Shown here: one piece after another, positions 1 through 64,000 of the stretch
Layout of the letters: every line of letters begins with the position of its first letter
Position numbering within the stretch: the first letter of the stretch is position 1
Assembly: GCA_017506865.1 (NCBI GenBank)
Contig: JAFCMP010000148.1
Span: 62,001-126,000 of the forward strand
DNA length: 64,000 bases
DNA from: Tribonema minus
Lineage: Eukaryota > Sar > Xanthophyceae > Tribonematales > Tribonemataceae
Direction: 5' to 3'
Program-made: the position numbers and the translations under genes
The notes under the pieces: model-generated
Told to the model about the DNA's origin: nothing
Databases searched by the model: none
The model's input: the letters and a program-made list of their open reading frames with translations, nothing else

Positions 1-3000
1 GAGCAGCACGGCTCAGCGCCCCCCTCAAAAACCCCTCCCCCCGCAAAGCTGAGCGCTGCTGGGACGGCGGCGTCGCTGAGCGTCGGCGCGGCGACGTGGG
101 CGGAGACGCTCGCGCTGAGCTCCACGCTGCAGAACCGTCTGCTGGCGTGCCTGCTGAGCGTTGCGCTGCTGTGGGTGACGAGCCTGTCGACGGCGAGCTG
201 GCTCACGTTCGGCGCGATACCGTCGCCGCCGCTCGTGGACGTGTACGCCGCGGTGGTGAGCCCTATGTACATACATATACAGAAGTGTGGTACAAGGTCA
301 GATATTGTTCAGTATGTATGGAGTACTTGCATGTGCACATCGGTGCAATATTGTCGCCGCCACTTGTCGAGGTGTACGCCGCGGTGGTGAGCCCCCTGTA
401 TATATACGACAGGGTCATATAAATGTCTGTGCGTATGCGTGTAGGATTCTTTGTACTTCAAGGTGTATACTTCAGAAGTAGTTCAGAGATGAAGTGTGTA
501 AGATTGGCATGACAGTGACCAGCCTGTCCACGGCGAGCTGGCTCACGTTCGGCGCGATACCGTCGCCGCCGCTCGTGGACGTGGACGCCGCAGTGGTGAG
601 CTGCGTGTAGGACCATACGCGTGTACTGTACGTATGTGTGTAGGATGTTTCGTACTGTGAAGTATACAATTCGGAGAGGGCATGTGTAAGATTGGCGTGA
701 CAGCGTCGCCGTCTGTGGTGGACGCGCGGGTCAATGGCTGAAACGGTCATATTTTTGCATACTCTGAAGTATATATATATAGAAGCATGCCAAGGTTGTA
801 AGCACGCACGGTCAGCTGAGTAACGTTGCCCTCATGAACGTGTATGCCGCAGTGGTGAGCCACACGTATCGTAGCGTACAAATGCCATGCTTGTATGCAA
901 CTTGAAGCTGCATTATGAGCAACTGCTGCAGATGCGTGGAGCGCCACGGTGGCGCTGGAGCGGAAATGGTGGCGTGCTCGCCGAGGACTGTCGAGCGCAG
1001 TGCTGATGCACATTTGCACTTCATACTTGTACTTTTTATTAATTCTCGCTCAGGGCGCGAAAAAGCCCAGATGATTGGCGTCTAGCTGTAAGGAATCTAC
1101 ATGTCGTATGACAGTCTGAAATACTTGTACTTCTGGTCACAGCGTTTTCTGCATACTCACCCTTCTGGTCATAGACTATTACGCCGAGCAAGGCACTGTT
1201 ATGTGCACTGGGGCACTTGAAGTTACACAAAGAACGATTCCTTCACAGGTGAACACAGCGGCACACCTCCACCGTGACCCCTGAGCACCCAGCACTGACG
1301 CCCCATCTCGCGACCGCCGCCGCCGCCGCCACCGCCGCCGCCACCGCCGCCGCCGCCGCTGCTCGCCGCGCCGCGCAAACAGCGCTACGCGGCGCACGTC
1401 GCGCAGGAGCAGCGCAACGAGTACGCGGCGTGCGCGGATGCTCAGGCGCCGGCGTGCGAAGCGGACCTGCGAGCGTTCGAGGCGGGCGCGCGCGCCGCCG
1501 GCGCCGCCGCCGCCGCGGCCAACGCCGCGCGCGTCGCGGCGGCGCGCGCGGCGACGCTGTCGTGCCGCGCCTCCACGGGCGCCGCGGTGGCGGTGCTGCA
1601 GGCGTGGACGGCGGCGTCGCAGGAGGTATGTAGGGTATGGGCGGACCCTGAACCTAACCCTAACCTAACCCTAGCCCTTACCCTAGCCCTAGCGCCTGCG
1701 CTGTCGATGACGGCGATGGGCGTCGCGTGCAGACGGCGGAAAGCTCAGTTCAGAGCAAGCCCGTCATTCTTAATTCGATGTACGACAATAACATCTGTCG
1801 ACATGATGCGCACGCGCCGCAGGCGCCGTCGCGCTGCCAGGACGGCGGCGGCGGCGGCAGCAGCGGCGGCGCAGGTGAGCTCTGTTAGTCAGGACATCAA
1901 AAACTTCAGCCAGGATGCAGTAGAAGCATTGAGGCCAAGCGGCTGTCTGCCGCCGTTGTGGGCACGTGCCGCAGGTGCCATTATGCTGTCAGCATGGTGA
2001 CGGCAGCGGCAGCGGCAGCGGCGGCAGGGGTGAGCTCACGGCAGCGCTGACTGGTGGGCGCAGTTCTGTTCTGTTGCGCTGTGTTGATCATGAGACCAGA
2101 AACTTCAGCGATAATGCAGTAGAAGCATTGAGGCCAAGCGACTGTCTGCCGACGTTGTGCGTGCGGGCTGCAGGTGCCGTCGCGCTGCCAGAACGGCACC
2201 GGCGACGGCAGCGGCGGCGACGGGGGCGAGCTCACGGCGCTGGCGAGCACTGTTCAATTATGCTGCGCCATGTTAATCAGGAGACAAAACGCTTCCGCCA
2301 GAATGCAATAGAAGCATTGAGGCTAAGCAGGCATTGTGCGCACATGCCGCAGGTGCCATCGCGCTGCCAGAACGGCACTGGCGACGGCAACGGCAGCGAT
2401 GGGCGCGAACTCACGTCGTTGGTGGGCACCGTGGCGGGGGGCGGAGGCACAGACATATCGGCGGCGTTCGGCGTCAGCGCGGCGGCGTACAAAATCCAGT
2501 CAGAGGTGCGTAAACCACGACACACTGCTGCCTGTACAATGCTCACGGCCGTCGAGGTCAAGAATTGGGGTAGGATGAGGGTTACAAGTCCGCGCCGGGT
2601 ACAAGGCTCACAGCCGTCAAGTTTAGGGTTAGGGGGTAAGGGTAAGGGTTACGAGTAAGGCTAACATTACATTAGGGTTAGGTTTGAGGTTAGGGATGAG
2701 ATTAGGGTTGAGGCAGGGGTTATGCACTGGCCTATTCATTGTATAGCGCAGTGGTCGGCGCGGCGCGCAGCTGCACGCAAGGCACCTGCGGACGTCGGCA
2801 GCGCGCGCGTTTTTCTATTTCCACGGCACTCGGTGTCTTGTACTCGACCCCGCAGTCCGCTTGGTCTTGCATGCAGCCATGATCACGGACAGGCCAACAT
2901 GTACGCACGGCCTGGTGTTTATGTATAAAAATCGCGAGGGGGGGACGGGGTGTCCTATGTGTCCGTAGGGCTTACTCCCATGCAGCAGCCTAGTCTGCAC

Positions 3001-6000
3001 TGCGCTGCAAGAGCTTGGACACCGCTGCTGCAACACAGCCCAGCATGGGCGCACCGTGTGTGTACTCCATGCACAGGGTCTGGGCTGAGCAACGTGATGC
3101 GTTCATAAACCGCGGGTGTTAGTGCACCGCAGTACACACGAGGTGGTTGCCATTGAGACACTTTCATATCGTCACATGACACATGGATTCTGTACTCCTT
3201 CAAGCTGGCCAGCACCACCCCCCCTCCCACAGTGAGCACGTCTCATAAGTGTTGCGCTGCGCTGGGCTTTTGCGCGTCTCACGTCCTGCCGTCGCTGCCG
3301 CTGCCGCCGCCGCTGCCGCCACCGCCGCCGCCGCTGCCGCTGCCGCTGCAGGAGCTGGTGGTGCACATGAGCACGTACACGCAGGAGCGGCAGGCGTACG
3401 ACGCGGCGTTCGCCGCCAACATGTGAGTGCGCGGAGCACTCAGCGGCAGCGCTCAGCTCGGCTGAATGTGTTGCCGTCGCGTGGGTGGGATCCCGAAAAG
3501 CGAACCTACAGGTGGCGGGTTGGGGTTAGGGTTAGGGTCAGGGTTCAGGGTTCCTAACCCTCATTACTTGTTGCCGCTCAGGGTTAGAATGGAGGTCATG
3601 GGAAGGGTGTCAGGGTTAGGTTTGAGGTAAGGCTTGCGAAGCTGTGGCTATGACTGTGGCTCGGTTGATGGAGCCAACGAGCTTTCACCCGGGCGTGATG
3701 TGGCGGGATTGCGCCAGCAGTGGTCACTCGAGCACATGACACCCACTGCAGCCGCAATTTACCTTGAAGATGCGGAAGGACCGTGATGCTCCGCAGTGGC
3801 ACAATGCTGAACACGAAATGTCAGGCTGCATAAAACTTTGCATTTTTGTATTTCAGGCAAAGTCACAAAGTACGGCAGCAGTGCCGCATGAGGCATGCCC
3901 GTCACGAGGAACTCGGACGCACGGGAAGTGGCAGCAGCACTTAAGACAATGAGGTGTGCACTGCTGCACTGAGCGCTGCTGTGCCGTGCGCAACGGCGAC
4001 GGCTCAGGCAATGCACCTCTTTGTGAAATCAGTGTGGCAGTGATCTGACGCATTGCATTCGGCGGCACTGTCGCAGGGGACGTTCGCAGCACCGTGCCAC
4101 GAGAGCTCAATGTATATGTGCAGAACATAACATACGCCGTGCACTGCTCCAGAGGGCGACGCGCCACGCCGCGTTTCTGCGCGCAGAATACATGGACTTC
4201 AAGTAGTGTACCCGTGCCGTGCACTGCTTCAGAGGGTTGACACGTCGCGCCGCGTGTGTGCGCGTAGAACACATGTGATATACATGCGCAGTGCGCTGCT
4301 TCACGCGGCGGCGCGTCATGCCTCGTGCGCGTCCGTGTCCGTGCGCGTAGAATGCGATGTGATGTGCTGCGCGCTGCTTCAGACGTTTACACGTCATGGC
4401 TCGTGCGCGTTTGTGAATGCGCGTATGCCATTGTGGCAGGACGCTGGCAGCGGAGAGCGCAGCAGCGGCAGTGCCGGCGGCGGCGGCGGCGGCGCTGGCG
4501 GCGCATGCTGCGACGTACAGTGCCGCCATGGCGGAGCTCGTCAGCGCCGCGGATGACCTCGTGTCATGTACTTCGCCGCGATCTCAGGTATCAGACGCAT
4601 GGTGATTTGTTCGTAGCCTGCTACGAGTACGCCAGATGATGTGTATGATGCTAGATGTACTTGAGCGTGACATCAGTATGTGTAACTGATAGCGGCGCAG
4701 ACAGCACGGTGTCGTGCACGTCGCCGCGCTCTCAGGTATCGGACGCGGTGATGATTTGTGCGTGAGTTATATGATAACATCAGATGATGGTATCATGTGA
4801 GGGGTGCCTGTACGTGACAGTGTTTGTATTTGACACGGGCGCGGACGACTTGATGTCGTGTACTTCGCCACGCTCTCAGGTATTGAACGCGTGATGATTC
4901 GCATGTAGTCTTCTACGATAATATCAGCCTGTGTGCATCAGTCACGCTAGAGGTCACTTGAATATGATTTTGGCGCCGCATACAATTTTACACCGTGTGC
5001 ACGTCGTCATGCTCGCAGGTAACGCTGAGCGTTTTGTAAACGCATTTGTATCATGGCTACTGTGGCTACAATTGTAGTGTAGCGCACTTGCGTCATAGCC
5101 CTAACCCCTAACCCTGACCCCAGAGGCAGTTGCGTGTTGCAATGCGGCCCACAACTTTAGCACTCCTCGAGGCTGATAGTCTCACATGCACATCCCATCA
5201 GCTCCGTGGTCGCGTGAAGAAAACCCTGCTACCTATTAGGGCTTAAGAATAGCTTTAGGGTTGTAGAGATGAGAAAATAGATTTGGGGCTAGGTGTAGGG
5301 GGATAGGGCCAGGTTGGGGTAGGGTCAGAGATAGTGTTAGGGTGAGGGTGAGGGTAGGGGTTTCTGGTGAAAACGCTAAGCGCGCGCCGCCCCGGTCACG
5401 GAGACGTATGCAAGTGGTCGCGGCCTGCAAGACCGCCGACGGTGTGCGCGTGGGCTACATTAGGATGAAAATTAGGGTCGGGGCTGGCTATGGTTAGGGT
5501 TAGAGGGAGGGTCAGGGTTGGGACCAGGATTCTGACGGAAACTTTGAGCACGCCACCCTCTTGTGGAGACGTGAACAGGTGGTCGCCGCCTGCGAGACTG
5601 CCGACGGCGTGCGCGTGGGTTAGGGTTAGGGTCAGGGCTAGGGTGAAGGTTAGGGGTTGGTAAAAAAGTAGGGTCAGGGCTAGGATTCCCGATGCAAACG
5701 CTCAGCGCGTCGCCCCTGTTGCGGAGTGGTATGCAGGTGGTCGCCGCCTGCAAGACGGCCGATGGTGTGCGCGTGGCGCTGGACAGTGTGGTGACCACGC
5801 TGCAGGCGCAGCTCGCCAAGACGCAGGCGGCGCTGCGGGCGTATGTCACGGCCATTGCGCTCTACCAGGTGTGTATTCTGTGGCTCTTGTCACCGCGTGC
5901 TGCTGGTCTTCGACTGAGATCAGAGCCGCTCGCGGGCGTTGTGCATGTGCGTGTGTGTGTCTCTGTCAGGTGCTTCACGATACGAGGTGCTTCACGATAT

Positions 6001-8066
6001 GTAAGCGGTTCTGTGCATGTGCGTATGTATACGTGTATGCAGCAATTAGGGCTAGGTCAGGGTGAGGGCCGGCCGTCATGTGCCCAGCATGCAGCAGAGC
6101 CGAGCAGAGGGCGTTAGCAGCAGCGTCTCCTGCATCCATTCACTTGTTGATCCATTCATTCGTGCATTCACCTGCCATGCACTCGCTCATGCGCATCCGT
6201 GCACAGCTGCGGCAACCACATCATTCACGACCGCAACGCGTGCGCGCATCCCCGTCCTGCGGCACATGTTCAACACTTCCCAAGTTGCTCTCGGTGACGT
6301 GCCCGCGCCCGCCCCCTCTACCCTGCCGCACCCCTAACCCTAACCTAACTCTAACCCTAACCCTTACCCTAACAATGCCTTGCAGGCCGACGTCCAGGCG
6401 GCATTCGCGGCGGCGCAGGCACTGTACGCCAGCATCGACAGCGCCCTCAACAAGCTGAGCCCTGACGCGAAGAGCCTCGTCAGCAGCCTGCTGGGTGAGC
6501 GATGCGTGCATGTACAGGGCTGTCATGGCTGTAGCGCGTGATGTAATTACAGTACTATCGCAAAGGGCGCGGTGCCGTTGCTCTGCGGGCATTGGCTGCA
6601 GCTGCAGCCTACAACTTTCAACATTTGTATCCCTGACACCAGGAAGCTCATCAGGGTTGCCGTACGTGATCGCACATGATCATACGCGATCATTGAGGTT
6701 GGGGGCGATGCGTGCATGTACAGGGCTGTCATGGCTGTAGCGCGTGATGGTTTGGGTTGGGGTTAGGGTTCGAACTAGGGTTAGGGTTAGCCCTAACCCT
6801 ATATTTAAATTTAGGTTAGGGCTACCCCTAACCCAACTCAGGTCAGGGTTAGGGTCAGGTTAGGGTTAGGGCTAGCTGTAACGCTAACCGTACTGTCGCA
6901 AAGGGCGCGATGCCGTTGCTCTGCGGGCATCGGCTGCAGCCTGCCACTCTCAATAGCTGCATCCAGGAGGCTCATCAGTGGCCTGCTAGGGTAGGATTGC
7001 TTGGCCACCGATCGGAGAGGTCCCCGCCCCTACTTCAGGGCTCACAGCTGAAGCATTGTACATGCGGTACATTCGCCTCGATTCTTTGATTCGCACTCGT
7101 GAGGTCTCACACACCTGCAAGCAGAGAAAGCAACTGCAGCTGCAGCTCGCGCGCTCGTACGGCAAGAAGGTCCAGCGACGCTGTGAATCCTACATGTTGA
7201 GCGCCGCTTCAACAAGACTCGGACTCACACATCTGAGTACACGAGTCTCATTCCCTGCGCAGGTCCGTGGGGCCTGCTGAGCGCTGCCCTGGCCCCTTCG
7301 CTGCGCGCGGACGTGCCCGGCGTGGACGGCGTCCTGACGGGCGCGCCGTCGGTGGCAACGCTCGACGAGGTGTGGGCCGCATCAGAGGGGTGAGTGACTC
7401 TCCTGTGACCACCAGCCCCCTTGAACTTCAACACTAGCGTACCACCAGCCCCCTTGAACTTCAACACTGGTCAAGACTGTCTGCATGCTGGTGCTGTGCC
7501 CGGCGTGGACGGCGTGCTGAACAGCGCGCCGTCGGTGGCAACGCTCGACGAGGTGTGGGCCGCTTCAGAGGGGTGAGTGACTCTCCGCTTCTCACCTCTT
7601 CAGCACCGGTGCCGGTCAACTGCAATGTCGATGTGTTGCCCGGGGAGCGCGAGCAGATTGGTGGTCAGACCGGTCGCACGGCGCAGTGTGCGCAGCACGG
7701 ATGGTGTGCTGATCAGTGCGCCGTCAGCGGCAACGCTGGATGAGGTGTGGGACGCGTCAGAGGGGTGAGTGACTCTCCGCTTCTCATCATCTTCAACACT
7801 GTTGCAGCTCAGCACTGTGCCCAGGCAGACTGGTGGTCGGACTGTTTGTATGGCTGTGCGTGCACAGCGTAGTTCGCGTGCTGACGGGCGCGCCATCGGT
7901 GGCAACGCTCAACGAGGTGTGCCCGCGTTGGAGGAGTGAGTGACTCCGCTTCGATCAAAACACTGTCAAGATCAGGTGACTCGCCGCTCCTACTTCAATA
8001 CTGTTCCAGTTCAAGGGCAGCGTTCAAGTGTGTTGTGGACCGTGATATTTCTAAGTGAGCTCTTAC

Positions 8067-8100
<34 letters not shown>

Positions 8101-9085
8101 GCCCTCCACGATTGGGCGGAAATGAGCCCTGCCTTGCTGACTGTAACGCCCCCACTCAGGCTGTGCAACACTCCAGTGATGCAAGGAGAGCTAGCAACTC
8201 AGACTTGTCAGCGTGAGGTGATGCAAACCAAGCAAAGTGAATGCCACTGAGGAACATGAGCACATGAGACCTGCGTGTGTATGTGTGCCACGGGGGGAAC
8301 ACAGCAATCCCAGCACGCGATCGGTCGCCGCACGAAGCGCCAAAAGAGTGTCTGCAGCCTACCAGCACGGCCGCGCGCGCTGGCACTGCGCGCGGATGTG
8401 CATGCTATATGTCCCTAACCCTAAGCCTAACCCTAATCCTAACCCTAGCCCTAACCCTAACCTTAACCCTAACCCTAGCCCTAACCCTAACCCTACCTAC
8501 CCCACCCGTATGATAAAACCTGAAGTGCGACCTGCCGTCTTGCAGAGCGTACGAAGATTACCAGGCGGCCGCGGCGGCGCTGCAGACGAGCGCCGCCGCC
8601 GCCTAATCCTAGTTCTAACCCTAACCCTACCCCTAACCCTACCTACCCCACCCGTACATACCATAAAACCTGACGTGCCACCTGCCGTCTCGCAGAGCGT
8701 ACGAAGACTACCAGGCGGCCGCCGCGGCGCTGCAGACAAGCGCCGCCGCCGCCGCCGCCGCGCTTGCGGCGCAGCTCAATGCGACGCTGGACGCGCAGCT
8801 GCGCGCGCTGCTGCCGGGCGGCTACGACCCGCCGCGCTACTGCACCAGCGCCGCCGCCGCCGCCGCCGATGCTCATGTGGGCGCGTCTCTTGAAGCGGCC
8901 AGGTGTGCGCCATTGCTTAGCAGCGTGGTATGCCATTCCTAGACACGCAATGCTAATGTACATAGTGCGCGGGTGACTCTGGCTTGAGAGGGGCATACGG
9001 GATGCGTGCTCTGGGGTGCTTGCAAGTGCTGCGTCTGCTGTTGGCGGGTGGCTGTGAAATGCCGCGCTGCTGGTGCTGCTGCTGC

Positions 9086-9142
<57 letters not shown>

Positions 9143-10715
9143 GGCGGCGGCGCCGTGCGGCTGCTGCTGCGTCGCCGCGTGGCGGCGGGCGCATTGGCAA
9201 AGGCGCACACACGTGCGGCGCTTAGCTCAGACTCAGCGTGCTGCAGGAACCCTCCATAAATGGCAGAGAGCGTGCCGCTGTAAGAGTTGTGCGTGCTGCG
9301 CCAACAACTATCCTGCAGAACGGCGCGCGCGCTCTCTCCGACTGACGTGCTGCTTCAAGCGCCCTGCTACTCCGATGACGCACGCGACGGCGCAGAGCAC
9401 TATGCACCCCGCAGACCCCTGTGCATGTGCCATCCAAACGCATCACTCAACAGGGGTCGCGCTTGCACCGACGCTCACCGCGCCGCCGCTGCCGCCGCGC
9501 CGCCGTCGCGCCACCGCCGCGCAGCGCGGGGCAGAGCCTGTGGTCGCGCCAGGACGCGCTGCTGGACCTGGAGGCGACGTGTATGACGGACGATGCGGCG
9601 GCGCACGCGCGCAGCACCGGCGCCTTCGTCGACGGCGCCGCAGCAGCGCTCGATGGCATGTTTACGCTGTCGCTCAGCGCGCGCGCCGGCGCCGCGGCGG
9701 CGCGCGGCGCGCCGGCGGTGCTGCCGATGTCGGCCGCGATCGCGCCGAACGCGACGGCATATAGGTGAGCGGTGGTACCGATGACGGGGGAACAGGCGTA
9801 CGGAATAGAATGTGAAGTTTCTGCGGAGAGACTCGGGGAAGCAGCAGCGTAGTGCCATCACTTGTTGTCTGGCGCAGGCCAACGACACGAGGCACGCGGC
9901 TGAAGCAGAGCCCGGGCTGGTGGGCAACACAGGAAGACGTCGACCGCGATCGCGCCGAGCGCGACGGCGTACAGGTGAGCAATGGTACTGATGACGACCT
10001 TGACTTGGGGTTAGGGTTAGGGTTAGGGTTAGGGTTAGTAACTACACGCGCCCTAAGCAGCTGGCGTAAGCTAGGTTCAACGTCGAACGCGCTGGTGCAC
10101 TGTGGCTCGTGCTGCGATTCCAGAGGGCGCGCAGCCGCCGCCGCCGCCGACCGCGGCCGCAGCAAATAGACCGCGTGCTGGGGAGCGATGCCGCTGACAG
10201 TGCCTTCTGCCATACGTGAGAGAATCTCGCGTGCGCGCTGGAGCAGGTGGTGTAAGCCCAGTTCGCGCTGCGAGCGCATTTGCTGGAGCGTCCGCACTTC
10301 GAGTTGAACTTTGAGGGCCTCGTATTGCCCCTCTCATGGACCGCCATTGCGTTGCAGCAGGTGTCGCACAGGCACCCGACGGGGGCGACGCAGCTCTGTA
10401 GCTGGTCAATGGCTGCATCTGCTGGTGCGGAGCGCCCTGATGTTCGACAACATTGCGCACTCTTCCGCCGACTGCAGTGTACACGTGCCGGTTCCGGCGC
10501 CGCGCCACCGGCGCGTTCGACCCCATGCAGCTGCTGGCGCATTCGGTGTCGCTGCGCGCGGCGCCTTTGTCGTACGGTACGCACACTCGCACGTGCTTGC
10601 CGCGTCAATGCCATACTGCATCCTCAGTGCCGTTGGCGGCGCCGCGCGCGTACATTCTTTCTGCGCGTCCATGCAGTGCACCAAGCATTGCGACACACAT
10701 ATACACACACACACA

Positions 10716-10769
<54 letters not shown>

Positions 10770-13700
10770 TGCCCGCCGCGTCAACACCATCTTTTGCTTC
10801 CTCTCGGCGCCCCGGATGCGCTTTGAACCGCAATTCCGTCGACAGCGCCGCGCGCCTACGGCCTTTTGCGCACTCGCACACAACTCACGCACTACACGGC
10901 GCACGCGCATATGCACACTTCAGACGCGCACGCGCTGCATGCGCTGATCGATGCTGCATGCCTCCTCCTCCTCTGCGTCGCCGCGCCGCAGCTTCTTCAC
11001 ACTGCAGTCCGTGGACAACGCGGCGCTCGCGAGCGGGCAGTTGAACTTTGTGGAGATTTTCGACGCGCTCAACCTCATGTGGCTGCTCGCGCTTGCGTGG
11101 GACTACGCGTTCCGCCTGCTGCGCACGCTGCGCACGTTCGCGCTCTTCTGGCGCCGCGGAGGTCGGTGTTGTTTAACCTCACACTTGAAAGCGCATGCTG
11201 TTGACAGACTACGCGTTCCGCCTGCTGCGCACGCTGCGCACGTTCGCCCTCTTCTGGCGCCGCGGAGGTCGGTGTCGTTGAGCCTAACACTTGAAAGCGC
11301 GCACTTTTTCAAAAGAGACTATGCGTTCCGCCTGCTGTGCACGCTGCGCACGTTCGCGCTCTTCTGGCGCCGCGGAGGTCGGTGTTGATTAAACTCACAC
11401 TTGAAAGCGCATGCTTTTGACAGACTACGCGTTCCGCCTGCTGCGCACGCTGCGCACGTTTGCCCTCTTCTGGCGCCGCGGAGGTCGGTGTCGTTGAGCC
11501 TCACACTTAAAAGCGCATACTTTTTCAAAAGAGACTATGTGTTCCGCCTGCTGCGCACGCTGCGCACGTTCGCGCTCTTTCTGGCGCCGCAGGGGTAGGA
11601 ATGTGCGCACTTCGCAGAGTATGCGCTTCAACTCTTGCACATCAACTTCTATTGTGACGCGTGGGGACGGCTGGCGGAGCGAGTATGAAAGCTGCCCTGC
11701 GGGCATCCCCTCCCTCTGTGTCATCTGCATCGCCTGGCAAAAGACAGGATGTGCGGGCTCTATCAGCGTGCCTACCAGGCTAGAACCCTGCTGCAGTCAT
11801 GTGCGCGGTGCTGTTGGCCTGTGCCAGGCAAGCAGTGATGCACATGCTTCTGTGAGCTCGTGACACCAAAGTGCAGGGCGGAATAGCAGCAGCCGCTGTC
11901 TGAGCTTATTGCTACTGAATGAGCTGGCTTGCTCGCTTCAACGCAGTCATGAAGTGTATGGCACGCATGCGCCGCCGCTGCTGCTGCTGCTCTACCACAG
12001 TCCGAACGCACTGACTCATGCCTTAATTACGGGGCGTGATGGTTGCTATTCACGTCACCGCACAAAGCTGACTTGCGTTCATAAGTTTCCCTCCTCGGCG
12101 CTGCTGCGTTGTGCAGCCAGAAGCTGACTCGCACTCCAGTATGGCCATTTCAGCAAGCTCTCGATTGCGTGTGACCCCCCCCCCCCCCCTCCCCCCCCAC
12201 ACACACAGACATATGACCCACCCACCCCCCCGCTTCCTCCTTCTCCCCCCCCCCTTCTTTGCCACAGCGATCAACATCCCCGACGCCGACGTGAGCGTAG
12301 ACCGCATTGTGCAGAAGCTGTCGCTGCGCAACCTGACGGCGGCGGTGTGGACGGTAATCACGCACCCGTTCATCGTCGGCGCCGCCGCGTTCGTCGTGCT
12401 CGCACGTGAGTTCAGCTGGGGTATGTATGTATGTATTGCAGCAGTGGCATCGCTCAGCACACTCACCGCCTTAGGGGCACGTATCCTTGGCGCATTGTGC
12501 TGCCGGGGCCGGCGGGGGGGAAGGAGGGGGGCAGTTGCTGGCGCTGCCGGAAGGCGAGCATTGACGCTCCACTGACTTTTCTGGTTTTGCCGGGGCATAC
12601 ATGCATTGCTGAGCTCTGTTGCTACGTGGTACCTACCCTCAAATACACCGTGCTGTCAGGGGCGGGGGCTGCGATTGTTGGCACTGCCAACATCATCTGG
12701 CGCCGCTCGGCTACAGACAGCCATCGGCCTACGCTTACAGTCGGTGCGCCGCTGCGTCCGTTGCGCACGGGAGGGGGGGCCTCTTTGAAGCCACACGCAA
12801 AAAGGCGGTTAACATTGCCTTCTTTGAAGTGCTGACCTGCTGCAGTGCCCCCTTCCTCCGCCCCCCAGTGATGGTGTCGCAGGTAGCGGTCATCTACAAG
12901 CCCGTTTACCTGGAGTACCGCGCCGGCTGCGTGGACCACACGGCCAACGGCACGTTCATCACGGAGGTAACGCGCGTTCCGTGCCACTGGAACTTCACAG
13001 TTGAACCTGGAGCTTGTGTGTACAGTTTGTAAAAAATTTGCTTATGGCGTGGAAAGCCCACATACTAGAAGTCTAGCTTGCTACCATAGAAAGCCCACAT
13101 ACTAGAAGTCTAGCTTGCTACCATAATCTACATGTGTCTCGTGTAAACTTGAAAGTGTCTCAATGTGCATTGACGATTTATTTTAAACGACAGCTCCGAA
13201 TGGCGTGTACTGATGTCTGGACTGCAAGGGTTTGCTGCGGATGGGGTGGTTAAGCGTACGTTGTCTGCACATGCGTGCCAACGTCACCCCGTTCGCTACA
13301 GCCAATCCCCCGACATCGCTGGTGCTGCAACTGCAGTGCTCAGCATGCCGGCTCGATACCGTTGCAAGTGTAATAGCTGTCAAACGGAGTCGGTGATGCC
13401 ATGTTCCCATTGGAGCGTGAGTGTGCCATATTTCGAACCTGGCGTGCAGCCGAGCGCATGCGCAGAGCACGTTCACGCACGTGAGCGCATGCTGCAGCAG
13501 GTGACGCACCCATGCGCGCTTCAACACCTGCACTTCAACAACCACCAGAACCCGCTGCGTCCAGCACAGTCGCCCCTGCATGCCTGACATGCACATGAAC
13601 CTCGGTCATGCTCTGACGTCGCCTCCCCCCCCCCCCTGCACACCGTATTGCGACCCCCGTTGCCACGTAGAATGCGTACAGCGTCGCATTCAACTACGCC

Positions 13701-16700
13701 GCGGCCGACGGCACCGCACGGCGCACGCATCTACAATCATCCCACGATGCGAAACGGTGAGCGACATCGATTTGGCAGCATGGCCGCATGAGGCAGAGGC
13801 GCCTTTCGCTGCGTTAAAGGCTTGCTGAGTTGGTTTGACGGCAGTGGTAGCGCATGTTCAGTCCCTCTGGCCCCTGTGCTGCAGCTGCTGATCATAGCCC
13901 TAACCCTAGCTCACGACGCTGCAGACGTCTCATGTCCGTGTAAAATACTCAACGGCACTGTACCTCTCTGATTAGTCCCGAAATCTCGCTGAGAGCGCAC
14001 GGAACCCATGCCTCATACTGCTCAGGGGTGCATGTTCTTCATGATGCCCATATGTCCAACTATAAGCACGCTCACCCGCTGCAAATGAGCTCGTCCTACG
14101 TGATGCAGTCCCAAACGAGCCCATCCGCAGCCGCCTGCATGCGCTTTTTCTGCGGCGCACTGCGTGTGATGTTATCGGTGTCTTCCATCCCATCGCGCGC
14201 GCGCCGCACGCAATTCCTCGCTGCATGTCGTGTGCTGTACTTGCTTACCGTTCTTAAAATGCGGCGTCTCCCGTGCCGTGTCTCCTGCTATGGCCTGCAG
14301 GCATGCGCTGTGCGCCAACCAGGTACACACCATGCGCCCACCGCTCGCAACTCCTCGCTGCATGTAGCGCGCTGTACGCGCGGTGAGCATCGCCGAGAGA
14401 GAGAGCGGCGTCTCACGTGCCGTGTCGCGCATCGTGCCCTGCCTGCAGGTATGCGCTGTGCGCCAACCTCACCACCAGCGCGCAGGCGACGCTGTATGAC
14501 CAGTTCACGCAGCTGCAGGCGTTCGCAGAAACGCACGCAGGTACCCCCTAATCCCCCCCCCCCCACACACACACACACGCGCGGAGCGCTGACACAGAGC
14601 GCAAAAGCTCGCGTGCGCATGCAGTGCACACGTCGTGCATTCCTGATGACACTTGCGAGCAGGGTCTGCTTTTGCGGCAAACAGCACTGGGCCTGCGCAC
14701 TGTCAAGGACCTCGTCTTGAGTACCTGACCCCTTAGGTTGCAGTGCAGACTCAGCTGCTGCACAAGGGAAAACCCAGGAATGCATAGGACACCCGGCCTC
14801 CCTTGCGGTGCTATGCTCAACTGCTCTCCGAGCGCTGCCACGAGCGTGGCGAGATGGTATGCTCAAATGTAGAAGCGCGTGAGCTAGAACTCTTGCTGTC
14901 CAGCGCCACCGCTATTGACGGCGCCTCTATGAATGCCTCGATGATCGCGGAGTGTCACCAAAGCTGCGCGTCACCACAGAGAAACTTCAGCAAGGACTTG
15001 CGTGGCTCTTGCTCCGGCGCACCGTCTTCTCCCCGCCGCCTCAACTTTCATGCGCCCGGAGGCGTGCATGAACACCTGCGTGCACGTCTCAGCGAGCGCG
15101 CAGCACTTCGGCTAGGCATGCATGCGCTGAGTACATGGGCGTTTCGTCCTTTTTTTGCCGCAGACGACGCCAACACAACCGCCCTAATAAGGCGGTGCGT
15201 CATCACGGAGGAGCTCGACGCCGACCTCAACTCCGCCTGCTGCGGCAGGGCCACCGCGGACGGCTACAACTACCCTTCCTGCGATGACGTGCCACCACCT
15301 ATGCCGGGCGCGGCTTCGTGTCCGGTGGACGCCGGGGGGTATGCCTACCCCCCCGTGGGGCCCCTGGTACGTGTGTATTGATGTATCGAGTGCCTGAGGA
15401 GTCCAATATTGTGGAGTGCAGGATAGGGTAGGTACACTGGCTCACAAACCTTAACCCTAACCCTGACCCTGTGCCTCCACTGCACTGGTGCTTGCACCGC
15501 ATCGAACCTCGAAGTTCTAGCTCCAGCTTCTGCAATTTTTGTGTTGTCATGTCACTTCCGGCAGTTCTTGTTGAGTGTTGTGACATCAAACAGGAGGGCG
15601 GTTATGGCGCAAATTACGTGAAGCCGTGGGGAGGCCGTGATCTGCGTAAGGTGTTGTTCGAAGTTGTAGTGGCATCTGACCGCTCTCCCGGTTTTATGGC
15701 CGGTTTTTGGCCTGCTCGGTGATGATGCAGCTCAAGTCAGGTGCCTTGCACGTGCTGAAGTCTCACATTCCGATCTCAACCCTGATGCTCATTCTTACCC
15801 TCCTAACCCTGCGCTGACCCTAACCTCAACTCTAAACCTACCCTGACCCTGAAGCTCCCTGGCCCTTACCTCAGCTTCAACCCTGACGCTAACCCTAACC
15901 CTAGGCCAACAACACAGACTGCGACGACGACGATGCCGCGTGGGCAGCCGAGTTGAATGCCGGCGCGGTCATCGACTGCTCGGCGATGCCCGCATGCGCC
16001 ATCACGTGCCCCGGGCCCAACAAGGAGCTGCTGAGCGAGGCCACGCAGCACGCCGGTGAGGTGCACTCGCGTACTGCTTGTGTACTTCATGAACTTGCGC
16101 TTGAGGGGCTGAAACCCTAAGATATAAATCGCGAGATATGCAAGATACCATGGCAGCTCCTGGCCTTGTGTGATGCGCGTGCTCACAGCAAATCTAAACG
16201 TTCAGCTTGGAGTTGGGGTCAGCGTTAGCCAGGCCATGGAGACGGGCCTGGTGAGGTGTACTCGTGCACTGAACGTGTACGTGTGATCTCCTTTTGTGCT
16301 TGTGTGCTCGTGTCTGTTGTGCTTGTCATCAGTGCGGTAGGCGCTAGGTACCACCCGTTAAGTGCCAATTGCCGGTGCGCAGCGCGCATGTGGATGTACA
16401 TGTCAGTTGATGGAGCGCCTGACCTCAGTGACCTAACCCTAACCCTAAGAGGGGCGTAGCGCTCCATGGTCTGGTTAATCTTGCAGCCAATGTACATGTG
16501 CTCTTGTGGTCTGCCTCAATTGGGTGCAGAGTCACTTGCAGCGTGCCGTAAGCCCACATATGTATCGTGACTCGCAGGTCGTGGTCACTGCTGGTGCAAA
16601 TCACCGAATCTTTGCCTCGGTGAACGGCAGCCTTGCTGTTACTCAAGCAGGACGCGAGTCTCCACATGTTCCCTCTTGATGGCACCAGGAATTCATTGTG

Positions 16701-18450
16701 CGGCGCAAAACGCCTCTGCCGCAGCTGCCTCTTGCGCGCGCCGCTCGCGCACTGCGCAGATGGGCTGCCAGTGACACATGCACAGTGTCGCTGACGGTGC
16801 CCCGCGCCTCAAGCATCAAAAAGAAGTCGACGTCACAAATACTTCGAAATATGCAACAACAGGCACTTTCAGAGGCGACTGAGCACCGCATTGCTCGCCG
16901 CGTTTTGCCGCTCGCGCTCTGCCAGCCAGCGCTCTATGTTGCTTTTCGGTGCGCTACACCTGACCGTCTGCTACGACGTACGCTCATATGGCCACTTGAG
17001 GTCTCTTGATTTTGGGGTAGGTTTGGCTTAGCATGAGTCTCAAGTTCAACTGCAGGATCTACACATGCGGGATATACACATTTAAAATTGTAGCCCAACC
17101 CCACCTCCCCTCCCCCCCGCTCTCCCGCCCCGCCTTGCGCCTCCCCCGCCCAAGGCTGCATGCTGGAGTGGTGCCTGCATTCGGCGTGGCTGAGGCTGTC
17201 GCTGACCCTGCTGGTGTTCGTGCTGATGAACCTGTCGCGCCTCATGCTCGTCCGTGGCGTCATCAAGCTGCTGTGGTGAGTGCGTGCTGATTCTAACCCC
17301 AACCCTAACCCTAACCTCAATCCTGAAACTAACTCTAATTCCCATCCTGTGGTGAGTGCGTGCTAACTCTAATGCTAACCCTAACCGTAGGGTATCTTGC
17401 ACTGCAAGCATGATGAGCCGGCACAAGACTGCAATGTTGTAGATGATAGGCGTCATCAACGCTGATGTGGTGAGTGCGTACCACTGGAAACCCTAGCCCT
17501 AGGAACTGTCGCATTACAAACACGGCGGCCCCCAGCATCATGTGGCGGAGCAGATCATCGGTAAGTCATGAAGTACTTGCGACTACGCCTTCAGAACGGC
17601 CGTTACAACACGAGTAACTTCCCTTGAGTCTTGAGTGAAAATCAATGGTTCGTTATTCTGGTCTGGCGTGGCGCCTCCGCTGGCGCGTGCGGCAGCTCCC
17701 GCTCTGAGCCCTCTGCACTGCCTGCGTGCAATCTTTCTTTAAACGAACAGCGCACAATCTCGCTCATATTCAGTATCAGCACTTTCGGGCACGCGCCTAT
17801 CCTCACTGCCTCGAGGCTATCTCTGCCCCCCCCCCCCCCCCTGCATAGTTGACTGGGATACTGACCACCGTGACCTGAGCATCAGAGGCTCCGAGAAACG
17901 GCAAATGCTTGTCGTTGCAGGTGTCATCAAGCAGCAGCAGCGGGCACTCGCCTGTCCTCACTACTTTGACCCCCTCTCCCCCCCCCCCCCCACACACATC
18001 CCCGCTTTTTCTAGGAGGGAGCTGGCCACCTCTGCAGCGGGGGCTCTGTGAACACAGCAACTGCTCGTCTTTCAGGTGTCATCGACCAGCAGCGCCAGGC
18101 GGTTGCCTTTCCTCACTGCCTCGAGGCCCCCTCTGCCCCCCCCCCCCCTCCCCCTCCTCGCCCCCCCCCCCAGGCGCCACATGCACCCCGGCCTCTTCAC
18201 CTTCCGCGCGACGTGCCGCGAGGGCGGCGAGCTCGTCGCCGCCGTTGCCAGCAGCGGTGGCGACGGCGCCGCCAAGGCCGACGACGCGCGCTTCGCGCGC
18301 TCCGTCGCCGCGACGCTCGCCGAGACGCTCGCCGCGTGGCGCGGCACCGCCGTCGCGCAGATCTGCATGGGCGCGCTGCTCACGCTGCCGTGGGCGCTGG
18401 CGCTGCTGAGCGTGTCCGCGGCGGGCGTCGCGTACCGGCCGCGGCAGTGA
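1..18450 (+). CDS. Multi-pass membrane protein with Cys-rich ectodomain, 19 exons, 5' partial
   Basis: Exons by frame, GT/AG and phase: 49-255, 1383-1625, 2353-2505, 3352-3422, 4440-4587, 5737-5868, 6386-6494, 7263-7389, 8696-8902, 9525-9764, 10992-11161, 12268-12405, 12869-12966, 13671-13756, 14449-14540, 15164-15366, 15905-16055, 17155-17275, 18174-18450 (TGA). They sum to 991 codons with every junction in phase. The frame is also open from base 1 to 48, so the first exon may start earlier. Hydrophobic segments: LLACLLSVALLWV (exon 1), LNLMWLLALAW (exon 11), FIVGAAAFVVLA running into exon 13, LSLTLLVFVLMNL (exon 18), ICMGALLTLPWALALL (exon 19). An Ala-rich, probably helical region of about 500 residues lies between the first and second. 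A loop with about a dozen Cys and several N-glycosylation sequons (NGT, NLT, NTT, NNT) lies between the third and fourth. This gives about five membrane spans with two large outer loops, loosely like prominin or tweety proteins, but I recognise no family. Nearly every intron carries echoes of an exon edge. Confidence 0.72.
355..862 (+). repeat. Four echoes of exon 1's 3' end and donor
   Basis: The true exon ends at 255 with GACGTGTACGCCGCGGTG then GTGAGC. Degenerate copies that include the donor lie near 360-393, 519-601, 705-735 and 835-862. The 519-601 copy keeps over 80 bases of the exon; the others keep only its tip. Spacing is irregular. All lie inside the intron downstream of the exon. 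Confidence 0.85.
1023..1125 (+). repeat. Dispersed repeat of about 100 bp, copy A
   Basis: This stretch, with a GGGCGCGAAAAAGCCC near-palindrome followed by AATCTACATGTCGTATGACA, is closely similar to the reverse complement of about 39355-39465. Partial matches occur near 3150-3192 and 13131-13170, and a weak one at 62216-62250. It is AT-richer than its surroundings and non-coding. A short non-autonomous element is likely, but I see no terminal repeats or target-site duplication that would name its class. Confidence 0.6.
1646..1695 (+). repeat. Degenerate CCCTAA tract in intron 2
   Basis: About eight imperfect CCTAAC/CCCTAG units begin some 20 bases after the exon 2 donor. It is one of many telomere-like tracts inside introns of this gene. 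Confidence 0.8.
1815..2352 (+). repeat. Tandem echoes of exon 3's 5' end and acceptor
   Basis: Exon 3 starts at 2353 after GCCGCAG with GTGCCATCGCGCTGCCAG. Upstream copies, each with its own CAG acceptor and the same coding start, lie near 1816, 1970 and 2171. Later units repeat every 190 bases or so and share a block (ATGCAGTAGAAGCATTGAGG and neighbours). Only the last copy continues into an open exon with a usable donor. Confidence 0.87.
2621..2720 (+). repeat. Degenerate TTAGGG tract in intron 3
   Basis: TTAGGGTTAGGG and variants such as GGTAAGGG and GGTTTGAGG recur for about 100 bases in the intron after exon 3. Confidence 0.75.
4690..5030 (+). repeat. Three echoes of exon 5's 3' end and donor
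   Basis: The exon ends TGTACTTCGCCGCGATCTCAG followed by GTATC at 4588. Copies with the same tip and a GTA donor recur near 4705-4742, 4853-4885 and 5000-5025, about 150 bases apart and increasingly degenerate. Confidence 0.85.
5385..5736 (+). repeat. Two echoes of exon 6's 5' end and acceptor
   Basis: The coding start GTGGTCGCCGCCTGCAAGAC at 5737 has earlier copies near 5411 and 5585. Each is preceded by an acceptor-like ATGCA or AACAG and followed by GCCGACGG, then each runs into TTAGGG-type repeats. These copies have no downstream donor. Confidence 0.87.
6500..6990 (+). repeat. Echoes of exon 7's 3' end and following intron
   Basis: A block downstream of the donor (GCGATGCGTGCATGTACAGG) recurs near 6705. 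GCTCATCAGTGGCCTGCTAG near 6970 echoes the exon end GCCTCGTCAGCAGCCTGCTG. A second block (TCGCAAAGGGCGCG) occurs near 6557 and 6896. Confidence 0.75.
6753..6890 (+). repeat. Telomere-like repeats in both orientations
   Basis: TTAGGG units run into CCCTAACCC, then ATATTTAAATTT, then back to TTAGG, CCCTAACCC and TTAGGG. The segment is a cluster of head-to-head and tail-to-tail short tracts able to fold on itself, inside intron 7. Confidence 0.8.
7490..7955 (+). repeat. Three echoes of exon 8's 3' end and donor
   Basis: The exon end GCAACGCTCGACGAGGTGTG plus GAGGGGTGAGTGACTC recurs near 7500-7590, 7690-7785 and 7866-7955. Each copy keeps about 75 exon bases and a GTGAGTGACT donor. The first copy is used in the model because it follows directly from the acceptor at 7262. 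Confidence 0.9.
8069..8101 (+). repeat. (TGC)n microsatellite
   Basis: About eleven uninterrupted TGC units inside intron 8. A second, longer one of over 20 CTG units lies at about 9064-9145 in intron 9. Confidence 0.95.
8412..8500 (+). repeat. CCCTAA tract of about 90 bases
   Basis: Fourteen or so CCCTAA units with variants CCCTAG, CCCTAAT and CCTTAA. It stands in sense orientation 50 bases before the decoy acceptor of the exon 9 echo. A shorter tract (about 8610-8650) precedes the true acceptor. Confidence 0.9.
8545..8612 (+). repeat. One echo of exon 9's 5' end and acceptor
   Basis: CTTGCAGAGCGTACGAAGA and the following 60 bases duplicate the start of exon 9 (8696) with few changes, then break off at GCCGCCTAATCC. 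A transcript using this acceptor would meet a stop within about 20 codons. Confidence 0.9.
9943..9985 (+). repeat. One echo of exon 10's 3' end and donor
   Basis: The exon tip GCGATCGCGCCGAACGCGAC and GTGAGC at 9765 recur at about 9947-9985 with few changes, followed by a TTAGGG array. Confidence 0.85.
10007..10038 (+). repeat. Perfect TTAGGG array
   Basis: Five uninterrupted GGTTAG units within intron 10, about 25 bases after the donor echo. It is one of the cleanest telomere-type runs in the window. Confidence 0.9.
10682..10769 (+). repeat. (CA)n(CT)n microsatellite
   Basis: A short CA run is followed by about 25 CT dinucleotides and CACACA, in intron 10. Long open frames across it are products of the repeat. 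Confidence 0.95.
11096..11600 (+). repeat. Five-unit exon 11 echo array with dimeric structure
   Basis: The block beginning GACTACGCGTTCCGCCTGCT starts at 11101 (the real exon end) and again at 11207, 11317, 11423 and 11533. Spacings are 106, 110, 106, 110. Units 2 and 4 share one leader (GCATGC with TTGACAGACT) and units 3 and 5 another (TTTTTCAAAAGAGACTATG), so a 216-base dimer was itself duplicated. Every unit carries a donor-like CGGAGGTCGGT except the last (GCAGGGGTAGG). Spacings are not multiples of three and successive units fall in different frames. Confidence 0.92.
13050..13123 (+). repeat. Perfect 38-base tandem duplication
   Basis: GAAAGCCCACATACTAGAAG and the 18 bases after it occur twice head to tail in the intron after exon 13. 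The unit contains the palindrome CTAGAAGTCTAG. Confidence 0.93.
14180..14448 (+). repeat. Echo of exon 15's 5' end and upstream intron
   Basis: GCCTGCAGGCATGCGCTGTG near 14295 copies the true acceptor region GCCTGCAGGTATGCGCTGTG at 14441. The upstream blocks CTCGCTGCATGT and GCGGCGTCTC also occur twice at the same spacing, giving a unit of about 150 bases. Confidence 0.85.
15770..15904 (+). promoter_or_regulatory. Telomere-like tract forming a 3' splice site
   Basis: Degenerate CCTAACC repeats fill the end of the intron and the last unit, CTAACCCTAACCCTAG, ends exactly at the acceptor of exon 17 (15905, in phase on both sides). The tract therefore supplies CTAAC branch-point matches, the pyrimidine tract and the terminal AG. 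The acceptor at 6385 is similar, with CTAAC about 20 bases upstream inside a CCTAAC tract. Confidence 0.65.
17276..18173 (+). repeat. Last intron: donor echoes and repeated C-rich units
   Basis: The donor of exon 18, CTGTGGTGAGTGCGTGCT, is echoed near 17348 and 17463 between CCCTAA tracts. Three related units then precede the last exon (about 17780, 17919 and 18075), each with TCCTCACT(GCCTCGAGG), a long C run and, in two, a CAGGTGTCATC block. The frame needs a direct join from 17275 to 18174, which leaves no room for an exon here. Confidence 0.7.
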
Positions 18451-20230
18451 CGGGGGTCTTCTTGGGGGGGGGGGGGGTATGTATGTACATGTCACGCGGT
18501 GAAACATAGCCCGCAATTCTCAGCATGCCCGCCGCGGCAGTGACGTGGTGTGTGTGTGGGGGGGATATGTGTGTCCATATGCCATGCGGCCTTTGGCTGG
18601 CCCATCCCATCAATATTTTCAACGCAGCTTGCATCTCTCAGCAGCGCACGTGCCAGAAAGGCGCGAGGCTCCCAAGTGCTGCTGTCTTCTTCTGCCCTGA
18701 CCGCCAGTGAACTTCTTGAAGCATGCTGTGTTGCCTGCACGGTGTTTCGCGACGATGCCGCCTGCGCTGCCCAGCTCAACGAGCGGCGGCGCGTGCGCGC
18801 TGCGCCACAGCGGCTGAGCAATGCCGCAGCAGCAGCAGCAGCAGCAGTGCTCAGCAGCAGCCCAGCAATGGAGCACCCGCAGCCAGGCAGCGGGCCAGCA
18901 GCTGCACACCATGATCATCAGTGCTGCAGCTGAGCGTCATCACAAGCGACTCTGTGCACATGTGCGTGTGCCCATTTAGATGTGAATGCGGGGTGTGTAG
19001 CAACCACCCTCGCGCTTGTTTTCATCCTGGTGCAGTAGGCCCCCCCCACCCCCCCTTCCACAGCAGGTGCCTCGGGGCATAAGTTATCCCCGGCAGTACC
19101 ATCATAAATGTCATGAAAACACTCACGAGGCACAGTGGTTTTGCTGCGTAGACGGGTGTGTTGGCCGCGTGTTGCCTGTGCATGCACACTGATCGTGACT
19201 GCAGTATGAGTGCGTGCCTCGTCGATGTGTGTGGTTGTCACTGTATGCTGACAGCAGCACTTGAAATCCCTCACGTACATGTGGAACTAATCACCGTGGC
19301 AGAGTACACAAGACACTCAAGGTGGGCCAATGTAGAACAACGCGGACACAATGCAGAAATGCAAACAGCACTTGAGCTGGACAGGCAGGGGGGTTGCACC
19401 TGACCAGGACAGGGGCTTGCCAAGAGGTGATTGCAGGTGGAAGTGGATGCCAGGTATGTAGAATAGCACTGAACTTGGTGCTGAACCAGTACTTGGAGGC
19501 CTAACCTCAGTAACTCCACGGTAGTGACTCACTTGTCACAGCATATATGCCTGTGCAGGTGGTAGGCACATCAGGGTGTAGGTTTGATGCACCACACATA
19601 CCAGGTGCAGCGGCGATCGCATGTCATATGACCCCGCAGCGCGCGAAAATTATCATCCCCCAGCCATAAGCATCAAATGCCACTGGTAATGTGCGCCATG
19701 AAAGCCGCATTATGGCGCGCAAGGAACGCAGTCCGGTACTGCACGTGTATTGAAGCCTGAATAGGCTGGCTACCCTCTGACCTGGCATGTAATCTGAACA
19801 TTATTTTCCCAATGGCATGCCGATGCTGCATGTTGATGCTGCTGCACACTGTGGGGCAACCCCCGGCATCATCTAAGTCAAATGACAATGCATTCTCTGC
19901 AAATAAACGTCAAAGTCAAATGACGATGCATTCTCTGCAAACAAACGTACCTACTCCAACATGATCAAGGCGCTGCTGCCATGGTACACACAGGTGTGCA
20001 CATGCGATATCACATGATATGATCTGTGCCAGGGCGCTCAAGGCCTATCATGCATGCAGCAAGGCACCGAATCATCATTTTTATAGTCAAAGAGGCTGGT
20101 TTACGATCAGTCATCCATGAGCATCGGAAACTTGCAAGCACACACAAAAAGGGTAGATGCTTGGGGATAAACATCCCCAAGGTAGATGCAAAAACTCGGA
20201 TATGTGTGGTAACAGAGCTGCATTGAGCCA
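18451..20230. other. Intergenic region between convergent genes
   Basis: This lies between the stop of the membrane-protein gene and the stop of the armadillo gene. It holds a G run after 18468, a CAG microsatellite near 18828-18850, a tandem duplication of about 40 bases at 19870-19950 (GTCAAATGACAATGCATTCT and its near copy) and a hairpin at 20160-20181. I see no supported coding region. Confidence 0.7.
20160..20181. other. Perfect hairpin near the armadillo gene 3' end
   Basis: CTTGGGGAT, loop AAAC, then ATCCCCAAG: nine paired bases with a four-base loop, 50 bases past the stop codon at 20231. It could form in the 3' UTR of the minus-strand mRNA. A direct repeat GGTAGATGC flanks it on both sides. 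Confidence 0.7.
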
Positions 20231-21703
20231 TTACCTTCTTGATCTGCTGGCAGCAGCGCATGCAAGATTGTTCTTGAGCCTGTTGCCACTTGCTTGAATT
20301 TCTTCTTGATTTGGGTATGCAGCTATGGCGCTTGCAACTACACTTCTTGCGCCTGCCACACCCAGGCGCGCGGCTATGCCGTTGTCAGCACTCAGAACTA
20401 TCATAGTATTGATGGCATGTTGAATGGTCAGTATGACAGTTTTCTCCTCTCGGGGCTGTGACAGAAGGCTGAGTAATGTATCCACGACAGCCTCGCATGC
20501 CCCTGCATGTGCCAAGCGCGCCAGCCCCTCCGGGTTGACAAATCTGCCAGGTTTCGCCAGCACCTCAACCGCTGCCAGGCGAAAAAGGTGTGCGCCAGCG
20601 CTCTTGGCAGCCCAATCCTTCGGCAGCTCTAGGGATGTGAGAGCAGATACAATGGCCTTGCATGCACCCGCATCCCGCAGCCGCTGGGCGCCCTCACCAT
20701 GATCCAAGGCGAGCGCGCAGATTGCACGATCAGCTCCGGTCAAGATAGATGGGGCATACTCGTGATACATGGCCTGGCGTGCGAAAGCGTCGCGCGCAAT
20801 CGTCACTACTGCCTCCGCTGCACCCGCCGCCGCCAGCTGCGCCGCGCCACCATTCAATGCGAGACACGTGGCTGCCTCCAATGCTGACGGTAAAGCTTGA
20901 GGCGCATTGCGAAGGGTTGCGGTGACTGCAGCGCTGGCGCCAGCGGCGATGAGGTTCATGGAGACGGCATGCGTCTCGTCCGTGTGGATCAGTCGTACCA
21001 CTGCGCCTAGGCACACCCATTGCACGTATACATCAAATGGATGTGCTAACATGGCTGTGACTAGCGCTTTGGCACCGCCCGCGGCACAGAACTGGAGGGC
21101 ATCTTGGCTCGTCACGACACAGCCAAGCCTCGCGACAGCGTCTGCAACTCCGTACACGACCATCGCGTTGCGACAGTGGCTCTGCAGTGCCCGTACAAAA
21201 GCGGCAGTGACACCAGCGGCCATCAGTTCTTCTTTTGCTGCTCTTTGCTCGGAGGAAGCGTCACCCGCAGTCGCCACGCCAGCGCGTGCTCTCGTCACAT
21301 CTCCAATCTGCGCCGCTGTAGCACTGGCGCCGCACAGCTGCACCCCTGCATGGGCGGCGTGTTCGCGCATTGATGCCACCACCACACTGCACAGGCCGGT
21401 AGCCCTGAATCTTTGCCGGTTGGAGTCCGACGACAGCAAGAGCTTGTGAGAGGCGTCGAGGGCGGCTTCCTGGACACTGGCGACCAGGGGGTGCGCAACC
21501 AGCGCTGCCACTACGGCCTCACAGGCGCCAATGCTGCCCAGGACGCGTGCGGCAGCGAGCTGCGTCGCGTCGTCCGCAGCCGCGGCGACAGCGCGCGCGC
21601 CCTACCGCTGCACGCTGGCGACGTCGGCGAACTGCTGCATCACTGCCACGATGTGGACAGCGCACGACTGCGGTGCATCGTCATGCTGCTGGTGCTGGGC
21701 CAT
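20231..21703 (-). CDS. Armadillo-repeat protein, intronless, with one in-frame TAG
   Basis: From ATG at 21703 the frame encodes 33 codons, a TAG at 21604-21602, then 456 more sense codons to TAA at 20231. Both sides of the TAG read as one protein: IVAVMQQFADVASVQR before it and GARAVAAADDATQLAAARV after it. The body is a string of armadillo-like helical repeats of about 40 residues with recurrent AGAxxAVVxAL and AAGxxAAV motifs, such as GACEAVVAALVAHP, AGAAEAVVTIA and AGACEAVVDTLLSLL. Such proteins are protein-binding scaffolds; the partner is unknown. The gene has no intron, unlike the intron-dense genes on either side, which suggests a retrocopy or a gene of different origin. The TAG may be a young inactivating mutation, a readthrough codon or a base error. 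A shorter protein starting after it is also possible. Confidence 0.72.
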
Positions 21704-23623
21704 AAAACCCCACTGGCAGGCTGGCGGCCAGCGGTGGGTGCTGCACGATCAGCTAGTGCCGCAGTGTGCTAAAATGTCGCAGTATGCTGGAGCTCCGGTT
21801 TGATTGAATATTGCAGCCTGCACAGGTGGCGAGCGCAAACAGGTGGTGAGCACAAAACGGGCAAGTGCATCCCTTCGTCGTACTTGCCCCTCTTTGTGAG
21901 CACTGTGCAGAAGATAAATTTTGCGTTCTGCATGTCACACTGCTTCAACTCCTGCAGATTTTGACATGTTGAATCATGCAGGCAGCACACGTGGATTTAC
22001 AAATACTGCAGTCACCAGCGATTTTCTCTGCATTAAGGTTTTACATGACTCGCAACACTCGAGGTTTTTCATGACTAGCACCACAGCTCATGGCCAGCCT
22101 TCACGACACTGTGTGCCTTACACTAGCGACTTGTCAGTGTACAGCAGCCAGTACAAAGTGCATACTTCGAAGTATATTGAACAAATCGAGCGTCAGGTCC
22201 AGCATGGTATGTACAGCACTGCTCCAACCTGAATTTTGGGGAGATATATTTGGCCACCAGGGCCAAGAAAAGACCGCCTGCCTTAAGATGCGTAGGCCCT
22301 GGGCGCACTCTAATTGACCTCGCTGCGCCAACTGCGAAGTTCAAGCTGCAGATGCGCCTGCATACCTCTCCAAGTCCTGTCGACAGCCGCCACATGACTC
22401 GAAAGGCGCTGATCTCGAGGGTCAGGCTGCAGAGACAGCTCCCAATTAGTTCCTGACACTCCAAGCTTGTGTCCTCATTAAATCCTCAAAGGCAACCTGA
22501 AGTGCCAGACACTGCAGCTACCAAACATGTGCCGCTGACACTAATTTACACGTTGCAGAACAGCAGGTGCCTCACCTATGGCTGCCTCACGATGGCACCA
22601 GTGTCACCTAGCCCCCGCTAGAGGCTCTTGCTTGACACCATAGGCACCGCTAGTGTTGCGAAGATAGTCTTGAGAAAACTTCCAGGCGGACACCTGTGGT
22701 GGAGGATGCCACAACAGTGTCACTGTAAGCAGGCACCAGCTGATTTCCGATGGCAAAGTGTCAGGGCTGGGTACACGGCACGCTTGGCGACTGCAGTGCT
22801 TCAGCCAAAGATTAAAGCAACATCAACATCTCGTGTCCGATGCGCAAGCTACTCATATTCTGCCTTGATGATTCGAAAGCAGCAGAGGCTACTGTGGTGT
22901 AGCTGTGAGGGTAGCCGGAAGTCAAAACAGCAGCAGATTATCATACGCAGATCCCAGTTCACGCGATCTAACAAATATGCTCCTGGGATCTTCTAACCTG
23001 AGTCACGGCTGTCCCAGACTCCTTTCCTTCGCACAATGCAACGGTATCGCAGCTCCTTCTTTCTTTCGCGTCTCCTATGTACCAATTTGGCGCGAACGCG
23101 CGTTTGAAGTTCTAGATGCGAGAAATCGGCAAATTTTTAGCTGTGTGGGTTTGAGGGGAAAAAAAGAGAAAAAAAGGGGGAAGAAAAAGGAGAAAACGAG
23201 GAAATTTCGCTCCAACGCCGCCGCCACTTCACAGCCGACATTTCATGCAGAAGCATCCCAGACAAGCACAGTATAGAGCCCCAATCAAGCACCAAACGTC
23301 ATTTATGACGAAATGACATTGTCGGGGAAAAACTCATCATTGGCTGCAGCAAACATGCTTGGCAAAGCAGCAGAATTCACTCATCACATGATGTTGCCTG
23401 TGGATGATGTCTGCAGTCAGTCTGCTTTATATGGCACATTGTGACTTTGAAAATTTGTGCACTGCAGTATATACAGCTTCTGAATTTGTTGATGTCATGC
23501 AGTGTCATGCAGTGCACTACTTAGTGCACAAATTCGTCATTTCATCATGCAATTGATGATGCTGCCAGCACCAGCACACATACACTAAGACAAATGGTCA
23601 CAATGTTGAGAACCTCAAATTCA
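21704..23623. other. Intergenic region upstream of the armadillo gene
   Basis: This lies between two minus-strand genes and should contain the armadillo gene promoter. It is AT-richer than either flank and lacks telomere-like tracts. Visible are a purine-rich stretch at about 23155-23205, the palindrome GTCATTTATGAC near 23299 and direct TGTCATGCAGTG copies near 23495-23515. No protein is supported. Confidence 0.6.
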
Positions 23624-25336
23624 TCATAATCTTGACAAAATTTGCATAGTGACACGAGCACCACCACCACTACCACCGGCAGCAGCGGCAGCAGCAGCAG
23701 CGGCAGCAGCAGCAGCAGCAGCGGCAGCAGCAGCAGCAGCAGCTGCAGTCACTGCGGCAGCAGCTGCAGGAGCAGCTCCATCTGCTGGCTTGAGCCGCTT
23801 GGCTGCTCGCTGTGCTGCCTTCCGTACGCGCTCTTTTTCGCGGCGCGCCGACAACTGTTCTGCCGAAACTGGTAGCTCCCGCTTGCGCACAGTACGCCGC
23901 TGCTGCGCCTCCCGCCATACTTGCTTGCGCCGCGCATCGCGCTGACTTTCAACGCAAGCAGCACTGGCAGCAGGCAGCGATGGCTGGAGAAGTGGTTGCA
24001 GCTGCACTGGTGCCGTGCTGCGGCATGTAATGAATGTCCCAGGCAGCCGCTGCATGTTGCCCTCTTGTGACAGACGCTCCGTGCGGGGCAGTGACATTGT
24101 GTTGATGTAGCCCGCCATGGGTGGCAGCAGTGCAAGGGGCTCGTCGCGTAATCTGCGTTGCAGATGTTGGTATTGCGTCTGCAGCACTTGCCATGCTGCT
24201 GCATCGCGCACCACGCTCCGCGAGAAGTTGGCAGCAGATGTTTCTGGCATCAAAATGCCAGCTGACATGGCATGAGAAGCCAGCACTGCAGGTTGATGGA
24301 AGAACACTTCTGGACCATGGCCGCCGCTGAGAACTCGTTGCACCTCACGACCAGAACGTGGCGCGCCGAGATGTGGTAAGCCCAGCTGCTGAGTAACCCA
24401 CTGCACAGCAGACGACATGTCGCCTGGCACTGTACTAGCGCCTGCTGGTGCGTCTACTGCAGCGGCATCGCCAGCCACTGTGATAGGGCTGGCACACTCG
24501 CGCTGCTGCTGCTGCTGCCGCTGCTGCTGCTGCTGGCACAACTGCTGGATCAACAGCACCTGCTGCTGTTGCTGGTGCCGCAGCATTGTTGAAAGAGATA
24601 GCTGCAGCGGTTGACTGTCGAGGCCTGCAACAACAACAGATGTGTGGCATTCAGCTGACAAGTGGAAACATTGCTTAAAGCCAGAACGGAACAAGCATAG
24701 CAATTGATGAACACCGCCGCCAGCAGTAGCACGCGTGTACACTGCCTATGTACAGATACTTGAAGACAGCACAAAAGCAGCCAACTTTCACCTACCTGCC
24801 AGCTGGCGGGAGCTGAGGATAAGCCAGCCTGCCTTGAACAACAGCGGAGGCGCGGGCAGTTCCAAAGCAGCAGCCTCCGACACCTTAGGCGGTGCCCGCG
24901 CCTCCTCCGGGAGCACTCCGCTCTGCAGCAACTTCAGCTCCGCATCCAGCGCGTTCACTTTCGCCGCTTTTTCCCGGGGATACCGTCCTCGCCGTTTGTT
25001 TTCCTCCTTGGCTTCCTGTAACTGCGCTTCCGTCAGCTTGATGCGACGCTGCAGCTCCTGCTGCCGTCTGGCAGCGTCCAACATCAGTTGCTGTGCAGAA
25101 GGTGGCTGCCGCGAAACTGTTGCATTGCAAGGTTGGTCTGCTGCCCCAGAAGCCGCACCTGCGCCAGCCGGGGCGCCCACATCATCCTCATCAGCAGCGT
25201 GACCTACCGATGTGGCGATCACAGCGCTGCAACCGCCCTGACTAGCGCCAACAGTGGCGCCATGCGATACGTCAGGAAGCTGCAGCAGTTGCTCATCGGT
25301 TATGCCTCCATCTATGTCGTCGTCGCTGCAAAGCAT
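23624..25336 (-). CDS. Gln-rich, basic, probably nuclear protein, two exons
   Basis: Exon 1 is 25336-24796 and exon 2 is 24624-23624; a GT-AG intron of 171 bases joins them in phase 1 and gives 513 residues. Exon 1 has an acidic start (SDDDIDGGITDEQ) and a charged coiled-coil-like stretch around residues 85-145 (RRQQELQRRIKLTEAQLQEA). Exon 2 opens with poly-Gln blocks, then has a strongly basic region (ARREKERVRKAAQRAAKRLK) near residue 450 and ends in a poly-Ala run and a Gly-rich tail. Poly-Gln plus a basic helix suggests a nucleic-acid-associated or transcription-related nuclear protein, but no zinc finger, bZIP leucine repeat or other named domain is visible. The intron is short and clean, with no telomere-like tract or exon echo, unlike the large genes nearby. 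I do not recognise the family. Confidence 0.65.
24625..24795 (-). other. Intron of the Gln-rich gene
   Basis: Sense donor CAG/GTAGGTG and acceptor TTGTTGTTGTTGCAG/G. It contrasts with introns elsewhere in the window: 171 bases, T-rich 3' end, no repeats. Confidence 0.8.
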
Positions 25337-25583
25337 GCCTCTCGGGCGCGTGTGTGAACTGCAACAACTGCCTCAAACTGCAACCCAAATTTTGCTCCAA
25401 TTTCGTGTTCCATCATATGTCCCATCATCTTTTTGCCCCACGCGGCTGAAACACTGCCTCTCCCGGCATCTCCCGAGAAATCGCCGAAAATGAAATCACA
25501 CGTTCCGCTGCCCGCTCCCTTGGCTCCCCAATGATGCCCTTTTCCGAAAGTCCCTTGTCACTCAATTAACGCTATGCCCCTAG

Positions 25584-25857
25584 GTGCTACATGAGAAACT
25601 CGCTGTGCGGCACCGCCGAGCGCAGCGCGCCCTTCGACGTGGTCTTCATGGACCTGCGCATGCCCATGCGACAGCATACAGACAGACGACGAACATGCGG
25701 CGCAAGCTCCGCGTGCATCGTTACGCTGAGCGCCGACACGATGGACGACATCCGGCAGCGCTGCGGCCGGCATGCAGGACTTCTGCGCGAAGCCCGCCAC
25801 CACCAAGCAGCAGATCAACGATCGCCATCAAGTCGTACGTGAAGCTGTGAGCTATGA
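25584..25857 (+). pseudogene. Response-regulator receiver domain remnant of a hybrid histidine kinase
   Basis: One frame reads APFDVVFMDLRMPM, the phospho-acceptor Asp strand typical of REC domains. After a gap come IVTLSADTMDDIRQRC and then, in another frame, AGMQDFCAKPATTKQQI, matching the conserved Thr/Ser-Ala and Lys-Pro ends of the fold. The segment between MPM and IVTL (normally DGxEATRxIR) is scrambled across frames, so at least two frameshifts separate the pieces. Such domains receive phosphate from a kinase His in two-component signalling. No kinase domain is found on either side, so this is an isolated decayed fragment. An exon of a gene with very short introns is less likely. Confidence 0.75.
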
Positions 25858-26973
25858 CGCGCGTGGCCTGCAAGCAGCGGATGCGCATGGTTGAGGTTGA
25901 AGTTGCCGGCCAGCATGACGAGGTGGGCGCCGCGTGTTTGTGTGCTTTGTGATGTGCCTAGTTGTGTGCGCCACGCGCATGTGCTACAAGTCTGTTAGGC
26001 ACGGTGGATGTAACCCCGTGGTTTGAAAGCAATTGTTGTGAGGCGCGGGCATGCATCAGAACTGCTGCTGCTGGCCGCCACAGCGTGCACACGCGCAAGG
26101 GGAGCGTCGGCGATGCTTTGAGCTCTGTGGACGTTTCTGCAGCAGGCGGTATGGGCTAGTTTGTGCTGTCAACGCCTTCTGACGGAACTGTGTCGATCAG
26201 GGGCGGAGGGCGTGCAGTGGGAAGGTGTCTACAGCCGCCTGCAAATTGTCAACAACAATGATAAGAAGACATCAGACAATAAGACATCATACACCACGTC
26301 AATGATATCAGCAGTGCAGTTGTCGAGACACTGGTAGCTGTGACTTCATTGCTCTCCCATGTGTGCCGTCCCCGTGTGCTCACCCCTGACAATAAGTCCT
26401 ACTTGAAGTGCGTGACCTGAATGTAGGGCATCGCAGATAGGGCCCTGTACGCCCTGTACGGATCTAGATACGCTGTGCGTAGTTGGACCAGCCGTATCGC
26501 TCGTGTTTCGTATTTCATAGAGTGCCAGTTATCGCTATCACAACATCGATCTGGGTGTCGTTTTCATCACGGGACGACACAACGCCGCCGTGCGCAGCGG
26601 CCGAACTGTCTGTGCGCCAGCTAGCCATCACAGCGCACGTGCACGCACAGCCCAGCCTCACTGCACACAATGGCTCTCCCCAGCCGAAACAACATACCAA
26701 CGTCCGTGGACTAGAGTACGCATAGAGAAACTCGCGGGCCGGGGCACCAGTGCTGCTTCACGCCGGCCATGGCGGCGCTGCATGTCGCAATTTTGCAGAT
26801 TGCCGCCGCCACTGCACCTACTACAACGTGGAAGTTTGTGTTGCGCTGCTGCGCATTTCAAAGGGGTCCCGTCCGCGTCGCATAGCTGCTGCCGCCGTCG
26901 CCGCCGCTGCCGCCCTGCTGCCGCCGCCGCCCCCCCGCCGCCGCCGCCGCCGCCGTCACCGCCGCCGACAACA
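25858..26973. other. Gap between receiver remnant and kinesin stop
   Basis: It includes the 3' flank of the kinesin gene, which reads leftward into it. From about 26880 it becomes a GCC-rich low-complexity stretch that extends into the Gly-coding end of the kinesin. I see no other supported gene. Confidence 0.55.
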
Positions 26974-27027
26974 TCAGGGGGATCCCATCGGCGTCGTGTA
27001 GCCGCCGCTGCCATCGCTGCCGCCGCT

Positions 27028-27067
<40 letters not shown>

Positions 27068-30000
27068 ACCGTCGGCCGCGGTACGCGTGGCGAGTCCCAG
27101 AAGCGGCGCTGGTTGTCGCTGCCGTACGCGGAGCGTGGCGATGGCGACATGGCCATATCAATGCTCGCGGGGCTGGTGCTCTGCGACTGCGAGCCGGAGG
27201 CGGTGGTCATGAGGCGGTGCAGGAGGCCCTTGCCGGCGCCGCCGGTGGTGGCGGCGGCGGCGTGCGACGGCAGCGTGCGCAGCGTGAGCGCGTCGATATG
27301 CGCGTCCTGGGGGGGGGGGGGGGGGGGGGAGGGGCCAGTGAGCGCCACGTTGAGGACCGCATGGGGCAGACTGCGGGGGGAGATGTGTTGGTGGATATGT
27401 CATTGGAGGCTCGAGTTGCGCCACTGGGGCGGGGTAGGAAGGAGGAGGGAGCGAGCGGTTCAAGCTTCAGGGCCGCATGTTCACGAGCTGCATGAAGCGC
27501 ACAACATTACACACTGCCAGTGGGAACCCCCACAGCGCCGGGCTTCTGAGCTGGCCTTGCTTCAGGCAGCACACAAGTACGACCTACAGGTCACACGCTT
27601 GTGGCAGCAGTGGGCATCATGAGAGCGGCAGCTTCGCTGTATGCTGTGTCCAGAACATGGTCACGGTGACAGGCACGGGCACACAGGTGCATGCTGAGCA
27701 TTAGCATAGTGTGCGCAGTACCCCAAGTGGCAAGGGCAGGCTGCAACGGAGCAGCCACCCCAGCTTGAGGTGACCGCAAGCACGCATACGTACACCGTGT
27801 GACATACAAATACACGTGCACGCATTATACGATAAGCGCATATGCTTTCGCCGCTTGTTCAGCGATATGCTTTCGCCGCTTGTTCAGCGATTGCTGAGTG
27901 TAATAGCAGCGCTCACCTCGACCTGCTCGCGCACGTGCGCATTGACGAGCTTGAGCCCCGCAAACTCGCGCATTGACGAGCTCGATCCCAGCACCAAACT
28001 CAAATGCAGAGATCGCCTAACCCTAACCCTAACCCAAACCCTAACCCTAACTGTAACCCAAACCCCAACCCTAATCCCAATTCTACCCCTGACCCTAACA
28101 CCAACCCTAACCCTACTTCCAATCGACAGAGCGACGCGAACGCGGCAGCGCTCACCTCCACCTGCTCGCGCAGGTGCGCGTTGACGAGCTTGAGCCCCGC
28201 GAACTCGCGCATGAGCGTCTGGTACGCAAAGCCGCGCTTGAGGCAGTCCTGGTGCGCCGCAGCGGTATCTTTGTTCCTAGCCCCAACCCTAATCTCACCC
28301 CTAATCCTAGTTGACACAGCAGCGCTCGACGCGGCAGCGCTCACCTCGACCTGCTCGCGCAGGTGCGCGTTGACGAGCTTGAGCCCCGCAAACTCGCGCA
28401 TGAGTGTCTGGTACGCAAAGTCGCGCTCCAAAAAGTCCTGGTGCGCCGTGGCGGCGTCGATGCTGCTCTTTACGACGGCGCGCTCGAGCGCCGTGATGCG
28501 CTCCTCCAGGCTGTCTTCGCCCGCCGCCGCCGCCGTTGCGACCGCCGAACGGAACTCCGGGTTGGCTTCCAGGCTCCTGATGCGCTGGTCCAGGCTGGCA
28601 CAGGGCGGGGTTGGAGGGGGGGGGGGAGGAAGGGGGGGGTCAGTACGACGTATGTGAAGGGGGGGGGGGGGGGACGGTGCGGTTTTGGGCATCTGCTGGT
28701 GTGGACACAAGGCCTCGGGTCAAGCCACATGGACCAATAAGCTGAGCTGGAAGCCTGGCCCTAACCCTAAGGTGTGCAGTCGAGCGAGCTCGTCAGGCAT
28801 CGACGCTGGCTTTGTACCTCACCCGCTAGTCACTGACCGTGGCACCATGCTAGTGACCTCGTGCATGCCGCCTCACGATGGCACCAAAGCAACCCGAGGC
28901 ACAGCACCAGAGCGCGTGTGATTCACCGTTGAACACGGCGCATCAGCCGGCAGTGCGACAGCGTCACCTGCGCTTCCACGGCAGTTCAGCATTGCTCCGC
29001 CGTGTGACAGCTGGCACATCATTACTATATCAGGCACCGGCGGTGGGCAAGCATGAAAACCCTGGGGGGGAGACCGTCTTCTCGAACAAGCTTGAGCACT
29101 GCTGTTACCTGAGCTCTGATGCCTGCTGCACGCTTGTGCTGACGTCGCGCAGGCGCTCAATGCGCGCGCGCTGCTCCTTGAGCTCCGTCTCGCGCGCGGT
29201 GAGCGTGTCCTCGAGGATGGCCTGCTTGCTGCTGTATTCGGCCACGGCGACGTCCTGGCATTGGGAACGGCACGGCGGGTGTTACTTTTTTCAATAAAAA
29301 CTTTCAAACTACAATTAAATTTAGAAGTGAAGTGAAAGACAACCTACCTTCAGCCCTCAACGCCAATCTGTCCCCACTCAAACGCTGAAGTATACTTGAA
29401 TTTTAAGATTGTGCTGTGAGGGTTGGCATCATGGCGGGGGTACAAGCGCGGCCCGCCTCCGTAATTTCAAGCGGCTCTGTCCCCAATCTCATGATGAGCC
29501 AGTGCAGTGTAGGGCAGCGCAGTGACACCTGCGGCAAGAATTGACCTTGTATATGCGGGCAGAGGAGTGTTAGTCTCCATGGGCTACAAAGGTGTAACAA
29601 AATAGCATCATCAGCGCTCCCCTTGACCTTGGTCCAGGTCTCTTGGTCTGGCATCACATCACAGCTCACGTGAGGATGCTGCAACGCGTATTGAATCACA
29701 TCTCACATGAGCATGCTGAAACATGTACCTACGTACACACACGTACATGCATACATATGGGTATGGCTCGAGCAGTGTCAGACCTTCACCCCCCTCCTCA
29801 CAGATCATGCATCGCCCTACCCTAACCCCAACCTGTCGAACGCCGGGTACATACACGACTGCGTTGCAAAGCTGTAAGGCGAAGGCACGGACTACTCGCA
29901 TGTCGTTCCTCACCCTCTGTTTGACATCGTGCTGCGTCAGCACCATGATGTCGCTGGCGCTTGCCTAACCCTAAATTCAACCCTAACCTGAACCGACCTG

Positions 30001-31076
30001 TCCCTACCCCTACACCCGACCTCACACCCTAACCCTCAACCCTCACCTCACTCCAACCCCGTATACCTGGCCCACCCCTAGCCCAATTCCCAGCCATAAT
30101 CATGAGCCTGCTCCTCACCCTCTCTTTGACATCGTGCTGCGCCAGCACCTGCTCGTCGCTGGCGCTTGCCTCACCCAAACTACCACCCTCTCCTGAACCC
30201 TTGCCTGACCTTACCCCTACACCCGACCTCGACCCTAACCCTGACCCTTACCCTGCTCCTCTTCCAGCTCCTCACCCTCTCTTTCACATAGTGCCGCGCC
30301 AGGACCAGCTCGTCGCTGGCGCTGGCCATGGTGACTTTAACCCTAACTTCAACCCCAGTTCAAACCCTCACGTAACCCTACGTCCGACCCTGACTGTAGC
30401 CCAAACCCTGTTCCTCTGTTAGCCTCTCACCCTCTCTTTGACATCGTGCTGTGCCATGACCAGCTCGTCGCTGGCACTAGCGAGGTGCGCCTCCAGGTAG
30501 GACACGCGCTCGTGCAGCTCGCGGATCTCGCCCTCGTAACGCTCCCTCTCCAGCGCAAACTGCGCACGCACGAGAGCATAAGCGGCGGCGGCCGCGAGGT
30601 GAGGTGCTCAGTAGTGCTGTTTTAGCGCATGCCAATTGTTTCACTGGCAAACTACATGGGGCCTGTCAGACTTTCCGCAGTAGCAGTGGGATTGGTCCTA
30701 ACCGTAATCTCAACTCTAACCTTGGCCTCTACCGTAGCCCAAGCCCCCGAGGGCAAACTGCATACGCACGAGAGCACGAGCGGCCTGCGTCTGCAGGTGA
30801 GGTGCTGAGCATTGCCATCCACAGCAAGTGAAGTTGCATTTCATCACAGGCACAACGGCGGCAGGCATCGAGATGCGCGCCCTGCGCCGCTGCCAGCGCC
30901 CGAACGACGCACGCGAGGTTACAGATGCGAGCGCACACGCGCACCTGCTCCTCCATGGCGGCGACCGCCTCCTCGTGTGCGCGCTCCAGCCCCAGAAAGT
31001 GGTCCGTCATGTCGCGCACGCCCGCCGTGTTGAAGCGCTGCTGCAGCCGCGCGAACGCCGGCGACGCCGCTGCGCT

Positions 31077-31117
<41 letters not shown>

Positions 31118-31346
31118 GCGCCCACCCGCCGCGCCGCGCGCGCAGCGCCTCCTGCTCCTGCGCCGCCTCCAGCGCCGCGAGCGCCGCGACGTGCTTTGCG
31201 GCGAGGCTCGCGATGTTCTCTGCGGGCGCCGCGTCGTCATCGACGCTCGAGAAGTCGGAGAGCTGCGCGCCGCTGCCGCTGCGCACGACGTTGATGCGCA
31301 GCTGCGCGTCGTCCGCGACGACCCACGCGCGCTCGTCCTCCTCCTC

Positions 31347-31378
<32 letters not shown>

Positions 31379-34300
31379 CGCCGTCGCCACCGCTGCCGCC
31401 GCTGTCATCATCGCAGCCCTCGTCGGCAGCGGCGGCGCGCAGCTTGAGCTCGTTCGTCGCGCGCAGCGCCGCCGCCGCCTGCGCCTCGATGAGGTTGGCG
31501 AGCTCCTCCTCGTTGCGCGCAACCAGCGCGGCGCGCTCCTCCGCGTGCTTTGCCTCGAGCGCCGCCATGCTGCCGATGCCGCTGCTGCTGCCGAGCGCTG
31601 GGGCGGCGGGCGCGAGCGGCGCAAGCGCCGCCGGGGCCTGCGGCGCGTGGCAGTGGCACAGCAATTCAAATTTGCTCAGCGTATTGCCCGATGGGTGTGT
31701 TGCATGCATGCGCGCATCGCCCGGGGCAGGCCGCTGCAGCAGCACCGCAGCATCGCACCGCGCAGCTTTCAATACGCAGCGGGCAGCGGCGGCGCCGGTG
31801 ACGCGTGCAAACGCGCGGCATCATCATCACCCGCCACGCGCCTTCGGCGTAGCCAGTGCACTCGGCAAACAGCGTATACCCCTCAACCCCTCTCCTTGCT
31901 TACCTGCATATCGCTCAGGAACGCGAGCTCATCCTCGTGCGTCTCCCGCAGGTCCGCAATCTGGTCCTCGTACGCAGCCTCCAGCGCCGCCAGCGCCCGC
32001 GCGTGCTCCGCCACCGGCAGCGTCGCCGCCATTGCCGCTGCGTGCGCCGCCCGGATCTGCGCCGTCTCCTGCCGGTGCGCCGCCCTCAGCGCATCGAGCG
32101 TCGCCGCCGCCGCCGATGCCGCCGCCGCTGCGGGCACTGCCGCGTCGCCGCCGCCGCCGCTCAGTATGCTGGCAAGTTCAGCTTGGTGAGCAGCACTCAG
32201 CGCCGCCAGCTCCTCCGCGTGCGCAGCCCGCAGCGCCGCCAGCGCCGCCGCGTGCTCCTCCGCGGAGACGCTGGCAGCAGCGGCGGCGGTGGCATGAGCG
32301 CTGCTGCACGCGGACGCCGCCCACAGCAGCGCCTCATCTGTCTCCGCGCGCGATAGCGTGCGCTCCGCGTCGGTATCGCTCTGATCGGTGTCCAAAGGAA
32401 AGAAGCGCGCCGCCGCCGCTGCCGCCTGCAGCCTGTCCAGGCCAGTGCGCTGAGCGCTGTCGCCGGCGCCGGTCTCCGCCGAGATGCGCGTCCCGCAGCG
32501 CGCCGCGCAGCGCTGCAGCTCCGCTGCAAAGGCTGCCGCAGCGTCCTCGAGCGCCGCTGCGTCCGCCGCCGGCAGGGTCTCGGCGTGCGGCGCGCAGCGC
32601 GCTGCCGCCGCGCTCACCTCCGACAGCCGCCGCGCGCACTGCGAGACCGTCGCCGCGGCGGCGCGCTCCGCGCACTCCGTCCTGCACGCGCACAGCTCGT
32701 CGGCGTGCGCCGCCGCCGCTGCCGCCAGCGCCGCGGCGTGCTCGCCGCGCACGCCCTCGAGCTCGCGCGCGAACGCCTCGCGCAGCGCGTCGAACGCCCC
32801 CTCGTGCTCTGCGAGGACGGCGTCCAGCGCGCCCTCGTGCGCGCGCAGCGCCGCCGCCGCCGCCGCCGCGTCGCCGTGCGCCGCCAGCGCCGCCGCAAGC
32901 GCGCCGCGCGCCTCCGCCTCCTCCTCCGCCGCCGCCGCCTGCGCGGCGAGCGCCGCCGCGTGAGTCGCGCGCGCCGCCGCCGCCTCGTCGGCGTGCGACG
33001 CGCGCAGTGCGAGCAGCTCCGCAGCGTGCGCGGCGCGCGCCGCCGCCAGCGCCTCCGCGTGCACCGCCTCCAAGCCGCGCTGCTGCTCTTCCGCGTGCGC
33101 CGCGAGCTGCGCGGCCGCTGCCGCGTGCTCTGCGCGCAGCGCGGCGGCGGCGGTGGCGTGCGCCTGGTCGCTCTCCGCTTGGTCGGACGCGTGCGCGGCA
33201 TCGGCGGCGTCGAGCAGCCCCTGGTACTCTTCTTTGCAGGCGGCGATCTCGCCGTCCTTGGCGGCAGCGAGCGCGGCCAGCGCCGCATTGAGCGCTGCTG
33301 ACGCCTCCAGCGCTGCTGCCGCGAGGGCCGCTTCTCGTGCAGCCCTGGCGGTTTGTTGAAGCTCCGCCGCGTCAGCATCCTTCGCCGCCCCCAGGGCCAG
33401 CAGCGCGGCTGCGTGCGCCGCCGTCATGTCGGCGAGCTCCTTAACGTGCCTCTCACCAATAGTCGCGAGCTCTGTGGCGTGAGCGGCAGCGGTGGCATCG
33501 AGCTCGCGCAGGTGATCTGCTGCGCTGCGCTCACGCTCAGCATCCTTGCTCGCCGCCAGCGCCACGAGCGCCGCCGCGTGCTCCGCGCCCTGCGTCTCCA
33601 AGCTCGTCTGCAGCTCGTGCGCCGCCGCCGCCGCTGCCGCGCGCGCGCTCGCCGCCAGCACCTCCAGCTCCCCCTTGCACCGCGCAGCGTCCGCCGCCGC
33701 GGCGTCGCACGCCGCCGCCGCCGCCCTGCGCTCGCGCACCGCGCGCGTGAGCGACTCGTGCAGCCGCAGCACGTCTGCGGCGTGCGCGGCGTCCGCCGCC
33801 TCCAGCTGCGACACGAGCTCCGCTGCCGCGTCGCTCCTGGCCGCCTCGAGCGCCGCCGCCGCCGCCGCGTGCTCCTCGAGCGCCACCTCGCACGCCTCGC
33901 CGAGCTCCGTCGCCTCCGCCGCGTGCGCCTCCTGCAGGGCGAGCGCCGCGGCGGCGTGCGCGGCGGCGGCGGCGCGCAGCGCCTCTGCGTGCTCTGCTGC
34001 GCGGCGCTCGAGCTCGGAGTCCTTGGCGGCGAGTTCCGCTGCGTGCTGAGCCGTGACATCGCTGAGCGCCGCCGCTGACTCCGCCGTGCACGCTTCGAGC
34101 GCAGCGACCGCCGCCGCGTGCGCCTCCACCGCCGCCTCCAAGGCCTCACTAAGCTCCGCCGCCTCCGCTGCGTGCGCCTGCCTGAGCTGCAGCACCGCCG
34201 ATGCGTGCGCAGCAGCGGCGGCACTCAGCAAGTCCTCGTGCCCTGCGGCGCGGCGCTCAAGTTCGGCATCCTTCGCAGTGAGCGCAGCCCTGTGCTGAGC

Positions 34301-37300
34301 CGTGAAACCGGCGACAGTTGCCGCGTGCTGCGCCGCAGCATCCGCAAGCGCCGCCGCCTGCGCCTCCCGCAGCCGCTCCAGCTCCGCCGCATGCTCCTCT
34401 GCGCAGCTCTTGACGGCCGCAATCCTGTCAGCCAGCGCCGCAGCAGCGCTCGCCTCCGCCGCCGCAGCGTGCGCGCCGCGCAGCGCCGTCAGCTCGGCGT
34501 CGTACTCCGCGGCGCAGCGCGCGAGCTCCGCGTCCTTGGCGCCGATGACGGCGGCGTGCTGCGCGGCCAGCTCCGCCAGGGCCGCCGCGTGCCCATCGCT
34601 CAGCGCGGCGGCGCGCGCCTCGTGCTCGGCCGCGCAGCGCTGCAGCGCCGCATCGAGGGCCGACGCGTGCTGCGCGGCGGCGGCGGCGAGCGCTGCCGCG
34701 TGAGCCTCGCCCAGCGCGGCAGCGACGCGCTCCTCCAGCTGAGCGCTGCTGCGCTGCCACTCCTCGTCCCTAGCGGCGAGCGCCGCCGCGTGCCGCGCCT
34801 CCGTGGCGTCGGCGGCGCTGCGCAGCGCCCTCGCTGACGCCGCCTCGTGGCGCGCCGCCGCCGCCGCGAGCGCCTCCTGGTGCTCGCGCACGAGCGCCAG
34901 CGCTCCGCTGTCCATGCCCGCCGCCATCTGTGCCAGCTCCCCATCCTTGGCGGCTGCCGCTGCCGCCAGCGCCGCAGCATGCTCCTCTCGCATTGTGCTG
35001 AGAGCTGCAGCATGAGACTCGCGGAGACCCGCCAGCGCTGCCTCGTGCACGGACTCCAGAGCCTCGAGCGCGGCCACGTGTGCCGCCGCTGCCGCCGCCG
35101 CGTCGCCACGCAGCGCCGCTGCCGCCGCCGCGTGCTCCTCCGCAGCGCACTCGGCGTCGTGCCGCAGCGCAGCAGCCTCGCTGGCGTGCGCGGCCTGCGC
35201 AGCGGCGAGGCGGTCCGCGTGCTCCGCTGCACAGCGCTCAACCTCGGCGTTGCCGCTCGCCGTCACAGCGGCCAGTGCCGTGGCGTGCGCCGCTGCCGCG
35301 CGCGCTGCCGCCTCTTCTTGCATCCGCACCATCGCCGCAGCCTCTTCAGTCTTCTCCGTTTCGAGCGCTGCCAGCACTGCGGCGTGCTGCGCAGCGGCGT
35401 CGGCGAACGCAGCGGCATGTGCTTCGCTGAGCAATGCCACCTGCGCACCACATGCCGCCTCTGTTGCCGCTAGTCGCTCCTCGAACTCATGCTGTGCGGC
35501 CGCCGCCTCCCGCTGCAGCTCCTTGAGAGCGGACAGGGCAGCGGCGCCTTCCGCCACAGCGCGCGCAAGCTCCGTGGCGTGCGATTCGCCGAGTGCTGCC
35601 ACCTCTGCCGCGTGCGCCGCTTCGGCGGCGAGCACGCGCTCCTCGAGCGCACCGCACAGCGCCGCCGCCTCCGCGTCCTTCGCCGCCGTCAGCGCCGCCA
35701 GCGCGGCCTCGGCGTCTGTGGCGGCGGCGGCGAGCGCGGTGGCGTGCGCCGCGCTGAGCATTGCGACCTCGCTGCGCGCGCGCTCCTGCCGCTCGGCGTC
35801 GCGCTGTGCGAACGTCGACAGCGCCGCGGAGTGGTCGGCGGCGACGGCGGCGGCGATGGCGTCCGCAAGCGCCGCCGTGTGCGCGTCGTTCAGCTGCGCG
35901 ACGTGGGCGGCATGCGCGACGTCAGCAGCGCTCAGGCGCGCGCGCAGCTCCGCCGCCTCCTGCTCCTTGAGCGCCTCGAGGGCTGCCAGCGCAGCAGAGC
36001 AGTCGGCGGATTTGGCCGCGGCGGCGGCGTGCGCTGCGTCGAGCGCCGCCACCTGCGCCTCGTGCGCGGCGCTCATTTCCTCGGTCAGCCGCGCCCGCAG
36101 CTGCTGCAGCTCCACGTCTTTTGCCACCGCCAGCGCCGCGAGCGCAACGCCGCGGTCGCTCTCCGCTGCGGCGGCGGCAGCAGCGAGCGCCGCCGCATGC
36201 GCCGCCTCGGCTCGTGCTACCCGCGCTTTGCACTCCGCGCCGACCATGCGGAGACGGTCCGAAAGCTCGCTCGAGCGCTGCTGCAGCGCGTCGTCGCTCG
36301 CCGCCTCCAGCGCCGCCAGCGCCGCGGCGTGCGCCTCGCGGAGCGCCGCCAGTTGAGCCGCGTGGCCCGCTTCAGTAGCGCTCAGTTGCTCGCGCAGCTC
36401 GTCTTCGCGCCGCCCGATCTCGCGGCCCTGCGCCGCCGCTGCCGCCGCGGCAGCCGCGGCGCGCTCTGCAGCAGCTTCCGCCAGCGCCGCCGCGTGCGCT
36501 TCGCGTAGGCTCGCAAGCTGAGCGTTGCGGTCAGCGTCAGCAGCGCTCAGGTGCTCTTGAAGTTCGGCGCGCAGCTGTTGCAGCGCTGCCTCGTGCGCGG
36601 CGTCGAAAGCTGCGCGCTCTGCGGCGGCGGCGGCTGCGGCGTTCGTCAGCGCGGCGCTGCACGTTTGCTCCTCCCTGGTGGGTCAGCGAGCAATACACGA
36701 AGGGTATGACATAGCGGCGGTGAATGGTGAAGTGCCCTGCGTGGTGGGATGCGATGGAGCTGCAGGGGCTGGGGGCCAGCATCCTATGACTAGTGAGATC
36801 AGATCCTAGCTTCGATCGGCAGGCCAGAGCAGCACCGCAATCCCACGGTCACGCACAGCGAAGAACAGAACACTAGGACGGGACTACCAGACATCAATGT
36901 TAAGTTCAAGCTGAGACAGTCAGAGCTTCGACCAAGTGTAGGCCTGTGCAGCTGCGGCGAGAGCGCACAGACACACACAGAAAGCCTGCCTGCAGGGCCG
37001 ATCGGAGTCCCCACCAAAACATTGCATACTTCTGTGCAGCAAAAGGGTCAGGGTTAGGGCCGGGCTTAGCGTTGGCGAGCCGACCCCCTGCCATGCACGC
37101 CTACATACATACCCTACCTGAGCGCTGCCTCGAGGCGCTGAGCATCGCTGCGCGCCGCCGCGAGCTGCGCGCGCAGGTCGGCGACGCCCGCCGTCAGCTT
37201 CTCGTGCAGCGCCGCCAGGAGCGCGCTCTGCTCGGTCTGCGCATCGGCGAGCGCGTCCTCGTGCGCGCGCGTGATGGCGGCGATGTCGGCGTGCGCGCGC

Positions 37301-40300
37301 GCCTCTATGTCCGCTAGTGCCGCCTCGTACTGCAGGAATAGGTGCACGTGCGCAAAAGGGGTGTGGTCAGCGTCTGCGTGTTTTGAGCGCACGGCGGCGC
37401 CCTGCGCAGCGCCGCGAGCGAGTGAGCACGATATTTTCTGTACTTCAGGTATTGTTGTTCAACATGTGTGCCTGGGCGGCGCTATGGTCAGCTTCTGCAT
37501 GTTTTCAGCGCGCGGCAATGCCCCGCAAGCGCCGCGAGCGAGAGCACGGTATGCTCTGTGCTTCATGTACTGTAGTTGAACGCATCTGAAGCCTCGGCGT
37601 CTGTGAGTGCCGTCTCGCACTGTGTGAGAAGGACAAGAGCGAGAGAGACGGTGGTAAGATGGGACTTGGTGGTGTAGAGCGCTTTGTGTGCCCAATAAGC
37701 GCCTCCAAAACCGAGAATGCGCGACGCAGTACGCTTGTGGCATGTATCGCACCGAACTACCTACAGCCTAGGCTTTTGACGTATAGGTAAGTTTCAAACT
37801 TGTTCGACCACACTCAAAAACTCTGTTGTCTTTGATGCGCAGCAACCGCTGCATCCATGCAGAGCGCCGCCACAGCGCCGCAGCAGTGTCGTCACCTGCT
37901 CCTCCAGCTCCGCGCGGAGCGCCGCAAGGGCATCCACCGCCTCCGCCGCCGCCGTCGCATCCGCCCCGGCGGCGCGCATTGCCGCGACACTGAGCGCTGC
38001 CGTCTCGGCCTCGCGCCGCCGCCGCAGCGCCGCCGTCGCTTCCGCGTTGAGTGCTGCCATCTCTGCCGCGTGGTCGCGCCTGAGCACTGCCATGTCTTCG
38101 GCGTGCGCCGTGCGCGCCGCGGCGAGCGCGCTCTGCCCCTCCTGCAGGCGCCAGCGCAGTAATACGGCGGCGTCAGTGCCCGCACGCAGCCACGCACATT
38201 GCAGGATGCGGCAGCGTCAGTACCCGCAGCAGCCACGCACACGGCAGTATACGGCAGCGTCGGTACCCGCACGCAGCCACGTACACTGCGCGGGGGCGGA
38301 TCGGTACGAAGGGTGAGATTCGGTGCGGGTGTACACGTCTGCTCTGCGAGCAGGGACGCCGCAGAGCGCAGCGCGTGTTTGGGCCGGGTGTACATTGGTG
38401 AACCCACCCTTACGGGTGAGCGTTGACAGAAACCAGCCCCACTGCTGCTGCGCTTATGTGCTATGCGTGCCCCTCTGAGGTGAGGCAGAGCTCGTGTGAT
38501 GGCGTCGTCGCTTCACAATGTTAACCTCAGGCGGAAGCACGCCCGACAAGGCCCACGCAGCAGCGGCGCTCACCTCGCGCGCCGCCGCTGCCTCCGCCGC
38601 CGCCGCCGCGCAGCGCGCCTCCGCCTCCGCGGCGCGCGCTGCGTGCGCGGCGGCGGCGGCGGAGAGCGCGTCGCTGTGGCCGCGCGCGGCGCGCGCGAGC
38701 GCGTCCGCGCGCGCGGCGTCGCGCTGCTGCAGCGCCGCGTCGCGCGCCGCCGCGAGCGCCGCGACCGTCGCCTCGTGTCCCGCGACGAGGGCGGCGAGCG
38801 CTGCTGCGTAGGCCTCGCGCAGGCCGGCGGCGCGCGTGTGGTGGCCGCCGGCGATCGCTGCTAGGGTCTCCGCGTGCGCCTTGTCGCGCGCCGCGAGCGC
38901 CGCCGCGCCGCGCAGCGCGTACTGCTCGGACATGGCCTCCTGTGGGGGGCCGCAGGGGGGGGGGGGGGGGGGGGGGTCAACGGCACGTGTAGGTCCTGTT
39001 GGGCTCAGTCGCAGGTCGATGGGTGATCTTGTCGGCTTACTGCTGGGGTCAGCGTCAGTGACCAATCAAGTAGGGGCAGGGTCAAGCTGTTTCTAAGGGG
39101 GATTGCGAGCATGTACAACGGCCTAGCCCTACCCCTTGGCAACTTCAGTGCTCCAGAAGTCAAACGAGCATGGGAATTACTTGCAGACATCTACAATGGC
39201 ATGTGCACTCGGCACTGTCTGCAGCGCTCCACATGGCGTACTCTGGCCGTGTCATGACACACATGGCAGAATCCAGGGGGGGGGGGCACATGGTGGAGGA
39301 CGTAGGGGAGGATCCCGAGATGCCATTTGGCGGCGGCGGCGTTTGAGTGTTGTCGTTGAGACACTTTCAGACTGTCACACGACATGTAGATTCCGTACAG
39401 CAAGCTTCAAGTTGGATGCCATTCATCTGGGCTTTTTCGCGCCCTGAGCGAGAATTAATAAAAATTACAAAACCGACTTCGGAGTACATACCCCAGCACA
39501 CACACCCTATGTCGAGGCCTGTGCCGCACCTGCGCCTGCACGAGCCCATTGCGTAGCACACACACAGAGTCTACACCCACATGACAATATACCCATACAC
39601 GCCTACATATCCCCCACCCACCCCCCTTGTATCAACCCCCACCTGCGCCTGCGCGAGACCATCGCGCAGCAGCACGCGCAGCCGCGTCACCGCGCCGCCG
39701 CCCGCGCTCGCCTCGCTGGCGCTGCGCACGTGACCGTCTAGCAGCGACGGCGACCCCGCTGCTGAGCCCTGACGCGGCGTGCCTGCGGACGTGCGCCGGG
39801 GGGAGCTGCGAGGGCTCCAGGCGCCTGTGCGGGGGGTGCGCGAGGGGGTGCTGGTGGGGCTGCCGAGGGGGCTGGCGGGGCCTGCGGCGGTTACGCGGGC
39901 GGTTACAGACTGAGCGGTGTGGTTTATTGCATACTTCAAGTGTGTGTTAGAAGTACACGTACTGCGCGGCGTGTGGCTCCACATGCACGTATATGGACCT
40001 CAAACTATACAGGTATGTATCATGGAATGGGTACTTCTGTCGCTCAAGGATGACGCGAGACGTGCCCTCTCCTGGAACTACTTACATACTGAAAGTACAT
40101 CAAGTGCGATGGAACTTCAGAATTGTACGGGATGCACGCTTCTCGGAAGTGCACCACGCGACGGCGCGCACGGCCAGCGGTGGGTGTGCTCTGAGCCGAT
40201 GTCCCAGGTGCCGAGCGCTGCCATGGACTTCAATTTTGAAGTAGGTCACCACCAGCACCAATTTCCATGCCAGACAAGCCGGGGTCCTCGTCCTGCCTTT

Positions 40301-43300
40301 CACGATGCGTTCAGTGCGCCGCTTGAAGCGCCTTCACCCACACAGCACGATATGCTACTTTGTACATACTTCTACATACATGTAAGACCCATCCCGTGGC
40401 GCGCCTCGTCAAGAGAGTGGGTTGAGACTAGAGACTCAGGAGAGCGAGTCAAGAGACCCGAGCGAGTGACTCCCAACAGTCAAAAGACAAGGCACCGAGT
40501 CAGCCGCATCCTCGCATCACTCGGGGTCAGCTACAGCAAATCTGCTCAGGCCCACTTGTGCACACAAACATTGAGCCGTCCCCAGTCCTTTCTGGTACTT
40601 CAGCTTGAAGTGTTGCCTCACGCGCACTCGCGGCCGCCCGCACACGTTATCCCAAAAACCGCACGCGTTCTCGCAAGACACGTACATCGACCCTTCCCGA
40701 AAGCAGGCCACGCGTGACAGCCCAAACACACCGACACCCGCACACAAACAATACATACCTGCCCCGGTCATGCAGTCCTGCAGCCACGCGGCGAGGTCCT
40801 GCTGCAGCGCGGTGACGAGCTCCGCGACCCCCCCGGGGCCCCAGTCCCCCTGCGGCTGGGGCGCGTCCCCCTGCTGCCGAGCGCTGTCGCGCTGCAGCAG
40901 CTCCGCAGCAGCGAGCTCGCGCCGCAGGTCTGCCACCAGGACCTGGTGCTGGGCCTCTGCGAGCTCTGCCGCGCGCCTGCAATAGTGACGAGTTGGAGCG
41001 TCGCCGTGTTATAGTTAGATTGAAGTTGTTGTTGAAGATGCGCCGCAGGTCGGCTACTAGGACGTGGTGCTGGGCCTCAGCCAGCTCCGCCGTGCGTCTG
41101 CGGTGGTATAGGTTAGAGTACAAAAGGAGCGCGTCGCCGCGTTAAGATTGAGTTGAAGCAACTGTTGAAGCTGCCTCCGTTGGTTCGCCGCGCGCCTGCA
41201 ATACCAACATCACAGCACGAGTGGAGCGTCGACGCGTTCAGGTGTGGGTGAGGTAGCACTTTGTGTGCCATCAAAGATACCTCCGGCGCCGGCTTCAATA
41301 ATTGAGAGGGATACGTGCGTGCAACAGGAGCGAGCAGCTGCGGCGCCTGAACGGTGATGCGCATGGGCTTGAGCGCTGATGCGCAGCAGCAGCTCTACGG
41401 CGGCGGTGGCAGACGCTTGGTACGAACGGGCTGCGCGATCGTGACCCCAACTTAGTGGAACCCTGATCTCAGTTACAAAGCCTGCCGCCAACCCTTGACC
41501 TATTCTTGAGCTCGACATCCCTCTTTGCATCATCCGGCAACGCCTGTCGTGCATGTGCGCTGCTGAGCACTGCACAAGCAGCGGCGGCAGCAGCGCGCTG
41601 ACGGCCTTGGACATCTCCCCAGCATCTCTTGCCCACCAGTTTGGGGCCGCCAGCTGCTGGCCCGTGTCGCTGGCCTGAGCTGACGAGCGCGCGATGCAAG
41701 TCACTCTACAGAAACCTGACATTCCACTGCGCAGCACCCATTCTTTGGACTTCTCCGTGGCAAATTCACGCTAACCCAAAACCTAACCCGAACCCTAACC
41801 CTAACCCAAATTTCAACGCTAAGCTGACCCCGCTAAACCTAATCCTCCTATCCCTAATGCTGAGCGTTGGGTACTCACGCGGCGGCTGCGGCGCGCTGCG
41901 CTGCCTTGGACTTCTCCGCGGCGAGTTCGCGCTGGCATGCCTCCAGCGCCGCGCGCGCGGCGCCGCTCTGCCTCCTGAGCGCTGCGCTCTCGCTCTTGAC
42001 GGCGTTTGCCTGCGCGGTGGCAGGCAGTGCGGTGCATCGCGTTGCAATGGTGGCTCTTGCGTCAGCAAGGCTCAGTCACACAACTAGTATATTTGGCAAC
42101 AGCCGCGGCGGCGGGCGGCGCATTGCGGCGCGTCACGGCGGCGGCTCTTGCGTCAGCATGGCTCAGTGACGCCATTGAGTGGTTTCGTGTGAGAGCGAAT
42201 GCGGCGTAGGCGACGCGGTGACAACGGCTCACGCATCAGCAGCGCTCGGTCACACCTCCAGCTCAATAAATAACACCGGAAGAATAGGAAGCCAAAGCTC
42301 GCTCCTGTCATGGTCAAGGTACCTAGCTGTGGGGAGTTGAAGTCATGGCGCGGTCGGCGCTTGAACACGCGTTGCCTGCGACGACCGCGCGCGCAGCAGG
42401 ATGGTGTTGCTGATGGCAACGTAATGTTCATCGACATGAAAATATGACATTTGAAGTACTGCATTGACCTCGACTGAGGCAATGAGGTGGACCTGACCTC
42501 CGAACAGGACACTTGAAGTATGAGGGACCACTGGCAGTAGTGACGCCCCCCCATTGCCTAACCCTAACCCTAACCCTAACCCTAACCCTAAGCAGCAGAA
42601 TGTCGCAAAGGATATGAAGCCCACAAAAACATGTACTCATGCCGCGCCGTTTCACAATGCACAGGATCGCCGCAACAAGGCCATAGTACTGGTCAATACA
42701 ACAATGCTGCTCTGATTTTCACCTCCTGTGCAGACGAGGCACCTTGCAGCTCGACAGTACGGCAACTGTGGCGAGCACGTGTGCACCAAGACAGATGACG
42801 TCGTTGCATGTTGAAACGTGCTGCCGTTAGTGCACCACCATGCACCTGGGAGGCGCGTGTTGTCACCCACATCATGGTGCTTTGCCCCCCCCCCCCCCCC
42901 CCTCCAGAAAGGCCCGCAGCATTTGAGGCATTGGCAGGAATATCCTTGCAGTACATGGTCGAAACTCCAGAAAATGCTCACCTGCTGGACGACCTCCTCG
43001 CCAGATGAGCCTGCGGCCCCGAGAGCGTGCGCGACGCTCGCCATGGCCTGCCGCAGCGTCGCGCACTCGTGCCTGAGCGCCAGCAACTCATCCTGAATCA
43101 AGGGAGTTCAAGTTCAAGTAGGGGTTAGGGCTAGAATTGGGGCTGGACCAGGGCAAGCGTTGGCTTGGAGTGGTGGCGCAGTGCTTACATTGATGTTTTG
43201 CGCACTCGTGCCTGAGCGTCACAACTCATCCTGAATTGAGAATTGGGTTTGAGGTAAGGGCTATGCCAAAGTTTGCTTGAGGTCGTGGCACACTTGAAGT

Positions 43301-46300
43301 TGTATATTGAAGTTGTCATGCACTGTTGTCTGAGTGCCAGCAACTCCTATTGACCCAGGGAGTTCAAGTTCAAGTAGGGGTTAGGACCAGCATGAGGGCA
43401 AGCGCGTCCTGAATCATGAGGTAGGTTCAAGTACTACTAGTAGGGTTAGGGGTAAGGACCACTAGGGTTAGGGCAAGGTTCGGGTTGAAGGTGTTGCGCA
43501 CTGCCTAGACTGAACTTTTGGCGCGATGATGGAACATCATGCAACAAGTGCAGTAGAAATCCACTGCACGCAAAAGCACTGCCTAGACTGAGCTTATGAC
43601 GCAGTTACGGAATGTCATGCAACAAGCGCTTTGCGCGGTAGGAGTCCGCAGCATGCAAGAGCTCTGCGTTATGCTGCATGTTCTCTCCGCGGCTGTGGCA
43701 TGAGTGCCCGCCGGTGCCAAGGGTTACGGGGGGAAGGGTTGTAATCATGATCAGGTTAAGGATCAGGGTTGTGCCACTCATGAAGCTGCAATGCCTACTG
43801 TACACACCACCAAGGGCTCGTCAACCCGAAGCAGGGGCCGTACTGAAGCTGCAATTCCCACTGTACATGACACCAAGCGGGAAACCTTCTGCAAACCTCT
43901 TCCGAGACACGTGTTCTCGTCATCAGTGCAACAACGGCGCCCGTATACGCCACCAAGAAGCTGATGTTGCTGCATGACCCTGCAAAACCCGTGTTCTCAC
44001 CATCGCGGCGGTGTCCAGTGCCGCAATACCCTCTGCACATGTCACCAAGCAGCAGACCTGCTGCACGACTCCGCACAATACGTGTACCCACCATTGGCTA
44101 ACCCTAACCCTAATGCCGGCGCCTGATGGTGCGGTGGCACCTATCCAAAACAGGTGCAATACCTGCTGTATACGCCACCAAGCAGCACATCTGCACCACT
44201 GTCCAGGATACAAGCTCTCACCACTGGTATCACGATGGCGGCGGCGGCGGCGGCGCGGCGGACAGTCGCAATACCTACTGTATATGCCATCGAACAGCAG
44301 ACTTTACTGCACAACGCTCCACAAAACAAGCTCTCAATACACAATCGATACAAAGACGGTGCCCAATGACGCAGCGGACGGCCGCGATACCTACAGTATA
44401 CGCCATCACGCAGCACTGCTTCCCGACCCACCCTCAACGAAGTGTTCTCACCATATCCACCAGTGGCACAGCGCCGCCACTCGATGACGCGGCGGCATCT
44501 GTTGAAACAGCCTCAATAGCATGTACGTACTGTATGCGCCATCGAGCAGCAGACTTTGCTGCACAACCCTCCAAGATGTATTCCCACCACTGGCACAACG
44601 ACGGGGCCCGGCGACGCGGCAGCACCTATGCAAAACAGCCGCAATACCTACTGTAGACGCCATCAAGCAGCTGTGCTGCGCAGTCGACCCCCCAAACGTG
44701 TTCTCACCATTGGTACAACGACGGCGCCCGGCGGCGCGGCGGCGGCTGTTGCCGTGCCCTCATCTTGCATCGGCGGCGGCGGCGGCGCCAGGCGAATGCT
44801 TTGCAGCGCCGCAGCGGCCACCTCGCTCGCCTGCAGCGCAGCGCGCAGGCGCTCCACCTGTCGCGCGATGGCAGCGGCAACATCAAGCATGAAGATGTGA
44901 TCTTGTCCACCTGATGGCTATGTTCTATGCATAGAGGTATAATCTGTGTGTTTCTTCTTTTATGGTTGAGTCTTGCTTGGAGCGTAAAGACAATGGAGAC
45001 TTTACTGCAGTTATACGCAGCGCGCAGGCGCTCCACCTGCCGCGCAAGAGCGTTGACGCCGTCAAGCTGTATGTGAAGCAGGGGCGATGCTCTCAATGCA
45101 TCATTGTGTATGTGCACAGATGCAGCGGATGCTCTGCAGCGCGGCAGCGGCCACCTCGCTCGCTTGCAGCGCGGCGCAAAGGCGCTCCACCTGCCACGCG
45201 AGAGCATTGGCGACACCAAGCGCGAATGCAGCATGAGGTCGTGATTTTGTCCACTTCATGTTTGTGGCATATGAGTCTGATATGACGTGCATGTGCTCAT
45301 TTTGCTGAATCCCATCTAGGGCGCAATAACGACTTATAGTTCAATTCAGCGAGGTTCTCGCGCAGCGCGCAGGCACCTGCGGCGCGAGAGCGTTGACGCC
45401 ATCAAGTCGAAAGTGAAGCAGGGGCACTGCTCTCAATGTGTCACGGGGGGGCGTGTACGCATCCTAAGACGTGTATCCTGGTCCATACATACCTCCTCCC
45501 GCAGACCAACAGCAGCCCCCGCCGCGCCGGTGCCTGTCATGAGCTGTATACACACAGCGAGTGCCGTAGGCTGCGAAGGGGCAGTGTAGCGAGCGTAATG
45601 GGACTCATGCACGTATTCTCCCAAGTATACTCCCTTAAGTCTATACATACCTCCTCTCGCAGACCAACTGCCTGGGCAGCCCCGCTGGCGCCGGCGCCGC
45701 TGGCATCGACGGTCTGGACCCTGTTGGCAATGGCCGCGACGGGCACGGCTTTGGCGCGCTGCACGTAGCGCAGCGTAGAGAGCGTCTCGTGGTAGGACTC
45801 GGCCGCGGGGCTGCGGCAGGATGACACAAGACGTTGCCAAAAGAGTTTGCATGAAGTGTTGGAGGGTAAAAAAACGTAGAGCATCGCTGAGAATAAAGTG
45901 TTGTCATATGCATACATAGATATAGATACTGTTCAAACAAAAGTAGTGGTGAGGAGGCGACACAACGTAGCGCAGCGTCAATAGCGTCCCGTGGTAGGAC
46001 TCAGCCGCGGGGCTGCAGACGTATGACACAAAGCGTTGCAATATAGTAGCATTGGCATAGAGATCACATCAAACTTTATAAAGCAGAGAGTATTGCCAGG
46101 CATAAGGTGTTGCCTTATCTACAAAAAAAAAAAAACACAGTGTTGCCGGCCTGTCGGGAGGAGGCAACACAACGTAACGCAGCGTCGGCAGCGTCCCGTG
46201 GTAGGACCCGGCCGGGGGCTGAGGCGGGTTGGCACAGAGCATTGCAGTTAAAATTGGCATGAAGCATCGAAAGTATCAAATCTGAAGCATTGCTGAGAAT

Positions 46301-46571
46301 GAAGATTTGCCATATGTATACATGCATGATTCATTGAAGTGAGAGTATCGCCAATGTGTTGTGGAGACACTTGTGCACAAGGTGAGCCCGACCGGTTCAT
46401 GCGCGCGACGATCACACAAGGTGCTCAGTGGAGAAGCGTATGCGCGCCAGCACTTTGGTTGTTGCCAACCGCGGGGGTCAATTCTCAATCGACTTTCCGC
46501 AACCTGAGGAGGCACGCAACAAAACTGGATTGCTGCTTGCTGCCACGTCCTTCATGCACTTCCGCTTGAGG

Positions 46572-46606
<35 letters not shown>

Positions 46607-47501
46607 AAACCCTGTGGAACATGCAAGATATCATACAGCTCTCGTGCTCACGCAGTGCGTGGGGGTCTCGCACCGCATATGTGGGCTCAGCTGCGGAAGC
46701 AAGTGAGACCAACAGCACCACTGCTCAGCCGCGTACCCGATGGTGGCGAGCATGGTGGTGCGCGATTTGGATACTAGATATTATGCAGCTCTCGTGCTCG
46801 TGCAATGCATGTACGTGTGGGCTCAGCTGACAGCAACTGTGTGCGCACGCGTAGGCGCATACCTGATGGTGGCGAGCATGGTGGTGCGCGAGTTGCCGCC
46901 GAGGCTGTCCCGCAGCAGCCGCGTCAGGACGCTGTTGCGGTACGGCACAAAGTTGAAGTTGCCCGCGTCGCCCGCGTCCGCGGCGCCCCTCGCGGCCTGA
47001 CGAGCGTTGACAGCACGCGTGGCATGTGCATGAGACGCAGTCTGCAAAAATTTCAGCCGTGGTTGACTGTGCTGTCAGGCAACAAGAATATGGAGTGTGC
47101 GCGTTGGACCGAATGCAGTTGTGCTCAACGGCGCTGCCACCGCAGAGCGCCTACTTGCAGCAGTTGCAGCAGCCTACACAGCATCGCTCTGATGAAGTGT
47201 GTAAAGCTGCGCCGCTGCGTGCCTGATGGCCTCGTGCGCACACGCTCCCTCCCCCCCCCAAGGTTTGCCTTCACGAGCAGGCGCCAATCGTCACCCAACG
47301 TTGTCTGCCGCCAGCACCCCCACTTCTAAATGATGCGCACCATACGCGACACTCATGCAACACGAAGCACCTCTCAGCAGTACCTGATACTCAGCCAGCA
47401 AGGTAAGACTAGGCAGCCTACCTTCGCCATGGGTGACAGCGCCACGGGCTCCGACGCGCGCCGCCGCGCCGCCGCGCCGCCGCCGCCGCCGCCGCCGCTG
47501 C

Positions 47502-47542
<41 letters not shown>

Positions 47543-50500
47543 AAGGCCAGCGCCTTGATGACGTCGCCGAGCGTGCTGAGCGACTTGTTTATTGCTGCCG
47601 CCTCGCGCAGTCGCGCGGGAGACGCGGCGTCCCCGGCCCCCACGCGCTCGCTGCCCGCGAGGTCGACCAGGCAGATCTTGCTGACGCACGTGGCGAGCGC
47701 GCTGCCGTCGGCGGCGGCGGCGGCGCCGATGCTGCGCAGCGGTGATGCGCCGGCGGTAGAGGCGGCGGCGGCGGCGACGGTGGTGTGCAGCGAGATGGTG
47801 AAGATGGCGTGGGAGCGCGAGGAGACCTCGTTCTGCGCCGTGGAGGCTGGGGGGCAGACAGGGGGGGAGAGTAGGGGGGAGGGGGGGGGGGGGGTAGGTA
47901 AGGGTATGAGGTGACACGCGCATGCATACCCTTCGTTCTGGGCCGTGGAGGCTGCGCGGCAGGTGAGGGGATGGGGATGGGGATGGGCGGGATTGGGCGG
48001 GGGGGGGTGGGTATGTAAGGGTATGGGGTTACACGCGCATGCATATCCCTCAGTTACCGGCAAGCCATGCTATACGTGATGATCAGATCGGCAGCAGCGA
48101 TTACGCAGCGCTGCTGCCAGCTAGACCCTAACTTTAATCCTACCCTAAGTGGCAGCGCTCTCACGCTTGCCCTAATTCCAACGTAACCTTGACCCCAGTA
48201 CTGCCTCACAGCCTCAGATGTACCTTATCCCAGGATGCCAACAATATTAAAGGTAAAGGTGCCCACGGTTCCGTATTGCCACGGCCGTTGTCAGGCTCAT
48301 GATCTGAAAGTCGCAGGTTCAAATCCTGCTCACCCAACCCTGACCCTAACTCAATCTTTGCCCCTTCGTGCGCTCTGCGGCGCCGAGCTCGTGGCGCGGC
48401 CAAATCTCGGCATACATCATAACTGACCCAAACCCTTATCCTAACCCTCCCCTGTCCCTGACCCTCCAATGGCAACCCTAAACCTATCCCTAAACCTCTC
48501 CCCAACCTCAACTCTAACCTTGCCCTGTCATACGCCACGCCGCGCCGAGCGCCAGGCGCGGCCGTATGTCGGCGTTGCCGTGACCGACTCAAAACCCAAC
48601 CTGACCTAACCCCAACCCTGACCCCCATATCAACCCTGACTATAAACCTAAGCTCATACCCTGAATCTTCATCTGACCTTAACCCTGACCCTGACCCTAA
48701 CTCTTACCATTACTCTAACCTGTCGTGCGCCGCGCCGTGCCAAGCTCGAGGCGCGGCCATATGTTGGCGCAGCTGGTAACGGCAAATGTAAATGCACCCT
48801 TAATCGTAATGCCAATCCTATCCCTAGCCCTACTCCAAACCCTGACCTGTCATGCGCCGCGCCGCGCCGAGCTCGAGGCGCGGCCGAATGTTGGCGTAGC
48901 TGGTGACGGCGTGCCTGCGCAGGCCGTCCACAAAGGCGCCCGTCTGCGGGTGCTCGCGCACGCGCAGCGGGTGGCCCGCGCCTGCCGCAAAGAGGTCGCC
49001 AACCTGTGTGCGCGCACGCGGTCAAGGGCACGGTTGGCGTTTAGATATACTAGTGCTAGAGTTTGGGTTTTGAAGTTGGTCGACCAAACAGGGTTAAAAG
49101 AGTTTCAGGTAGGTGAGAAGGATGAGGGTTGTTGGCGCACGCGCAGCGGCTGGCCCGCGCCCGCCGCGAAGAGGTCGCCGACCTGCGCATGAGGGGGGAT
49201 CAGGATGAGGGACTGGGGGTGTAATTAGGTCATAGCTAGGTGTTGAAAGCTAGGGTTTAGTTTAGAACGTCAGGATTAGGGTGCTCGCGCACGCGCAGCG
49301 GGTGCCCCGCGCCCGCCGCAAAGAGGTCGCCGACCTGAGCATCAGGATAAGCATCAGGGCTAGGGTTAAAACTGGGGGTAGAATGAACTGGGGGGTAGAT
49401 TGAAGGTAGGGTCAGGTTTTTGGTTGGGGTGTTTGGAAGGATGAGGGTGTTTGCGCACGCGCAGGGGGTCGGTCACGCCCGCAGCAGAGAGGTCGCCGAC
49501 CTGCGCGTGATGGCGCGATCATTTTTTTTATTTTTTATTTAAGATGAAGACCTGAGTCCAACCACAACGGTTGAGAGAGACTCACCTGCTCATTGTAGAT
49601 CTCACAGAAGGACACCTCCACGTAGCTGCGCGCGCCGTCCTCCTCCAGCCGCAGCCGCTCAAACAGCTCTGCGCACAGCCGCGGTATCAGCCCCTGCCCG
49701 TCCGGCCCATCGCTGCTCGCTGGCGCATGCGAAGAACACACCAACCAGGCGGTCAGCTGAGAAGCAGAAATAGGCGATGAGCTGTGAAGTAGAGGTCTAA
49801 AGAGGTCATACGAGCGACAGTTGAAGTTGAAGTTGCAACTGTAGCCGCTCAAACAGTTTATCGCACAGCCGTGGAATCAGCCCCTGTGCGCCGGGCCCAT
49901 CGTTGCTCGCTGCCACACGCGTAGAACACACCCAACTAGTTGAGATGTCAAGCAGAAGTTAACATGATTTACAATTGAAGGTGAAGTTGCACAAGTGCAG
50001 CGCCGAAGTGCGGCACAGTACGCATCAGCCCCTGCCCGTCGGGCCCATCGTTGCTCGCCGCCACACGCGCCAGACACACCAACTGGGCGGTTAGCTGCGA
50101 GGCTGAGTTCAATGATCTACATGTGAAGTTGAAGTTACACACGTCCAGTCGCGGTACAGTACATACCCGCCCCTGCGCGTCTCCGGCACGCACTGCACAC
50201 CCAGCGCCCTACTGTACAGCATTGCGCCTACCGCGTGCTTCAAGCTGTTTACAAAGTCGGGAAATTCGTCGCACAGGCGCCGATACGCCAAGTGTCGCAC
50301 AGGCGCCGCCGGGCCCGCACGCGCATGCACAGCCCTCAGCACGAGTCGCCGCGTCGCGCGCTCACCGCCGCTGCCGCCGCCGCCGCCCCCGCCGCTGCCG
50401 CCGCCCCCCCCGAGCATCGTGTGCGTCTTCCCGGAGCCCGTCTGGCCGTACGCGAGCAGGCTGCAGTTGTAGCCCTGCAGCGCGCTGTCCACGATGGCGG

Positions 50501-52052
50501 CGCCGAGCCGCACGTACGCCGCCGCCTGGCCGCAGTAGTGCGCGTCCGCGGCGCCGACGCTCCACAGACAGTGGTCGAAGAAGAAGGAGCGCTCCCATGA
50601 GGACTGCGCGGAGAGAAGGGGCAAGATCGCGACGCGGCGTTTTGAGTGTAGTCGTCGACTTTGGGTGCAGTCATGATGCGTCTGCTGTTGCACGAATGGC
50701 GATCGCGATATGGTCTGTTTAGTCGTCAGTGCGGGCCACAACTGATTGCGACACGACGTTTTCAGTATGGCCGTTGGTGCGGATGCGGTCACGGTGCAGG
50801 CGCTGCCGCGCGAATGGCGAAAGCAATATGGCCTGTTCAGTCTTCAGTGCGGGTGCGGGCAGTCTTGTGGGTGCTGCTGCAAGGGCGGGGTGCGGTGCGT
50901 TTATCGCGCGCGCGCGTCTGGACGCGCTCGTGCGTCTGTTGAGGCTGCAACGGCGACCTGAAGCGTGCTTGTGAGCGCGGCTCTGGTCGTGCGGCATGGA
51001 TCATCCATCAAAGCGCTACGCAGTGCACAATGTAGTACCTGAGGGAAGACTGTCGACATCGCAGCCACCATCTCTACCTCTGGTACGTGTCTCAATCACA
51101 AGAATGAGTGGATGATTGTTGTCCCAAATACGCACGTGTAAAAATCAAGGCGCAAAAGCAGCAAGTGCCGCCATACCGCAGCCAGCATGTTGGGGTGCGC
51201 GCCTGCACCGTTCGCACTCTCTTGGGGTGCGTCGGTCTGCTGCTGCTGCTGTCGTATGGGATGCCACAAACTGGGCTGGGCGGTACCTCACCTTCTTCTT
51301 GTCACTGGTGGCGCCGCCGCTGTCTACAGTGTCGTAGTACGTAGGATCCAGCAGCCGCGTGGTGTTGCCGTCCATGCTGATGATGGAACGGCACCCCGCC
51401 CTGCGCTCTGCGGCTGAGAAAGGCCTCACCCTAACTGCCACGGTAACCCTCGACGGGTCTTTGGCCGAGCTGCAATGCACCAGATGAGCCCAGAGTCAGC
51501 CACAATGCATGACATATTACAGTGGCAGAGCGGCAGGCTTCAGCAGTTACAGTTGGTGTCGTAAACAGAGTTGGCAGTCTTCGAGAATTCCGCCTATTGC
51601 GTTGAGACGCTCGCGAAGGGACGGGAGGGGTCGGAAGGGCACCGACGCTGACGCCAATACACTCACCGGGATTGCTCGGCGTCTGTTGCAGTCAGCTCTA
51701 GTGCGTTGCTGGTCTTGATGGCTGCCTGTGCTGGTGCTAGTGCCGCTGCAGCGGCATCTGCAGCAGCAATCACACCTGAGCTGCTGCTACTGCTGCTGCT
51801 ATCGTCGGAAGACCTCCTGCTCCACAGCAGCTCCGCCTCATCCATTGTTCGCTTATCGACACCGTGGCTGTGCCTCCTCCCTTGCGGCGAGTGGCTGGGG
51901 GGCTTGATCAGCCCCTGCACTCTGCCGCCTGCAGTCGATCGCCGCGAGTTTTGGTGCTCATGGCGCTGATTGACTAGCGCCACCACTGGAGGCCCGCTCC
52001 CTCTCAACCGCGGCGGGCTAGGAAGGGAGCAGCCCTTCATACTCTGCGCCAT
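26974..52052 (-). CDS. Kinesin-3-like motor with giant Ala-rich coiled coil, 22 exons
   Basis: Exons (minus strand): 52052-51667, 51469-51292, 50603-50366, 49719-49586, 49003-48847, 47846-47422, 46996-46863, 45810-45651, 44857-44708, 43092-42982, 42009-41879, 40976-40759, 39881-39643, 38939-38574, 38141-37896, 37329-37118, 36674-31904, 31637-30945, 30559-30431, 29254-29109, 28594-28345, 27306-26974. All phases match, giving 3268 residues. After a Ser-rich N-terminus of about 130 residues comes a complete motor: [11 protein letters not shown]-loop [18 protein letters not shown], switch I NEVSSRSH, switch [36 protein letters not shown]. The order and wording fit kinesin-3, an ATP-driven microtubule transporter, but no FHA or PH domain is seen. 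The stalk is coiled coil throughout, with a Ser/Pro-rich insert (exon 13). The tail ends in poly-Gly and GYTTPMGSP. The start is the first ATG in the frame. Cargo is unknown. Confidence 0.88.
27307..28344 (-). repeat. Echoes of kinesin exon 21's 3' end and donor
   Basis: The exon tip encodes [20 protein letters not shown] then GTGAGCGCTGCC. A copy at about 28263-28160 keeps some 40 codons and the donor; a more decayed one lies at about 27990-27915. A CCCTAACCC tract of 100 bases (28016-28118) sits between them. Confidence 0.9.
29905..30330 (-). repeat. Three echoes of kinesin exon 19's 3' end and donor
   Basis: The true exon end (sense GTCAAAGAGAGG/GTGAGAGG at 30431) recurs near 30276, 30112 and 29909. 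Each copy has 55-60 bases of exon and a GTGAGG-type donor, at intervals of 155-205 bases, with CCTAACC tracts between them. Confidence 0.9.
30745..30795 (-). repeat. Echo of kinesin exon 19's 5' end and acceptor
   Basis: Sense-strand GCTCTCGTGCGTATGCAGTTTGCC copies the acceptor and first codons of exon 19 (CGTGCGCAG/TTTGCGCTG at 30559). Exon 19 is thus echoed on both sides, each time in the neighbouring intron. Quoted parts are the 3' half of the match. Confidence 0.8.
31904..36674 (-). other. Kinesin mega-exon: 1590-codon Ala-rich coiled coil
   Basis: A single uninterrupted exon of 4771 bases in a gene whose other coding exons are 110-700 bases. Acceptor CCACCAG/G and donor CAG/GTAAGC are in phase with both neighbours. 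It encodes endlessly varied units around [17 protein letters not shown] and AAEHAAALxxL, with Glu, Asp, Lys and Arg at regular distances and Cys, His and Met rare. It suggests a very long rod. No stop of any kind interrupts it, so the frame is under selection. The opposite strand is also open for long stretches because of base composition. Confidence 0.85.
37370..37625 (-). repeat. Duplicated intron block and exon 16 5'-end echo
   Basis: A block of about 100 bases (plus strand GGTCAGCGTCTGCGTGTTTT onward) at 37376-37465 recurs at 37483-37580. A degenerate copy of the exon 16 start lies at about 37595-37625 (plus strand GAGTGCCGTCTCGCACTGTG). Confidence 0.7.
38155..38300. repeat. Minisatellite of about 45 bases, three units
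   Basis: GCGGCAGCGTCAGTACCCGC, CAGCCACGCACA and variants repeat three times just upstream, in the sense direction, of kinesin exon 15. Confidence 0.8.
38946..38978 (-). promoter_or_regulatory. Pure C tract before the exon 14 acceptor
   Basis: On the minus strand a run of more than 25 C, broken once by CTGCGG, immediately precedes CCCCCCACAG/GAGGCC. It acts as the polypyrimidine tract. Similar sense-strand C tracts precede exons 6, 21 and 22 of this gene and exons in its neighbours. Confidence 0.7.
39345..39475 (-). repeat. Dispersed repeat, copy B
   Basis: The reverse complement of this stretch matches copy A (1023-1125) closely: CTCAGGGCGCGAAAAAGCCC, GGAATCTACATGTCGT and GACAGTCTGAAA in the same order. 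The TTGAGACACTTTCA end is shared with 3153-3167 and, inverted, with about 13160. It lies in an intron of the kinesin gene. Confidence 0.6.
39524..39562 (-). repeat. Echo of kinesin exon 13's 3' end and donor
   Basis: Sense CTCGTGCAGGCGCAG/GTGCGG copies the true exon end CTCGCGCAGGCGCAG/GTGGGG at 39643. Confidence 0.8.
41035..41205 (-). repeat. Two echoes of kinesin exon 12's 5' end and acceptor
   Basis: The coding start GCAGAGCTCGCAGAGGCCCA at 40970 recurs as GCGGAGCTGGCTGAGGCCCA at about 41090, continuing for some 60 bases and preceded by CAG. A bare acceptor copy lies near 41195. Confidence 0.88.
41735..42250 (-). repeat. Echoes flanking kinesin exon 11
   Basis: Downstream, a piece of the exon (plus strand GGACTTCTCCGTGGCAAATTC at 41748) recurs next to CCTAACC repeats. 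Upstream, a unit of about 90 bases (plus strand GGCTCTTGCGTCAGCA and GGCTCAGTCAC) occurs three times near 42050, 42140 and 42220. Confidence 0.75.
42557..42591 (+). repeat. CCCTAA array, six units
   Basis: A perfect run of about six CCTAAC units in a kinesin intron. It is in the antisense orientation, so the pre-mRNA reads TTAGGG. Confidence 0.92.
43195..43415 (-). repeat. Echoes of kinesin exon 10's 5' end and acceptor
   Basis: Plus-strand GCGCACTCGTGCCTGAGCG and CAACTCATCCTGAAT (from the exon start at 43092) recur near 43200-43238 and, more decayed, 43316-43366. TTAGGG tracts separate the copies. Confidence 0.85.
43860..44707 (-). repeat. Eight-step ladder of donor echoes after kinesin exon 9
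   Basis: The donor context (sense CCAATG/GTGAGAACACG at 44708) recurs near 44580, 44447, 44331, 44217, 44088, 43995 and 43914, at steps of about 80-135 bases. Each unit also repeats a block of TAGGTATTGCGGC type and a GGTGGCGTATAC/GATGGCGTATAC block. Only the first donor joins in frame to exon 10. Confidence 0.88.
45030..45405 (-). repeat. Three echoes of kinesin exon 9's 5' end and acceptor
   Basis: Sense CAG/GTGGAGCGCCTGCGCGCTGC (exon start 44857) recurs near 45053, 45195 and 45385. The second copy keeps about 70 exon bases. The stretch before the acceptor (GTCAACGCTCTCGCG) is copied too. Confidence 0.9.
45480..45525 (-). repeat. Echo of kinesin exon 8's 3' end and donor
   Basis: Sense GCTGTTGGTCTGCGGGAGGAG/GTATGTATGG copies the exon end CAGTTGGTCTGCGAGAGGAG/GTATGTATAG at 45651. 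Confidence 0.9.
45960..46228 (-). repeat. Two echoes of kinesin exon 8's 5' end and acceptor
   Basis: Sense CAG/CCCCGCGGCTGAGTCCTACC near 46016 and CAG/CCCCCGGCCGGGTCCTACCA near 46220 copy the exon start at 45810, each for 50-60 bases (through CTACGTTGTG). Confidence 0.92.
46577..46603 (+). repeat. Poly-G run of about 25 bases
   Basis: An uninterrupted G run, a C run in kinesin pre-mRNA, within the intron between exons 7 and 8. It is one of the longest homopolymers here and a likely spot for assembly length errors. Confidence 0.9.
46735..46772 (-). repeat. Echo of kinesin exon 7's 3' end and donor
   Basis: Plus-strand CCGATGGTGGCGAGCATGGTGGTGCGCGA repeats the exon end (plus strand ACCTGATGGTGGCGAGCATG at 46861) together with the upstream TACC of the donor. 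The first 20 bases quoted for each are the shared part. Confidence 0.9.
47925..48030 (-). repeat. Echo of kinesin exon 6's 5' end plus duplicated leader
   Basis: Sense GCAG/CCTCCACGGCCCAGAACGA copies the exon start at 47846 and then diverges at once into GGGTATGCATGCGCG. That block also occurs about 110 bases further on with the same flank. Confidence 0.85.
48110..48860 (-). repeat. Echoes of kinesin exon 5's 3' end among CCCTAA tracts
   Basis: The exon end (plus strand GTCATGCGCCGCGCCGCGCC at 48849) recurs near 48722, 48527 and 48366, each with 45-60 bases of exon. Nearly all sequence between the copies is degenerate CCTAACCC. The intron is thus an alternation of exon echo and telomere-like repeat. 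Confidence 0.9.
48291..48336 (+). ncRNA. tRNA-Met-like 3' half (anticodon arm, T arm, acceptor strand)
   Basis: TCAGG-CTCATGA-TCTGA forms a five-pair stem with a seven-base loop centred on anticodon CAT (48298-48300). It is followed by a five-base variable loop AAGTC and a perfect T arm GCAGG-TTCAAAT-CCTGC, then TCACCCA. The wording is that of an elongator or initiator Met tRNA. The matching 5' acceptor strand (TGGGTGA) and a D arm are not found upstream, nor downstream as in a permuted tRNA gene. It is therefore a fragment or tRNA-derived remnant, antisense inside a kinesin intron. Confidence 0.6.
49130..49510 (-). repeat. Three echoes of kinesin exon 5's 5' end and acceptor
   Basis: The exon start (plus strand GCAAAGAGGTCGCCAACCTG at 49003) recurs near 49187, 49336 and 49502, each with about 50 bases including CGCACGCGCAGCGGGT. 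TTAGGG-type repeats lie between. Exon 5 is echoed on both sides, seven copies in all with the original. Confidence 0.92.
49870..50215 (-). repeat. Echoes of kinesin exon 4's 5' end and acceptor
   Basis: The exon start (plus strand CAGCCCCTGCCCGTCCGGCC at 49690) recurs near 49877, 50025 and, in part, 50165. Each copy has the CCCATCGTTGCTCGC acceptor context and a following block with ACACACCAACT. Confidence 0.9.
50640..50880 (-). repeat. Tandem duplication of about 125 bases upstream of exon 3
   Basis: Plus-strand CGAATGGCGATCGCGATATGG, TCTGTTTAGTCGTCAGTGCGGG and neighbours recur as CGAATGGCGAAAGCAATATGG and CCTGTTCAGTCTTCAGTGCGGG. The unit ends short of the exon, so this is intron-only duplication. 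Confidence 0.8.
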
Positions 52053-52975
52053 GCTGGCTGGCACGCAGCCGTAGCAGGCGCACGGCAATTCGCAGGCGTC
52101 GTCTCTCTCTGCTCTTTTCGTGTTGTCTTCTCACTCACTCTCACTTCTCGCGGTTTCAAGACCTGAAACGACGCAGATGTGAGGGGTACAACCGATCTCA
52201 TAGGGCCCCTCGTACTTTTATTATATTCCACTTGTGCTTCTGAAGATGCAGATGTCAATACTGTTGGACTGCCCCTTGAAGGCAGGCGAAGGCCATACAC
52301 TAGATGATATACACTAGATGATCACAGTTGGCACATGTGGCATTGGCTTGGTCTACATATTCTCAACCACACTCGCACATAGCCCGCCTTGGTTGACACA
52401 TCAACTAGCTCGTCGGTGCAGGCTACAGTAGATTTGGCATAATGTCACACAAGCTCTCGTCAGTAGTCCTCAGCAGTGCTTCGGATACAACAAAGCTCAG
52501 TGATACATTTCACTATTGCTGGAGAGTCCATCGTCTTGCGCGCTGCGAAACACTCCTTATGGAAATCTCACAATGCAGATCAGCCATAAGTGCGTTGACG
52601 CTTGTGCCAGTGCTAATGACCTCACAACAAAAAAAGGCGAGCTTTTGGTGCAACAATACCGAGTCTCAAAATGGGTGGGCAAGGGTATGGGGGGTATCTG
52701 CTTCAAAGGTAGGTATAACTGCGTGTGTGCCTAAGCTTTGGTGCCGCGTTGCCAGAGAGTTGCGGATGGCGGCGTGAGGGACTTGACTTAAGGTTCTTGT
52801 GCCAGGCGCTGCAGAGGAGGAGCAGTTTGGCAGCTCGTTGACTGGAGCTCGACACTGACAGAAAAACTTTGAACCTGCCCCGACTGGACTACATTGACCA
52901 TCTGTGTCATCTGTGGGGGGCCATTCGTGATCAGTAACTGCTGTAAGTCATAGCTCCCTGGAGCTCGCTGGCGTG
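52053..52975. promoter_or_regulatory. Shared upstream region of the divergent kinesin and KH genes
   Basis: The kinesin ATG (52052, reading left) and the KH-protein ATG (52976, reading right) are separated by 923 bases with no supported coding region. It is less GC-rich than either gene and has a CT-rich stretch at 52101-52145, which would be purine-rich leader in the kinesin mRNA. A head-to-head arrangement suggests a bidirectional promoter. No TATA box can be assigned with confidence. Confidence 0.5.
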
Positions 52976-53803
52976 ATGGAGGACCGGATTCACGCAGGGA
53001 ACGGTGCAACAGATAGCCAGCGGTGGGATCCGGAGGTCAACTACAGTCAGCACAGTAATGGACTACAGAGCTTTTGGCAGCCCCCTGCTCGGCGCAGGCA
53101 GCCAGATGACGAGGCTGCCATGCACAGGCAGGCCGCCGCTGCTGCGCACAAACAGCAACACGACTTTTACGCCTACGGCGAAGGCCACCAGCAGCAGCAC
53201 TTCCAGGCGCAGCAGCAGCAGCAACAGCAGCACCTGCACCAGCATCATCACCACCAGCAGCAACAGCAGCTGCAGCAACAGCAGATGCAGCACCAGCAGC
53301 ACCAGCAGCAGCAGCGCATGGCGCACCAGCCGTCGCCGCAGAGCCGGCAGCACAGCGGCAAGGGCGCGCTGCACTGGCCCTCCCGGATAGGCGGCATCAT
53401 CTCAAATCGGCACAGCGGCGGCCCTGGCGGCCCTGGCGCCGGGCCCGGCAAGCTCGGCCACCCCTCCTTGGCGGGGGGCATGTACGGCATGCCGCCCGGT
53501 GCGGGGCGCCCCGAGCTCCCCCACAACCTGCAGCAACCCCCGGCCCCCTACAACCGCATCCCGGGGTCCATGTCGGCCGACGCGCTGCAGGCGAGCCTCT
53601 CCGGCCTGAGCCTCAGCGACGGCGGCGGCGGCGCCATGGCGCAGAATGGGGGCGGGGGCGGGGCGCTGCCGCCCCCCCCCGGGGGGCGTACGCGGCGCCC
53701 CCGATCTACGCGCAGCACACTTTCCCGGGAACGTTCCCGGGGCCGCAGCACCGCGGCGGCGGCGGCGGCATAGTGCCCGCGTCGGCGTCGGGGCTCAGCG
53801 CCA

Positions 53804-53861
<58 letters not shown>

Positions 53862-56800
53862 AAGCAACGCGTCGTCCGAGGCGGTGTCGCGCGTCCTCAT
53901 ACCGAACGCCAAGATCGGCGCCGTCATCGGCAAGGGCGGCGCAATCGTCAAGCACATCCGCGAGTGCAGCGGCGCGCGCGTGACGATCTCGGACGCCGGC
54001 GACGACGCGGGCTGGGCGGGCGGCGGCGGCCCCGGCGGCGGCGAGCGCCTCGTCCACCTCGTGGGCTCGTTCGGCGCCGTCGTGGCAGCGCTCGGCGCGA
54101 TTCTTGCGCACGCGGAGACGCCCAGCAACGGCGAGCCGCTGCCCGGGCTCGCGCAGCTCGTCGCGGGCGGGCTGCTGAGCGGCGAGGCGGCGGCGGCGGT
54201 GGATGCGGCGATCACGGTGCCGCCGAGCGCGTTCCGCATGCTCATACCCAATGCCAAGGCGGGCGCGCTGATTGGTGAGCGCCCAACTCTAGCCCTAATG
54301 GTAACCCTTGACTCGAATGATCACCGTGCCGCCAAGCACGTTCCGCATGCTCATACCCAACGCCAAGGCGGGCGCGCTGATTTGGTGAGCGCCCAACCCT
54401 AACCCTAACCCTTGTTCTGGATTCTAGCTCTAACACAGAATGCGCTGATAGGTGAATCTTGGAGTGCGGCGGCGACGCCGCAGCGCTGATAGGCGAGAGC
54501 CCAACCCTAGCTTGAACCCTCATCCTTGACTCTGACCTCAGTATATGGCGCGCTGACGAACGAGTCCGTGAGGGCGGCGGCGACGCCGCAGCGCCGGGCA
54601 TCGGCGCACACGCGTGGAAGCATGTGTCTGTGTCTGCCGCGGGCTTGCACAGTGGGCGTGTCTGTGGTTTTTCCAGTGCGTGTTCGTCATCTCGGGTGCG
54701 GCGGCATCGGCATCGGCGGCGGCGGTGCGGCGCTGGAGCTGTGTACGCTACTCAGAGGAGGAAGCCGGGGGGGGAGGGAGGGGCCCCTAATGCTGCAGGA
54801 GATGACTGCGCGCAGTGCTCTTGAATGCCGTCTTGGCTGTGTGAGGCGACGTTACTGCGTGTGGCTGCATCTGCCGCAGCTGCTCCGCGCCGTGTGGGCG
54901 CAGTGCCGGCAGGGGAGGGGAGAGGGGGGGCGGGGGGCGACATCCAATGGGGTGCAAGGCACAGCATTTGCCAATTTTGCGGGGAGACGTATCAGAACAG
55001 GGAGGGCACGGCGCAAGACAGAGGTTTGAGCGGCACGTCACCTCTGTCAGCACCGCCAACTGTGACGCGCAAGAGGGCGTGACGCTCCGCTGCCGCTGCT
55101 GCGCGCTGCCGCCCCGTGCACCACCTCACAGCATCACACGTACACTACCCGTAGCGATGGCGCACCCTAGCTACAGTACCTCACATGTATTTTACCCGTA
55201 GCAATGGTGCACCCCAGCTACAGTACCTCACATGTACGCTACCCGCAGCGATGGTGCACCCCAGCTACAGTATCACATGTACACTACCCGTCGTGACGGC
55301 GTACCTTAGCTACAGTACCTATCACACGTCCTCTACTCATAGCGATGGTGCGCTCAGCCTCGAATGCCGCCGCCCGCCACCCGCCGCCGCGCTAACCCTA
55401 GCTACAGTACCCATCACGTGTACTCTACCCATAGCGATGTTGCGGCCTAGCCACGCCGCTGGCCGCCGCTGCGCTAATCTCCGCCTATCTACAGCACCTA
55501 TCACATGTAATATACCCGTAGCGATGTTGCCCCCTAGCTGCGCCGCCGGCCGCCGCCGCCGCGCTAAATTCCGCGCCCCCGCCGCGTCTTGCCGCGACCT
55601 TACGTGCTCACGCAATGAGAGTTTTATTTTGTGAACCTTAAAATCTGCATTGCAGGCCGCGGCGGCACTACCATCAAGGCCATCCGCGACGCGAGCGGCG
55701 CGCGCATCGAGATCTCCAGCCACCTCGCGGGGAACCTGCCGGCGCCGCCGGGGGGCGCGGGCGCCGCGGGGCCGCCGACGCCCGCCGCCATCGCCGTGGC
55801 GCTGTCTGCGGACCGCGTCGTCTCGGTGTCGGGGCCGTTCGCGGCGTGCGTGCGCGCGCACCACCTCATCGTCGCCAGCGTGAGTGGCTATGTGCGGGCG
55901 TACTTGTTCTTGAGGGGTACTCTTGAAGTGTACTCTTGAAGTGTGCTGTACTTCAACGTGCGTCGTGTTGGTGTTGGGGCCGTTCGCGGCGTGCGTGCGT
56001 GCGCACCACCTCATCGTCGCCAGCGTGAGTCGTCTCGCACATGGCGCAACCAGCAGGGCACCTTCCTGCTTATTGCTGCTGCTTGTCTTCACGTACCCAT
56101 GCAGTGCCGCGCGACGTGCGCACATGACGATCTTGAAGTGTAATTGTGAAGTATACTATTCAAGTATATTCTTGAAGTGGGCTATACTTCAACATGCGTC
56201 GTCTCGGTATCGGGGCCGTTCGCGGCGTGCGTGCGCGCGCACCACCTCATCGTCGCCAGCGTGAGTACTATTGAAGTTCGATATACTTCCATGTGCTTCG
56301 CGGGGGGTCGCGGGCCGTTGGCGGCGCGCGCGCGCGCGTGCGCACCGCGTCATGTGTCGCCTTCTTGAAGTGTACTCTTGAAGTAAGCTATACTTCAACA
56401 TGCCTGGCTGTTCGTGTCGGTGTCGGGGCCGTTCGTTCGCGACGTGCGTGCGCGCGCACCACCTCATCGTCGCCAGCGTGAGTCATTGCTACGAAAAGTT
56501 CAACCCAAACCCACGCATCCCATTCAAACCCAAACTGGTCCCCGCTATCACACTGCACCATTGAAGATGGTAGTGCGGCGCGCGCGTGTCGTGCGCATGT
56601 GCATGCGTGCGTGTTCTCAAAGTATACCACTCTTGAAGTGTGCTATCACTTACACATGCTTCGCGGGGTGTCGGGGCCGTTCGCGGCGTGCGCGCGCGCG
56701 CACCACCTCATCGTCGCCAGCGTGAGTACTCTTGAAGTTTGCTATACTTCGACATGCTTCGCAGGGGGTCGCGGGCTGTCGGCGGCGCACGCGTGCGCAT

Positions 56801-59800
56801 GCGCACCACTTCTTAAGGTATACTCTTGAAGTATGCAACACGTCAACGTGCTGGGCTTTCGCAGGGTGTCTGGGCCGGTGGCGGCGCACGCGAGCGAGCC
56901 CAACGTGAACTTCAAAGTTGCAAGTTGAAGTTTGTACTTGCGGCCCTCGCGCAACGTGTCGCGTGGTTGCCACGTGGTGCGTCGCAAGCACGAGTGCGTA
57001 ACGCCTATTCACATGCATACATGCATATACTAAGTACACCCATACTTCAATACTTCTTTGAAGTATGTATATATTCGAAGTATTTGCATGTGCCTGGCTT
57101 TTGCAACATGTGTCATGTATGTACCCTCGTGTGGCCGCGCCTGACCCCTGCCACCCCTGCGCATGCGCTGCTGCTGCTGCCGCTGCCGCGGCCGCTCGCT
57201 GCAGCTCGCTGTTGGTACTGCTGCTGCTGGTACTGCTGCCGCTGCTGGTACTGCTGCTGCTGCTGCTGCTGCTGGTGCTGCTAATGCTACCACTGCTGCT
57301 GGTGCTGCTGCTAACTGCTGCTGCTACCACTAATGCTACTACTGCTGCTGCTGCTGCTGCTGCTTACTGCTGCTATTAATTCTGCTGCTGCCGCTGCTGC
57401 TGCTGCTGCAGATGATGGACCAAGGCGTGATGGCGATGCCGCCCCCCATCCCCATATCCATGTCGATGCCCAATCCTAGCGGTTACGTGCCAGGCGGCGG
57501 CGGCGGCGGCGGCGGCGGCGGCATGGGCTCAGGTACGCCATGCGCGCTGCGCCAAGGAGCGCTTGCTGACGCTAGCTGCAACCCCGATGACGATGCATGT
57601 TAGGTATTTGCGGGCTCGCGCGTTTGGCTTGGCAGCAGCGTGTGACTGTCGCGGCACTGCATGCAAGCCTGGGGAAGAGCGTGCCGCCGCGCGCCGCCGC
57701 AGCGTCAGTCGCCTGCATCGCTGTCGCGGCGACGCAGTGCATGGGCGGCGCGCGGTGCCCACCGCCAGGCGCAATGCCATCTCCCCAGCGACGACCGCAC
57801 CACAGCCGCACCTGCGCGATGCACAGTCCCGCTTGGCAAGCTCTACGATCGCATAGGACACCCTGCCTCCCTTGGGGCCGGTATAAATAGGGTTAGGGTT
57901 AGAGTTAGGGTTAGGGTTACCTAACCCTAAGTCCACAAGCAACGCTTGGCAGCAGCGCGAAGCGTGCGCGGAGGTCGTCGCGGGCTGCTGCTGCTGCGAC
58001 GCCGCTCGCAAGCTGCGGCGCCGCAATGCCGGGGACCGCAGAACTGAGCCCGTCATCGCCGCGCTTTCCCCGCGCATGTTGTTGTGCGTGTACGCGCCGC
58101 AGGCTACTACTCGCGCTACAGCGGCGGCATTGAGACGCTGCCGATGGCGGGCGGCGCGCGCGGCGGCGGCGGCGGCGGCGCAAACATGGACTACGGCGAT
58201 GCAAAGCTGCCGCCCGCCGCCGTAGGCCGCGGCGACTACTATGCTGGCGGCGGCGGCCACGACTTTGACGGCACCGGTGCGATGCCGCAAAGGCCTGGAC
58301 TGAGGTCTGAGGAGGGGTATGGCGGCGGCGGCGGCGGCGGCGTGGCGTCGCTGGGGGGCCGCGAGTTTGAGCTGTTTGCGGGGGGGGCGGCGGGGGGCGC
58401 GCCGCGGCTGCCGCGCGGCGCGCAGGCGCGCTCGTGGGCGCCCATGGAGGTGCGCTAATGACTCACTCACTCACTCACTCATACACTCACTCTCACTCAG
58501 TCACTCATCTTGAAACCCTTTCTGCTTACGTCTCTTCCATAATCTCGGATAGTGTATTTGACTCACTTGCCACTCGCTCGCTCGACCAATGTGTGGGCGC
58601 ACCAGGGGACGGCGGTCGGGGCAGTGTGGACACGGCCGGACCTTGAGGTGCGTCGTGCGCTCAAGTGGCCAAGTAGCAGGCATGGTCATGCCTCCACTCT
58701 GTGGGCGTGCGCGCAGGCAGGCAGTGTCGTGGTGCCTTTTTTTCGGAGGGGGGAGGTCATATGCCAGGGTCCTCGATGATGCATCGTTGTGCTTTGAGTC
58801 TGCAGGCGTGCGCGCAGCCATGCCTCCCCTGGTGCCTGCTGTGTCTAGCACGTGACCGAAGTAGCCAAGGGGGGGGGCAGGGAGGAGGGGGGGCACACGC
58901 CGTGCCGTGCGCGCTTTCGCCGCGCGGCTGACGCGGGGCGCGCGAGCGCCCGCCGAGCGCTGCGTGCTGCGCGCGTCACTGCGGCAACACATGCGCACGC
59001 ACGACGATTGTGCACGGCGGCGCTGACGGCGCAAGCCCGTGGGTGGCTAGCGCGCACGCGCGCTTGCGGGGGACGTGGGTCAGGAGGGGAGGGGGGGCGC
59101 GCGGGGGGCATTCAGCGCGGCAGGCCCATCAGCAGCGGCCCATGTACAGCCCAGCGGCGGTTCTAACAGGGGTTTGAAGGTAGCAGCGGATGGTGTTCAA
59201 ATAAGGCGCAAGCGCGGACCCACGAGCTGCATGCGCGCGCCTGCGCCCAGGCGCGGCATGGCGCCACGTGCGTCAGCGCAGGGTTAGGCTTAGGGTTAGG
59301 GTTAGGTTTGGACTAGGGTTAGGTTAGCCTAACCCTAACCCTAACCCTCCATGCGCAGTGTGCTGTCACGCAAGCGCCAGCCGCGGTGGCACGAGGTTCC
59401 TCTGGCGCTTGCACTACGTCGATCAACTGCGCACAGCCCTTGGAGCCGCCAGCGCAGTGACACGCGCATCTTGCGGCCGGTGCGCTCGCGTTACGGCGGC
59501 CTCAAGGGACATAAGTAGCACGCACTGCTCCCCTGCGGCGCCTTTCGCCGACAGCGGTTCGCACCGCCACGCTGGCACCTCTGCAGGGGATGGGATTAAC
59601 GCTGTGCTCAGTGCTCAGAACGGCGGCCGCGTGTCCGCTCAGTGTGATGTACTGGAGCATGCCCCCCCCCCCCCCCCCCCCCCCACCCCACACAGCTGCG
59701 TACCCCTTGCGCATCAGTCCAGATACTCTGTCTGCATGTCTGCATACAGCTGTTTTGTGTTGTTCCTTACTGGCGAATGCATCGTTGAAGTACCGCCATC

Positions 59801-60453
59801 CCACTGTCGTGTGCGGTTCCTCACTGGTGAATCCGGGATGTTCCCATCTGGCGAATGCATCGTCCCATCTACCGCCCCCCCACGGTTGTGTGCGGTTCCT
59901 CACCGGCGAATGACCGTGATTTGAATCCCCCCCTCTCCCTCAGCTAACCCCCTCCCGCCCCCTTCCCCCATGTCCCCCCTCTCCCCCCCCGCAGCTGCCA
60001 GGCGGCGACCTCGCGCAGCTCGACATGGACCGCAACGTGCTCAACCTCATGAACCTGTCGGGCGCAATGAGCGCGGAGGACCGCACGCGCGCCGCGACGG
60101 TGCCCACCGACGCGTCGTCGTACGCGTCGCCGCCGCAGCAGCAGCCGCAGCAGCAGCAGCAGCGCGATCAAGCGAGCCCGGCGGCGGCGGCAGCGAAGGA
60201 CGCGCAGCTCTCCGAATACCTCGCCAATGCGCACGGCAACCCACGGTGGGGCGACGCTTCCGCCGGCGGCGGCAGCGGCGGCGGCGGCAGCGGCGGCGGC
60301 GGCAGCGGCGGCGGCGACAGCGATGGCGGCGAAGCCGATGGCGATCGCCGCACTGACGGCGGCAGCGGCGACGGCAGCGGCGGCGGTGACGGCGGCGGCG
60401 ATGGCAGCGGTGACAAGGCCGCAAGCGATCCTCCAAATGCTGCTGAAGCATGA
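52976..60453 (+). CDS. Two-KH-domain RNA-binding protein with Gln/His/Gly-rich regions, five exons
   Basis: Exons: 52976-54274, 55656-55879, 57412-57532, 58103-58449, 59995-60453 (TGA). The N-terminus (about residues 70-130) is a Gln/His run, then come Gly/Pro-rich linkers. KH1 (about residues 305-380) has LIPNAKIGAVIGKGGAIVKH with the GKGG loop. KH2 has MLIPNAKAGALIG joined across the first intron to RGGTTIKAIRDASGARIEIS, so its GRGG loop is split by the intron. This resembles PCBP/hnRNP-K-type proteins that bind single-stranded C-rich RNA or DNA. The C-terminal half is Gly-rich with Tyr (GYYSRYSGG, GRGDYYAGGGG), a low-complexity region typical of RNA-granule proteins. Exon 1 changes frame at a C9G6 run near 53678-53692. 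One extra base there makes the whole 817-codon frame close, so a homopolymer length error is likelier than a real break. ATG 52976 is the first in-frame ATG. Confidence 0.82.
53678..53692 (+). other. Homopolymer frameshift in KH-protein exon 1
   Basis: The frame ending GALPPPPG runs into CCCCCCCCCGGGGGG. The next plausible coding (AYAAPPIYAQHTFPGTFPG, leading to the poly-Gly run and KH1) is in the frame one base earlier, which fits one missing C or G. The first frame stops at 53773. Confidence 0.75.
54305..54595 (+). repeat. Echoes of KH exon 1's 3' end and donor
   Basis: The exon end (TTCCGCATGCTCATACCCAA through GGGCGCGCTGATTG/GTGAGCGCCCAA) recurs at about 54315-54395, keeping some 75 bases. 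GCGCTGATAGGTGAATCTTG, GCGCTGATAGGCGAGAGCCC and GCGCTGACGAACGAGTCCGT are decayed later copies. CCCTAACCC follows the units. Confidence 0.88.
55130..55560 (+). repeat. Minisatellite upstream of KH exon 2
   Basis: CCCGTAGCGATGGCGCACCC, TAGCTACAGTACCTCACATG and variants repeat about eight times. Units of roughly 45-55 bases are first regular, then lengthened by GCC-rich insertions. Confidence 0.88.
55955..56905 (+). repeat. Seven-unit ladder of KH exon 2 3'-end echoes
   Basis: The exon end (GTGTCGGGGCCGTTCGCGGC through CACCTCATCGTCGCCAGC/GTGAGT at 55879) recurs nearly intact with its donor near 56028, 56261, 56480 and 56725. Shorter decayed copies lie at about 56300, 56765 and 56860. Spacers carry TTGAAGT/ACTTCAA inverted repeats. 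The intact copies keep about 65 exon bases and an identical CAGC/GTGAGT, so five equal donors compete for one acceptor at 57411. Confidence 0.93.
57160..57411 (+). repeat. (CTG)n-rich tract forming the acceptor of KH exon 3
   Basis: CTGCTG with CTA, GTA and CCG interruptions runs for some 230 bases and ends GCTGCTGCTGCTGCAG exactly at the exon. The tract provides the 3' splice site. Confidence 0.85.
57888..57931 (+). repeat. Inverted telomere-like repeats
   Basis: About six TTAGGG-type units abut CCTAACCCTAA, giving a fold-back inside the intron after KH exon 3. A second inverted pair lies at 59280-59350. Confidence 0.88.
58680..58840 (+). repeat. Imperfect duplicated block in KH intron 4
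   Basis: GGCGTGCGCGCAGGCAGGCA with GTGGTGCC near 58705 is echoed by GGCGTGCGCGCAGCCATGCC with TGGTGCC near 58805. Confidence 0.6.
59280..59350 (+). repeat. Inverted TTAGGG/CCCTAA pair
   Basis: Six or so TTAGGG-like units with interruptions, then CCTAACCCTAACCCTAACCC. Arms of about 30 bases meet near 59327, inside the last KH intron. Confidence 0.88.
59765..59925 (+). repeat. Three-unit repeat of about 66 bases in KH intron 4
   Basis: GGTTCCTCACTGGTGAATCC and variants, with GGCGAATGCATCGT and TACCGCC, recur near 59760, 59814 and 59895, shortly before the last acceptor at 59994. Confidence 0.8.
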
Positions 60454-61079
60454 TGCACGATTGCCCGAATGCGCACAGGGGCTGGCGCACGGACAGCCGG
60501 TCGTTCTGACCCGGCCTGAACGGGGACACCGCAGCAGCGGTGGCAGCAAGCCTCCTGCTGCTGAGCATCCACTAGAGTGTGCGTTCCTCTCTCCCTGAGC
60601 TCCCCCCCCCTCCTCCCCAGCCTGGTCAAGTGCTCCCAGCCCCCCCATTCCCCCCCCCCGCCAGTCTTCCTCTTGCGTTTCTTGCTCTGTACATGTGCCT
60701 GCCAAAAACCACCTGTCCGTGCCAACCTGCCCGCTTCTTCCCATGGTCCCACTGCCCGCGCCCTGCAAGGCACGAGAGCCGTGCATCCTGAGCCTGGCAC
60801 CCCCTTCCCGCAACAACGCTCAGCATGCTTATACCTACATACCCCCCCCCCCCCCCCCCCGCCCCTCCCCCCTCTCCGGCCCATGAGCCTCACGACATCC
60901 CATCCGCCAGTCGGCGCCCCCAGGGCGGCAGCGGCCTTTAGTCGTGGTTCTCCCAGTCGCTTGTGAACACACACACGCACGCTCCTGCGTTTCTCACTGT
61001 TGCGCAAGGGCGCCATCTGCTGCACCGCTGCCATCGCAACGACTGTGATGATCGCCAGGGCCGGCTTGCATTCCGCTTT

Positions 61080-61113
<34 letters not shown>

Positions 61114-62997
61114 CCCGCCCGCCTCCCCCTCCCCGACCGGGTGCCCTGGTTGCACACCCGGCCCCGCCTTTGCGGTCCGCACCTTTTCAACAGCCGCCCG
61201 ATTGCGCGGCGCACCCTCCCCCGGATAAATGCACGCCCTCCACAGTTGCGGCCGCTGATGGAACGACATCAGAATTTCGCGCTTCGGACCCAGGCATGGT
61301 CGCGCAGGCGCCAACCCCAGTGCTAGGGCTGGGCGCCCTGTGTGCGCGTCGCGAGCTGCCGTCGCCGCAGCATCAGTGTTCCCGCACTTTGATGACCAAA
61401 ATCTGTTTTCATGACTCTTGATCTTCTCTCCCGTTCGTAGGGCCCCCGCCGCCCCCCCCCCCAACCCCCTCCCCCTTTCGCTGTCTAAAGACCGTGCGCG
61501 GCGCAGCCGTCGCCCCGTGCGCGCGCGCCCTCGCTCCCACACACACACGCACATAATGCAGCACGCCTGTCCGCGCGCCCCCCTCCTCACGGTTTGAAGT
61601 TCGGCGCGCATGTGCTTGATTGCAAATGTTCCTGCCAGCGCGCGCCCGCCACTGCTCCCCATAAATGACACACGCCAGCGGCCTCTGCGGCGCCATGCGC
61701 GCAGCCTTTGCGCTTCATGCGTCTTGCTGCCGCGGCGCCCCTGTGCGGCAACTCGCGCTGCTGCGTGCATATGACCAGCATACTTAAGAGCGTTACTGTG
61801 GCTGCGCGCGCGCGTCCTTGCCTACGCGGGCCTTTTCTTTACGCTTTGTTGCCGCCGCACCCCGTGCGGCGCCTCACGCTGCCGCTTGCACGCCCCTGCA
61901 TAGCTATTCCTATCGTTGATCGACGACGGCTTGCGCGCAGCCTTTTCACTTTGCACATTTTGTTGTTGTTGTGGGGGGGCCCGCGCGCCCCCGTGCGTGC
62001 CACCAGCAAATTCCTATTTGTTGATCGGCACCTGCGCTTGCACATCTTGGTGACACGCAGAGCACTGCCATATAACGACTGCTGTCCCGGCGCAATCGCC
62101 GCTGCACGATGCACAAAACAGCATCTGTGGGCTTGAAGGGGCTTGCCGCGCGTGCTTATAGGGCTTTATAACACGGGCACAGGTTGTGCAAAGTGTGTAC
62201 CTCAAACAAAGTACATGACTGGGCTTTATTGCGCCCAAAGCGAGAACAAGAAAGCATATGACCATGACACAGGCGGCGAAGTTGCTCAGCATTGCTCGAC
62301 TGCCAACATGTGCAGGCTGATCACAGAAGCCATGGCAGCAGCAGCACAACGAACGCATCAACTGCAGTAGAGCCCATACGTTGACAAGTGTAGTGTAAAG
62401 TGTATTGTGTCAAATCTCGCACCCGTCAATCTACATGCGAAGCTGCCGCCTCCAAGGGGGCGCACAGGGCCCCACACGCGCACGCACTTCACACGGCACT
62501 TCAACAGCTACCGCAACCTGACAACATTTCGCGCGCCGACAGACGACACCCATGAACCCTCACGAAAGTCACCCCGCAGCGGCAGAGCATGGCAGCATCT
62601 GACCGAGACCCAGGCCAGCATACGACGACGGACAAAGCGAGCAAGCCCTTCTGAGCGTTGCCACGTGAGGCGCGCTTTACAAAACCCGCCCCCGCCCGAA
62701 TAAGGGGGGGGCCGGGCTCGCGGGAGCCGACACCACGTGTCCCTGCCCTCCGCGATTGTGATTATGTTACATGGCACTGAAGAGGGGAACGGGCAAACCA
62801 CTGTCTACACGCCCCCCCCCCCCCCTATCTTTCGAAATTGGCTAACAGCCCTCCGCACCCCCCCGGACACCCTTCCCCCGCCTCGTGCTGCAGTAATTGC
62901 GAGAGCACAGCCGCAGAGCGGTCGAGGACCGCACTCGTTGAGACCGGGCGGGGGGGGGGGGCGGGGTGCGGACGACCCCAGCGCGGCAGCTCGGCGG
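60454..62997. other. Intergenic region between convergent genes
   Basis: It lies between the KH stop and the stop of the right-hand gene. It is rich in C runs (about 60842-60860, 61083-61112, 61450-61462, 62812-62825) and short CA runs. The 62216-62250 stretch weakly matches the dispersed 100-base repeat. Long open frames here are low-complexity (Pro, Arg, Gly) and unsupported. Confidence 0.6.
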
Positions 62998-63890
62998 TTA
63001 TGCGGCGTCGCGGCGCGCGCCGACGTCCGCCCACTGCGTGATGCCGTTGCGCGGCGGCTCTGCGCGCGGCATGACGGCGCTGCTGCCGAGCGCTGCCTTC
63101 GGCACGGCGGACGCGTCGAGCGAGGGGCCGCACGCGTCGGCGGCGGCGGTGATGCCGTTGCTGGCGACGTCCGCGCGCTCCATGACGCCGTACGAGCCCA
63201 TGTGCGCCTGCGTGACGGAGGACGCGTCGACGCTCGGGCCCGCGTACTCGGCGCCGCTCGTGATGCCCGTCTTGACGATGGCGGGGCGCTGAAGGGGGGG
63301 GGGAGGGGGGGGGGGAAGGGGGGGGGGGGGGGATGGGGGGGGGTGAGCACTCGTGACGGTCTGCACTGCGTACAACGACGACAACGTGTCATACAGGCAT
63401 AGGGGGCGGGGGGAGACAGCGGCGCAAGGGGGTACAGTATAGACAGAGTGCTTGTGACGGTTCTGGCCGTGAGCGTGTGGAATGAGGACTCGCTTGCGCT
63501 GCATTGAAGAAGGCGCGGCGGTGCGGCAATCAGCCTGTTGCAGTCAATGTGGGAGGCAGGTAGAAACTCACGACATGACACGCTCGCGGTTCTGCCGCCG
63601 CGCCGCCGGCGTCATTACTTGAGGGCGGCGAGAGAGAGGGAGGCACAGCATTGACGACCCTCGCTCACAATGATACAGCCGCCACGAGAGGCAGCAGCGC
63701 TCACCTCCATGACGCCCGCGGTATACTAACAACGACAAACTCTGAACTTTTGTTTTGTGATGCAACACAGCGGCCACTGGCGCGCAGCGCGCAGCAGCAG
63801 CAGCGCTCTACCAAGCGCTCACGGCGCCCCCTGACACAAAAAATAAACTCTAACGGCTTGCTTGTGATGCAGCACAGCGGCCACTGGCGC

Positions 63891-63923
<33 letters not shown>

Positions 63924-64000
63924 CTCACCTCCATGACGCCCGCGGAGCCCATCGCGCAGCGCGTCATGCCGGTCGAGTCGAGCGACGGCCCCGCGTTGTC
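62998..64000 (-). CDS. Protein of 37-residue repeats, 3' end only
   Basis: The last exon is 63288-62998 (TAA). The preceding exon runs from the window edge at 64000 to 63929, with donor GAG/GTGAGC; both are in phase 0. Joined, they read DNAGPSLDSTG...MGSAGVME, then RPAIVKTGIT...GPSVDASS...MGSY, then GVMERADVASNGIT...GPSLDASA...LGSS, then a shortened unit ending GITQWADVGARRDAA. Aligning the Gly-Val-Met-Glu starts gives a 37-residue period with conserved GVMER, GIT, GPSLDAS and MGS positions. The splice falls exactly inside a GVME/R motif. I do not recognise the repeat; role and full length are unknown. The acceptor is preceded by a long C tract in sense. Confidence 0.72.
63695..63820 (-). repeat. 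Donor echo downstream of the repeat-protein exon
   Basis: Sense GCGGGCGTCATGGAG/GTGAGCGCTGCTG near 63705 copies the true exon end and donor at 63929. The CAG-rich stretch and GCGGCCACTGGCGCGCAGC block on the plus strand also occur twice (about 63770 and 63877). The quoted exon portion is 15 bases. Confidence 0.85.

Follow-up and report, generated by a model that had tools for sequence, protein, structure and literature searches.

The window analysed here, a 64,000-nucleotide stretch of contig C148, comes from the 158 Mb eukaryotic assembly of the yellow-green alga Tribonema minus, a xanthophyte stramenopile. Three genes were modelled within it: a gene near its start (the first gene), a kinesin motor gene and a KH-domain gene. 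A Pfam scan of 20 open reading frames of the window placed kinesin and KH alone above the curated cut-offs. No Rfam family reached the gathering threshold in the window, and a tRNA search of it with bacterial settings found none. All three genes had introns containing imperfect copies of an adjoining exon edge together with its splice site, here called echoes.

The first gene lies on the plus strand at 1251–8902, the start at 1251 being uncertain. Its eight exons (1251–1625, 2353–2505, 3352–3422, 4440–4587, 5737–5868, 6386–6494, 7263–7389 and 8696–8902) share one frame that is open after the first part of exon 1. Echoes were found at five of its modelled junctions and in a donor array at 256–860 that belongs to an exon upstream of the modelled ones. 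In that array the first donor is at 256 and the echoes are at 387, 596 and 855; the far copy at 596 is more exon-like than the near copy at 387, which may reflect conversion. Exon 2353–2505 is preceded by an acceptor array (1823–2353; real first exon base 2353, echoes 1823, 1975 and 2174), and exon 4440–4587 is followed by a donor array (4588–5028; real donor 4588, echoes 4736, 4880 and 5019). Two acceptor echoes precede exon 5737–5868 (5345–5737), with first exon-like bases at 5414, where the AG was lost, and 5579. A further donor array occupies 7390–7946 (real donor 7390; echoes 7573, 7765 and 7936), and an acceptor duplication at 8456–8753, 88% identical, places the first exon-like base of its echo at 8546, upstream of exon 8696–8902.

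The kinesin gene lies on the minus strand at 44708–51469, with exons 51469–51292, 50603–50366, 49719–49586, 49003–48847, 47846–47422, 46996–46863, 45810–45651 and 44857–44708, and a probable first exon at 52052–51667. Its assignment was based on a joined open frame and a match to Pfam PF00225. The gene also served as the first trial of a spliced aligner run with a profile built from kinesin homologues, which recovered the hand-placed inner junctions, moved one donor by 24 bases to 50366 (adopted here) and gave a different end for the last exons. The open frame across the joins was read with exon 50603 ended 24 bases earlier by hand.

Both acceptor-side and donor-side echoes occur in the kinesin gene. 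Upstream of exon 49003–48847 is an acceptor array (49003–49500; real first exon base 49003) of three echoes that have AG, with first exon-like bases at 49182, 49334 and 49500. Its donor at 48846 has an echo GT at 48719 (48712–48846; spacing 127) with an exon part of 64 nt at 0.89 identity, beyond which are further, more decayed copies. The other acceptor echoes have first exon-like bases at 49909 (AG kept) and 50057 (AG lost) for exon 49719–49586 (49720–50057), at 47951 for exon 47846–47422 (47847–47951; spacing 105), at 46012 and 46218 for exon 45810–45651 (45811–46218), and at 45036 and 45190 in an array at exon 44857–44708 (44857–45190; real first exon base 44857). Two more donor echoes were found, one for exon 46996–46863 (46736–46862; real donor 46862, echo GT 46736, spacing 126) and one for exon 45810–45651 (45492–45650; real donor 45650, echo GT 45492), in which the sites are 158 bases apart and the alignment starts 166.

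The KH-domain gene lies on the plus strand at 52976–58458, with a first exon that runs to 54274 and exons 55656–55879, 57412–57532 and 58103–58458. The joined exons are open from 53683 to the stop; near 53,680 (53,670–53,690), in a run of C and G, the first long exon changes frame, either through a sequencing error or through a tiny intron. Long runs of G or C were also observed at 46574–46603, 61083–61134 and 63294–63343. The KH junctions were set from tblastn of a Tribonema paralogue protein, P0241, whose alignment contained no echo sequence and whose segment ends lay no more than a few bases from the junctions of the model. Two of the three modelled donor junctions had echoes. The first is a donor duplication at 54210–54408 (real donor 54275, echo GT 54385, spacing 109; 92% identical). 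The second is a donor array at 55880–56727, in which the real donor at 55880 is followed by four echoes with GTGAGT at 56025, 56261, 56478 and 56722. The exon parts of these four were 92–98% like the real exon, and several had unrelated sequence past GTGAGT. Judging by eye, we think that the duplicated unit was about 105 bp long, comprising the exon end, GTGAGT and roughly 30 bases of intron, and that insertions split it afterwards.

In total, 16 junctions in the three genes, on both strands, had 33 echo positions that were read base by base. As these were chosen by motif and by eye, their retention of splice sites is descriptive only and tests nothing. Donor arrays with no gene model attached were also seen near 11.1k, 17.3k, 28k and 63.7k. 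In a self-BLAST of the window, repeat pairs separated by less than 500 bp were direct in 83 cases and inverted in 2; of the pairs at least 16 kb apart, 7 were direct and 8 inverted. Together with echoes at 8 of 14 tested edges of the kinesin gene, these data bore out the first-pass annotation in its report of such copies; of the about 30 boundaries in four genes that it gave, the present reading covers 16 junctions in three genes.

To look beyond the window we drew on 20 kinesin loci of 40 chosen stretches, picked for kinesin hits, and on 3 of 10 chaperonin (PF00118) loci found, picked for chaperonin hits. The aligner gave models for 20 more kinesin genes, one of which (L012) was intronless, leaving 19 usable for the echo test. 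The model at L011 (contig C113) was compared with "kinesin family member 17 [Tribonema minus]", and the aligned motor domain was identical save for one 10-residue gap at an acceptor. Chaperonin exon ends were placed from profile hits and splice motifs; for 3 of the 38 ends, which had no acceptable site, the profile-hit end was used, and unmatched exons may lie between hits. Two loci, L009 (C334) and L010 (C112), contained AT-rich fragments that match RuBisCO large subunit, which we take to be of the red-lineage type, in GC-rich contigs (core GC 0.42 and 0.39; whole locus 0.58 and 0.56), and these look like plastid inserts.

In the edge test, a query comprising at most 60 bases of exon and 10 of intron was compared with the touching intron, for introns of at least 120 bp, and an echo was called at z≥6 against 200 dinucleotide shuffles. 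Outside the window, an echo was found at 27 of 126 kinesin edges (donor 16/63, acceptor 11/63), compared with 4/86 when the query was run against the opposite-side intron of the same exon and 0/126 for the reverse complement. One of the 27 (the donor of L028 intron 6) starts from a mis-read exon: a 77-bp "intron" of that gene (intron 5), which is under the 120-bp cut, arose because the aligner read an echo as an exon. The chaperonin genes gave 14/32 touching edges, 0/26 opposite and 0/32 reverse complement. At a looser threshold of p≤0.005, with all kinesin genes pooled, the counts were 39/140, 4/98 and 6/140, respectively. Frequency against shuffled introns elsewhere in the genome was the check that the first-pass annotation had itself proposed, and the pattern held in both sampled families. 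Its statement that echoes are always in the touching intron was nearly right, the exceptions being the four edges outside the window that matched the opposite intron, three of them in L029.

Some of the sampled genes had echoes and others had none. At least one was found in 24 of 63 kinesin introns outside the window, in 11 of the 19 testable genes and, chaperonins included, at 13 of 23 loci, one of the 23 being intronless; the edge test gave no echo in the remaining 8 testable kinesin genes or in one chaperonin locus of the three (L031). They were also specific to exon edges. Purely exonic 60-base queries, taken from exons of 200 nt or more in both gene families, matched at 21 of 69 edges, compared with 2 of 69 when bases 101–160 of the same exons were used, and donor edges matched one non-touching intron of the same gene in 1 of 70 cases.

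Local direct repetition was also measured over the sampled loci as a whole. The 20 loci of 10 kb outside the window contained 137 direct and 4 inverted repeat pairs less than 1 kb apart, and direct repeats covered 19.1% of 48,902 intron bases and 0.0% of 22,240 exon bases, with inverted repeats at 0.2% of the intron bases. Two families of short motifs were also observed. Telomere-type hexamers were scattered on both strands of the kinesin introns of 21 models (CCCTAA 32 and TTAGGG 41 in 49 kb, where about 5 and 4 are expected from dinucleotide composition), with 4 in 22.5 kb of exons. The heptamers ACTTCAA and TTGAAGT occurred 44 and 29 times in kinesin introns, a roughly twelve- to twentyfold excess over the about 2.3 and 2.4 expected, and formed short palindromes in the KH array (e.g., 55918–56860).

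Copy extents and periods were determined by banded alignment of the 35 kinesin-set echoes, of which 27 lie outside the window and 8 within it. Periods ranged from 91 to 447 bp. Across 145 duplications in the window and the 20 loci, the nearest-copy spacing had a main peak with a median of 154 bp (112 of 145 in 80–240) and a small bump at 320–360. The copies were laid out in tandem. The clearest case, in intron 4 of L029, was a perfect head-to-tail duplication of 177 bp, 54 of them exonic and 123 intronic, with a third, decayed copy beyond it. Many of the 35 copies abutted, overlapped in the alignment or ran into further copies, and 11 had 61–285 unaligned bases between copies. In 31 of the 35, the aligned copy contained more than 2 intron bases beside the existing junction. 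Aligned copies were anchored at a single exon edge, as opposed to comprising a whole exon with both splice sites. One possible exception is a 39-base exon of L029, matched nearly whole in both neighbouring introns, which is possibly the start of exon multiplication.

The divergence of these copies followed what would be expected if the exon-proximal copy stayed in use, since exon sequence would then diverge mainly in the echo and intron sequence in both copies, giving a ratio of about 2 with third codon positions in between. In the exon-derived parts, mismatch between copy and original was 0.094 at codon positions 1 and 2 and 0.153 at position 3; in the intron part it was 0.119 over the first six bases and 0.189 over bases 7–60. 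The intron sequence had thus diverged 1.99 times as much as positions 1 and 2 (95% CI 1.41–2.86; expected 2), in keeping with two branches of change in the intron and one in the exon, and position 3 had diverged 1.63 times as much (1.15–2.34).

Based on these observations, we propose that introns in the gene regions sampled grow by tandem duplication across splice junctions, with the exon-proximal copy used and the other decaying neutrally, a reading to which we assign a probability of roughly 0.88. Segments mostly of 80–240 bp (median 154) would duplicate head to tail. Where a segment straddles a junction, the outer, exon-proximal copy would remain the spliced one, so that the protein is unchanged, and the remaining copy, consisting of an exon piece, the splice site and some intron, would become intron and decay neutrally; repeated rounds would produce arrays and longer introns. 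Duplication of junction-spanning segments, as the first-pass annotation had suggested, accounts for the head-to-tail layout, the carried splice site, the position of echoes on one side of the exon or the other and the 2:1 intron to exon divergence. The exon-proximal copy is probably the one spliced in the cell, judging from homologous proteins and from frame, as joining these copies gives an open frame in the kinesin gene, in the first gene (after the first part of exon 1) and in the KH gene (from 53683). In these models the used copy would be the shortest-exon copy, as exon definition would predict. At the DNA level, the duplications may arise when short patches are copied during repair or replication. 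One candidate cause is patch synthesis in the repair of nicks that lie close together, and a 2016 study reportedly described a DNA-level process that similarly yields short direct tandem duplications and is not known to be tied to introns.

Tandem duplications with similar periods also occurred wholly within introns, which qualifies any reading centred on the junction. An alternative is that splice junctions are themselves duplication hotspots, e.g., through co-transcriptional structures, so that the process is tied to splicing. When the best repeat per intron was sought with exon flanks included, 35 of 72 introns had a repeat and, leaving out one that touched both exons, 23 of 34 spanned a junction, compared with about 40% for uniform placement. 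Intron-only detection gave the opposite result, with 4 of 26 spanning a junction against 9.3 expected (4 of 25 against 8.6 in a stricter count). We think the first count is biased upwards because the constrained exon keeps spanning copies recognisable, and the second downwards because it favours pairs deep in arrays. Given these opposite biases, uniform duplication with survival of neutral events is the simplest account; with one detection scheme for a hotspot and another against, we do not claim one and consider it unlikely.

In a second alternative, the intron would have received its copies of exon edges through template switching, gene conversion or insertion. The greater exon likeness of the far copy in the array at 256 and the differing flanks in the KH array would suit such copying. 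The perfect 177-bp head-to-tail case and the many copies that abut or overlap without a gap argue for tandem duplication instead, as do the similar periods of intron-internal duplications, and we regard copying as improbable.

It is also conceivable that selection keeps the echoes as alternative or decoy splice sites, which would serve to regulate splicing or to provide further protein variants. Consistent with this, the exact 9-mer of the real donor was kept in 6 of the 17 donor echoes aligned over the site, and the exon parts in the KH array are, as described, very like the real exon. The splice dinucleotide (GT or AG) was kept in 27 of the 35 kinesin-set echoes and lost in 6, the alignment ending short of the site in 2; this is near the neutral expectation of 0.82, so no purging of decoys is seen in what is a small sample. 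Splicing at an echo would carry a cost in frame: it would keep the frame in 9 of the 35 cases, avoid a stop in 4 and do both in 1. In agreement with the first-pass annotation, spacings were usually not a multiple of three, falling 10, 15 and 10 over the three frame classes, and 62 of 73 indels in the exon-derived parts were not multiples of three. Against selection, then, stand the neutral pattern of divergence, the mostly frame-breaking indels, the single echo that would give an open in-frame product, the near-neutral retention of GT/AG and the KH paralogue protein without echo sequence, and we consider such selection very improbable.

One set of data fits neutral decay less well. In the window arrays (nine examined, eight with echo–echo pairs), identity between echoes was 0.815 over the exon-derived sequence and 0.617 over the intron-derived sequence, the corresponding values for exon–echo pairs being 0.855 and 0.606. 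These values are more unequal than simple decay predicts and count against our preferred explanation; our provisional explanation, from reading the KH array, is that insertions came later and that flanks without homology were aligned. Selection on, or homogenisation of, the echoes is hinted at by the echo–echo identities and was not supported by the codon-position and intron divergence of the kinesin set.

Finally, an assembly or haplotype artefact, which one 100% identical copy and a reading from the assembly alone might suggest, is scarcely credible given the graded divergence among copies (0 to about 26% in the exon part), the indels peculiar to each and the recurrence of echoes at the 13 of 23 loci outside the window.

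Tandem duplication across junctions may also have a wider bearing. We speculate, at a little under even odds, that tandem duplication in units of about 150 bp, the size of a nucleosome or an Okazaki fragment, leads intron growth genome-wide in Tribonema minus, with junctions routinely duplicated, decoys unpurged and the spliceosome picking the shortest-exon site. If so, the genome would amount to a natural library in which thousands of true splice sites are matched with decoys. Transposon-free lengthening of introns is difficult to follow, as duplications become unrecognisable with age. In Tribonema the same genes contain duplications of many different ages, and each copy can be dated against the exon, which serves as a fixed reference. 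Many splice sites in these genes are also naturally paired, about a hundred bases away, with a copy that is apparently unused, so the choice of the spliceosome between near-identical sites is directly testable.

The echoes can be set against several known systems. Introner elements are single elements dispersed in the introns of many genes. The echoes match their own exon edge, with the 1/70 match to a non-touching intron, a comparison made within genes, and the distant repeat pairs of the window are the 7 direct and 8 inverted ones given above. Tandem or mutually exclusive exon duplication involves a whole open exon, unlike the single-edge copies, of which one in 35 would keep frame without a stop. 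Internal tandem repeats at human exon-intron boundaries, reported by De Grassi and Ciccarelli in 2009 (PMC2812944), resemble the echoes in that splicing may remove the boundary repeat units. They involve primate paralogues in segmental duplications, with variable isoforms and 27 intron modifications, and the parts of that report available to us describe no exon-edge decay series.

In the model of Rogers (1989) and Hellsten (2011), tandem duplication of an AGGT-containing exon makes a new intron (PMC4974935, PMC2891723), and intron gains by tandem duplication have been described in Drosophila (PMC2891723). As in that model, exonic sequence becomes intron by tandem duplication, and splice signals lie within the duplicated segment. 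Unlike in the model, where both sites of the new intron come from the exon, an existing junction is duplicated here and the old site is apparently still used; the intron bases in 31 of the 35 copies, clearest in the 177-bp case, differ from a purely exonic AGGT duplication.

The first-pass annotation knew of no named process of this kind. A literature search of titles and abstract openings, with few subscription journals, found no report of genome-scale intron growth by junction-spanning duplication, which upholds that statement as regards scale and role, although close relatives have been published (PMC4974935, PMC2812944, PMC2891723). The closest of them is a potato RdRp gene in which a single duplication across an intron-exon boundary produced a new intron and inserted sequence in the mRNA (Ma et al. 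2016; PMC4974935). As in potato, the Tribonema duplications are in tandem, span an existing junction, carry its splice site and have diverged, the boundary crossing being evident in the 177-bp case and in the 21/69 edge to 2/69 interior matches. The potato case concerns one gene and a new intron, whereas in Tribonema the intron lengthens in many genes and the protein appears unchanged; as to whether exon sequence is added to the mRNA, the evidence is at the level of protein, with echo use predicted to be open in 1 of 35 and no echo sequence in the KH paralogue. Single cases and related models of intron gain were thus already in print, and what appears to be new in Tribonema, as far as the literature searched extends, is the scale of the process and the part it would play in lengthening introns.
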